Shown here piece by piece: positions 1 through 64,000 of a stretch of 64,000 nucleotides of DNA. Position numbers and translations under genes: made by a program. The DNA comes from Ascidia mentula (lineage: Eukaryota; Chordata; Ascidiacea; Phlebobranchia; Ascidiidae). Under the pieces are notes generated by a model that did not search any database, was not told the origin of the DNA, and was given only the letters and a program-made list of their open reading frames with translations. The number at the start of each line of letters is the position of its first letter. Positions within the stretch are counted from its first letter, which is position 1. Location of the stretch: NCBI GenBank assembly GCA_947561715.1, contig OX387200.1, forward strand, positions 20,400,501 through 20,464,500, read 5' to 3'.

Positions 1-23
1 GTTATGTTCTTCACTGTTGTCAG

Positions 24-604
24 TCATCATTCGGAGGCCTAATAGACAAGCCAGGAAAGTATGTGTAACTCAATGCCAAATTGTTATTGGTTAATGTGAA
101 TGCTTCAGCTACATTGATCCTGGAAATCATTCCTCGTTCTGTTAAAAACACTGATGATTTCAAACTCTTGACCTTTATATCACAAGCAGCATAGAAATGT
201 TTATTTTCCTTGTCTAAAATCAGTCAGCTCTCGTACTCAACACAAATATATTTCGTTTTAATAAGCAATGCCAGGGTCTTTTGCTTTACAAATAACATTC
301 TATGAAAGAGGATATTTCACCCATAAAGAATATTCCAATGCAATTTGCTTTTAGATCACGAGATTATTATCACACTTGCTATGCATTGAGTGGTTTGTCA
401 TCCTCACAGCATTGCCCCAACAACCACCAAATTCATGTGGGACCAAAGTCCAACATACTGGTAAGTGTATGTAATGTTGCCAGTTGAATATGTGACAACT
501 TTTATTTTAAACAGCTCCCGGTCCACCCAGCATTCAACCTTACATATGATTCAGTTCGCAAAGCAATGCACTATTTTAATAAAATATCTTTGGATGATCA
601 GTGA
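24..604 (+). CDS. FNTB: Protein farnesyltransferase subunit beta, C-terminal exons (5' part outside window)
   Basis: Seen: three exons, 24..58, 355..460 and 515..604 (stop TGA 602-604), joined by AG/GT introns with consistent phases (0 to 2, 2 to 0, 0 to stop). They read FGGLIDKPGK, then SRDYYHTCYALSGLSSSQH, then VHPAFNLTYDSVRKAMHYF. Known: vertebrate FNTB ends with a GGLLDKPGK / SRDFYHTCYCLSGL block. The His of the YHTCY motif is the third catalytic zinc ligand (rat His362). The enzyme attaches farnesyl to CaaX-box proteins in the cytosol as a heterodimer with FNTA. The terminal exon (Y-N-x-x-x-x-x-V motif followed by a short tail) matches the family end, but the tail is shorter than in mammals (stop soon after KISLDDQ). 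The Asp and Cys zinc ligands and the start codon lie upstream of the window. The gene is convergent with the next gene on the minus strand. Confidence 0.93.
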
Positions 605-704
605 TTGCAAAGGAGTTTGTAGAACTTTCTGGCAACAGTCCCAGGGAATAGCAAACACTTGACTGCTTGTAGTGCATTTTGTCATAATCATGATTTTGTG
701 TTCA

Positions 705-710
705 AATAAA
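705..710 (+). terminator. Poly(A) signal of the farnesyltransferase beta gene
   Basis: AATAAA lies 101 nt after the FNTB stop codon and is the first canonical hexamer on the + strand after it. No cleavage site can be confirmed from sequence alone. Confidence 0.6.
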
Positions 711-738
711 ACGTTTTATACATTTGTGTACTTGGTTA

Positions 739-744
739 TTTATT
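739..744 (-). terminator. Possible poly(A) signal of the minus-strand proline/serine-rich gene
   Basis: TTTATT on + is AATAAA on the minus strand, about 310 nt downstream of the stop at 1056-1058. It sits only 28 nt from the FNTB poly(A) hexamer, so the two convergent transcripts probably meet or overlap by their 3' ends. Confidence 0.4.
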
Positions 745-1055
745 GCTCTATGTTGCAAGCAAAAAATATGACATGCAATGAAAGAAAGGATGTGCCCTGT
801 CAGGATAAAGTGCATTTTTTATAAGATGCTTTGATGACAAGTGGCAGGCTAAAATGCCAGTAAATCCGTCAACTTGCCTAGATTTGCTTTGGGATAAATC
901 AATAAATCAAACTAACAGCTTGTATCTGATTCATTGGAAATTTGCTGTTGCTTAGCCCACATAAAACTTCATACCGAAGAACAACAGTTCGCCATCATAA
1001 AAAAAATATATTTTTCCAAATAAATACACAAGTAAAAATGACTACAAGCAGGTTT

Positions 1056-4000
1056 TCATCCATCTTCTTCAAGCTGCATTTCAACTGATCTGTAACAGAG
1101 ATTGATGTGAAAGCACAGTCACATGTTTTAACTGGATTTTACCTTAATTGAGAAAGCAAGTTTTCCCGTTGACTTCTCAAGGAATTTAAGACCGGATCAT
1201 CTTCAAAATCCAGCTCCTCTATTTCTATACCTTGAAAGAAGGTAAAGACTGTCTTATTTGCAGAATATTAAATGAGAATGTATGCAGGGTTATATTCACT
1301 ACATTTGTACCACACATATATTTATTTAAGCCTGGAAAGCATTATATTACTTTCCAATAGTTGCTTCAAAACATCTTGTGGATTTCCTAAATCTCCTGTT
1401 TTCTGGCTTTCCTCAGACGACGACTTTTCACTCCAACCAGATGTCCCGAAAGCAGATGTTTCGGAACATTTGTCATCTCTGGTTGCACTTGTTTCACCAC
1501 TTAAATGCCTCCTTTGGTAGGGTTTGCTTTCGTTGTCTGTTGTTACAGTGGAATCTGACCTGGCAATTGATCCATTAGTTGTATCATGTTTGTGTGGGGA
1601 CGATGTCTGACTTTCATCAAACAGTCTTGATCCGATAACCTTTACGAGAAAAGGAAAAAATTAGGTGGCAAATTTAAAAAATGCAATTTCTGTTCTTACT
1701 TTTTTAACAATAGTTGTTGTTGGGGATTGTTCATGCTTTTTGCTTTTCGTTTTTCCTTTTCTGTGCAACATAAACCAACATTACAATCATATTTCTATTT
1801 GTGCAGTCAACAAAAGCAATACCTAGATTTGGTTCTGCTTGCAGATGAACTTAGAGTAGATGTGGGACTGACAGCAGCCTTGGATGACTTTTTCTTTGCA
1901 TCCACAATAGTGACTCTGAACAGACAACAATTTACGCAAAACGGATCAAGACAAAATAAAAATTATACATACACACTACCAAGAATCGCATGGATATACA
2001 AGTCAACATATTATCACACCTTTGCATGGCAATTGGAGAATCCCTGGTTTCAAGATCAGAAAGCAAAGTCGATGATGACCTTGAAGATTTTGGAGTTGTT
2101 TGCGTTTCTGCACATGTGGTATCAACTGTTCCTATGGCAACACTTGCTCTGGTCTTAGTCTGAGGAACTGGACCAGGATGTGGATGGGTAGATTCCCGGC
2201 TGACTTGTTGACTTTCTTCTAATAATGTTGGTACCGTCTGTGGTGAAATGTGTGGTGCTGCAGAAGTCGGTTCAGGACAGGGTGGCTGCCTCATGGGACA
2301 GGGAAAATATGGTTGGTGATAACCAGGATAGTAGGGCTGTTGACCAACCATACCAGGACAAACTGGATACTGACTGCTTGCACCAGGGTAACCAAAGTTT
2401 TGAATGGCTAAACCATGAAACACTGGTTGTTTTGTTACATCAGGGCAAACCTGTTGGTTTTGCAAGTCAGTACCAACTGGTTGTTGTGTAGGAGCACCAC
2501 CAACATGTGGTTGTTGAAAAGTTGAACCAGCACAAGGCAATTGTTGTGGATGTGGTGGTGTTTCATGTGAAAACGGTCTTTCTGCAGGAATATATTTTTC
2601 TGATTGGTGTTGAGAAATATATCCCGGGTGACTAAGAAGATTGGGTTGATTTCTGGCTTCCTCTATTTTTCTTCTTAGTCTCCACTGTTGTAGGATGTCA
2701 TCACTATCAAACTCACTGGATGTGGATGAAGAAGGATCTATGGGTTGATGTTGGAAATTTAATCTTTCCTGGTCATGAAAGGACACATGGGTTTTTCCAC
2801 CTTTTAAATACAATAGCAAAAGCCAATTAGTTTATTATACATTGCTTTTTCTGCATCTGTACTAAAAACTGCACCCTTAGTATCACAATATTTCCCTTAG
2901 TATTATTACCTGGCATAATGGGCCGATCATTTCGTAGTTGTTTTTCCGGGGGGGAAACTTGTGGAGTTGGATATACTGTAGATCTTGAACTTGTGGGAGT
3001 TTGTTGTGTAGATGAAGGTGTGTTAGCGTCAGGCCTACTGCCGGGTACCTTCAGGGGTGATGGTACGCTAAAGTAAAAAGTATATGCCTAAAAACTAATA
3101 TGCAAGTAATAAACAACGCTTGCTTGTTAATTACCCTCGTTGCAAAACCTCATTAACCCTCTTCTCAAATTCAGAAAAACTGTCTTCTTCACTTTTGCCA
3201 TTCTCAAGTTCACTTCGTTTCATGCTTTCAGTGTAATCCAAACCTTCAGTAACAGTCCAGGATTTAAACATGGGAAGGAAGGCTTTGTGAAAAAAAGTCT
3301 GGTAAATGTTTTTACCCCAAAAACAAGCATACAAAATACCCATAATACTTATTCTACAATGCATTCAATAAGTTTGCTTATCAGCTGACTTGATTTTTCG
3401 GTTTCTTCAGCTTTCCAGTCATATTTTTTGTGATCAGTTGAAAGTGGAGGTTTTGAAAAGACAGGTGAAGGTTTGTTGGGAGGTTTTCGTTCACTTCTGG
3501 GTTTTGGTTTACCATAACGGAATCGATTTAACAACCTGACAAAAAATATCGGTATTTACTAATTAAGTTGAAGATTTTTTATCTTTTGAAACAATTTAAA
3601 GATTGTCAGCAACATACACAGATACATTTGATGAAGGATTACTGCTGCTCTGAGTTGATGACATCTCTGGTGTTGGAGTTTTTGGTGGGAGAGAAGCCAG
3701 AGACCGTCTTACTGTCACAGTATTTTCTAGGTTGTAAGTACGCATTACATATGAAGGCAATTACAAAAATATTTCAATTCCAAACAGTTCTGGTAAATCA
3801 CCTACTATCATATAAAGATGAACTTGCGACACTTGGTGTCTTTGTTGTCTTGCTGACTGCCCTTAAATCTATTAAATAACAAGAAAAGATTGTGTTTAAC
3901 ATGTGACACAAAGAGTAGTTTGCTTGTCACCCAAGTCCACTCGAAGGTGGGCATTTACCTTCTTGACTAATATTTGAGTCGAGTGTTTCTGAATATGAGG

Positions 4001-4572
4001 CTTCACTGTAGAGCATAGATGGAAAACTATCAGAATGGCTGCTCTCCTCAACCTGTAAAGTTTCAGGAATGCAAAACCCAAATATAACTCAAAGAACACA
4101 CTTTATTGTACAACTAACCTCTTTAATGTCAACTTTTCTGTCTTCCTCTTCAATCTCCTCTGCGGCAGTAAATGAGTAGTTTAAAGGCGTGTAGCTTTCA
4201 TTGTCTTTAATGTTAAACTTCTTTCTCTTTTCAGGCCTTCACAGAAGGTAAAGTAAGTTCAAATTTAACACAAATACAGAATAGTTGTTTCTGGCATTTG
4301 TGTACACCGTGAATCAAAGCAATTTGTACTGTAAATTAAAGTAATGTATGACTGACGTTAAAACAATCTTGCTGCTGTCGAATCGTTGTTGGGTCGCGTT
4401 TGATGGATGGTAGAATGTTGTCGAGGGAAAAGATGGATTTGGAAACGGATCGCTGGAATTTTAACAAGATTGTAAGGTGCAACCAAAAAAAAATATTTCC
4501 CGCATCATTTTTAAGTCAAACTTACCAGCCAGCTGGATGAAATAGCACGTCAGGATTGTTCGCTTGATCCAT
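1056..4572 (-). CDS. Proline/serine-rich cytoplasmic or nuclear protein, 790 aa, complete (15 exons); possibly PROSER3-like
   Basis: Seen: complement of exons 4526..4572, 4357..4452, 4119..4236, 3959..4052, 3806..3868, 3618..3726, 3358..3535, 3135..3298, 2910..3067, 2020..2800, 1823..1915, 1700..1760, 1351..1639, 1143..1230 and 1056..1089; lengths sum to 2,373 nt in one frame. The N-terminus begins MDQANNPDVLF and continues into a DPFPNPSFPSTTFYHPS block. The middle is low-complexity, rich in Pro, Gln, Ser and Thr; the 781-nt exon has several x-P-V-x-x-G-x-x-x-Q-type repeats and the motif DDILQQWRLRRKIEEARNQ. The C-terminus (EIEELDFEDDP, then VLNSLRSQRENLLSQL) looks like a short coiled coil ending in acidic MQLEEDG. 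There is no signal peptide or membrane segment. The DPFP-YHP start, QWRLRRK motif and C-terminal coiled coil remind me of vertebrate proline and serine-rich protein 3 (PROSER3, centrosomal/ciliary), but this is from memory and weak. The gene starts head-to-head with the forkhead gene. Confidence 0.8.
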
Positions 4573-5585
4573 TCGACTTTTCAAAGCGTTTAAATTTTCC
4601 CTACAACCGCTTTGGAACTTTGTGGGGGATTTACCTACGACAATGCTTTAATCCAGATCAATTGAGTAGACAATTTATTTTGGGGAACAAAATAACGCTA
4701 TAATTAGGTATGTTTGCTTTCAAATACCATTTAATTGTCTTTATGCATTTACATGAAACATTTTGAGGCTAACATAAAAACAAAAAAGTATAATTTTATA
4801 GTGTTGCAAACTTTTTGGGAAATATAATCAATATTTAATTTTGCATGAAATATTTCATTTTTGCATCTGATGATGTTTCCAAAATATCTTTTGATATACA
4901 AGGGGAATGACTAACGCTTATGTGGCATCTCAATGACCACCCACCAAGATAAACTTAAAAGGCCTTCATCGTTTGATCGTAATCTCAACTCTTCGGCTCC
5001 GTTAGATTTTGGCCCGAGGGAAAAACATGCCACGACAACCGCGTTATGATCTATGCGTTCCAAGGTGGTCTTCAGCAAGCTTGGTCTGTGTGGGCGTAAG
5101 AACGAATAGATGTTCTCGTCCAAAATTAATTAAATTACTTCGCTGTTTATACTGATTTTTATATTTGGGCAAACGGACGACTGCTTATTAGTTCCTGTTT
5201 CTAGTTACATAAAAAAGTGATGTGGCTCAGGCAAAACTACATAACATAAACAGTAATGTTTTGATCGTCCCAGACTTCGCGGCGAGATGTTTTGACAAAC
5301 GTATAAACAATGGCCCACATCCAACAATTTTGAAAATTAGGTAAAAAATCTCGTGAATCTAAAAATAAATTCCCAATGACTTAATGAAATTAACTGTAAG
5401 GTGTGGATATGTGATGGCTTGCAGCGTCAACTCAAACCACTTTGCCTCAGGTGGTTCACTCTGGGTGGTCGATTTAAGCTAAACGGATACCTAGATGCGA
5501 ACGCTGCTGTTCGTCTAGATACGTAGATTGATGCCAGATATTTTTACGTTGGTTAGGTATAGAAGTGGCAACAGAGCTTCAAAGC
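4573..5585. promoter_or_regulatory. Shared divergent upstream region (proline/serine-rich gene on -, forkhead gene on +)
   Basis: About 1 kb separates the start codon at 4572 (minus) from the putative first codon at 5586 (plus). It is the only upstream space for both genes, so promoters for both must lie here. I see no TATA box at a convincing position. There is an AT-rich half (4680-4900) and a more GC-balanced half (4910-5600). A 70-codon minus-strand frame at 4911-5123 has no recognisable product and no usable splice context. Confidence 0.45.
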
Positions 5586-7329
5586 ATGGGTGAGTTCATC
5601 CTGTTTATGTTATACTAACTACTCTGAGGGATAATAGATTATAGAATGTTTGTGATAAAGTTCGACAAGCACAAAATAAAGTCGGTGCTGAACTAAACAA
5701 TTAACTACATGTAGCAGCGTCGTCCAATTTGAAAAAGAGTGTTGTTCTATTTTGACAGTAAATCATTTTGTGACATTTAGACGAGCTGCCCTTCGTACGA
5801 AATTATAGAATATGTGTTATTTTTAAGTGGACCCACTCAAAAGCAACATTTCGCCTTCTGATATTACGGAAGCAGAATTCCAAACAGCGCTCCATGCAAT
5901 GGAAAAGTGGTCAAAAGTTACGGACGTACGACCTCCGTATTCTTACATCGCCCTCATCGCAATGGCAATCCACAGCAGCCACGACAAGCGCCAAACTTTA
6001 AACGGGATTTACAGGTAGGAAACCTATCAATTTTTATCCAACTTATGATAAGCGCATTTGATTGTACAGTAAAAAAGGAGATTTGAAGAACCATATTGTA
6101 AAAACACGAGAATGCCACAACTGTTTTGTTACTGATCTTTCGTGTAAACAATCTGCTGTACCTTTTTAACCTTTTTGTGAAATTTTACTTGAAGTAATTA
6201 GAAGGTACAAAAGTTTATTCTTGATGATTGAAAACAACACAGCTGCCCAACCACAAGATGATATATTACCTATTTGTCATATCGTTTAATTGCAAACTCT
6301 ATTTTCCATTTTCATGCTGTGTTTTTAGTTGTAACCTAGGTATTAAGCACATGGCTTTTGCCAAGCACTCCAACTTGTTGAACATACACGTTTAATTTTG
6401 GTACAGGGAGTGTTGCAATTTTATGCAAATCGTTTTTGTTCTTTAAAGTTTCAAGTTAACTTCATTTATCTTTTCAGCTTCATAACAGAAAAATTCTCAT
6501 TCTTTCGTCGGAAGCAGAAAGCTTGGCAAAACTCAATACGTCACAATCTCTCACTCAACTCCTGTTTCGTGAAAGTAGGGAGGTCACGTGACGACCCGCC
6601 CGGCAAAGGTTTTTTTTCTTTTGGTTTTTTGGAGTGTGCATCGACTGTAGATTGTGGGATTAAAGTTTATGATATTTTTCCGCAGTTGTGCGTTAACGTT
6701 ACTACCTAACCTCAACGATACTCAGTTTGCAGCATGGAATGCTTATAATATGAAAGATTTTACCAAATGTGCAGGAAATTAATTTCGTGATGTATGCAGG
6801 AAATTACTGGACTTTTGCCAAAGACTCCGAAAACACGTTTTCGCTCTTTGAAACGTGCAATGTAATCGCAAACAAATCGAACAAAACGGAAATCCCAACG
6901 TCAGAAGATACACATATTTGCAATCATTCAAACACCAAAAGTTCCAAATGCAAAGACATTTTTTCCGATACCTCGCCTTCATTCCACCGAAACAAGCTCG
7001 TCGGGAAAAGAAAAAGGTCGGATTTCTCAATCGATTCGATTCTTTCTTCCAAAACTCGCAAAGTTACAAACCCTGCCGCTCAGGAAACAAATCATGGTAC
7101 CGTTGAGAGAAAACAGAGAACTTCTGATAGTCTTTGTATGTACAACAATGCGAAAATGCAAAACTGTGTCCATTCTTCTGCCTGTACTTTGTGTTTCTTA
7201 TGTAGTTGTTGCGTTTTCAAGTCCTTCACTCCCGGCATGCGGCGTTATTTGCCGTTACAGTGCTCTGTCTACACGCCCCAATCAATTGAAAACAATGGTC
7301 GACTACACTACGAAACTACGTTTTATTGA
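5586..7329 (+). CDS. Divergent forkhead-box transcription factor (about 283 aa, 4 coding exons)
   Basis: Seen: exons 5586..5589 (ATG plus one base), 5828..6014, 6478..6608 and 6800..7329 (stop TGA). Spliced residues 36-120 form a forkhead domain: [14 protein letters not shown] (36 on), TLNGIY, then helix 3 with [18 protein letters not shown] (80-97) and PGKGNYWTF (wing 1). Known: helix 3 ([10 protein letters not shown]) contacts the DNA major groove in all Fox proteins. The second wing lacks the usual run of basic residues after the Phe, but KRKR at about 177-180 could serve as the nuclear signal. FSIDSIL (183-189) matches the engrailed-homology-1 type Groucho-binding motif known in several Fox classes, suggesting repression. 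Class is uncertain: wing 1 (GKGNYW) and overall divergence suggest an unusual FoxQ/FoxI/FoxL-like member. The 4-nt first coding exon is inferred from in-phase ATGG|GTGAGT and TTTTTAAG|TG. If wrong, translation would start at the in-frame ATG at 5899. The C-terminus is Cys-rich and unfamiliar. Confidence 0.82.
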
Positions 7330-7537
7330 GTTGTTGTAACCAACTGTTAAATATGGAGTATTTGTATTTTGGCAACAGAGCTAACAAACATACAGAACAT
7401 TATGTCACCATAAACCGAATACCTCGACCTAAATATTTCTGATAATCACTGTATGTTTAAAAACGTTTCACAATTCGTACAAACATCTACTTTTCCGCTT
7501 TGTATTGTCGAGATTCGTTTATTTTTTGTGAATGAAT
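7330..7537. other. Short convergent 3' region between forkhead and HCN genes
   Basis: Only 208 bp separate the two stop codons. TTTATT at 7518-7523 (AATAAA on minus) is close to the HCN stop, and a second one at 7322-7327 lies inside the last codons of the forkhead gene. One of them probably ends the HCN transcript, so 3' UTR overlap is likely. No canonical + strand AATAAA is visible here for the forkhead gene. Confidence 0.5.
7518..7523 (-). terminator. Possible poly(A) signal of HCN gene
   Basis: AATAAA on the minus strand lies 15 nt beyond the HCN stop codon at 7538-7540. That is close but possible; the alternative hexamer at 7322-7327 would give a 3' UTR overlapping the forkhead coding end. 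Confidence 0.35.
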
Positions 7538-10500
7538 CTAAACGTTTTGTTGCGACACAACACGCTTTATGAAGTCATATTGTGACGTACGTTCTCTCAG
7601 CTTTGAGAAACGGGTTTCAATCTTGGCTCTGTCGTCAGGGTGCATGGCTGTGACCTGCCAACCACATGTGATTATTGTTGTGGTAAAGGCAGAAGACAAC
7701 GAAAAATGCGGATTAGAATTTCAATGGTGTGTGCAGTTTTTTGTGCAATATCGAGAAATGTCAGTTTTAAATAATCATCAGAAAGCACTGACAGTAGATA
7801 AAGAAATTATCAACAAATTATCATCATTTTTTTACAAAACACAAAAAATGTTTTAATTTCTCATTAAAAATGTAAAAAAAGTCATAGTTAAGAAAAACCA
7901 AAAAAGGCGTCATAGTTTTGGACTAAATCAAGTGCAGTTTCTATTTAGACATACTTAACCAATTCGAATTACCACCATACCGCGTAGAAGTCTACCCTGG
8001 ACAAGGTGTACATTTGAACGTTGGTCATTGCAGTAACCGAGGCTGCTCTTCTGATTCCCTTGTTAATTAGACAACTCTCCCCAAAGTGCATTCCGTCGCT
8101 GATTTGTCTGATGTAACTTCCGTCCTTGGCCGAGATATTAAGTTCGCCTCGTACCACAAAGAACATATCGAAAGCCACTTCCCCTTCCTTTACTACGACC
8201 TGTGGAGTACAGATGAGACATGGTAAGGGTTGGGACGGAAAAAATACACTATGGTTTCATACTGAAACAACGTTTGTGGTACATGGGATTTAGGAACAAC
8301 ATAGTATACTAAATTCAAGTCAAACACTCCCTTAATTTTCTTTTAAAGATTAATTCTCCATTCGTGTTGGGATTGGAATTGGAAAAAGTTAACAACAAAA
8401 AAACCTTTCTAACTAAAGTGTTTCTCTGTCCAGACACAAAGCATATTTTCTATTGGGCCACATAGCCAGGTGACAAATATGCAACAAGACAAAAATATAG
8501 AAGGCATAGTCGAGTTAACGAGGTAGTAGGCCACGCAATTTTTACCTCTGGGCTGTTGGAAAAATGCATTCAACGTTCCCCAAAATAAACAAAAATCCCC
8601 CAAAAAATTACCTCATCCGGTGTGAAAACTGTGAAAAACATCTTTTCTCCGATGTCGGCGACAAATTCCTCGCTGACCTCGTCGAACAGCGTCACCGAGT
8701 GGATGAGATCAGCGGTACAAAACAGTACCACGTCACGGCGCAGGGCGGGGCTTAATTCCGCTAAGATTTGTTTTTCATTGAACAGTTTGCCCTGAAATTG
8801 AAAATCTTGCAATGTCTTGGTGTGAAGGTTAGAATATTATACAAGATGACATATTTGGTATATTAGATAAACAAACAATCCATATTTTTGCTATTGTGAC
8901 ACAGAGCACCGATATTTAATCTTTAGAATAATATTTTATTCTGAAACAGGATTTCAATGCAGTAACACCAATATGCTTAGGAATTTACACATAATTTAAG
9001 AATTCACCCCATATCTGATTTCAAAGTAATCGAGTATTTGCCTTCTCATCTTTAACGGGATGCGACGAAAAGCCAAGTATTCCTGGATCTGCAAGAACAT
9101 TATTCATGAAATAACAAACAAATATTTATTGTATATTGTTTTATTCATTTGCGTTTTCTCACGCTTTGCAAATGCATCAAATCTGTTGCAGTAACGACTG
9201 ACTACATATACACGGCAGCAACGGTGCCCTTGCATGCAACATTCGCGTGACGATTCGACAAGGTGGCGGAGCGCTTGCGTGAAAAATACCTGTTATTTGT
9301 ATGGCTTAACAATCTGAAAGAGTTGTTTGAAACAGATCCTAAACGAGCTTTGATAAACACCGTTGAAAAATGACATTTTTGCTACCTCCGATACTTTAGC
9401 TTTGTAAGCATGCTTTACTGCGTCCATCTCTTCCATGAGGTTGATTGCGTTACTGATGAATATTCCGAAGAGAATGGCCCCGGTTATTTGACTCAACATC
9501 GTCATCCACAGGTCAATCATTCCAACTGGAATCACCTCACTGTAACCTAGAGTACATTGTTTTCAGGACAAAGTATCATGAATGTTTGAAGTTGGTTTAA
9601 CACTTTGAAATGGTGGAAAATATCCTTTTTAATAAGTCGCATTTGTCTTTTAAATTGGATATTTTAGATGGCCACATGTTGTCATCTCGTTTCGACATTT
9701 AAACACACATTGTCGTGTTACTTCGATTATCCTGATGAAGGTCTGTTGGATAACGACCGAAACGTCGAACAAACAAGTGTTTCTTTTGCCAGAAGAGCTT
9801 TTAATTACTAAGTAGTATGCCTGGCAGCATCAGCAACAAACTATTTAAACACACATCTAAGCTATTTATACAACGTGTGAACTCACCTATGCACAACATG
9901 TGACTTGTGCTTTTAAAGAGTGACCAGGAATAAGCTTCACCCCACGAGATATTAGGGTGGCCCAGATTCCTCATCCCGACCCACGTATCGTTGGGGAAAT
10001 CATAAAACATCGGAATCATGTACTGCGAAAAATTAACTAAAATGTTTGACAGTTTTACAGTGATTGGTTTCAGTCAAGCAAAAGCATTGCGGTCTTGTGT
10101 TCCTTTAATTTACCAGCAACACACAACGAAATCATGACTGCTAATTTTAAACTAGGTGGGCATTTCGAAAAAAACTGCAAACGATATTAATTAAAGGAAT
10201 TGCACGATTTGTAAGTAAGAACCGTGATTCGTGCGCTGAATGTCACGGGTTCGAACCCCGGGTTCAACCATATGGTATCATTGGGTAACCGTTTATTGCA
10301 GAAAAATCGTGGCGTCCATTTGCATACCTGCAGGCATCCATTCCAATGGCACACCAGAAATATAATGAAAATAAGGTAGGCGAGTCGAAGGAGAGAAACA
10401 GCCATGTCATACTGGAGGTTAAATATCTCTTCCCAGTGATGCAACCCCCTAACAAGTCTGCAAAATAAAACAGAAATATTCCGCCTTAGTTTCGCTCTCC

Positions 10501-12926
10501 ATTCAAGAAATCAAAACAACGTTCAGATGCGATATCACTGTTGAAAATTGTACCCCCCGATCGGGGTAAACCACTCTATGAAGAGCTGATTTTTTCCCAA
10601 TTATACTCGCCTAATCAATCAATATAAAGTACTACATATACCAATGGCAACGATGCAAAGGCCATTACAAGTTTTTGTAGTATTTTGTCGTGAAGCGACC
10701 TGGCCTTGTGGATTTGTACGAATCCAGTGTAACCGGAACCCAATTGAAACGTTGAACCCAAAACAGGGAAACTAATCGTGTTTACTCTGTGGTGTGATCA
10801 CCGTTGGAGTTGTATTATACCTTGGCAGTCTTGCTACTCTGACGAGTGAGAAGACCTTGACGCTGCGAAGGGACCTAATTGCCTTGGTTGACTTGTCTGT
10901 GTAAAACAGAGAAACTACGACATCTAGTGGAAAAGCAGCAACGAAGTCGACGAGGAACCAACTTTTCACGTATCTGAAAATACCAGAAAATTATTTTAAC
11001 TAGTACGACAGAAAAGCGCAACAATCATCTTACGCAATTTTCCCCAACTTATAGTTACGTGTACTAAGTATATGCTGAAATAGACACACCTACAAACTTG
11101 TGAGTCCGTTAAAATTTTTTTGATTCATTCGAGGTAAATTAAATATTAAGCTCGATACGCATTTTGGTTTTACAGGTTTTACAGACTCGTGTTTGTGCAC
11201 CCACTGTTTGTCATTACGACTAGTATTTATACGGGCACAATAGCCAAAATCTTGAAGTCACTAAGTTTTGGATTGTGAACACCTATTTCCCCAAAGCTTA
11301 ACCTTTGTGCAATTTTCCTGCCATCCAGCTCGATTGTGGTGCTATCCACTCCGTGCGTTGCAACCCCAGTTCGAAAGTTCAAAATGATATCGACCAAAAA
11401 CCAAATGTCCGAAATGACCTTGAACGCCAAACTTCCGGGGTCTTGTTTGTCACTGAAAGTTTTGCAATAAAGTTTTGTTAACCTTGACGTCGAAATAAGC
11501 CTAGTTTTCATATAGCCGTCACTTTTTTTTTACCACACCGGGATTTGAACCCAGGATGTCCTGGGCACGAATCCCGGTCAGGTTTTCTTCTTGATATATG
11601 GGTCGGGCGCTTGACCAATCACTTTTTATTGTAATTCAGACCTAAGAGGTCTCTTCAGTGCAGCTTTGGTGTGACTTACAACAATTTTTTCAGCTAAATA
11701 ACCAGCAAGACTTCCACTTTGTGGTGACTATACAGCTGCCAGTAACTATTGGGCACAAAACTAAGTACAACACCCGGAAACAACCAAAACTGCACTGATG
11801 ACACCAGACGTGTCGAAACAGTTGCCCTGTCTGCACCCCACTATAAAACAATTAATGGCACTATTGCTTATACAAGTTGTAGTGACTGTTACCCAGAAAA
11901 TGCCAAATCCATGGGAATGATGATGATGTTTGCAACGATTAAAATTGCCGATAGGAGATCCCAAGTAAATCTGAAGTTGCTGAAAGGGTGAATGATAAAT
12001 GTACCGGCCATTAACATCTTCAAGTGCTCGTCCTGAACCTGCAGAAGATTAAAAAAAAATATATTAATGGAAAGCTGGGGGTTTTTTAATCGGCAACGCC
12101 TTACCGCCTTTTCGCTACCATACAACTTCCGAGACCATTTTGTGAATGGGATGGTTCTTGTGGCTACGCTGACTCCGCTGCAATGCAATATTACAGGCAT
12201 TTTGTGCAATTTTGCGCATTATATCTTGGTTTTAATTAGTCCCAAAGACACGCTTTGAGTAAGAAAACCAATTCATCTAATATCGTTTATTTTTTTTATT
12301 GAGCTAAACAGCAAAACGGTTGCTCGTGTCAAAATTGGTAATATTTATGCCGCTAAAGTTGGACGATATGTCAAGCTATGCCACTGTTTGCGATAAAATA
12401 ATTTAGTTTGAAGTCGACGTGTTGTTGTAATGTTCAATAAATATATGCACTAAATCATTTCTCTAATTCGCCCACCTTTTCGTGCTTGCGATCGATCGAG
12501 CCAATCTGGTGCTCATACTCCGGTGGGGGCGCAAGAGAGCAGTGTCTGACATCGAGTTTCGTTTCAGTGACGAATCTCTTCTAAAGTTTTTCTTTAGACG
12601 TTCCTGTGTGAAGTAATAGTTGGCACAAGAATATTACAAGTTATGGCAACGAATGGAATTATTAAAATAACGTTCACGCTTACTTTTATGCTGTTGATGC
12701 TTTTTCTTGGAGATCTTAGTAGTGCGGCAATGCTAAAGCGCCGAGCCGAGTGGTCAGTGCAGCTCAAACTAAGAAAAGATATTGGTTTATTGAAAGGAAA
12801 ACATTACCCTGGAAATTTAACCAAAGTCGTTTGGTTTTTGCAAGAAAACACGCTTAACAGATACAGATAACTTACCTTTGCCAACTTTTGTCGGACATAG
12901 TTGCTGTTGGTGTATCTCCGATCCAT
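7538..12926 (-). CDS. HCN-type hyperpolarization-activated cyclic-nucleotide-gated channel, 574 aa, 13 exons
   Basis: Seen: complement of 12876..12926, 12476..12603, 12105..12177, 11893..12038, 11303..11452, 10821..10973, 10328..10457, 9887..10022, 9386..9546, 9008..9088, 8612..8791, 7981..8199 and 7538..7654; 1,725 nt in one frame. The order matches HCN channels: KLYGSEKAV and FIIHPFSNFRFTWDL before S1; IPMDLAF in S1; ILNFRTG after S2; S3 KSWFLVDFVAAFPLD; S4 (about 213-237) with Lys/Arg every third residue and a central Ser; HHWEEIF in the S4-S5 linker; CHWNGCLQ in S5; pore helix SHMLCIG with filter CIGYS (321-325); S6; C-linker QEYLAFRRIP, DYFEIRYGGKLF; CNBD with FGE (502-504) and Arg513-Arg514. 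Known: HCN channels carry the mixed Na+/K+ If/Ih current at the plasma membrane. Oddities: filter Ser for Gly, Ala515 where the family has Thr, and a very short tail after the CNBD. The last exon (7538..7654; HPDDRAKIETRF) is inferred from phase and is the least certain; reading on without splicing would stop just after FYAVWW. Confidence 0.9.
9732..9766 (+). ncRNA. Hammerhead-ribozyme-like core motif in an HCN intron
   Basis: Seen: CTGATGA at 9732-9738, a hairpin GGTC (9740-9743) / GACC (9755-9758), then GAAAC (9759-9763) and GTC (9764-9766). Flanks TTCGA (upstream, from about 9722) and TCGAA (9765-9769) can also pair. Known: the hammerhead core is CUGAUGA, stem II, GAAA and an NUH cleavage triplet such as GUC. 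Such motifs are widespread in animal genomes inside Penelope-like elements and other retroelements. One unpaired A precedes stem II and stem III is not obvious, so catalytic activity is uncertain. Confidence 0.45.
10220..10270 (+). mobile_element. tRNA-like / SINE-like fragment with B-box
   Basis: The segment contains GGGTTCGAACCC at about 10248-10259, a good pol III B box (T-arm like), followed by a CGGGTTCAACCA tail. No matching A box or cloverleaf is visible upstream, so it is not a tRNA gene; a SINE remnant is the likeliest reading. It lies in an HCN intron. Confidence 0.3.
11531..11620 (-). mobile_element. tRNA-derived SINE-like repeat, copy 1
   Basis: The + strand reads ACCACACCGGGATTTGAACC and then CTGGGCACGAATCCCG, TCAGGTTTT, and GACCAATCAC. 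The reverse complement carries GGTTCAAATCC, a pol III B box with flanking T-arm pairing. A closely similar copy lies at 48137..48222 in the same orientation. It lies in an HCN intron. Confidence 0.55.
11795..11819 (+). ncRNA. Second hammerhead-like CTGATGA-hairpin-GAAAC motif
   Basis: CTGATGA at 11795-11801 overlaps a 5-bp hairpin GACAC (11800-11804) / GTGTC (11810-11814), followed directly by GAAAC (11815-11819). Because the stem uses the last two bases of the box, the geometry is poorer than at 9732; it may be a decayed copy. It lies in another HCN intron, antisense to the gene. Confidence 0.3.
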
Positions 12927-13603
12927 TGCAACGATGACGAAGACATGTTATTAAGTTCTATTGCTCTTCTAAATCACCTTAATTTAAAGAAGACACACAT
13001 TTAAAACTTATCTTAAAACGTTTACCACTAGCAAGTAACCAATCTTTGTGACGTAAAATTGGTCTATTGTGATGACAGAAGTTCCTTGAATGGATCAGCT
13101 GTGTTTTGACAAGGGCCGGTAATAGTGGGGAATTACCTACCAAGTATTGTAAACATGTGTAAATGTGGCAATGTTGAAGTTCAAATTTCTCGGGTGCTGT
13201 TTAAATTTTCGCGCTATTGTTTCGTGACAACAGAGCGCGACTGTAGCGAAGCACTCCACGCCGCCAAGCGTAATATAGGTCAAGCGTCAAACACCAAGTT
13301 CTCCATTGTCCCACCAATCACAAACAAAAAGGCAACATTGGCAAAGAAATTGTGATGTAGTTTAGTAAATGTTTATTGTGGTAGGCGGATACTCGCCGTT
13401 GTAGTACCAGCGATTGTTTTGACAAAACATTGTGGAAGTTGTTTTGTGTTTGTGCTACTAATTGTTTTACATACCAATGTAATATTTTGTGTTTTAGACT
13501 TTATGACCTTGAAAATTAGTTCAATTCAGTTTGTTATTGTTTATTGCAACCCTTTATGCAGAGAAGAAACAATTTGTAATGATGGATATTTAGAAATTTC
13601 GCA
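12927..13603. promoter_or_regulatory. Divergent promoter region between HCN gene (-) and giant cysteine-rich gene (+)
   Basis: These 677 bp separate the HCN start codon (12926, minus) from the start codon of the giant gene (13604, plus). Both promoters and 5' UTRs must fit here, unless distal non-coding first exons exist. A 76-codon + frame at 13125-13355 has no recognisable product and probably reflects chance. No clear TATA box is seen. Confidence 0.45.
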
Positions 13604-16600
13604 ATGAAACTGGTGGAAGCTTTTCTATTTCATCTCGTATTTATTTTTCTGTTTTCATTTTCAAAGTCGCGTAAGTTTACATTTATATTTTGCATAAGAT
13701 CGGAGCAATTGACTTGTTTCCACTTAAATGACACAAACAAGATCAAAGTGTGATTGTAATGTTTGTGCTAAGATGCACACAAATAAAAGCACCTTTGCTT
13801 TATTATGTTTTTGTTTTTCAGAGTCTGGTAACTGTGGATGTATCGTATGTGGTGCTGGACAATACTTGAATGAATCATCTCTCTGTGGGGAATGCCCAAC
13901 TGGCTTTTTGTAAGATCTGTGTGTTGTTTTATAAAAGCATTGTTATGTACAATACTATAAACATTATGTGATTTTTTAAATAAATGGACAAACCAAATCC
14001 AGTACAAGGAACCTAATGTTCAAATAATGGTACTCACTATTACATATAATGTCCCACTAGTATATGTGGTTACTGTGTATTTAAGTGTTGGTACTGAATC
14101 CTTGTACCTGTTTGTTTGATGCAGCATAAAAACTGCTGTCACTGACTTTCTTTCAAGTAAGAGTTGTTTAAACAGTTTGTATTTTCCCTGAGTATGATAA
14201 GTGCTCAACCAACATGGTGTGAGCGCTTATTGCTAGTTTCTTGAAGTGACTTTCAATCCACTCTTAACAATAGCACATAAATGAAGAGGCAATTTCCAGA
14301 CCGTCGAGTGCACATGTGTAGCTTTAAGTGCACTGTGGTGTTTGGGTGTTTCATGAGTTGGATTTCGGTTGTGATTCTTTGGGAATTTGTATGGTTAAGA
14401 ATAGATAAAATTTTAAATGTGTCAATGGAAACTTCACATACTACTTTGGTTCATATCATTTCACAGTTGTAAAAGACAATTTGTTGAAGCTATCACAGAT
14501 ATTGAACACAAAAGAAACATTGAGTCATGTTACATGTAAATAGTAGAACACTCTCCAGCTAACTACATACTTGTTGACTTTACCTTTTTCTACCAAGCAA
14601 AATAATATCAAACAATATGTGCAGACTAAAATTTGTTGAATCTGTACTTTTTAGTTGTCCAAACTCAAGCAATGCAGCTCTACCGTGTCCTGATGGAACC
14701 TTTACAAATTCCACTGCACAAGCTTCCTGCACTGAGTGTAACGCTGGATATATGTGTCCCCAGATGTAAGATTAGAATCTGTGATTAAAAATGGGATGGA
14801 ACTAATTAAAAAAAGCATGCTATAGTTTCAACTGGATAATGTATTTCTTGATTCTGGATGCTAAAATCAATGTTAAATTGTAAAACCACTGTAGATCATG
14901 TAAAATATGTAAAAGTATGTTGCGGTTTCATAAATTTTCTGTGCTTTGTTTACTAGAAATGGAACGGGAAATTCTAATCCGATTCCATGTCCTGTTGGTT
15001 TTTATTCAAGAAGAGGTGAAAGGAAATGTACTGAGTGTGATACAGGCTTCTTTACCAACACGGCAGCATCCTCTAGTTGTCAAGAATGCCCAACTGGACA
15101 TTTTTGCTCCTCAACCCTGGCTCAGTTATGTTCTGAAGGCTATTACTCTGTAGGGAGACAGACAGAGTGCACAGTCTGCCCACGTGGACAGTATACAAAC
15201 TCTACTGGGTCATCAGTCTGTTTTGACTGCTTTGAAGGACATCACTGTGGAAACCCTTCCGTATATCCTGTTCCTTGTCTTAGTGGCACTTATGCTGCAG
15301 CAAATTCTGCAAGTTGCTTGCCTTGTCCATCTGGACATTTTACTGCATCAAATGCGTCAGCAGGATGTATGGTTTGCCCAGCAGGCCATAGTTGTGTTAA
15401 TCCTGGTCAGGATCCTGTTGAATGTCTGGCTGGGACAGTTAGGTACATGTGCTAGTATGGATATTAGTTTAATGTTATTTTAACTCCATAGTGCAGAGGT
15501 TTCCAACTGGTGCCTTGCGATGCACTAGTGTGTCTTTTTAAATGCTGTCGGGTTTTGCAAACATCTCATATGAAATCTGGTTTTGCCTTGAGCTTTAAAC
15601 TTACAGTTTTCCATTGCAGTCTTGAAAGAGCAGTTGAATGTACACCTTGCGAAGAGGGCTTGACGTACATCCATCTTCCAGGGCAATCATCATGTCTTCC
15701 ATGTCCGGAAGGAAACCTTTGTTCCAATACTTCTTCACTACCTGTGGCCAATGTAAAAACAAAATTTAAAATTTAATTTAAATTCTTCGATTCTGTGCAG
15801 ATTTAGTTTTTAGAAGCTTGTTTACTGTGTTGGTAATATTGCATAATCTTACTTTTTTGCCAAATCTTTTATTGGCAAATACTTTTGCACAGTGCATGAT
15901 TTCGAAGGTAATGTTTTAATGTCTTAACCACAATATTAGCTTTGCGGATTGATTTTTTGTAACTATTTAAAAATTGTTGTTGTCTTAGGGTTGTGAGGCT
16001 GGTTGGTATTTATTCAACGGCACAGATTGTCAACGATGTCCCCCTGGAAGTTATTCCATGGATGGTTCAAAGAGTTGTCTATCCTGCCCAGCTGGACATT
16101 ATTGCCCAGGTAAAAAATATGTTTTTTATTCTTATTTTATTAGATTTTTGTTAAACTTTTTTGATAAGTTGTTTCTGGAATATAACAGAAATGTAATATT
16201 TGTGTTTTATTTCCTGTTGCAGATTTTGCAAGCAGGACATTTCTAGACTGTCTTCCAGGCACTTTTAGCATTTTAGGGTCGTCTAATTGCACACAATGCC
16301 CAGATGGGTATTATCAAAATTCCAGCAGTCAGTCATCCTGCATTGAATGCCCATCAGGTAAGTTGGACATATGGTCCTGATGCATTTGCATTATAATGTA
16401 ATTGAAATTGCACTAAAACCACCCGCAAGGTTGTTGTAGTAAATTTGCTGTAGCAACTTGCCTTGAAGTAGTTGGCTTAATTGTGCAACTAATGTTTTGT
16501 TAATACAGGATTTAGATGTCCCTCTCCAACTGATAATCCAATAATGTGTGGAAATGGAACTTATTCATCAGCAGGTTCCACAACATGCACAGCTTGCCAA

Positions 16601-18669
16601 TCAGGAACATATCAGGTGTTTGGAGCAACATAGTTTTTATCTTGTTTATAATTCAGGCACTTTTTGTGTTTTTAAAAGCATTTTTCTCCATACAGTTGCA
16701 ACAATATTTTGAAATAAACTAGTGAAAAGTAAAAAAAAAAGTTGGTTTAATATTTTTCATATTTGCAGAGTGCTGCAGGGCAAGGAAGTTGTATTGAATG
16801 TTGGGCTGGTTTTCGGTGTCCTAATTTAGGTTCCACTGAACCCTTAGAATGTCCAAACGGGACAGTGTCGTCAGCTGGTCAAAATGAATGCAGCATTTGC
16901 CTTATGGGACGATATTCAAATGAAAACAAAACAGAATGTTTGGTAAGGGTTGGTAAGGGTTGGTGAATATATTCATCGTGTTGAATACAGATTATGTTTA
17001 TTAACAAAATGTAATGATTGTAATTTAATTAGAAGAATAGTCACTTTATGCTTTTAACTGGTGTAATTTAGTGGTGTTTATGTGGTGTAAGTTAATTTAT
17101 GTAAACATGTGACGAAAATCGAAACAGATTTACATATTGTGGTTGTACTACTTGGGTTATTATGTTATAACCTATAATGATTTACAGGACTGCCCAGCTG
17201 GTCACAAATGCCCTGGATCTACTGACCCTATACCGTGCGAAGCTGGAACATATGCATTTATCGCATTCATGGAATGTCTACCTTGTGTGGCAGGGACTTA
17301 TACCAGCATGAATACATCAGAAAGCTGCTTGAATTGTACTGTGGGGCATTCATGTGCTGTGGGCTCAATAGCACCTGAGATATGTTGGCCTGGCACCTAC
17401 AGCGATATTGTTGGTGAGATTTGTTTGCTTTGCACAAGTGCCTGAAAAATAGGGATTTTATCAAGTCTATTGTTGTGAGACATTGACGTATGGCAGTTGT
17501 GAGTCAAACGGAACAATGCTTCTTTATGGAGTGGAAACAGTGGTGTACAAATTTTGGCCCAGAATGTTTGTGATAAGATTTTGGTTAAATTACATAATTA
17601 GGTTTGTGCAACTTAGCCTATCTTTAGTAAATTTTATTACGAATTTTAAATAAACACTTTCGCATGTAATCAATATTATTCTCCATGATAAAATCCACAA
17701 CAAATGTTTAATTGTGTTGTGTTTGTGGAAAGACCCTCAAACTACAATAGGATTAATTCCATTTTCACACAATGCCTATTGTGTAGTACACAATGGTGTC
17801 TATAAACCAACTACCTTTTCCTTTCTATCAGTGCGAATGGGGCAAACCCTTTAAAATTAGTTTAATTTTTTGTTGTTTAATTATCGGTTGTTAATAGGAA
17901 CTAACATATCCTAAGCAAACATGAATTTGTCATTAGATTGATATTGTCACTTTAATCCCTATTTTTTCCTCGGCAAGACTGTCCCATATAAATTTGGTGT
18001 TGAATGGGTTTTGCCTTTTACACTGACAGTAAACAAGAGGCACATGTTTTTTCAAATTTTAGGATTTTGTTTAAGAGTTTAAAGTGGACCTTTTTTAAAT
18101 ATTAGCTTTTGTTTATTAGCTTTCAATAAACCCTTTTGTGTAGGTTTATCGCAGTGCAAAGACTGTCCACAAGGAACTTACAATATTAATCCTGGTGAGG
18201 ACAGATGTTATCCCTGTCCTGCAGGTTCTAGTTGCGATCAAGTTCATGTCCAACCTTTTCCTTGCTCCCCTGGAACTTACAGTGGATTGGGAGTTGACAT
18301 TTGCACAGGTCGATAAAAATGTAACCTGTTGCATTCATTATATTAAACAAAAACTATTTTTAATAGATTTAAAACAAATGCTTTTGTTAATGTATATCAT
18401 GAACTAATTGTTTTCTGTAGAATGTAACCTATTTCATTTATCATATCAAACAGAAACAATATTATATAGTAAAAGACAAATGTATTTGTTAACGTATATC
18501 ATGCAGTAACTTTTTTTAAAATATTATCAATAAAATCTTTACATGCAGCTTGTGACAGAGGTGAGTACACAACAGAAAATGGAAGTTCAATTTGTACAGT
18601 TTGTCCTGCAGACCACACCTGTGCAGACCCAACATCTGACCCCGTCCCCTGCCAAACTGGACTTTTCAG
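13604..18669 (+). CDS. Giant gene block A: exons 1-12 (signal peptide and first short repeats)
   Basis: Exons: 13604..13670, 13822..13909, 14655..14765, 14957..15442, 15620..15752, 15989..16109, 16223..16357, 16509..16615, 16769..16942, 17188..17413, 18144..18308, 18549..18669. Exon 1 is 22 codons plus one base: Met, hydrophobic core FLFHLVFIFLFSF and probable cleavage near SKS-Q. Exon 2 opens with CGCIVCGAGQYL. Repeats are about 45 residues: C-x-x-G-x-Y, about 13 residues, C-x-x-C-P-x-G-x-x-C. Exon 4 (486 nt) covers about four repeats without an intron, suggesting intron loss there. A small in-frame AG-GT segment near 15894-15908 was left out because exons 5 and 6 already join in phase and keep the cysteine spacing. 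Confidence 0.85.
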
Positions 18670-21600
18670 GTAACTTATCACAACAATAGAGTGTTTCATT
18701 TTTAACCTAAGCTGCACTTACAATATATGCTTTTATTTCTAATAAAGTTTGCAACAATGTAAACTGTTCATGACGTTTTATCTGACATTTTAGCACTAAT
18801 ATTATTATTACCTTCATTCTTGGTACAATGTGCACATTCTAGGGACAACATGGACCTACTAGGTCTGTAGCAAACACACAGTAGTAGAATCTTTCACTTT
18901 AACACACAAAAGATACAATTTTATCTCCTGGCACAAAACTACCACCTTACATAATCCTACCGTGATATTAATTCTATTGTTCGAATAGCAGTCGAGTATA
19001 ATTTTGTCTTTTGTCCTCACTGGTTGCCAAATCAGACGAAGAAAAATGGCTTTGTTGGCTTGTTTGACCAGAGATAGTAAAAGTTATTTGTTATTCGGTT
19101 AATATTTAATCCAAGAAGTCTCGTTTGATCAGGACTTGAGAGAGCTTGATAACGCTCATTAGAAGCTTCCTATCGGACTAGTCTTAAGTTTTGTATAGGA
19201 ATGTTGAAGATTTTGTTTACGATTCATTCATATTATAACTGTTGTTTGGGTTTGCTGTAGATTTATTGTTAAAGAGGTAGCTAGGTAATTTTTTTTACTT
19301 TGTAAAAGCTATTGATTGTGGTTTATTGTAAACCTTATATGGGAAAGCATAACTTGTAGGAAGTTTTGGGGTCTTGATCTATTCTGTGAATTCAGTTTGC
19401 TGCACCTGATGGTAGCATGGTTTATCATTTTTGTGGGTGTTTTATCCAGACCTGGTCTGTTGTTGTTATGGATGTTAATTTTTAGAATGTTGTGTTGTTT
19501 TGATGAAGTTGGTATATACACTACTCAACAATTCACTGTTACTATTAAATCTCAACTTGGTTTTTACTTACAAGCGTTTATTGTAACTTCAATATAACTT
19601 GTTTTTTACTTAATACATAATTTTACCAAACCTTTAAAACAAATTTTTACTTGTATCTTGTTATTAATTCTAAGTTGGCTTTTCAATCAATTTGTAGTAG
19701 GTCTATATGAAATTATAGGACATTTCTTTTTTGTGCTTCTCTAAAGAAATGCAAAATTTGTTTTAAATTCATGTAGATTTTGCCATGTTATCGTATAGCT
19801 TTCTGAAATATTGACACAACCTCGTCGTTGTATTTCAAAATTTATAAATCTCCAAGAAACAAAACCTAGCAATTGACGTCAGAAAAGCCGCTTAGTGAGA
19901 AATCGGTCATAAATTGTTCAAACATTGTTTGCCTACTTCCTATGGAGAGGAGTGTGGATTGTTGAACCAGAGCAAATTAAAGTTTTATTCTTTACCCTGG
20001 CTTGTCTCTGTCTCAATAGCAGTGTCCACAACACACGAGCATAGTTTGTCTACTGTTGTCACAGCAAGCCAAACTCATAATGACTTGTACGGGCACGCTG
20101 TTTGCTTCTACCTGGCTTTCCACCAACCAATCTGTTATCCAAGACTGTCTGTGTTTTGCTTCTGTATTGACAACCCCATGTTTAAACACAATCTGGCTTT
20201 TACAAATGCCAAACCTTTAAACATTGTTTTGTTTCAATTCCATTTTTCACCACCAAGTCATCCTGTTTTGGGGACAAATCAACTAAACTTCTCTTCCAAT
20301 AAGTAAATAGCTTCCTTATGGTAATGGGCTTGTAGCAGTAAAGACCAAAAATTCCTAGAAGTTAAGGAACAACAATTTTTTGTAAATCGTCTAGAAAGAA
20401 GTGGAATCAAGGTTACTTGAGTCCATAGTTAGGATTTAACTTCAATTTACAGACAGAATATTGGCTTGAACCAGGGACTTAGCAATATTGATGCAATAGC
20501 TTTTTTCCTTGTTGTATATTATATTTATGCAATTCAAAAATTGGTAAATATCTGCATATTTTTACAGAAATAAGTTTATGTTGGTCATGAACATTATGTC
20601 ACAAAGAATGTAAGAAACGTGAACACATAATCATGGCACGACACTGTTTCCGCATCGAAAAATTTCTGTTACTTGTTTTTATATACTTTGCAAACATTTT
20701 TAGTCTTCCGGGTTCAACTGTATGTTCCGGTACCTCAGTTGGGACATATTATGACACAACAACTGGCGCAGCAGTTCCATGTCCGGTAAGTTTCCTTTAT
20801 TTTTTCTCCAGTCATTAGACCTTATTTGTCCTGACTCAGATATGCAAGTAAGTATTTGTGCAAAACAAATAAAATTATATGTATTTAATGATGCATATAA
20901 ATTTTCTGAACAAAATATATGTATTCTGTCCTTAGGCTGGAACATACTACAATTCGTCTTCGTCAACGTGTTCGGATTGCCCAAGTGGGTTTTTTTGTCA
21001 GGGCTACAGTGCCCCACCTGCACCATGTGTAAATGGGACTTATCAAGACTCTACAAGGCAGTCTTCGTGCAGACCATGTCCATCAGGTAAATGAAGATAT
21101 TTAATCTATAATATCTTAACAAAAGTAAGTGCCCCGGTGACATATATTCAGTTGCAACAAATGATAACGACATCAGGTTGTAATGAAACCGTTCTGAATA
21201 TTTAGTATTTCTATGGATTTAATGCTGGTGAATTTGTTTCCAGGTCAAAGTTGTTTGGATCCAGGAGACACACCTGTAGATTGCACTGCAGGGCAGTACA
21301 GTGGAGTTGGTCAAACATCATGCTTGGTAACCAAAAAAACAGCTTTATGTCTATAGCATTCAAATGCATAATTGTTTTTGTCACACGGTTAACATTATCA
21401 AGATATATATACCCTGAACTTTTTCTGAAATGTGAAAAAGGGACGTCATGCTCCATTAAATAATTCACTCAAAATCAGTATATTTGAACAACAATCAAGT
21501 TTACAAAAACTCTTATTTACTCAACTTTAGTTTCAAGTGCTGGCTTCGTTTCAATGTTTTTAATTTGTTTACAATGAAGTGATTCTATTTATACTAAGGT

Positions 21601-24600
21601 TAGGTTTAAATAGCTTTGTAATTATATCCAAAAGTTTTGAATTTTTAATGTGCAACATACATGTCAAAATGAGTATATGTGGTACTGGAAGAGTTTTGTG
21701 AAGGTATGCATTGGTTTATTATATATTGCTATTGCAGCCATGTCCAATTGGAACATACAGTGGGATCAAAGCACAAACTTGTACAGTGTGTCCTGCTGGG
21801 TCCGAATGTGCATCAGGCACACCAGGCACACCAGTACCTTGTAGTTCAGGTTCATATTCAAATACTGGGGATGATAAATGCTCATCTTGTTCTCAAGGTA
21901 CATTTTATGTCACAGAATTTTGCAACTTCATAAACTAGTCCTTGTATTTAAGCCTATTCAGGTCTGTTTGTTTTTTGGTAGTGGTGGTCTGCAAGAATGT
22001 GTGTTATCATAAATATGAGTTCTTAGGATTGAAAATAAAATAAATTGTTCTAAAATATTTTTTATCACCAACAACATGTATGCTGTTTTCTTTGAAACAA
22101 ATGGTTTTAAGCAGGAATTATCTTCATCAAATATGAAAACTATTGCATGTTGACATTTTAACAGGAACACATACCAACGGTTTGGATGGTGCCTCATTTT
22201 GTCTTTCATGTCCTGCTGGACATACCTGTATGAATGTTTCTCAGGTGCCACAAGCTTGTGTAGATGGAGAATACAGCTTGCAAGGCGATGTAAGCCATTA
22301 GTTTTTCCACTTTTCTTACACCTATACTATAACCAAGAATATGGTACTCCTTAAATATTAAATTGTTATATGAAATATGAGTTATAAAGTTACATGCAAT
22401 AACTGTACTTTGAAAAAAATTATAAATTTTGTCAGAAGTGTCTGTTTCTGTTGCAAGGTGCTGTAGAAATTTATGTTTCTTCTCTTTGTTATGTTTTGTC
22501 ACAGATGCAATGTAGCGCTTGTCCTGCTGGGTTTTACTGTCCGACCACATCAAGTATTGTTCCTTGCCCTTCAGGAACTTATTCCAATGGTAGTGTTGGG
22601 TCAACGGGTTGTAATGCTTGTCCTGCTGGTCAGTCATGTCTCAACCCAGCTGAAGCCCCAACAAATTGTGACGAAGGCCAATACTCACTCCAGGTAATAT
22701 GTTGTAAATATTATGCTAAAGTGGATATCATCAAAATTATCGAGGTATATTAAAGTAAAATTAATCTTCCACAGTTTTTTTTCTGCAGGTAAATAAAATT
22801 AGTATTGTGTAATTTTTCCTTTATGTTTCAAAATGTTTGCTTACTGGCAAAAACTAGTTTTTTATTGCAGAAGATTGGGATTATTCTTCTGTTAAATATG
22901 ACTTGTTTCGCTGTTTGTTTGATTGTTTTTTATTCTAAAAATAATTAAAACTCTCACAAAAATTGTATTTCAACAGGGAGATGGGGTTTGTACAACTTGC
23001 CCCGCTGGATCAAAGTGCCCAGATCGAACATCCACCCCAACAGCATGTGGCACAGGACAATATAGTTATGCAGGAAATGGAACTTGTTATGACTGTCCAG
23101 TCGGTGAGTGTTGCTTTTTGAAGTATTCAAAACCTACAACATAATATTATTGATATACTTTTCCCTAAACCCACTCACTTTTTACTGTCAAAGGTTACAT
23201 ATGTGTGGACCCAGCTGCAGCTCCACTAAAATGTGCCTTTGGTTCCACCACCAATGGACTGACTGGCCAAACTGTTTGTCAAGATTGTCCTGTGGGAAAA
23301 GTTTGCCAAGATGCATCGTGAGTATAACTAGTAAAAAATTTTACAACACAAAATCATAAGTGTCACTATTTAAATTATGGGAAAGCTTTGAAATAAATAT
23401 ATGAAAGAAATATGATTAAGAAAATCAAATAAGCAGCAATTTCTTGTTTCTGTATGCAATTAATGCTTTCCCATTGGATTGACCATTATGATTTTCACCA
23501 ATACTTTACTGTTATGTAGGGATGTTCCTTTTTCATGTCCTAATGGGACTTACTCGCCAGTCGGTGAAACAGAATGCATTTCCTGTCCAGCAGGAGTCAG
23601 TTGCAGTGGGGTAAGATTTACTGCAATTATCATTGAATACAGTTGGTGACTTGTAGCTTACTCTCCCTATATTTTTACAGGTATATTAAATTGAGAGTAT
23701 TTCAGCTTTTGTTATGCATTTTTTTGTATGTTTTGCATGATTTTTTAAAATAAACTTCGCTTTTGTTGAATGCGGTGATGTTAAATTCTTTAAAACAGAG
23801 TGAAACAACATTGTGTGAACCAGGAAGTTACTCGATTTATGGACAATCTGACTGCACTGGTTGTCCAGCAGGTTTTGAATGTCCCTACACTCATCAAGCT
23901 ATTGTAACTGTCTGCCAGAATGGTAAGTCAACCAATTTGTATTTATTGTCCACACAAGTACAAATAAAATGCTCCAGGATGTAATAATATACATGTTGTA
24001 TTCTTGAGTCACAAACAGTCCACTGCTCTAGAGTTATTATTCAAAATACTGCCATCTTATTTTTGTGCATTTGTTTCTTATTCCAGTCACACAACTCGTG
24101 ATTTAACAGATCTGCTAACACTACAATGTGTTCTTTTTTATCAAAGGTACCTTTTCTCTTGAGAATCAGACAGTATGCACAGTTTGTCCACCAGGATTCG
24201 CTTGTCCAAGCACAACAACAAACACATCCCTAGTTGAATGCTCTCCAGGTTACTATTCAACTGGTGGTCAAAGCGAATGTACTGAATGTCCAGCTGGTCA
24301 AGCCTGCAGTCAACCTGATGGAAGTGGAAATACCTACTGCTTACCTGTAAGACAATGCCATTTATCAAATGTAAAATGACAATGATGTTTTTATAGGGAG
24401 AATACTCATTGAATGGAGAACCTATGTGCACACCGTGCACTGCTGGTTATGCTTGTCCTTTTACCAACAGTAATGCTACTGTTGAATGTGGTAATGGTAC
24501 TTTCTCTGGACCAGGCCAATCTGTAAGTAAATTATATAAACTGATTTGGCCAAGCTTTTATAATTTTAATGCAAAATATGCAATTTTTAACACTAAGTTA

Positions 24601-27600
24601 TCAGCAGTGATATGACCTTATTTGAATGGAATCTTAATTTTAATGCAAAATATGCAATTTTTAACACAAAGTTATCAGCAGTGATATGACCTTATTTGAA
24701 TGGAATCTTAATTTATTTAATATTGTTTGGGTTAATTTTTGAATTGGATCCTTTGGCTGTAACCTTATTGTCAATCCACTCACTCCAATACGACTGTTCT
24801 GGCAATAATATTTGTAAACACCAATATTCAATCCATTGCTGTTCAACAAAGCAATCTAAATGCCTTATTTATTCTACCTAAAATCACATCTTGTTTTTAT
24901 GTACCAGACATGTACAAGGTGTGCGGTAGGGTACGCATGCCCAACTGCAAATGTTGATGATGGAGGAAAGACATCTTGTAATGTTGGAACATATAGCAGT
25001 GGTGGACAAACCACTTGTACCGAATGTCAAGCTGGCCTTGCTTGTCCAATGCCCTTTGCTGCATATATAATTGTATGCCCAGCAGGAACTTTTTCAGAAG
25101 CCAATGCTGGTGTAAGTTTGTTGTGTAGCAAATAAGTATATTATCAACAACTAGGTCTACAACTTCTGTGAGCCCATTTAAATCTTTAATTTCTATCAAA
25201 AAAATTACCTTTGCAGTAAACATGACTGGTGTTCACCTCTTGGTTTCTGTGGTTGCGCTTGTTGCTATAACAAAATTTTATTTATACTTTAATTTTCTGT
25301 TTAGGCCTGTACAGATTGTCCACCCGGAGAATTTTGCTCTACAACAAACACCACAGGTACAGCTTGTGCAAGCGGGTTTTACAGCTTGGGAAGACAGACA
25401 CAGTGTACTGAATGTCCGGCTGGGTTTGAATGCAGTATTCCAACATCAGTTCCTGTTGTTTGTAATCCAGGTAACACATTATTAGGTACATTGAAACAAG
25501 TGTTAGTATTTTGGTAACTTCCACTTTCCAAAGGTGTCTTGGACCAATGAGTAATGTACACAATAGCAAGATAAGATTAGCAAATTGCCTCCAATGCATA
25601 GACATGCATTTTTTCCCTTTTCTCACAGCTTGTAGTTGTTTACATAGTGTTGGATTGTACTTGCCTGCAAATCATGCTAAAAAAAGATTGTTTATGTTTA
25701 ATGAGACCAAAGTTTTGGTACATATTTATTATAGTGGTGTCGAAGATCTATTTAACAACATTTAAAATACTTTCAAGGCACGTACTCCGCTGCCCAAGCA
25801 ATATTGTGTGATCTATGTATTGCTGGGTATATATGTAGCGAAGGAAGCACCAAGCCCAATCCTGAATCTGGCATCTGTCCACTTGGTAAGGTTTGATTAA
25901 TTATTCAGATATTATTCTTTCTTTCAGTGGCAAAGTGTTACCGACAAAAAAAAACACTTCAATTATTTTGGTTTGCTTAAAAACATTTGTTTTCCAGGAT
26001 ACTACTGTGGTTCAACAGATACAGTACCCACCCCCTGCCCTCCAGGAATGTATGGTTCCACACCACAACTTGGGTTAGCGACTGATTGCACTCCATGTCC
26101 AGTTGGTATGTTGTTTATTCTAACTTTTTACACAAACTCTGTGAAGAAAACAAAGCATTCAAAATACTACAAAATAAAATACTAACAGATTTTACACATT
26201 TTCAGGTTTCTTTTGCCTGGAAGGAACAGAGGGTGCCCCTGGTGTTGCCAATATTTGTCCCAAGGGTGCTTTTTGTCCCATTAGCACAGCTACCTCAAAT
26301 GAACATCCATGTCCCGGTGGTACATTTGGTCCCTATCTTGGTCAAGAGACAGAAGCAACTGCATGTTTAGAATGCCCAGAAGGAAGATATTGTCAAAGCG
26401 GTATGTTTACTGCTGTGGTGTAGTATACAATGTTACAGTATTGTAAACAGTTAGTGAATACATAACCAAAGACGGTTGTATAATTGGTTTGGTACTGTGG
26501 TTTTACAAGGTTCTTTTTTATGAGTTCTGGTTATCAAAATGTTACTTGTCAACAACATATGTGCAATAAATGTGTTTCCTAATTATGTCCCTTTTTGAAT
26601 CTGCAAATGCCCATGCATTTGTGCTCATTTGACTGCAAAAATAACATTTACTGTGTCACTGATTGGTTTATTATGTGCTCTGATACATTGTGACAGAGGT
26701 GTATGAGGTGCCCATTTCCCACTGGTGAACATACTAAACTAAAAATACAAATTTGTAGCCTTTAACATTATTGCACACTTTCAGCAGCATCATGTTTTTG
26801 TCTGTAAAAGTTGTGTTGTGGTTATAATTCTTTCCAATAACCTTGTATATTTATTAGGTTCATCTAAACCTGGACAAGCATGTCCCCGTGGTCACTACTG
26901 CCCAGCAGGTACTACTCAGTCTGGAGGAACACAACCTCCTGTCCCATGTACAGCTGGAACCTACACAGCTGAAGAAGGAGCAAGAAGTAAGAAGCATCTA
27001 AAATCTTATTTCCGACAACCCATTAAGCAACAGCATTCGATCCAGCATTGTTTTTTATTATCCAAAGCCTTTGCAAAAGTTTTATTCAGTTTCAGGGCTA
27101 AAATTGTATAATGGTTTACCACAGTGACCAATATCTTAACGAAATCTCGTGTGAGTTCTTATTATATGGATAAAAAGGAAAAACTTACAACATTGTTAAC
27201 ATTGGAAAAAATATGCAAAAAGTTTAATAGAAAAGAAGACAGTCGGTCCAAAGCTGTGAGCTTGAAAGCAACTACATTAAATTATTTCATCATATAATTT
27301 TTTTCCTTAAAATGATCCACTGTTGCAATACACACAATATATATATCTTTGTGACAGCTATTGCATCTTGCGTTCAATGTCCTGCTGGATACACTTGCAT
27401 TGCTGGCACGACTGATCCCGATCCATGTCCACCTGGTACCTATCAACCAACAGTTGGACAACCATCAAATGCAAGTTGTAAAGATTGTTTGGAAGGCATG
27501 GCATGCACACAATCTGGTTTGAAGCAACCTGATCAGTCATGTGACCCTGGGTAGGATGGTTTCACTTTTGTTAACTTATTTGTACATTGAAGACGACTAA

Positions 27601-30600
27601 TCAGTTTTCTTTTGATTAAGTAACGTTGATCCTAACTTGACAAAAAGTAACGTAATGTTTTTTGTTTTTTTTTGCAAAAATGGCAAATTTTACATGTTTT
27701 TATGCATTTTCCCCAAGAAAAAAAAACCTTGGTAAACAAATAAAATTATTGCAAATCCCCTATACCTAATCTAAATTTACCGAAAGTTTATTTGATTTAT
27801 AATTATTGTATGTATTAGAATGCTTACATTATATTGTATTGCTTAAAACAAATTTTGTAGTCTCAAAAACATGAACAAATAGAAAGAAGTTGATACTTTT
27901 TATGTTTCAATTGATCATTGAACAAATTTTCAGTCACTACTGTCCAACTGGAACATCTGTACCAACAGCAAACCCTTGCCCAGCTGGAAGGTTTACTGAT
28001 CAGTTTAACCTTACAGCACCCGAAGAGTGCGAAATTTGTCCACCAAGATTTGCCTGCTATAACGGTACAGATGCCTTGTATTATGTCATGCACCTGGTTT
28101 ACAATTAAACTTGTTATTCAACTTTACTAAAAAATTGAACTAATTTACTACAGTATATAATGGAAAATTACCTTTAAAAATGTAAAAAAACTGCTTGTTA
28201 AAAAGGCCTAAAAAATGCATTTGGTCATTTATATGCTATTTTCAATCACAGGCACTGGTGGATCTCAAAAGAAAAAGGCTGCTTGTGCTCCAGGATATTA
28301 CTGCAAGAATGCCACCCAGTATCCAACGCAATGGCCATGTCCAGCAGGTTCTTATTCAAACCGTACCAATCTTGCCAACTTTGATGAATGTTGGGTGTGT
28401 CCGAAAGGCTATTTTTGTGTTAACGGCAGCACAACAGGGACAGCAAATGATCAAGTGTGTCCACCTGGTTACTTCTGCCCTCCAGGTAAAACAATATAAT
28501 TACCGACTGTTCCAACCTAATTCCAAAAGTTTGTGTAGCTTATGCAGTTGGACATAAAAATGTTGTATTGTAATTTCCATAATATCCCAACATCCACTTA
28601 ATATGTAAATATATTAATTCTACATAATAGTGTCAAGTCGTAGGCGTATAAGGTTTGTTAAGTAGAATAATCTCTTTGTTTACAATCTTCCAACTGCGAC
28701 GTGAAATTTAATATTCTGGTAACCAAATCACTTTGTCGCGTAGGCACACAATACGCCACCCAATTTCCATGTTCGTCCGGTTTGTTTTCCAACCAGTCTG
28801 GAAATGTGAGAAAAGAGGATTGCGACGATTGCTTACCGGGTTTCTACTGCGGAACTGGAACCAGTCAACCGGAACCGTGTCCGCCGTACGAAAATGTGTT
28901 TGTCACGCTGATAACATTAATTCCACCGGCGGAACCCTGTTTCTTTGCGGATTTAAAACACAAATACAACACTACGCATGCTGCGATTTTTCATCAACAA
29001 ATTTACTGCTAAAAATTTTCGAACTTGTGTAAAATTGTTATTTTATGTTCAGGGGAACATTTAACGATGCTCATGGCGCGGACGGCTTTGCTTCATGCCT
29101 TGACTGCACCAACGGTTATTACTGCCCTGACAATGGAACTGCCGATCCGCAACCATGCGGAAAAGGATACTATTCTGTAAATTTACTCTAACTTGTTTAT
29201 GGACCTGTTTATTGCTTGTGTTGTCCTAATACAGGGGCCACCGAACTACTGCTCGCCTTGCTTGGGTCCACGCAACCAAAACAGTTTTTTACACTACACC
29301 GAACGATAAATTTTATTTATTTCTGTACTTCGCTACATTTTCGGCATCCCTCTTTTTTGACAAAGAAATTAGGCGGTGGCATGGAATCTTGAACGTTTAT
29401 CCGGCTCCCAATTTTCACTAATCACACATGTATGACTCTTTGGGAAAAAAGTTTGTCCACCGCCCTCATACACCAAACCCGATTTGGTCTTGTATATGTT
29501 TCTCTTCACACACGCAAACTTGTTACGAAGTATTACAATTTATCAGTTGTGTTTACAAGATTAATTTGTACCTAGGGTTTTGGCCAACCAGAATGCACGT
29601 TATGCGATGCTGGGTTTTACTGCAATGAAAATATGACAACTGATGCTGAGAGAAGAAATAAAACATGCCCGGCCGGTATGTACTGCCCTAGTGGAACTTC
29701 AGAAGCTCCTGACCTGTTGAACTACGCCTGTCCTGCTGGTTTCTACTGCTTGCTCGGCAGTACTGTAAGTGTTTTACCGCAACTTTTAGCTAGAGAGTTT
29801 CCGCATTGGAGTAACCTCATTTGTTTGTGTAAAGAAAAAAATTAAGCTCATTTGTTTGATTATGTGTTAAATTCTACAAAACGATCCGTGGACAGTTCAG
29901 ATGGTGGATGTTTATTGTGAAAAATATATTTCACTTAAAAAAGGCATTACCAGTTTCTCCAACTTATTCAAATAGAACTCATTTGTTTCTTTTCATTTTT
30001 TTCTTCTCAGAATCCGGAACCTGTTCCATGCCCCGTCGGGACCTTCAGTGATAAAGTTGGGTTACGGGATGTAGCATCGTGCGAATCTTGTACCCCCGGA
30101 ATGTATTGCGACGTTACAAACCTCACTGCACCGGTAAGCTGTCTTAATATTTCGCCTGTTTGTATGTTGTGTATAGTTGTGGAGTTATTTTGTCTGACCA
30201 GCATGTTTATTTATGGTTCCGTTTGTGATACTGATGTACATTATTTACTTTCTGTTTTTTTTTCCTTTGTTAAATTGTGTATATTGTCGTATGTCTTTAG
30301 GTTGTGAATTTCACACCCTAACTGTATTTGTATTTGTCGTAAAAAAACAATAAATATTTATTTTTGTATTGTAGGCTGGTGATTGTCCACCAGGTTACTA
30401 TTGTCCGAACGGAACTGGTGATCGCCATTCAGAACCATGTCCTGCCGGGACTTACCTCAATAACACGGCAGCTGTATCACCCGAAAGCTGTGTGCTGTGT
30501 ACCTCAGGAAAGTATTGCCCTATGGACGGGACCTCAGACCCTTTGGAGTGTCCTAAGGTATAACCAATTGGGGTTTCGAAACTTAGCTGGTTATTTGAGG

Positions 30601-33600
30601 AATCGCGTTCATCACAATAATCCAATGGCCCCCAACCGGGGCGCCGCGAGATTTTCTTGAATTTACTCTGGTAATTTTTCACCGTGCGGTTTACTAGTAA
30701 TATCGAGAGCACAATTTTTCAAATAATATTAGCCCCCATCAATAATTAGACAGCAGAAATGCTGATTGCAGCATTCGTGGAGGTCGCTTACTGGTTTGCC
30801 GCCACTAGGTGCTGCAATATGTCTTTTTAATCACGCAGGGATGCCATATGTCCCAACAAATGTCATTGCAAAACTTATACTATGTCTCATGTTACGAGGT
30901 CATGTTATTCTAATTATTGTAAGCCTGAATATTTTTGTGTAGGGACAATACTGTACTCCAGGGCGTAGTTCTCCAATCGACTGCCCAAGCGGGACATTTG
31001 GAAACCGAACCGGAATTAAGTCTTCGTTGGAATGCACATCGTGTATAGGAGGCTGGTACTGTCAAGGAACGGGCAACGTAGTTCCAACGGCTGAATGCAG
31101 TGCTGGATATTACTGTGTGCAAGGAGCAGACACATCAGTAAGCTTGGCTATTTCCCACTTCCTGGAAAATAAACGGCCAACTAGAAAAATAATTTAATGA
31201 CTTGAAATGACTTTTATTTCATGTTAAGTCTTGCTTGCTGTTTAGAGAAGTGTTTTCTCGACCGTCGGCCATATTCACTGAATTTCTTCTGGCACGAAGT
31301 ACATAGTTTTGCAATATAAAGTTTTGCTTTTATTTCATCACCTTTAGCGTAAATTTTGCTAAATTACTATAAAAGTCGTTTTAAACTTGACCGGCTCGCA
31401 AGTGCAAAAATGTTGAGTATTAATGGCTTAGAGGGCGGACCTATTTGTGAAACTTTACGTGTGATCTTGTAAATTTTAATTATTTGTGGAAATATTTAAT
31501 AGACACCAAATGGTAGCGCGATGGGCGACATATGTTTCGCCGGAGGTTACTGCCCTGAGGGAAGTCCGTATCCTACAGCCTGTCCACCTGGAAGATATTC
31601 GGCTAATAAAAGTAAGCACTAAATATATGCACCGAAATTTATTTTATCAACTATATTTTCAGTTTTCGTGTGAACATTTGTGCCAAGTTATTGCATTTAA
31701 CATGTTTAGGGCCCATTAAGTCAGTTTAAACCAGCCACAAAAAATGCGTTTCATCGTGTCAGGATTGAAACAACTTTTTTCAAACAAGATCTAAATTTAG
31801 TGGGAAATAGCTTAAAGTATTAAATAATCTTTTTTGTGAAAAAGACTAAAATCATTGTTTGTATCTTTCACTTCCTTCAGTGGCAACCTCCGTGGATAAT
31901 TGTACCGACTGCCTCCCTGGAAAATTCTGTTCGGGTCTCGAGGCGAGTGGAATAACGGGCAATTGCTCTCCTGGTTACTATTGCACTGGAGGAGCTTCCA
32001 CCCCGACCCAAAACTCGGTTCCACCCGGTTACTTTGCCCCTGCCGGTTCATCGCATGCTCACATTTGTCCATGTGGTAAGTTACTTTTGAATCAATTTTT
32101 AAAAAACGTTCGAAGAACGATGCTGGGTATTTATTTATTCACGATGTTGCTTGGTTAAAAAAATTCCTATGAGGAAGTCGAACAGCCTGTGACACCAAAT
32201 TGCACGACATCATAGACATTTCAACGATATTTCGTTAAATCAAAGGACGTGTTTTTTACATCATAAGATGCCTAATTCTACGACATATCAAAGAAAATCA
32301 TGTATAAACAGCGTAATGATTCTTAACAGCGAAAAACATTGAAGCACGTGCTTTTGCATTCCAAAAGTCGTTGCAAATCTGAATAAACAGCACTATGATA
32401 CTTCACAGCAAGATACGTTTCTCCACCTTTTGTTAACAGGAACATACGCACCTGGCAACAACTCTGAATCGTGCAAAGATTGCCCTGTGGGAAGTTACTG
32501 CCCTACAGATGGTTTGAGTGAAGCGTTACCCTGTCCTACCGGCAGCTACTGTCCCTTGAATTCATCCACACCTACTGCGTGCCCAGTGGTAATTAGGCAG
32601 ATAAGCGTAATTTTCAGTTTTTATGTGAAGAAGAGTAATTTTTTCTTATTTGAAATTAAATCTCTTTTACTTTTTGCTTATATATCACTTAGTTCACTTA
32701 GGTAAGTTTCTTCGTGAACTGAGCAAGATAACTGAGTATACGAGCCTTCCAGATTTATATATAAGCAATGGAGCTACCAGATTTAATGTAATTTCCCCTT
32801 TAAATTTAGAAAAATAACACTTATTTGAATCAGTATCAGAAATCTTTTTGCACAAAGAAAATAATTACACACATGCAGGCACATAAAAATTCCCGCCCCA
32901 TAAGAAAATACTTGTAAATGTGTGAACCGTAACTGATTGTATAACTGAAATGCTCTCATTCTAGGGTACTTACAACGACGAAACTGGTCAAGTTGATGCC
33001 ACAGCTTGCAACTTATGTAACGAAGGATTTTACTGTGATGAGGTAGATTGGTTAACTTTACTGTTCTTACAGATCGCAGTTTTGAATCAATAGCTGGAAA
33101 TACGTACAAACACCACGTTCAGCTGATGTCGTGTTGTGTAGCTTACTGGTTATCTTTTTGTCTATTTAAAAATAAAGCACAAGCACATTTTTTGCTCAAA
33201 TCATTGTAAAGCACTATTTTCCAAAACAGTTTGTTGCCAATCGCATAAAGCATTGGAAATGATACGTAAATATCGTTAATACCTTGCATCAGCAAAGACC
33301 TACTTTAAACTAACCCGAGTGTATTGCAGCTTGGTCAAAATGCCTCGACAAAGGTGTGTGATGCGGGTTTCTGGTGTGGTCAGGGTTCCACAACTGGAAC
33401 TCCAAACGGTTCCGAGCCCACAGGAGGACCGTGTCCTAAGGGGTTTTATTGCGATGCTGAATCGAGTCCGACTGGCCTGGCTTGTCCGGAAGGTTTGTAC
33501 ATAATTTGAATTCTTGTTTCAAGTTTTTTTAGAATTTGGGCCGCTTGGTGTACCTGCAATGTGAAATATGCGCATTCGAAAAAAAACCCGCTTAAGGGTT

Positions 33601-36600
33601 TGTTGGGACTAATTTTGAAATGGACTAAGCTGATGTTACAGGACCAAACTGACCGACGGTTTATCGCTTTCGCGTTTTTTTCGTGCATGCTATTGTGTTA
33701 TGCTATTTATGATACTCGCCAAAGCTCCTGTTATGTGATAAAACTTATACGAAGAGACTCATGTGACTTATCATATAAAATACCATAATTTGTAACCTTA
33801 AAAATAGCTGTTTTCAATTATATTTGTTGTCCAATTTAACATTTGCGTATTTTCGGGCACACATTAACAACTGAATACATTAAATACGACCATATATGTA
33901 CTTGTAATATGCTGATTGGAAATACCACTGAGAAAAGACAATTATTGAAACTCTGATCAGGCAACTGTTATCAACTTTCCATGTGTTGATGCTTGTTACA
34001 CACTTTTAATGGCGATTTCCAAAGTTGTTCCATATTTAAACAGGTACCTACAATAATCAGACTGGAGCTGCCAGTATGGGTGACTGCACACCATGCGATC
34101 CTGGCAAAGTTTGCAGCACATTCCAACTCACGGAGCCAGACGGAGAATGCATGGAAGGTATTGTGTTTGTTTGAACAATTTTCGTGTTGGGCACAATTTT
34201 TTTATTACTATACAAATTTTCTTTTCAGAAAGCGATTTAATTTGGTTTGCACAATCGCATCGATCTATTGTTTGTTATTTTTATTCCCAGTTGTGTAGAT
34301 CGATAAAAACATAGCGCTTTAAAAATTCATTTACACCAATTTTAACATCCATCATAACGCATAATCAAAATTTTTTTTAAAAAAAGCGACAATGTATATC
34401 ACTTGTTGTCTTGAAATAAACGTTTTTTTGTTTTTTAGGTTTTTATTGCAGCGGCGGAACAAGTGTTAATCCACCAGTCGGTGTAAGCACGGGGGGTGAG
34501 TGTCCATCTGGAAACTTCTGCCCAACTGGTAGCGGGGCAGCTAAACCTTGCTTGCCTGGTTCTTTCCAACAAGCTGTGCAACAACCCTCTTGTGAAGTGT
34601 GTCCAGCTGGCTTTCAATGCAAAGGTAAACTTTTGGTTTGACATAGGCTTTTATTTTGTTAAATTTTACTATACTACACAGGCTGCACAGTCTTCTCAAT
34701 CACTCAACACTGGCAGTAATCATAGACACAAACGTGTTTGCATAATAATATATCAAGCAGTTTAGAAATTCTTATTTGTGCTTTCAACATGTTAAACATT
34801 TTTACTTGTTGCATTGTAAGTACAACACATTACAACACATGTAAGTACATTGTTTGCTTTACACAGGAGGAAATAACAGGGAAAGTTGTCCAAAAGGTTT
34901 CTATTGCCCTGAAGGAACAGGTGTGAGTCCCCCTCATTGTCCATATGGAACTTACGGCGATATCTTGGCAATGGAAAACAGTACTGACTGTAAAAATTGC
35001 GATAAAGGTGAGTTTTTTATTTGTTATTTCACTGGAGATTTTGTGATTCCGTCCTTCTTTGCTATAATCTGTAACATTGAATACTGACATACTCTTATTT
35101 TAAGACGTCTGGGCAAAAATCTATACCATAATCAGTTTAAAATGATGTAGTTTTTCTTGCAACACATTTACATAGAACTAACCTATAACTGACGTCACAA
35201 CACTGTGTTTTGTGGGGAAAAAGCCCAAATAAATATTAGTTCAGATCTTACTGTCATCAAAACCCCTGTTATAGGTTACTACTGCGCTGACTTCAACCTG
35301 ACAGCTCCATACCAACTGTGCGATGCTGGATATTATTGCCGGTAAGTTGTACGCACACTGGTATACGTGCCGGATACCATGAAATTGTATTGTAAAAATG
35401 TCCCATTATTTTCTTATTCGTTGGAGTTGTCGGTTAATATAAAGACCATTACCAAATTACAGTATCAGTTTTGTTTCTAAACAACGCAGTACGTGGTACA
35501 CACAAAAGATGTTCTTCTTCGATTTTCTAAGTTCTACTTGATGAGCTTTTAGTAGGTGTGTTTTTACCTCCCTTTTCTTACAGACACTGAAGACACGAAA
35601 GTCAATAGATTGTAACCCAGACAACATGTTTTCCCATAATGCTTTACTTCATTTGTTGACTTTTTGTTTTGATTATAAGTTTCAGACGTTTCTGTAACAT
35701 ATTTCTTTTTTAATGTTTAAGATACGGGGTAGACGTCAAAGACCCTGGGACTTCCCCACATACAGGCGACGGAGGGATCTGTCCCCCTGGATCTTTCTGT
35801 CCTCAACAAACTGGCGAACCCCAACCGTGCCCGATTGGAACTTATAACGAGCAGGTTTGCGCATGTTCAACCATTTTATTTAGGATATTAATGAAATGTT
35901 TTTTGTAATATCATAAATTGTGTTTACTGCAAGGAACTGAAGATGCCCTTGAGGCGAAAAATATTTCTGATTAAAAGCCAGGCTGATCCTGTAATAAAAA
36001 GCTATTGCTTTTTTTAGTATTATTACCAAAGTTACAATCACCGCTAGGCCTGCATCTGCAGTTTTGGGTAGATCCCAATATTTCAATTTTTAAAACCGTT
36101 CAATGTTTATTTTTTTTTCTGCACCAATAAACGTTGCCAAGATAAGCGGCGTTTCTGTTCAACAGTACATGTCAAAATACTTGCTATTATAAACTAGAAA
36201 AAGACTTTCATTTGCATATTCTGTGATTTACCTTCATCTGCACAGTTGGGACTTGAATCAGAAGGTGCCTGCCAAGATTGCCCTCCTGGTAAATACTGTG
36301 AGACGAGCAATCTTACGTCACCAACTGCAGATTGCACAGCTGGGTGGTTTTGCAGTGGACGAGCAAACACCTCCACACCTTCAGGTAAAATAACTGGGTA
36401 AATGCATAAACGAATTAGTTGGGGTAATTTTAGGAAACTCTGTGCTCCAAACTGTTACGTATTCGACTACACTCTATTCCAGACGTAATTTACGCAAATG
36501 TGTAAAAGTATTTGGAATTTATATTCATTGTACATAATACTGACACAGTTACTGAGTATCGTACTGTCCCGTTTGTAGTTATAAGTTTCTTTGTGCTAAT

Positions 36601-39600
36601 ATACATATTTTTTCACAGCATCATTAATACATGGTATTCAAAACGAATGTTACGTTTCTTCCTATTTTAACAGACAGTTTGTGTCCCGTTGGAAAATTCT
36701 GTCCGACGGGTACAACCGCTCCGCTCGACTGCACATCCGGTTACTATAGCGACGAGCAAGGTCTGGCGACCTGCAAACCGTGTCAGGCGGGATTTTATTG
36801 TCCGAACGCAACCCAAGATCCGACCGGCTTCCCTTGTGTTGCTGGATATTACTGTCCTGAAGGTATGCTAGATGATACGTTGCAGTCCATTTCAAACGAA
36901 CAAACAAACCTGATCCATAGGATTCTATAAGTTTGGTTTGTGGACTGCATGTTTGAAATGGAAAACGTTTGGTGTTTTTATAAGGAGGTTTGGTGTAAAC
37001 TTTGCAATAATACTCTCCATATTGCCATTTTTTTTAAATATTTACCATAATCCTATATATTTGATTTATTGTGGAACCAACAAAATCCGTTGAGTTATTC
37101 CGCAGGATTTATCTGGTAATTATTTTTATATTTTTAGGCACTGCCGACTACCTGGACTACCCTTGTCCTGCTGGAACATACGGCGTCGTCCCTCAAGCTA
37201 TCAATGCATCGCAATGCAGGGAATGCGACCCCGGGAAATACTGCGATGGAAATGGAACCGCTGGGGTGTCGGGAGATTGTGATGAAGGCCAGTAAAAAAG
37301 TCGATTGCCCTCTGTTTTGATGAATTCCGAAAACTCTGCAATAAACGATTGACTTTTCTGTGCACAGCATAAAAATAAAACCTTCTATTAAATTTCTTCC
37401 CTATTACTCAATGTCAAGAAAAAAAGGTTACAAAATTATATAGGGTCAATCATGTCGTTACAAGTTGTTGGGGAAACTCTGACCTTCACGTTTATTTGCA
37501 GGTTTCTACTGCTTGGGTGGTTCCCCAACACCGCGACCGAGCAGTTATTCCAATTTCACCGAGTTCGATTGTTTGTGTCCCGCAAATGCCACTGGGGGGG
37601 AATGCCCGATAGGTTATTTTTGTCCAAGAGGCACAGGAACTCCCGATGAGTGCACGGGAGGATTTTACTGCAACAGAACTGGTAAGCAACACTGATCCTC
37701 AGGGTTGAAGCAAAACAAATCTTGTCGAGACGATTGAGTTTTGCAGAAAAAAAAACAGCCATTGTGTACGTGAATGTGTTAAATAAGTTGGCATTGCTGC
37801 TTCCAGTAACTTAACAAGTTAAACACTTCCACCAAACAGTATTTTTGTTTATCAAGTTTTATCACGTTTTACCTTGCTTTAACTGATCAAAAAACAATCG
37901 TGTATAGCATTTAACAATATGTTTATCTTCTAATAATTTTGTCGTTCAGGTCTGTCTGCTCCAACCGGTCAATGCGACCCAGGGTTTTATTGTTCTAAAG
38001 CCACAAAACCCGATCCCACGGATGGAGTTACAGGAAACGTTTGTCCACGTGGCAGATACTGCGGTAACTTGTGCTTATTTACTGAAAATGATTACAAATA
38101 TTTATTTATGACAAACCGCATTTTTTAAAATCACCAGGTCATAAAAATAAGTTAATAAACGAAACGGGAACGAGAAAGTCCCGTATTTTATGCAAAGTGG
38201 CGGAGATATTGTCAGATTCCTTAATTAACGAATATTTACTTGCAGAGGCTGGATCAAGCAGCGGAACACTCTGTCTAAGTGGATCGTACAATGACGGGAC
38301 TGGAGGAAAACAACCATCCGACTGCATGTCCTGTCCTGCAGGATATTTCTGTCCTGATTCAGGGCAACACAATTACACCAACTCGTGTCCTGAAGGTTGA
38401 GACCACGTTAAATTTACACATGAACTTGTTTATTTTGAAATACCGACCCTCTAAAAATGTCCAAATCGTCTTAAAATCCTAGCAGTTTATTTCAGGGTCA
38501 TGATGGTGATAGCTATGCGAAAGTAAACCTCAATTGGTTAAAAAGTGTCAAAAATTTGCACATATTTGACTCGTTTATATTTGCAGTTTTTCTTTCCATT
38601 ACCTAACATTGTTTTTATTTCAGGGTATTACTGTTATGCCGGTCAATCGGCAGGTAATGATCTGCCTTGCCAGCCCGGTTACATGTGTCCTGAGGGTTCA
38701 CCGAATATGACCTTGTGTGAATCAGGTTTCTACCAAGATCAGGCACAGAAGTCCACTTGCAAGACTTGTCCAGCAGGTAACTTCAAAATCACAGTTTAAA
38801 AACAACCTCAAAATAACGGCAATATTCTTTTCATACTGAAGTGAAAAGTTAGTTAATAGTCAAATTTACGTAAATCTCACCTTCGTTAGTTATCCGCAAA
38901 ATTCGAATATGACTGGCAAGCGATCAGTTTTGTCTGATAAAATGACATCGCCCGTTTTAGTTTGAAAAATTAAAGCAATCACAGCCTAATGCTCAACCAT
39001 TGGCACAACTTAACCCCCCCCAATTTTTTTTCTAAACTAATTATAACAAACAAAGGGTTTGTGCGACTAGCGATAAAATTTTGCTTTTCGTGGCAAAAAC
39101 GAACATTTTCCTGTATACCGACTTGGTGAAAAAGACTGACATAAGTGTGTTTACTTTTCTTTTCCAGGATATTATTGCAATCAAGCCGACGGACCAATCA
39201 CTGACGGGCTGACATACGAATGTCCGCTCGGAAGTTATTGCCCCGATGGGACGAAGTCTTCGGACCAGTTTAAGTGTATGGAGGGTACGTACGGCAGCAG
39301 GACGGGATTAAACAGCCAGGCTGAATGTGACAGTTGTCCACAAGGTCGATATTGTCCTGTTCAGGGAATCGGAAGCGACACCAGTAAGTAAAACTTGTCT
39401 TGGTTTCTACAATTTGATTTGAATTTACTCAATCTGATGTTGAAGAATTCTGGGAATCATTTCCTAGTATATTCCCATCAGTTATTCAGTAAAACACGAT
39501 ACAGTTTAGTGAAACATGAAACTTTGCCGTTTTTTTGCTCTCTAAGCATTTATGAAATGTAATTTTCATTTCATTCCATTGATAATGGAATCACGCACTT

Positions 39601-42600
39601 CTGCCAATCGTTAAGAGGTGGCACAGGTGTAACATTTGTTACAATTTAAATACGTTTTCCTTTAGGACTATATTTCACAGGTTTGCTTATAACTTCGAGA
39701 ATATTTTGGCTGGTCCACAATTAACAGTGTCGGTTCATTGTTATTTATTATCTGACAAAATTTCGGTTTAAAATCGCTGATCCAAATTTTGTATTGTGTT
39801 TTTAGTTGACAACTACCCGTGTGCGGCGGGTTCACTCTGTGTGTCCGGTGCCACCATATCGAATCCAACAGATGGTGTGACTGGCGATGCGTGTCCAAGG
39901 GGAAAGTATTGTCTTGAAGGTAAAATTAAGCCTGGTACTATGATCAACGATGATATGGATAAAAATTAATTATTCTTGTGTATTGGAGTGGATTTTAGGA
40001 AACATCTAGAGGGGCATTCCTTTTGTCATATTATTTTTCATTTGAAACATCAACTTTGAATGTAGTTTCTTGGAAATTTTCGTGGAGCTTTTCGGACATT
40101 GGTCATTAACAAGTTCTGTGTTTTAAAGGAACCACCACGGGTACGGATTGTCCTGTCGGAACTTTCAACAACGAGACAGGGGTGGCTTCAGAGTCGAATT
40201 GTTCCGACTGCACCCCAGGTTTCTACTGTCAGGCACCGGGAATTAAAGAACCGACCGCTCCTTGCGATCCAAGGTACCTATTGGTTGCGATTAAATTGTA
40301 AACAACATGCTTGCTCATAACTTTGGTTTAAATTTGTCCTGTGAGATTATAATCTTGGTATTTACGCCATTAAAATGTCTTCTGGTATTTGCATTGCTTG
40401 TTAAAATTACCTGATTTGTCCTCAGCAAAATAGTTCAGTTCCTCCTAAACTGTGCAGATAAATCAGCCCACGTTTTTAGTATCTTCGCATTTAACTCTTT
40501 CATAAAGAAGAACTTATTTACCACCAGCTGAACACATTTATCTGCTTGCTTCAGATACTATTGTTTGGGAAAAAACACTGAGCCGTCATCGACATTATAC
40601 AACTGCACGGTTGGAAGTCACTGTCCTGAAGGATCGCCCGCCCCTGTTCCCTGCTCGAACGGAACATACTCAACAGATATACTGCAATCTGAGTGTCTCG
40701 TGTGCCCGGCAGGATCCTTCTGTGTGGATGGAATAAATCCAGAGCCATGCACGAAAGGTAAATGGAATTGTTTTGAAACGAAGGTTTGGGCTGAAATGTT
40801 GACTTAGCAGTATTTCCATTTTTTCGTTCATGTGTTGACAAGGAATTAGTATCGATATTTAACTGAAATATATTTTGTAGTTCCACCAATATTTAAATTA
40901 AGTTGTTTATTTGTTCAATTCCGTTTCGTTCGTTGCCTTGAATGAACTTTTACATTGATGAGATATAAGTAAATTAAACAGAGTTTTCTAAATCATGCCA
41001 ACACTTAATTCACAAAACATTTTTTGAAAGAAACAGGGAATAAACGTGAACGACAACCGAACGATAAATTCCCATCTTTTTCCTTTTTTTAAAGGTTATT
41101 TCTGTCCTCCGGGTACAGGGTACGACTTGGGTCAATGCCCCCCAGGTACATATGGCGCTTCTCAAAGTCTTGAAGCTGAAAGTGATTGTGCAGCTTGCGA
41201 CCCTGGCAAGTTTTGTGATCAGTTCCATGCTACAACTTACAGCGGAGATTGCAACGCAACTTTCTTCTGTAAGAACGGCAGCTCTTCAGCGACACCCGAT
41301 GGAACTGATGGTATGTTTTGAGTATCATAAAATAAGTACGTCAAATTTTTCCAGAAAAATATATGAGCATTAAACTTTTCTAATTGTTTAAAAAACAAAA
41401 TCAAATATAGCACATACTGCTTGTATAACGTCAATGTATACCAGGTGTAAATGAAAATTGCGTTTTTTCGCTTTAAAACGAAACATTTATGTGTTTAAGT
41501 ATAAATAAAATTGTACGTTGTGGAAATGCACAAACGACATGCATAACATCAATGTACTTCGAAACCAGGTGTAAATGGAAAGTGCTCCCCTGGTTTTTAC
41601 TGCCCTGCTGCAACACCAGCTGAAATTCCATGCGGCCCTGGAACTTACCGAAGTTTACCAGGAGGTGGAACACAGGTAACTGGGGCCATGACATAAGCTA
41701 AAGCCAAGCCTTTGTAAGCTTAGCTATCAGTTAGTTTTAAAAATACATACATTTGAACTAAAAAAAAACAGTGTGTTTATTACATTGACAATACTCTTTT
41801 ACACATAAATGATTTCAATAACAACCTTACACCGCAGTTGTCTTTTATAAAAACCGATGCACCGAATTTAAACTCAAACAAAATATTCACACAGGGCGAC
41901 TGCCAGTCTTGTCCCGCTGGCCAATATTGTGTTGGGGGCGAAGCGTCACCTAGCGGTAACTGTTCCGGTGGATATTTTTGTACAAGCGGGGCTACCAGCG
42001 ACAAACCGACCACTGGTCCCACGGGAGGCCCATGCCCTACCGGTTTCCAGTGCCCAGAAGGTGCCGCAGAACCACATCAGTGTGAGGCTGGAACTTACAA
42101 CAATTTAACAAAACAACAGGCGTGCTTTGAATGCCAGGCCGGGTGAGGCAACATTCTGCGGTGTATTCATGAATGCAAAATATTGCGAAAATTAAGTTGG
42201 TCTCTGACACTTTATTCTTATAGTTCAGTAAATTTCAGAGCAAGGGTTGCAATGCTCCAATTAGTTTACACCTCAGAACTATTATATCCTTATCCAATAA
42301 AATGTAACTAACTATCTGAATTTTCCGCTCAGTTGTAGAGAAAAAACAACTGTGGTTTTGCCCCAAAACATTATCGGATTCCGCAACCATAGAACCACTT
42401 TTTTTGTTTTTGTGCAGATATTATTGTCCAGAAAATTCGACGAGCTACACAGACAACGAGTGTCCCCAGGGTTACTTCTGTCCCAATGGTACCAAGAACA
42501 TGTACGACAACCCCTGCCCCCCTGGGACCTACGGGGGCTCCCTGGGGTTGCAGAGTCTCAGAGATTGTTCGCCTTGTGATCCAGGTAGCTAAAGTCTCCA

Positions 42601-45600
42601 CAGTAATATTGGTATTTGTTTTTATATAACTGTCTTTCTTTTTTAGGGTTTATATAATGTGGATAAACACTTGCAATTCTCCACAATGTACAACTGCTGC
42701 ATAACATTTTGGACTTCGTTATTTTTATTCATTCTTAACGTTTTGTACACACAATGCTGTTCGTGTGTTATAACAGAGTGACCCTACTTGAGCATTACTT
42801 TGTGCATATGTTACTACTGATGGTCATCTCATCGTCTGCAGTTGTGGTTTAGACCCACATATTCAGTACTAGACGTCATCTTTTCAATGTTTTATCTGTG
42901 CAGGCCACTATTGCAACGAATCCGGTCTCCTCGGACCGGCTGGAACTTGTGATGCGGGATGGTATTGCACAACGTGCGCGTTCACCTCTCAACCATCTGA
43001 CTCTTTACTGCCACCATGTGGGTGACAACTTGTCATGTGGTTACGTATCGTAATAATCTGGTTCTAAACGTTTTTGTGTTACACTTACAGTTAACGACAC
43101 GTCATGCTTATGTCCCGTACGCGATGACGTCAACTCTACAGGAGGGCGGTGCCAGCGTGGATATTTCTGCCCGGGGGGTTCGGTTGGACCAACACTTTGC
43201 ACGTCGGGTAATAAGTTATAACTCACTTATCCTTACCTTCGGTGTGAAAGTAGCGTTTGTGTGTGCAACCATTCTTGCACCAGTTTATTTGTTGTTGTTT
43301 CTATGGTAATTTAACTGAAACGTGATAAGACGTCAAGCAGCCTGACCTGAAATTAGTTGCGTCGTGCAGGAAATCCATCGTCTTTTGTATGCTTTGGCTT
43401 AACCCATAAGTGCAAAATGATTTTTGGAAACATCATTCGAATTAAATAGGACATCACAAAAGCCCGTGGGACGCGTGTAATCGTTACACTCATGCACCAT
43501 AGAAATAATAAGAAGTTTAATACTCACCATCTGCAGGTTACTATTGTGAAACCGATGGGTTGGAAGCGACGCCAACCGGAAAATGCCAGGCAGGATTTTA
43601 CTGCAGCAACGGATCCATCTCGAAAACACCAAGTGATGGTGTATGCCCGTAAGTTGGTCCCATTACATGTCTGACTACTTTGACATCCTCACCAATGGTT
43701 TTGGGAAGGATTTGTGTACATTGAAGGAATTACTACTCGGATTCTTTAGAACACTTTGTACACTCCCTGATGTACTGTCGCCATTAACTCACATTTTCTT
43801 TGTTTTGTAGAGCTGGATTTTACTGCCCGGAAGGTATTGGCGAACCAATACCGTGCGAACCTGGAACATTCAGTAACCATACGCAGAACAAAGCGCAGTC
43901 GGAATGTTCAATCTGCACTGCAGGTATAACATAAACAATTGCCTTGTAATTGTGTTTAAATTACATTTGAACGGGGTTTAAATCCTTCACTGTACAACCC
44001 TTATGTCTGCAACAAGATTTTCGTTACAGTTATAGCTGAACTGAGCTATAGCTTAAACTTGCGCTACTGTCTATTATTGATTGGTTTACCTTTTTTGTTT
44101 TCTGCAATATATGCCCAATACGTTTGGATATACAAAGAATGTGATGTATTGGTGACCCCGACGATTTAACTCTGCCCCAGGTTACTACTGTGTTGGCGGA
44201 GAAGGGGATCGTTCGGGACTTTGCAGCGAGAATTATTTTTGCCCGGAAGGTCAGAATGTGAGCTCACCAATCGACTACGTGTGTCCAGCTGGTAACCGGT
44301 GTCCAGCGGGAAGTCCGGCCCCTGAACCTTGTAAAAGTGGAACGTATCAGAACTCAGATGGACAGGTTTGGATTCTTAACGCTTTGACGCTTTTAACCCT
44401 AAAAAAATAATAAAATATGAATCGTGTTACCTTTACTATTTTAAGTTCAGGTCTGATTTCAATATTTTTTCTCCACAGAGCAATTGCAAAATATGCGATG
44501 CCGGCTACTATTGCGAGGCGATCAATACCACGGGAGTTGTAATAGGTTGGTCTGCTAATTTAGAACGATTTTTTTTTCAAAGACGAAAAATATTTTTTTT
44601 AAAACGAAAATGTCCGCACCACGGCGTGCTCATACTGTTGTTAACGTTGTCATGGTTGAAAAAATGCTTCGGCAAGAACTTATGTCAGCATCAGTTTAAC
44701 TTAAGCCAACTTATGCCATTATCAGTTTAATATTTAATTAAGTTTTCAAAAAACTCTTTCGACCTTCATCAAGGAATCATCGCACTTTCAACTTCTTTTC
44801 AGGTGTGTCCGTTCCACTTGAATGCCCAATCGGCCACTACTGCCCCGCACAAACCACTTATGACAAACAACACCCATGTCCCCCCGGAACCTACAACGCT
44901 CAAACTAAACGTTCCGACGTGTCACAATGCACCTATTGTGACAACGGAACATATTGCGACGACTGGGGACTTTTTGAACCAGCGGGTGATTGCGCTGCCG
45001 GTTTTTATTGCGTCAACGGTTCGGCCTCAAGGACACCTGATCTAGGATCGAACTACGGTCCATGTCCCAATGGAAGTTATTGCTTGGAAGGTGATCCGGT
45101 GATTCATCCCTGCCCATCCGGAACATACAACAGTAATGAACGTAAGTCCCAGCCACTTTACTTAAAAGTAACACTAATATATTGCGATATTTGCAATACG
45201 AAACATTTTCCACAAATTTTTGTTTTACTTTTGGAAACTTTCGTGCAAGTTGAAGTCATAAATTACGACTTGCTTTCTGTCACATTAAACTTAAATCCCT
45301 AAACTGAACTGTTTGCTGCTTGTCACCAGGTGGAAATTCAAGCGATGCCTGTCTACCCTGTACGGCTGGTGAATATTGCGAAACGCCTGGACTTTCTGCT
45401 ACAACTGGAGATTGTGAAGCTGGTTACTATTGCCCTGAGGGTTCCTCACGCCGGACAGGTCGGAGTAATATCCGTTTGGGAACATCCTAAATAACACTGA
45501 TCTAAGTTGAATTGATTGTGTTTTACTTGCATTTAAGATCAGCCCTATATAGATACAATAGATAATAATGCATCTGACTGGCAGCTGTAAAGGCTGTGTA

Positions 45601-48600
45601 TGTCCATTTTTTAACAAAATATCTACGTTTATTTTAAATGCACACATAAGTGTAGCAGGCATACTTGAGAATACTCCGGAACCCTAGTCGAACGCCATTT
45701 TTTCTAATTCAGCTTATAGTTGCCCAATTGGTTATCACTGCCCCGCCCGTTCCGCTGATCCTCTGCCTTGTGCCGACGGAAGTTACACGACTGCTGTGCG
45801 TCAGTCAACCTGTACATTGTGCTCTGCTGGAAGCTTTTGCAATGGAACCGCAATAGAGGTGAGTTTGAGGTCCGAATGTGTATATGCAATGTGCTTTACC
45901 AAAAAACTCAAAATTTGGTTTCTTATAAAACTTCATTAATGTTAACTTAAACTATTTTGACGTAAATTGTCGTAAACAACTGGGACTAAACAATGACCCC
46001 CCCCAAAAAAGTGTATTATTCACTGTCCTAATATTTATTGAAAAGCGCTATGTTTGTAAAAGCTTGAATTCACATTACACTTCATTCCCATTAAAAAGGC
46101 TGTGTAACTCACAAACATGTTGTTAGGATTGTCCAATGGGTTTCTTCTGTCCTGCGGGACAAACGGTGCCCAGTCCATGTCCAGCAGGCACTTACAACAA
46201 CAAGATAGGTGCAGTTGAATTGGGTGATTGCAAACCTTGTGATCCTGGCTACTACTGCCCCAACATCAGTGCTAGCTCATATGAAGGTAAACTATTATGC
46301 TGGTGACACAACACAGAGTTGTATTTGGCCCAACTGCCCAACTATACTTTGTAATGTTTTTTGATAAATATATGTAACAACATTTACCCGTTTTTTTATT
46401 TGCCATGGCGATTTTATTAAATTAGTAAAACTAACACGTTAAATTCAAAATATATATGTGTAATAGAGCCATAATATTCATTTGGAGCTACAGACAGTAG
46501 CGCACACTGTTTCAACCCATAAAGTCTTATCAGTTCAGCTGTTGACTGTAGCACTGCTGGAATAGCTTTTATATACAATTGTTCATTCTTAGGACAATGT
46601 TATGCTGGTTTCTACTGCCGCAATGCTTCAGAAGTCCCTAACCCGGCTGCCGGTGCATTTGGAGATGCCGGACCTTGTCCACCGGGATTTTACTGTCCTG
46701 CAGGTTAGTTGGATATTCTACATTTACAGTAAAGCTCATGTAAAGCAAATAGAATACATTTTTCCACAAATGTAGTCAAAACAGTTGGAGATCATGATCA
46801 TATGGATAGAGTTTCCGGAATCGTTTAATAGTGTAATGTATAACATGATAAGAGTAGAAATCACAAATAGGAGGGTTTAATAGATTCTGACTTTCTGCGA
46901 CAGTAGAAACTCCAGGAGTGATGGACGATCAGGATTAGTGTGTTCTTTTATTTTACAATCGTACAGAAATGTTTATTTCGTCATAATGGCATTGTCAGTT
47001 TCAGATTTAAAAAAGGATAAAAAAAAACAAAAGCAAAGGCCAACGTTAATCCGAGGTACTGATGTTTTTGTGTAAAGGAACTGGTGAACCGAACACGTGT
47101 GACCCCGGAACATTCAATCCTTCACCACAAGCGTTCAGTGTCGACAACTGCACCCAATGTACTCCCGGTTCGTACTGTAACGGAAGTGGTTTGGATGCTC
47201 CAACCGGACCCTGTAGTGAACGTTATTACTGCGCTGGAGGTTCAGCCGAAGCAGCCCCAGCAAGTGTAAGTGTTTGTAATGCGTATAAAACGGTTTACTG
47301 GTTTATTGAATAGATGTTTAGAGGTCAAAAACAAGAAATAGTTTGTTATCAGTCACTAAAACTTAAAAAGTCTTAAAAAAATTTGAATCGTGTTACCTTT
47401 AACATATAACGCCGAAACCCCCAAACACATTTTGATTATTTATTTTTCGTCTCCTGGCAGTGACGTCAATTAATATGTTTAGACCACATTAACCGGGGGA
47501 CCTTGTCCACTTGGTTCTTATTGCCCAATCAACAGCAGTTTACCTATTCCATGCGAGGGAGGTACTTTCGCTTCAACCATCGCCACAGCTGTGTGTGACT
47601 TGTGTCCAGCCGGAACGTACTGTCCGATTGGTTCCAATAATACAACTGTGTGTCCTTACGGTCATTACTGCCCTATAATGTCTCCGGGACCGCTTGCATG
47701 CAACAATGGAACGTATAATAATCAAACCGGTAAGTTCAACATGGTTATTGCGTGGTCATACAATATCGGCATGATGAGATTTATTGCGAACAAAACCAAT
47801 AATTCCAGAAATATGGGTCTAGAACTGGTTACATTCACATGACTTCAGTGATACTCGTATAAGATACTTTTTCCTAATGTGTTAAGGAGGTGAAAGTGAA
47901 AACGATTGCAAGTTTTGTCCACCCGGATATTTCTGCCCAAACAGAGCTATGGAAAATCCTGAAGGAGAGTGCGCCGAAGGATGGTAAGATGACGTCATTG
48001 ACCAATTATTTCCTTTCATTTTTTGGAAACATAACCAGTTCCTCCTTTATTTAACTTGTTTTTATCCATTATGACACAGTGGTGATTTAGGCCCCGTTGG
48101 AACTTCTCATCACTTATTTTGTTATTTATTTTTTTTTCACCACACCGGGATTTGAACCCAGGACATTCTGGGCACGAATCCCGATCAGGTTTTTGACCAA
48201 TGCTGCCAATCACCCGCCCTTTATTTATTCCAGGTATTGTCGACTTGGCTCGTGGATGGAGCGTCCTGTAGTGGCCGGATTTAACGATTCTTCGAGTTGC
48301 GCCTGTCCGCTAGATGGCGACATCGGTGGCATGTGCCAACCTGGAGAATTCTGTCCCAAAGGATCCTCTCAACCTACTCCATGCACACAAGGTATGTGGT
48401 GTACGTAGAAAACCCGATTGGCACAGTTTATATTGATGATAATTGCCTGAAAAGTGCAATCAATGCCATTTGAATAAAGTCCATGTTCATCATTTGAATA
48501 AAACAGTAAAACTTTAATTTTGTCTAAGAAACTTTCCAATATTAACTAAATTCTCTTGATTAGGCACTCTTTTGTAAAAGACTGACTTTTTTATCACAAA

Positions 48601-51600
48601 AAGTACATTAGCTTTCGCGAGTTCCCCTCGCTTCATCAGGTGTAAATCTATTTCCAATATTAGTTACATTAGCAAGTTTTTTAATAATATCAACAAACTT
48701 TTAAATATGTCAGGCCCTGTATCTATTATTGCTATTCAATCCAGATGGTTTATTCGTGTTGCAGGATATTACTGTGGCGCCCCTGAGCTGCCCGCTGTGT
48801 CAGGGGGTTGTGAACAGGGTTATTATTGTTCCGGGGGAAGCACGACGTCATCTCCCGTAGGCCAAACATTCGGCGACATCTGTCCAAGTGGACATTATTG
48901 TCCGTTCAATTCTTCCTACCCTCTGCCCTGCCCTGAAGGTGCGGTTTTGTTTATCCGGTATATTAGGGTTACGGAAATATACTGCAATTAATAAAACTTT
49001 ATTAAACTTGGCAATAGTAAAAATGTCAGTAAACTTTTTCCATGAGACAATACCGTAGATAAGTGTGTCGAGTCGTTACTTACGACTGTGGTTCAATTTC
49101 GAGGGTTTAAAATTTGTTGCCACATTCAATACATTGATTTAAGTTTGTTTGTCTCTTCCCAAGCTTTTTTTTATTCGGTCGTTGCAGGAACCTTTTCTGG
49201 GGCCACCAAAAATCCAAACGTGGATTATTGTGAAAGTTGCACGGCCGGGTTTTATTGTCCAGGGAGCAACAACTCGTTTCCTCCATTTGAATGCGAGGTA
49301 AGACCTATACCGATGTTACTTAGTCAAAATGTAGAAAAACCATCACAGCAGCAGTACCACAGTACAATACATCATTTATATTCCGAGTAAATTGAGGTGA
49401 AAACTCAAAAAGTTTTAGTGTGGGCAACTGTATCCAACTTATAGCGGTTTAGATTCAGTTGCGGTGATAATTGTTTGTGTTTCTTTTCTGAGGTTTTCTG
49501 GAAACTTTTGGCCGCTACATTTGCGAACGAAACAAACTTTTTTTTTTCATTGACAACTGTATGTGGATATGGTCTTCGGATCGTTGCACTAAAAGTTTCG
49601 TATAAAGTGATTCTAGGACTAACCTAGGTATTGCAAAATCGCCCCAGACGCTTAACTCGCAATCATTTGCGCTTAAAGCTTTCTTTGTGCAAAGCAACAA
49701 CAACAAAAATACAATCACAACAAATTAAAACACAATACAAAATTTTAGGCCGGCTGCTTCTGTGTGAATGGATCCAAAGTTTCGTGTCCCGAAAATTGTC
49801 CGGATGGTGCGAGATGTCCCCTGGGGAGTCCCCAACCTGATCCATGTCCTTCAGGATTTTATCAACCCAATGGAAAACAGAGCGTGTGCCTGCTTTGCCC
49901 AGAAGGTAACTCAATTGCGGGACAATCGTTTCACCTTACTCAAAAATTTTACCGAATCGTAAAGAAGCAATAGACCCAGTAATAATCAGTGAGTCGCAGA
50001 CCGTGTCACTGTTACGTATGTTATGTTATTTGCAAACTAGAAAACAACCTGCTTTACGTAAACAGTTTGTTATTGGGTATTTAGTAAAAGAGCGGTGGCA
50101 CTATTTCAATCAAAGTTTTATTATTCTGACACCAATTTTGAAGCATGTTATTACCTTACGTACATGTCAGTGCTAACCAGCTTTGAAATACACAGGAAAG
50201 TACTGCGACTCGCTGGAAGCGATAGCTGACGGGTTGCTTGGAGTAGTAACGCCTCAACCTTGTCCTGCCGGTTTCTTTTGCCTCAACGGAACAAGGTAAG
50301 CTGAGTTTTAACTGACAGCTGTAGCTTTGTAAGCATATAGGAATCAACTCAAACTAAAATGGGTATAAACTGATTAAACATGGGTTTATCTATTATTCTA
50401 ATACATGCGCATCAAAGTGTTAGAAAATGCTAAATAACATGTTTATTATGAAAAGCAAAAATTGCATAAAAGCAGTCTGGACGCCATTGACCTTTGAAGG
50501 CGCAAAACCAGGAATGTAAAAGGTTAAACCTTACAGACCCAAGACGAAAGCTTATTAAGATCGCGAGGGTTTGGCTAAAGGGAATCCTGCACGTGATCTT
50601 AATGATGTACGAAATCTAAAAGCTTATTTGTTTCTCTCAGATACAAAACAGAATACCCCTGTAACGAAGGAACGTACAGAGACACACCTGGAGGGTCAAG
50701 ACCGGAAGATTGCGTCAACTGTGACCCAGGTTTCAATCAAGTTTCTTACCAGCTTACATGGCTGTCATCAGATTATAATTTTGCGTTTTAATGAGTCATA
50801 TTCAGGAACTCGTATTTTTGGAAACATCTGTAATATGACATCTTGGATGTGATTTACTTGTTAAACTCGTGAGATTTAAAATATAATCTGATCGAAGTTT
50901 GTTGCTTCTTATAGGATCTTACTGCGACAAAACGAACCAGACTTCACCGACAGGATTATGTTTTGCTGGTTATTATTGCCCGGGAGAATCCAAGAACGCG
51001 ACGGAAATAGAATGTCCACCAAGTAAGAAATAATGCTCACAATATGTGGTTTTGTTCAGCGTGTTTTTTCATGTTTTTAGCATTTTCAAATATACCTATG
51101 ACATTAAATGGTTAGGCTTCAAATTTATTTTCCAACAAAAGTCGACCCATAAGGTTTGACACTCGTATAAAAGTGTCTTAAAATATATTTCTTTGATGAA
51201 ATACGCAAGAAAAGAGATGTTGTAAAAGATAAATGCATGTTACAGTTAAGCATTGCTTAACTATAACTATTTGCACAAAGGATCTTACTGTCCCTCCAAC
51301 TCATCACAACCTACACCCTGTCCTAAAGGGACTTACAACCCACTATATAAACTGAGAAGTGTGGATGAATGTGAGGATTGCGACCCTGGGCAGTATTGCG
51401 CCTCTGATGGCTTGGACGCACCAACTGGACCATGTTTTGGAGGTATATTATGATATGATGTTGAAGGTTGAACAAGTCATCAAAGTGCTTAGTGTGGGAT
51501 TGTCACACTGCTCAAATACATCTTAAAATATTGTTTGAGTTTTTTAATCTACTCTCTTGTAAACTGTTTTTTAGAATAATATTTTTGCACAGGATGGCGT

Positions 51601-54600
51601 TAATAAAAAATAAAGGAACTTACCAAAATAGATAGCTGTTTCACTAAGCAGAGCAGGCCAAATTTTGTGGTCTTTATAACATTGTTTCTACGTTACGTCT
51701 TTCTATAGGTTTTTACTGCACGGGGAAATCTTACATGGGGAATCCCCTTGGCGAAAGTTTCGGCGACCAATGTCCACCGGGTAGTTATTGTCCCACTAAC
51801 ACCAGCATCCCAATAGAATGCCAGGCCGGTAAGAGTGTGGTTGGTTTTGTGATTTTGCACGAACCTTTTTTTTCTTATTGCTTTCCGGCGCGTTTTTGCG
51901 AGCGATATGCTCTGGAGTAGAAAGTACAATATATGAAGATGTTTCTAATTTACAGGAACTTATAATCCTGAATATCAGAAGTCTTCCCCCTCTGATTGTC
52001 TTCCGTGTGATCCTGGGTCGTTTTGCAACGGAACCGGTCTTCCAAATGTTTCGGGTATGTTGTTTGGTTATGAATTCTTATCGGATGTTAACTATTCCTA
52101 TCAACATGGATTGGACTCGTTAAACATTGATCTGCCTTCTTCTATAAAGTTTCGCTGTGTTGGTCAATTGCAGTTAAAATAACCGTATCTTTGAGGGACA
52201 AAGATAAGTTACTTTTCGGTTTTGGTTTGTGCATATTCTCACTTCTAATCTTACATTGCTGCAAACCAAATGGTCAACAGACAAAAAGAGCAAGAAATAT
52301 CGTGTTGCAAACGTGAATGCAACAAACGCCGCTTGTTACTCTTATTACTAAACACCTACACGATATTTAATATAAACTGCTTTGATCACTGTATTTACAT
52401 GTATCAGGCGACTGCTGGGAGCGGTATTATTGCGATGGAAACGCGAGCACACCAACCCAACACGATTGTCCACCAGGTCATTTCTGCCCGCCTGCCTCGT
52501 CCTCTCCTTTCCCTTGTGTTAACGGAACATACTCAAACACCAGCAACGCGGACGTGTGCAGGTCCTGTCCAATAGGATTTTACTGCGTTGATTCGCAAAT
52601 CGAACCCCAGCCCTGTCCGATGGGAAATTATTGTCCGGCTTCGACCGGTTGGAATTGGCGGCCTTGCCCTACTGGTGAGTTTTGCTTATATTTTATGATT
52701 TTTGTGACGTTGACTTATGGAATGTCGTTGAGTGTCTGCTTATAACTGATTATAAATGATTAATTTTATCACGTCTTTTGAAAAGCAAAAGTTTGTTTTG
52801 TAACAAATGTTCAAAGTGCTTGACATTATACAACAATTTACATTACAACAATTACTCAGCAAAAAAACTACTGTTTTTCAGGCACATTCAATCCTGCATT
52901 TGGAAAAAGCACCGAAAGTGAATGTACCCAGTGTACGGCTGGATCGTACTGCGAGACGCCTGGACAATCCAATGTTACTGGATCTTGCACTGGTGGATAC
53001 AACTGCATAATCGGTGTGGACGTTCCCAATCCCGACAATAGCAAAAATAAGGTCAGTTAACGTCACAACTTGGTTACAGCAATACGTCGTTTAGAAGGAG
53101 AATGTATATGGTGGTTAAGGCTGTGGAATATGTGATATTTGTGTGCAAATCTGTGGTAAATTTAAAGGGCAAAATACAAGTTAACATCTTTTTATACATA
53201 ACCCTCCCCATTATTGCAACAAAATCCAACTCCTAGACTTGCCAGGTGTGCAAAAACTTTTCAAAGTACTAAATATATATTTATTGGCAGGGTTCTGGTG
53301 AGGAGTGTCAACAAGGTTACCAATGTCCATTTGGATTAGCCGAACCTTGTCCTCTCGGCACTTACGCCAACACAACACAAACCAAACTATGTCACGACTG
53401 CCCAGCAGGTTGGTATTTTACTCATGCTTGTCTCCTATAACTTTGTTTAAAACCAAGTATGCTCATTCAAATGGTAAATGGGTTTATTAGTAGAAATGTA
53501 TTATAAAAGAAGACTCTTTTTGCGGTAGCACTTTTTAAGCTACCTCTGCAAGTTATTCAGATACCAATTTGACATCAGGAGACCTGCCTAATGAATTCTA
53601 ATCTTTAATAAACCACTCTGCAAAACAAAAAAAACACAGATTGTTAGTTAAAACTGTATAAACAACATCTATCTTATGTAAGTTAATTATTTCACTCAAA
53701 CTTCTCTTTGCTTGACTTCCAGGTTTTTACTGTCCTGGGAATACAATCGATCCTGTTCCCTGCATAGCTGGTCACTATTGCCCGACTGGAACCCAAGCAG
53801 AAAAACAATTTGCTTGTCCACCAGGAACATTCAACAATCAAACCGGTACACATATAAATGTCTGTATATATCCTAAGTCAGATCTTCACGTGTACAAAGT
53901 GTCGTTTTACGACATATATGGAGATGTTACAACATTTTGTGTTGAAACTTAAATTTGAGTCGTCAAATTGCGTTGCGTAACGGGTGACGTCATACTGAGC
54001 GATAAAATGGCAAATTCTAATACTCAAAAGTGTACATTACACGTAAACGTTGCCTTTAACGTTACGATGATTATGGTATTGTAAAGCAATTTTATATATT
54101 TATGTAAGAACTTAATAAACTCAAGCAAGCTTAACTGACAAAAAAAACTACTAAGTAACAAATTGTTTTGGTAAAAAAAATACTTATGCGCATCAATTCA
54201 TCATGCTTATTCATTGTTCCAGAGCAAGGAAGTTTAAGTAGTTGTCTACCTTGCACTGCTGGTAAATACTGCGAGGGAGACGGTAATTCCGAACCTACAG
54301 CATTTTGTGACCCTGGTTTTTATTGCTCTGGTGGAGCTGATTCGGCAAGACCTGTTACGTATGGAACTGATGTATCTGGCAGGTAAGCCCAACCAAACAC
54401 ACAAATCAACACAAAGATCTTTCATTGAATATATACGCTACGTGGGCGCTTGAAGTTTTTTTAAACTTAATTTTTCGAAAATGTGGTCCAATTTGGGAAT
54501 TACCAACACTACTAGTTTGAAACAAAAGTCAAAAAATTTGTGGCCTAATATAAGATATACCAATGCCGACAAAAATAAAACTACAACGGTTTATTTTGTC

Positions 54601-57600
54601 TTTTCAGCAACACAACATGTGCCTCACCATCAGAGTGCCTGTGCCCTAATCTCAGTTCTACCACAGGAGGGTTGTGCATGCCTGGTAAGCAAATATAAAT
54701 AAATAAAAAATGTATATTTGCTTGAAATAGGAAATCCACTTTATGATTTTATTGTGTGTGTTTAGGTTATTACTGCCGAGAAGGATCCGCCCAGCCCATA
54801 CCTTGCGACCAGGGAACTTATTGTCCAACATTTGAACTATCACAACCCCGAGGAAACTGTTCAGCCGGTTACTACTGTGACTATGGAAGGTAGGTATCCA
54901 TGTTCTACATGCGTTAAAATTAATCCGGCGTCACTGTGCAGAAGCACTAAAGTTTATTGTATGTCCAATGTCTTTAGTATTGCAGATGTGTTAGACGAGT
55001 TCTGTACTTTAACTTTTTCTATTTAACAGCACGAGTCAACAGGAGACTGACTGCATAAGTGGACATTATTGTGAAGCGGGCGCTGTGGTTCCTATGGGAT
55101 GTCCTCCCGGGTTTTACATAAATACAACCAACAATAAGCAGCTATCAGACTGTCTGCCCTGTATTGCTGGATCGTTTTGTCCAGGTAGGTTGCCAACCAA
55201 TGCTGTTTCAGAAGAAATTTTCGTGTTTATGTGGTTTCAACTTGTCTCTTTAACTTCAATAGCTTTCGACAGTTTGTTGTTTATTCCTTAAAAACGAATC
55301 CGTTTCACAGACACATCAGGTATAAAAGTGTTACTGTATTTCAACTTTTGTATATCGTTAAAATAAAACAAATATTGTCGAAACTCCGTTTGTTATTTCG
55401 CCTGGTGTTCAACATGATTTCAAGATTCTTTGCCTCAAACACCATGGCAACACTAAATTACGTGAAATAATTTATTATTTGGCAATTTTCGCCACAGCTT
55501 TGGTCGGCCGGACACTCAATACCCATAATCGACTTATTTTAAACCCTTGATCCCTTCATTTTAAATCATGCACTACAGGATTTGGAAACAGTTACCCGAT
55601 AGGCGATTGTCTGGCCGGATACTACTGCCCAGAAGGAAGTGAACGGGAAGATGAGATGATTTGTGACGTCAACCATTATTGCGTCACCGGATCTAAGAAC
55701 CAAACAGTGTGTGAGGCTGGAACTTATCAACCTAACAGGGGAAGGGCGAGCTGTGAGAATTGTGAGGCGGGAAAACTATGCGATCCAAGTGATGGTGAGT
55801 TCGACTCTGTGTTAAACTTGTTTTTTGGTAGTTTGGGTTGGCGAGGCGTTCAACTGGCTTGTACAAAAAGTAATATTAATCGTTTTGGCCAATATTCCAG
55901 TAGAATTTTTGCTCTCAGAATTCTGGGTAATTCAGTGAATAGTGGTTGTAAGTCGTTTTTGTATCGTAATTAAATCGCGACGCCATTCAAGCTTGATTAA
56001 TGACATGCAAAACGGAGATTAGTATTATTGCTAAACTACACAGGTATAACAGATAAATAATTGTCAGAGTTTCAATAGCTTAACCGTGCGTTGTTTGTTT
56101 TGGAAAAACAAACAGGAAATTAAAACTTAAGTAATTGCTTGTGAACTGTTTTGGACAGACTGAATGTTAAAAAAACTTTATTTGCACGAGCTTTGGCAAG
56201 ATGCTGCAATGATTGGTCAGTCTATCCAAAAAGTGCACCAGCAATTGCTAAAGGTTATAGACCTGAGAATGATACGGCGTATTAAAGAAAAATAAAAATA
56301 CCTTTTTCTTGACCTTTCTCTCTTTCACATAAAGGTAACATAGCACCTGAGGATTGTCCACTTGGTTATTTCTGCCCGAGTGGAACCAAAACCGCCCAAC
56401 CGTGTCCAGCTGGAAAGTACGGACCGTCTCCAGGCTTGACCAGCGAATCGAGCTGTGCCTCGTGTCCACGTGGTAAATAGATTGGTTTATTCTAAAAACT
56501 ACACCATTGACCAAGTGTTATTTACGTGCATCATACAGCATAACTTGAAGTAATTTTCTACGTTCACCCTCTGTACAACCACACGGCTTTGGTCATCTCT
56601 TTTGAATATTCTCAGCGTATCTTTAGTTATTAATCCTTGTACTTGTTGTGCCACTGAGTGAAATTTAGTCTTACAACTAAGTAGGTTGAAGTTTACAGAG
56701 GATATAGCCTATTCCTCTACAATCTGTGATGTTTACAACATGCTCTTGTTCATAGGAAAATATTGCTTGGGAGGGGAAGGAAACTTCACTGGAGATTGTT
56801 CGCCAGGTTATTACTGCACTGGAGGCGCCGCACGACCAGATCCGTATTTCCAAAACGTTACAGCTCGTAAGCACAATTTGAATAACACTTGATTGACCTT
56901 TTTTATGCTGGCGTTTTTTTACATTCGATAAATATTATTGTACTTGTGAGGTTTCGTCGTATTATCCCTAAACTTAAGTGTGGTATCAACGTTTGCTAAA
57001 ATACTATCAAAACGTGTAGCATTATTTACTTTAAACACATGTTCGGTGGACGAAAGAACAAACCATGCCCGGTGACATTCTCGCCTGCACGGTTTGTAAA
57101 CAATGTACGTGTATGTTTCTTCCAAATACATCTGCCACTATATACCAAAAGTCATCATAGTTTATGTTGTACGATATCGCGTCATAGAACTGGTCATGAT
57201 TTCCTTTGTCTCAAAGCAAACAAACCGAGGAAGCCAGATAATATTTTTCGTATACATGGTGCGAAAGACGTCGTAAGAAATACCTACAAATTCTGGTTTT
57301 GTTTTGCAGCCTTTACTGGCAACAGTATTTGTCCACCCGGCTTTTACTGTACGGGTCCGGATCTAGCGGTGATATGTCCTGCTGGAACTTACAACGAGAA
57401 TAATGGAAGTAAAAGCGACACCGACTGCTTGGCTTGTCCTCCCGGCAAATATTGTCCAATCGGCGGCCTCACTGATTCCAACAACTTACCCGATTGTACT
57501 GCTGGGTGGGTTGCTTGTTCCGTGTTAATTATGTTCACATTAGAAACTACTTAGTTAATACAGAGGGTAAGTAACCCTTAAGGCAAAGAACTTTTTGTTT

Positions 57601-60600
57601 CTCTTTGCAATTTATTTCCTTTTGGAACTACATGTGCGTATAAATATACTGAAACCATCCCACTATGAGATTGTTAAACAAATGTTGAAAAACGCCAAAA
57701 CACTCCTAGCGTAAAAGTTACGTTTGACATGATACTGTAAATAGCAATTGGCTGAACTTGAGCCATTTCTTCAAACAAGAATAAATGAAAAAAACGTGAA
57801 AACGTGAAGTTCTCAGCATGTCTACATTCGTGTAAAAACCTACAAAAAAATCGAATCTTTTTAGATCGGTTTGCGTGGAAGGTGCGATCGTGTCAGCCCC
57901 CAACGATGCAACCGGATATCCGTGTCCCGCTGGTTATTTCTGTCCAGTGGGAACCTCGATACCTCAAGGTTGTCCTCCTGGTTCTTACAGCACGACGGGA
58001 AGTGCCGAATGCTCGTTGTGCTCTCCAGGAAAGATGTGTCCAACTTACAACATGAGTGTTGAGCTAGATTGCACTTTAGGTTGGTTTTTTTATGGTGAAT
58101 TTAGGTTTTTCACTTTATATTGGAAAGGCGGACAGTTGTTATGTTACACAAATGTTGACATATAACTTCCTGCTTAGGTCACTTTTGCCCCGGTAACACC
58201 TCCGTTCCTGAACCTTGCCCAGTTTCAACTTTCAATCCAACCAACGCGAATGCTAAATCTTCAGGCGATTGTCAATCTTGTTCTCCTGGAAAGTTCTGCA
58301 ATGGAACTGGTCTTGCTTCTGTATCAGGTTTGTGATTAGGAACTACTTTGGAATCCAAGTCTGCCGCGCTTGTCTTTAACGACTTGGGATGTGACGATAC
58401 TTTATCCAATTAATATCGCAAAGCACTTTCAATTTTTCTTTCATCTTTTTCATTTCTGTGCAGCTTGAAGTAATAGCCGTACTTTCGAATCAGCTATATC
58501 TAAATAATAAGTAATGCGTTACTAAATCGAGTGAAACCAACCGCCATCGCAGCTTACTTACTTGTTTTACTTCAGGAGATTGCGAGGCCGGATTTCTATG
58601 CGAAGGAGGAAGTTCCACTCCTACTCCCACATCCGGGGGTTCCCCTTACAACGGGTTATGTCCCGTGGGTAGTTACTGTGAGGCCGGGGTCACTGGCCCC
58701 ACTCCATGTCGCAGGGGAACCATGCGGAACGTCACCGGGGCAGCGTCATTGAGCGATTGCAACACTTGTACTCCCGTAAGTACAAGCATCAAGTTTTTGA
58801 AACATATGTTATCCGGTAGGGTTAAGATGGGAGCAGATATCATAGAAACATCCTTATGAATGTGAAAGCTTATGGTTTGATTTGGTTCTCAACCGTTTAA
58901 ATGTTGGGGCCGAAAATTCGAAACCACCGAAGAAATTTAAATATTAATTCTTCGGGTTTTATTAAAAATTATTGTCGATTGAAATACTTTTGCAGTAGTT
59001 TAATGAAAGCCACTAACAAGAACGTTGGGTAAAAGCAATAAAAACTCATTGACAATTAAAGCGTTTATCTTTTTGCTTAGGGATATTACTGCAGCAACGA
59101 CGGACAATCCGCTCCAACAGCCGAATGTTCGTGTGGTTATTTCTGTCCCGGAAACACAACTTCAAACCAAAACCCAAACCAGTTTTCATGCCCGACTGGT
59201 CATAGTTGCCCGCCAGGGTCGTCACAACCTCAGCCTTGCAAGACAGGTAAAGTATAGCCACGTGTAAATAGTGAATTGTAACTACCCTGAGCAAAGTATG
59301 ACAATGGGAATGCTTAATCTGTAGCAAGAGTATTCAAAATAACTCTCAAAGAGTGATGAACGATTAGCGTCAATGCGATCTTTTATTTAAATTACACATA
59401 AATATTTATTTCAACATAACGGCATGGTCAGTTTCTGTGCTTATTCAAAGAAAATCTTACTCTGTAGTAAGAGTTATTACATAAAAATTCACCAGTATAC
59501 ATTTTTGTAATGTTACAAATCACAGTCTAAAATTAAAACTCAAACACGTTTTTTTTTTCTGAGAAATGGAAATGCGCGGTCATTTGCATTTTAAACGTTG
59601 ACACACAGAGACGAAGATAAGTTGGACCAAAAGATTGCGTTTTTTGGATCTTATTATGTTAACTTTTTCTTTGCAGGAACTTACCAACCGAACGTAGAAT
59701 CGTGTGATTGTCAGAACTGCCGACCTGGTTTTTATTGTCAAGACTCGTTATCTGGGGGTCAGGTTGAATGCCCAGCTCACAACTACTGTCCAGAAGGTGT
59801 GAAAACCTTTTTATCTGAACAACTGATTACAAGTTTTGATATGTGGTGTTAAGTAGTTTTTAGAACGATTTTTTTTAGCGTCGTGCTTGATGCTCAGCAA
59901 ACGTTTTGATTCTGATCAGTTACCTCCTGTTTAGTTGCTAATTATGCAAGAAATTAAAAGTTGTACTTTTCTGAACGCCTTAGTTGACGCTTCCAGATGA
60001 CGCATTTTTTGGTTGTTGAATTAAACGTATCGGCAAATTACAAAACTTTCGCTCTTTTTCAGCCACTCCGTATCCAATCCCCTGTCCCAACGGAACTTAC
60101 ACTGATCCTACTCAAGTTGGTTTGGAATCTCCCGCCCAATGCAATTCCTGTCCACCAGGAAAATACTGCACTGGAGGATCGATTGTGGTTCGTGTTTTTC
60201 TTTTACTAAAAATGATATCAGTTGCAAGAACATTAGGGCACGATAAAGATTATCGTGGATTGAAACTCGTATCGTTGCGATAGTATTGGTTAGTGTTTCG
60301 AACCCGGTTTCGATATTGATGGAATTTAATTTGTTTCTTCTCCACTGATAGGGAAACGAGAGAAACTGATTCAACAAAAACTAAAGTGATTTTCTCATAT
60401 TACATGTTTTACTGAATTATCGTCATTTCTTTCACAAATAGCAGTAACAACTTCCACACAAAAGTGCTGTTGAAAAGGGATAGAATGTGTAAAACGTGAA
60501 CACAAGGATACTTGTATAGTGTAACGTGTCACCCCGCTTACAGGGCAATTGCAACGAGCGATACTTCTGTGCATCTCGAGCTTATTCACCGAACGGGAAC

Positions 60601-63600
60601 TCAACCAACCTTATTCCATGTGCAGACGATGAGACTTGTATCGGTTTGTGTCCGGGCGGTTCCTACTGCCCCTCTGGTATAAATGACCCCATACCTTGTC
60701 CTGAAAACACCCTGCGAGCCAACCCAGGTTAGTAAACCGAACTATTTATTAAACGCGATTTTAAAACACTTGAATTATGCTGTGTTGAAATTGAAAATTT
60801 CTGCTGCAAACAATTTGGTTGGTAAATGTAAACTGCATTTGGGATGTTTGAAAGCTTATCAATTATTGTATCAATTATTTTTTATTATCCGTGGTTCAGT
60901 TTTATGAACTGTTCGTAAATTAAATTACTTCTATTACTTTAACCACATTTTAACCATTTTTTGCTTTCCAGGTGCTGGTTCAGTGTCTGACTGTATGTTC
61001 TGCCCGAACGGTTCCTGGTGTAGAGAAGGTGAACCAGTAGCTTACCCATGCCCGGCCGGATTTTACTGTGATGGGATGGGAGCATACGGACCTCAGCCAT
61101 GCCCAGCTAACACATACAGGAGTGACACAGGTTAGATTTTGATGTCATACGTTTACGTTTATACGAATCTTATTTATTATCAGTGGAATTTCGCCAAAGC
61201 GCGTTAGATCTTAAAGGTTTCCAGTAGCTTGTTGCAATTGTTGTCAGTCCAGTTTATTTCGTGAAACCAAATGTTGTCTGTTTTTCGCAGGTGGAAGCAG
61301 TCCATCGGATTGTTCGCCTTGTCCACCAGGGTTCTGGTGCAACGAGACTGGTTTAACCAACTTCACCTCTTCTGAATGTGCTCTGGGATATTACTGCATT
61401 GGAGGTAATGTATTAACTTTTTAACAGGATATTTCGTCCTACTTAAGCTGAGCAGCAATAAACAAAGAAATATATTTTTAATGGGATGGTTTTTATAGTT
61501 CTTTGTTGCTGAACCAAAGAATCTCCATTTTCCTAAATCCCGAAACAGTAATTAGCATAACTAGACGATCATCTTCAAACTTTTAGCGCAACATCAATTT
61601 TCTCATTAGTTTGTGTTTTTCACAGGTGGACACGATCCAGTCATGTGTCCCGGTACAACCTTGCGAGACACGCCAGGAGCAAAGAACGTGACCGACTGCA
61701 CAAGTTGTACGCCTGGTTATTACTGCCCCAACCCCAACAACACAGGTATATGGGTGGCAAAGATACTGTTTGGTGGTAACTGAAGATAAAATAAATTTTT
61801 GATCGAAAAATCGACATATGTTTTCAAGCTGTTTTAAATTATATAATTTGTTTCAAGTAATTAAAATGCTTTAACCTTTGGTGTTTAATAACTCATTTGT
61901 GTAATTTTGCGGCAGGATCGCCAAACATCAACGGGATTCCCTGCCCACCTGGATACGAGTGCCCTGAGGGTTCAGCCCAACCCACAATTTGTCCACCAGG
62001 ATTTTACTGTCCAGCTCTGACGTATCAACCAACTACATGCACAGCAGGTAAACCAGAAAATATGTCTATTTTATCAAGTCATACACCTGGTGAATCGATT
62101 TCTTGGCGTTCAACCACTTTTCTATTATTGTTGACATAGTTCCATTTTACACAAATCCTACACTGTGTTCAGGTTACTACTGCCCCGCCGGATCAACCAC
62201 CATCACAATATGTGACTACCCCTTCTACTGTCCCAACGGTACAGGAGACCCGTTACCTTGCGATATTGGGTATCAACCTCTCAATATATCCGGATTAAGA
62301 GATTCTTTGGATGTGGCTTGCATGGTTTGTCCTGTCGGCTCTTATAGAAATTCTTCAACCGACGACAAATGTCTGCCCTGTCCACCCGGATATTATTGCC
62401 CTGAAGGTCTGTAGCTGTAGTCGGTTTTATTATCAATTAAAACATGTCTTCTGTATATTTTTAAGTCGTATTATTAAACACTTTGTGACTTTTTGAAAAA
62501 TAATATTTCCAAGTTACACGAACCTTTATAAAGACCTGATGCAATTCAGGTACCGGAAACTACCAGAAAAACCCTTGCCCCAGTGGGTCATACTGTCCTG
62601 AAGGAGGGGTTACGTCAGTGGGAGGGGTTACAGGGTTACCCATTCCCTGCCCCCCTGGTAGATACGGACCCCAACCTGGTGCTGACTTCTCAGCTTGTTT
62701 TCCTTGTCAGTCGGGCATGTACAACAACTTGGAGGGCCAGACTGCCTGTTTCCCTTGTGGTAGCGCAGCCACATCGCAAGCTGAAGCTACAGCGTGCACA
62801 TGCTTAGGCAAGTAGTGTGTTTTATATGCGTTTTGTTTTGGTACGTTGTGGGGACAACGTTGCGAGTCAATGTCGTGGGCGCTTGTACTTAACGTGATTA
62901 GCATGGCTGTTTGGTTTTGTTTGACACGGTTTCAAGCAAATAACCCTCGAAATTTTGTCAACGAATAAACGGGATGTAAAGTTTTTTAAATTTTAGGATT
63001 TAATCGAGCTTTCCAACCGAGCGATGGATCTTGCATTTGCGAAAGTGGATACGTTTATTACGACGAAGCCGACCAACTGCAAGTAGATGGTATGGAAGTT
63101 CAACAGTGTTATGGTCTGCTAAATCATACTTACATTGACATGTATTGGCAATATGATAGGAACTGGTTAAACGTATTGCTCAAAATACATTACATTTAAA
63201 AAAAATTCCTTGCGGCTTGTGGTCGATGGGTATAAATGTGTTGCTTAGCCTAATTTTTAACGTAAATGTATATGACTAATTTGTAAAAAATCATATATTG
63301 CGAAAAATGTCAAGCCCTAAACCCGGAACAATAAAAGTCATGGTAGTAACGTTTTTACCTAAACTCAGCACAAACCTCATCCACTTCTTATCGCAGGAAA
63401 CTCCCAGTATTCTTGTCAACCTATAGTGGATGAGAGGTGCGGAAGTGGTGAAGCTCGATCAAGCACAACTCGAACTTGCGTCGATCCGAATGTTGTGGAT
63501 TGCACAGGCCCCTGTGCCAACTTCGGCGGGGGGGGTTTCAACACAGACTTAGGGGAGTGTGTTTGCAACTTAGTGACTTATCCGGAAGAGATCCAGTGTT

Positions 63601-64000
63601 CGACTGGTTGCAACTCAGTAAGTGGTTAATCATGACCAACCTTTTTCATTTATTTTCACTCCAGTAAAGTTTTTTTTAGGTAATTGTAAAAGTCACAAAA
63701 ATTAAAGGCTACAAAAAATAAATTTTAATCGTTCTACTTGATAGTGTTATTTACACTAAAGTGATAAATTGACCCAGTTAAGAAACACCAATCCAGACTA
63801 CGTAATTTAATATTGAAGTTTGCGATCATTCATATAGATTTAAAATACATTTCCAACCAAAAATGGGCGAAATATGTCGGTCAGTACATATGAGGTGTAT
63901 AACAAGGAATCGAGCCGAATGTTCTTCTAAAACTTAACTTATTTGTAGATGTCTGCAGTGCTGGATTCCGGCGGTGCGTTGAGCCTCACTACGACCACCA
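13604..64000 (+). CDS. Giant secreted/surface protein with tandem ephrin-receptor-like (GCC2/GCC3) cysteine-rich repeats; 116 exons in window, 3' end outside
   Basis: Seen: a signal peptide (MKLVEAFLFHLVFIFLFSFS, then KSQSG), followed by 115 further exons, each flanked by AG and GT (two GC) and joining in phase to 17,566 nt, about 5,855 residues, with no stop. Every exon carries the same grammar: C-P-x-G-x-Y-C, P-x-P-C-P-x-G-T-Y and C-x-x-C-x-x-G. Known: this matches the Pfam ephrin-receptor-like / GCC2_GCC3 family, found in Eph receptor and SCUBE ectodomains and in very large repeat proteins of marine invertebrates. N-x-T/S sequons, often NGT or NGS, are frequent. Inferred role: a rigid, glycosylated, disulfide-rich extracellular or cell-surface fibre. 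I can name no orthologue. No transmembrane helix, kinase, EGF or CUB domain is seen within the window. Exon tables are in the block entries below. RNA could still show that some exons are alternative or that two genes are fused by my tracing, though the unbroken phase argues against it. Confidence 0.88.
18670..20703 (+). other. Longest intron of the giant gene
   Basis: AT-rich intron between exons 12 and 13. A 130-codon + frame at 19914-20306 and a 93-codon frame at 19316-19597 occur, but neither shows the repeat cysteine grammar or any familiar domain. I see no clear RNA gene or repeat. Confidence 0.6.
20704..25885 (+). CDS. Giant gene block B: exons 13-27 (short-repeat region continues)
   Basis: Exons: 20704..20785, 20936..21086, 21244..21326, 21738..21897, 22165..22289, 22505..22693, 22977..23103, 23194..23317, 23520..23610, 23799..23922, 24147..24346, 24397..24522, 24908..25111, 25305..25470, 25778..25885. 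All join in phase. Typical units read CPAGxxCxxxxxxPVPCxxGTYS, then GQxxCxxCPAGxxC. The codon choice looks AT-leaning (TGT, CCT, GCT, GGA). Phase-0 introns are frequent here (for example after exons 13, 15, 17, 18, 21, 23, 24 and 25). Exon 13 follows a 2-kb intron (18670-20703), the longest seen in the gene. Confidence 0.85.
24562..24709 (+). repeat. Recent 74-bp tandem duplication in intron 24
   Basis: Copy 1 (24562..24635) and copy 2 (24636..24709) match at all but about one position (CACTAAG versus CACAAAG). The near-identity in an otherwise diverged intron indicates a recent event. Confidence 0.9.
25998..34157 (+). CDS. Giant gene block C: exons 28-45 (transition to longer repeat units)
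   Basis: Exons: 25998..26105, 26206..26400, 26858..26986, 27358..27550, 27934..28064, 28252..28485, 28744..28885, 29053..29176, 29576..29764, 30011..30133, 30375..30557, 30943..31137, 31503..31611, 31881..32075, 32440..32588, 32965..33042, 33330..33492, 34044..34157. From exon 28 on, units contain the G-Y-Y-C or G-F-Y-C block absent from the first exons. Later exons add a longer pattern: C-x-x-C-x-P-G-x-F/Y-C, C-x-G-Y-Y-C-x-G-G-x-x, G-x-C-P-x-G-x-Y-C-P-x-G-[ST], P-x-P-C-P-x-G-T-Y. From exon 34 (28.74 kb) the exons look visibly richer in C and G at third positions (CCG, TCG, GCG) than blocks A and B. Confidence 0.85.
29235..29309 (+). pseudogene. Decayed extra exon of the giant gene
   Basis: After a good acceptor (TAATACAG, G at 29234) the sequence reads, in the frame continuing exon 35, GPPNYCSPCLGPRNQNS and reaches a stop at 29307-29309 with no GT donor in the right phase. 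The start resembles the functional exon 36 (GFGQPECTLCDAGFYC): G, about 4 residues, C, x-x-C. The spliced frame is intact only if it is skipped (exon 35 to 36), so it looks like a duplicated exon that lost its 3' half. Confidence 0.5.
34439..42584 (+). CDS. Giant gene block D: exons 46-64
   Basis: Exons: 34439..34624, 34867..35007, 35275..35341, 35722..35854, 36246..36384, 36674..36862, 37138..37287, 37502..37681, 37950..38063, 38246..38395, 38624..38776, 39168..39383, 39806..39919, 40129..40273, 40555..40757, 41095..41310, 41569..41675, 41895..42142, 42418..42584. Thirteen of these 19 exons end in phase 1. Many begin inside the Gly codon of GYYC/GFYC or GTY. Exon 52 ends at 37287 with a non-GT donor (GCCAGT). 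Using the nearby GT at 37292 instead would throw exon 53 out of frame. Repeated motifs: YFCPxGT, PCPPGTYG, CxPCDPGKFC. Confidence 0.85.
41420..41461 (+). repeat. Duplicated copy of the exon 62 acceptor region (decoy splice site)
   Basis: The block TATAAC-TCAATGTA...CCAGGTGTAAATG-AAA-TGC occurs here and again at 41542..41585, where it forms the end of intron 61 and the start of exon 62. The upstream copy has an AG acceptor at the same place, but its reading frame stops within about 10 codons. Confidence 0.6.
42904..53051 (+). CDS. Giant gene block E: exons 65-90
   Basis: Exons: 42904..43017, 43091..43207, 43537..43648, 43811..43923, 44181..44365, 44479..44545, 44803..45141, 45330..45458, 45713..45858, 46127..46286, 46593..46703, 47078..47265, 47483..47729, 47887..47983, 48234..48391, 48765..48938, 49188..49297, 49749..49905, 50196..50295, 50641..50729, 50915..51022, 51281..51442, 51709..51828, 51956..52054, 52408..52674, 52882..53051. 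All splice in phase. The long unit is well formed here, for example exon 71 (339 nt): CPIGHYCPAQT, CPPGTYNAQT, CTYCDNGTYC, CAAGFYCVNGS, CPNGSYCLEGD, CPSGTYNSN. Exons 66 and 79 contain a variant without the usual CPxG (SCLCPVRDD, SCACPLDGD), which recurs in exons 53 and 94. Exon 72 uses a weak donor (GTCGGA). Confidence 0.84.
44751..44772 (-). other. Degenerate relative of the CTGATGA-hairpin-GAAA motif
   Basis: The minus strand reads TTGATGAAGGTCGAAAGAG. It keeps the TGATGAAG and CGAAAG ends of the motif at 48613-48639 but lacks the hairpin between them. It lies in the intron before exon 71. Confidence 0.25.
46900..47004 (+). repeat. Dispersed repeat, copy 1 (intron 75)
   Basis: It shares an ordered series of blocks with 59321..59437: AGTGATG-ACGAT-AG, TCTTTTATTT, ACA-AAAT-TTTATTTC, CATAA-GGCAT-GTCAGTTTC. 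The copies are diverged but collinear and in the same orientation; element type unknown. Confidence 0.55.
48137..48222 (-). mobile_element. tRNA-derived SINE-like repeat, copy 2 (intron 78)
   Basis: Same sequence as the element at 11531..11620 apart from a few substitutions and a shorter spacer: ACCACACCGGGATTTGAACC, CTGGGCACGAATCCCG, TCAGGTTTTTGACCAAT, CAATCACCCGCCC. It ends only about 10 nt before the acceptor of exon 79 (48233), so it supplies part of the 3' splice region. Confidence 0.55.
48613..48639 (-). ncRNA. Hammerhead-ribozyme-like core motif in intron 79
   Basis: On the minus strand: CTGATGA (48639-48633), A, stem GCGAG (48631-48627), loop GGGAA, stem CTCGC (48621-48617), then GAAA (48616-48613). 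This is the same design as 9732-9766: CTGATGA, one A, a 4-5 bp hairpin, GAAA. The next bases are GC, not C-GTC, so stem III and the cleavage triplet are not evident. Confidence 0.4.
53291..62406 (+). CDS. Giant gene block F: exons 91-112
   Basis: Exons: 53291..53408, 53723..53845, 54223..54382, 54608..54684, 54766..54889, 55030..55184, 55579..55794, 56335..56472, 56756..56866, 57310..57505, 57865..58079, 58178..58327, 58576..58775, 59081..59246, 59677..59796, 60063..60187, 60544..60727, 60972..61130, 61291..61404, 61626..61745, 61916..62047, 62173..62406. All splice in phase. Exon 106 has a weak donor (GTTCGT). Exon 107 contains an unusual CADDETCIGLCPGGSYCPSG stretch with an extra Cys. Toward the end the units shorten again (exons 108-111: CPNGSWC, CPPGFWC, CTPGYYC, CPPGYEC). 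Confidence 0.84.
59321..59437 (+). repeat. Dispersed repeat, copy 2 (intron 104)
   Basis: Collinear with 46900..47004 (see there). Tandem A/T-rich blocks around TATTTATTTC-ACATAACGGC are shared. No coding capacity is visible. Confidence 0.55.
62550..64000 (+). CDS. Giant gene block G: exons 113-116, end of the repeat array and start of a new segment
   Basis: Exons: 62550..62807, 62997..63089, 63397..63617, 63949..64000 (open at the window edge). Exon 113 holds the last typical units (CPPGRYG, CFPCQSGMYNN, CFPCG) and ends ACTCL. Exon 114 reads GFNRAFQPSDGSCICESGY, VYYDEADQ: an EGF-like/linker-type sequence, which often follows the last GCC2_GCC3 repeat. Exon 115 has a different Cys pattern (CVDPNVVDCTGPCANF, GECVCN). 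Exon 116 (MSAVLDSGGALSLTTT) has no Cys in view, marking departure from the Cys-rich array. Exon 113 uses a consensus GC donor (AG/GCAAGT). What follows the window (transmembrane region, receptor module or stop) cannot be seen. Confidence 0.82.

What the first reader, a model, noticed from the sequence alone, without database searches (positions are those of the whole stretch)
13604..64000. A single giant gene: at least 116 exons and 5,855 residues of ephrin-receptor-like repeats
Hand splicing gives an unbroken frame from a signal peptide at 13604 to the window edge, with 115 consecutive phase-compatible junctions. I know of no named chordate protein of this design and size. It could be a huge secreted or surface fibre (tunic, sperm/egg coat, epithelial mucin-like layer).
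Basis: partly seen in the sequence, partly recalled or inferred. Interest (0 to 1): 0.9.

Follow-up and report, generated by a model that had tools for sequence, protein, structure and literature searches.

The report
Giant ascidian membrane-anchored cysteine-rich rod protein
A sea squirt gene appears to encode a membrane protein of more than 7,000 residues, with about 5,000 residues of cysteine-rich repeats outside the cell and about 1,500 inside; a sister gene of like size lies in the same genome, and the function is unknown.

Summary
The open spliced frame is real. The window cuts the gene: in the contig it runs on to a stop at 77,059 in window numbering (155 exons, 7,692 residues), adding a furin-like site, a conserved membrane-near domain, one transmembrane helix, a charged tail and a conserved C-terminal domain. 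A paralog of the same build (draft: 134 exons, 8,121 residues) lies on contig C2. The mitochondrial code is ascidian. Two corrections. The repeats are of two kinds: in the first quarter 14 of 25 exons match Pfam Ephrin_rec_like, later 17 of 75; the closest solved structure for both kinds is the Chlamydomonas mastigoneme protein Mst1. And "one gene from 13,604" is doubtful: the longest intron (2,034 bp) precedes a second in-frame signal-peptide-like start at 20,633, so exons 1-12 may be a separate small gene. The giant gene from 20,633 (7,071 residues) stands either way. Most likely function, inferred only: a membrane-anchored, furin-cut extracellular rod near 200 nm long, coupled to the cell interior.

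The parts
13604..13670 (+). Exon 1: signal peptide MKLVEAFLFHLVFIFLFSFSKS, donor in phase 1
   Evidence: hydropathy; the paralog starts with a like exon, also phase 1
13822..18669 (+). Exons 2-12: Ephrin_rec_like ladder, residues 23-645. Either the 5' part of the giant gene or a separate small gene (645 aa) ending at the TAA 18,671-18,673, with AATAAA 67 bases further on at 18,741
   Evidence: PF07699 65.1 bits in exon 4
18670..20703 (+). Intron 12 (2,034 bp) or intergenic stretch; no second copy found in this genome
20633..20785 (+). Exon 13 with in-frame upstream extension: candidate second start with signal peptide MARHCFRIEKFLLLVFIYFANIFS; as an internal exon it starts at 20,704
20936..26986 (+). 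Exons 14-30: rest of the Ephrin_rec_like ladder (C..G.[FY]S..G...C..CPAG), residues 673-1,475
27358..62807 (+). Exons 31-113: second repeat type (C..GYYCP.G....P.PCP.GTYN.......C..C), residues 1,476-5,758; weak PF07699, Mst1-like by profile
62997..63617 (+). Exons 114-115: 'FQPSDGSCIC' cysteine-rich module, shared with the paralog, closing the repeat region
63949..64000 (+). Exon 116, cut by the window edge (runs to 64,096). Beyond the edge (64,001 = G000:C67:20,464,501): exon 117 64,281-64,464 with RRRR site; exons 118-121 membrane-near domain; exon 122 66,235-66,409 transmembrane helix; exons 123-147 charged tail to 74,191; exons 148-155 C-terminal part, stop ending at 77,059

Best explanation
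The locus encodes a giant type I single-pass membrane protein of an ascidian, 7,071 residues if it starts at 20,633 or 7,692 if it starts at 13,604. Order: signal peptide; Ephrin_rec_like ladder; about 4,280 residues of a second cysteine-rich repeat type; a basic furin-like site (RRRR) and a GRRLL motif; a conserved membrane-near domain; one transmembrane helix; a cytoplasmic tail of about 1,540 residues with a charged, proline-poor part and a conserved C-terminal domain. Most likely it works as an extracellular rod or cable: disulfide-locked repeats stack head to tail into a stiff rod (about 200 nm if the repeats rise as in Mst1, where 678 residues span 26 nm), probably cut by furin near the membrane, self-associating side by side as Mst1 does, with the long tail tying it to cytoskeleton or a scaffold. 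Shown by sequence: layout, conservation in a paralog, repeat kinship with Mst1. Inferred: rod shape and length, furin cutting, self-association, the tie inside the cell, and any organ (cilia, epithelial surface, tunic side).
For: Continuous frame through the tail; with tail parameters from the paralog, 26 strong exons at 63,901-77,100 on the + strand, 25 identical to model exons, 5 on the - strand, and 1, 1, 2, 3 in four control strands of 13.2 kb. Helix hydropathy 3.48 here and 3.47 in the paralog; apart from the N-terminal signal peptides no other 19-residue segment exceeds 1.6. Paralog on C2, minus strand 7,956,648-7,890,417, with the same order of parts; membrane-near domain plus helix 38% identical, C-terminal domain 34%. 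Searches with single sequences of these two domains hit, at E<=10, only this locus and that region of C2. RRRRYADED here and RRRRRSV in the paralog. A ladder exon hits Mst1 8tx1 at E 5.7e-13 and EPHB6 at 7.3e-5; a profile of 75 second-type repeat exons hits Mst1 at E 3e-17. Mst1 cysteine-rich domain: residues 1,176-1,853, 26 nm, 26 disulfides, antiparallel dimer (passages of PMC11015965). Cysteine 11% over the first 5,894 residues, 0.4% beyond residue 6,000.
Against: No transcript or protein data. A 458-residue piece of the second repeat type alone had no PDB hit at E<=1. A coiled coil is only weakly supported: heptad score z 2.4 against shuffles for residues 6,214-7,306, z 0.7 in the paralog. 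The membrane-near and C-terminal domains had no Pfam match and no PDB match below E 0.08, so the tail's partners are unknown. The rod length borrows Mst1's rise. Structure prediction could not be run.
Confidence: 0.55

Rival explanations
1. A second start at 20,633 is real. Either there are two genes: a small secreted Ephrin_rec_like protein (13,604-18,673, 645 aa) and the giant gene with its own signal peptide (20,633-77,059, 7,071 aa); or one locus has two promoters, exon 13 serving both as first and as internal exon.
For: The signal-peptide-like start ranks first of 52 in-frame upstream ATGs before 287 exons (hydropathy 2.90, n-region charge +2; real signal peptides 2.81 and 2.40). Intron 12 is the longest of 154 (2,034 bp; next 745), z 4.3, without a second copy in the genome. 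Acceptor of exon 13 is weak (0.7). The giant part's ladder aligns from its first repeats with the start of the paralog's ladder (635 bits, 36% identity; next register 516), its last regular motif falling at residue 672 of the giant part against 684 in the paralog (positions). The paralog's first 120, 180 and 250 mature residues fit the second start better than the first (201/179, 299/248, 381/339; equal, 139, at 80 residues). No like ladder was seen by eye among the open frames in the 23 kb upstream of the paralog.
Against: Splicing 12 to 13 restores the repeat exactly: CQTGLF|SLPGSTVC fits C..G.[FY]S..G...C; of 47 open AG sites 4 put a cysteine there and only this one has the S and G too. The AATAAA 67 bases after the read-through stop proves little: 21 of 154 introns have a stop within two codons and 8 of those 21 a poly(A) hexamer within 150 nt. 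Exon 1-2 phases (1, 2) match the paralog's first exons. In a stricter register test the second start ranks 9th and 13th of 68, the first 35th, and the best positions lie inside exons 1-12. In the full-length comparison the top alignment pairs residue 975 here with residue 24 of the paralog, neither start with start.
Confidence: 0.6
2. One gene with the single start at 13,604; the second signal-peptide-like stretch is chance translation of a T-rich acceptor region.
For: Repeat register across the junction; phases of exons 1-2 as in the paralog; donor of exon 12 is strong (7.2); full-length alignments do not single out the second start.
Against: Weak acceptor at exon 13 (0.7), length outlier intron, rank of the second signal peptide.
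Confidence: 0.35
3. A pseudogene or artefact: the frame only looks open because a splice model can pick exons freely.
For: The model chose the splice sites; 9 of 155 exons have a site scoring below 2, the weakest the donor of exon 52 at -0.7.
Against: Controls; similarity to a paralog along the whole length, from about 18-23% in the charged tail to 29-31% in the repeats and 34-38% in the two unnamed domains; no in-frame stop in 23,079 coding bases.
Confidence: 0.03

Closest known systems
Mst1, mastigoneme protein of Chlamydomonas reinhardtii (PDB 8tx1)
   Same: Top PDB match for both repeat types (E 5.7e-13 with one ladder exon; 3e-17 with a 75-exon profile of the second type). It builds a long extracellular filament.
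   Different: The Mst1 chain is 1,987 aa with one 678-residue cysteine-rich domain, Ig-like domains and a poly(hydroxyproline) helix; the filament is tethered through MST3 (passages of PMC11015965). Here the cysteine-rich part is about 8 times longer and carries its own transmembrane helix and tail.
Eph receptors (EPHB6, EPHB2)
   Same: Share the Ephrin_rec_like repeat (EPHB6 E 7.3e-5; EPHB2 0.024)
   Different: No kinase, ephrin-binding, fn3 or SAM match in the pieces scanned
ELAPOR1, SVEP1/polydom, SCUBE (animal proteins with Ephrin_rec_like modules; SVEP1 and SCUBE are recalled)
   Same: Ephrin_rec_like or TNFR-like cysteine-rich modules; 6 of 25 early exons match the ELAPOR1 TNFR-like model at E<=0.01
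   Different: Recalled, not tested: they mix few such repeats with other domains and have no such tail
FMG1, ciliary glycocalyx protein of Chlamydomonas
   Same: Large ciliary membrane chain with a cysteine-rich part (passages of PMC12021028)
   Different: Built of 34 beta-chunk repeats of about 110 residues (same passages), not cysteine ladders

Membership tests
Ephrin_rec_like (PF07699) repeat proteins | At least one repeat above Pfam's gathering score (23.1 bits) | tested here: met
   Exon 4: 65.1 bits, 3 stretches; exon 10: 23.5 bits
   14 of 25 exons at 14.6-27.0 kb but 17 of 75 at 27.4-62.8 kb at E<=0.01, best of the later ones 2.9e-6. Scanned exon by exon, so repeats split by introns can be missed
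Eph receptor tyrosine kinases | Ephrin-binding domain, fn3, kinase and SAM domains | tested here: not met
   None listed for 100 ectodomain exons (exon by exon), for the membrane-near piece, for 717 of the 1,093 residues of the charged tail or for the last 386 residues; the other 376 tail residues were not scanned
Mastigoneme Mst1 family | Cysteine-rich growth-factor-receptor-type rod domain | tested here: met
   (sequence only; fold not predicted)
Mastigoneme Mst1 family | Poly(hydroxyproline) helix at the C-terminal side | tested here: not met
   Here a transmembrane helix and a charged tail with 6 prolines in 1,093 residues follow
Mastigoneme Mst1 family | Polymerises into ciliary filaments | not testable with these tools
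   No protein or imaging data
Single-pass type I membrane proteins | N-terminal signal and one internal transmembrane helix | tested here: met
   Hydropathy scan, two segments above 1.6; no dedicated predictor was on hand
Secreted extracellular-matrix or mucin fibre | No transmembrane segment | tested here: not met

The most novel reading that the evidence does not exclude
A chordate carries an animal counterpart of the mastigoneme or ciliary-coat cable: two membrane-anchored rods of about 0.8 MDa, each near 200 nm long, made of the same cysteine-rich repeat superfamily that forms the algal ciliary filament, but fused in one chain to a transmembrane helix and a long cytoplasmic tail that couples the outside cable to the inside of the cell.
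Probability: 0.2. Interest if true: 0.8.

Novelty: new variant of a known kind. Interest (0 to 1): 0.55.

Why it matters
Proteins above 7,000 residues are rare, and the well-known ones work in muscle, cell junctions or mucus (recalled). Here two paralogous giants with the same unusual layout sit in one small ascidian genome, with a domain on each side of the membrane that matched nothing in the Pfam and PDB searches made. If the rod reading is right they give a chordate model for very long membrane-anchored extracellular cables, and a link between algal ciliary filaments and animal cell surfaces that can be tested by staining. The case also shows how a fixed window can hide the most telling part of a gene.

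Tried and rejected
A first, simple Viterbi splicer over-predicted past the gene's end and made micro-exons; a semi-Markov version with length terms replaced it. Exons 1-12 as plain continuation was questioned and left open. A repeat element as cause of the long intron was rejected: one match only, itself (that search skips very common words). Rusticalin of the ascidian Styela was considered because of its cysteine-rich repeats and rejected: its spacing Cx6Cx6-7Cx8Cx7CC differs (passages of PMC6339383). Oikopleura house proteins: the words ephrin and GCC2 do not occur in the text (PMC3390340, word search and passages). Ten paper searches listed no description of such a protein; of the papers only passages were seen: PMC4224354, PMC12716839, PMC11015965, PMC12021028, PMC6339383, PMC6993872, PMC3390340; the rest as listings. 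Rfam: 0 hits in the window at gathering scores. AlphaFold jobs for two repeat alignments never started.

Full report
Setting. The window is G000:C67:20,400,501-20,464,500 of a 195.8 Mb assembly in 79 contigs. COX1 on contig C79 has 18 AGA/AGG codons in its open frame, the first two possibly before the true start; read as glycine they fall on what I recall as conserved glycines of the enzyme, which is the ascidian mitochondrial code. The species was not determined.

Gene model. I fetched 140 kb downstream of the window, joined the first stretches to it and wrote a splice model: coding score, donor and acceptor matrices, exon and intron length terms, stop-safe phases. After retraining it settles on 155 exons, one frame of 7,692 residues from ATG 13,604 to a stop ending at 77,059 in window numbering. 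The start, the first donor and the stop were fixed by hand after reading the sequence; everything between was free. Inside the window there are 115 whole exons and part of a 116th, 5,888 residues. Small differences in single exons are likely: exon 114 has an in-frame alternative donor 24 bases upstream, and 9 of 155 exons have a splice site scoring below 2. The piece typed into one search used that shorter form of exon 114.

Is it more than chance? Parameters trained on the paralog alone find 101 strong exons on the + strand of 13,604-63,600, 91 identical to model exons, against 2 on the - strand, 0 and 1 on the two strands of the first 13 kb, 4, 0, 1 and 2 on four 50 kb control strands, and 0 in five simulated sequences. 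In the tail the numbers are 26 (25 identical), 5 on the other strand, and 1, 1, 2, 3 on control strands. The paralog model had been seeded with window parameters, so these tests are not fully independent.

What lies beyond the edge. Exon 117 carries RRRR, then come four exons of a membrane-near domain (shared with the paralog: SNYPVY..., LYNTN..FDFG.FRQL), exon 122 with the helix LLGLFALCVLVLVIAIIVW, 25 exons of charged tail, and a C-terminal part with the shared VH[TC]M[AS]HIA. The hydropathy scan shows only the N-terminal signal and this helix above 1.6. In Pfam the membrane-near piece matched only by its last repeats, and the 717 tail residues scanned and the last 386 residues matched nothing at E<=0.1. 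In the PDB the best values were 0.088 and 0.93 for single sequences and 1.4 and 0.75 for two-sequence profiles, which I take as chance.

A sister gene. Single-sequence searches of the genome with the C-terminal and the membrane-near domains hit, at E<=10, only this locus and one region of C2. The C2 gene, modelled in the same way from a signal peptide at 7,956,648 on the minus strand to 7,890,417, has 134 exons and 8,121 residues. This is a draft: its start and first donor were fixed by hand and some tail exons are weak. It repeats the whole order: signal peptide, ladder, second repeat type, RRRRRSV, membrane-near domain, helix, tail, C-terminal domain. Identity is 38% over the membrane-near domain and helix, 34% over the C-terminal domain, about 29-31% in the repeats and 18-23% in the charged tail. 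Its tail has extra repeats of the kind DPITGLTVPI..HPQTGAVHPLGG; the 640-residue piece that holds them had no Pfam match below E 0.05.

Repeats. The regular ladder C..G.[FY].......C..C stops near residue 1,300 here and near 690 in the paralog, with two stray later motifs in each. After that a second type rules, residues 1,476-5,758 here. Scanned exon by exon, 14 of 25 early exons and 17 of 75 later ones match PF07699 at E<=0.01. One ladder exon finds Mst1 of the Chlamydomonas mastigoneme (E 5.7e-13) and EPHB6. A 458-residue piece of the second type alone finds nothing at E<=1, but a profile of 75 exons finds Mst1 at 3e-17, then TNFRSF21 at 0.013 and EPHB2 at 0.024. [quoted passage not shown] By Mst1's 26 nm per 678 residues (passages of PMC11015965) the ectodomain up to the furin-like site would be about 204 nm from the second start or 228 nm from the first. 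This is an extrapolation.

One gene or two? For a second start: intron 12 is 2,034 bp where the next longest is 745 (z 4.3), it has no second copy, and exon 13 extended upstream reads MARHCFRIEKFLLLVFIYFANIFS-LPG, the best signal-peptide-like start among 52 candidates over 287 exons of both genes. The ladder of the giant part aligns from its first repeats with the start of the paralog's (635 bits against 516 for the next register). For one gene: the join CQTGLF|SLPGSTVC fits the 14-residue repeat motif, where S stands at position 7 in 26 of 29 such motifs and G at position 10 in 19 of 29 (this one included), and of 47 open AG sites none other does so. The phases of exons 1 and 2 equal the paralog's. 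The full-length top alignment pairs residue 975 with residue 24 of the paralog, and a wider register test ranks the second start 9th and 13th and the first 35th of 68 positions, the best lying within exons 1-12: the second start is favoured over the first, but neither stands out. Poly(A) and stop evidence is uninformative: 21 of 154 introns have a stop within two codons and 8 of those have a poly(A) hexamer. My estimate: a real second start (two genes or two promoters) 0.6, a single start at 13,604 0.35. The giant gene itself does not depend on this.

How it may work. A type I membrane protein with a disulfide-rich rod, a basic cleavage site close to the membrane and a very long tail is built for reach and for linking. 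I take a membrane-anchored extracellular cable as most likely. Self-association through the repeats is by analogy with Mst1. The charged part of the tail is 44% D, E, R and K, with 6 prolines in 1,093 residues; the heptad test gives z 2.4 here and 0.7 in the paralog, so a continuous coiled coil is not established. Which cells make it is unknown.

Known or new. The listings of ten paper searches showed no description of such a protein. They cover open-licence full text only and no eukaryote protein database was available, so predicted relatives may well exist unnamed in other animals. I rate it a new variant of a known kind: known repeat superfamily, unusual size and layout, unnamed domains.

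Noticed in passing
L035:6050-8716 (C2:7,976,050-7,978,716, + strand): Two neighbouring open frames that look like GILT thiol reductases (name recalled, not searched) lie upstream of the paralog; one reads SLCPGCREF and the other SMCPGAQDF, so the second seems to have lost one active-site cysteine.
   Followed up: no
C1:9,477,880-9,478,996 (+) and C1:9,664,650-9,665,765 (-), loci L001-L005, L007: Two Ephrin_rec_like places about 186 kb apart in opposite orientation, two of their three matches with equal scores: a recent inverted duplication or an assembly effect.
   Followed up: partly
window 1935-2831, - strand: A 299-codon open frame rich in Pro, Gln and Ser with no Pfam match at E<=0.01; its core (2,080-2,407) was the one strong exon call on the minus strand of the first 13 kb.
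   Followed up: partly
C2:7,911,214-7,908,274, - strand (tail of the paralog): The paralog's tail has repeats such as DPITGLTVPICAMTIHPQTGAVHPLGG that I do not see in the window gene's tail; no Pfam match below E 0.05.
   Followed up: partly
window 62550-62807: Exon 113 uses a GC donor (GCAAGT) in the model, the only non-GT donor of 154.
   Followed up: no
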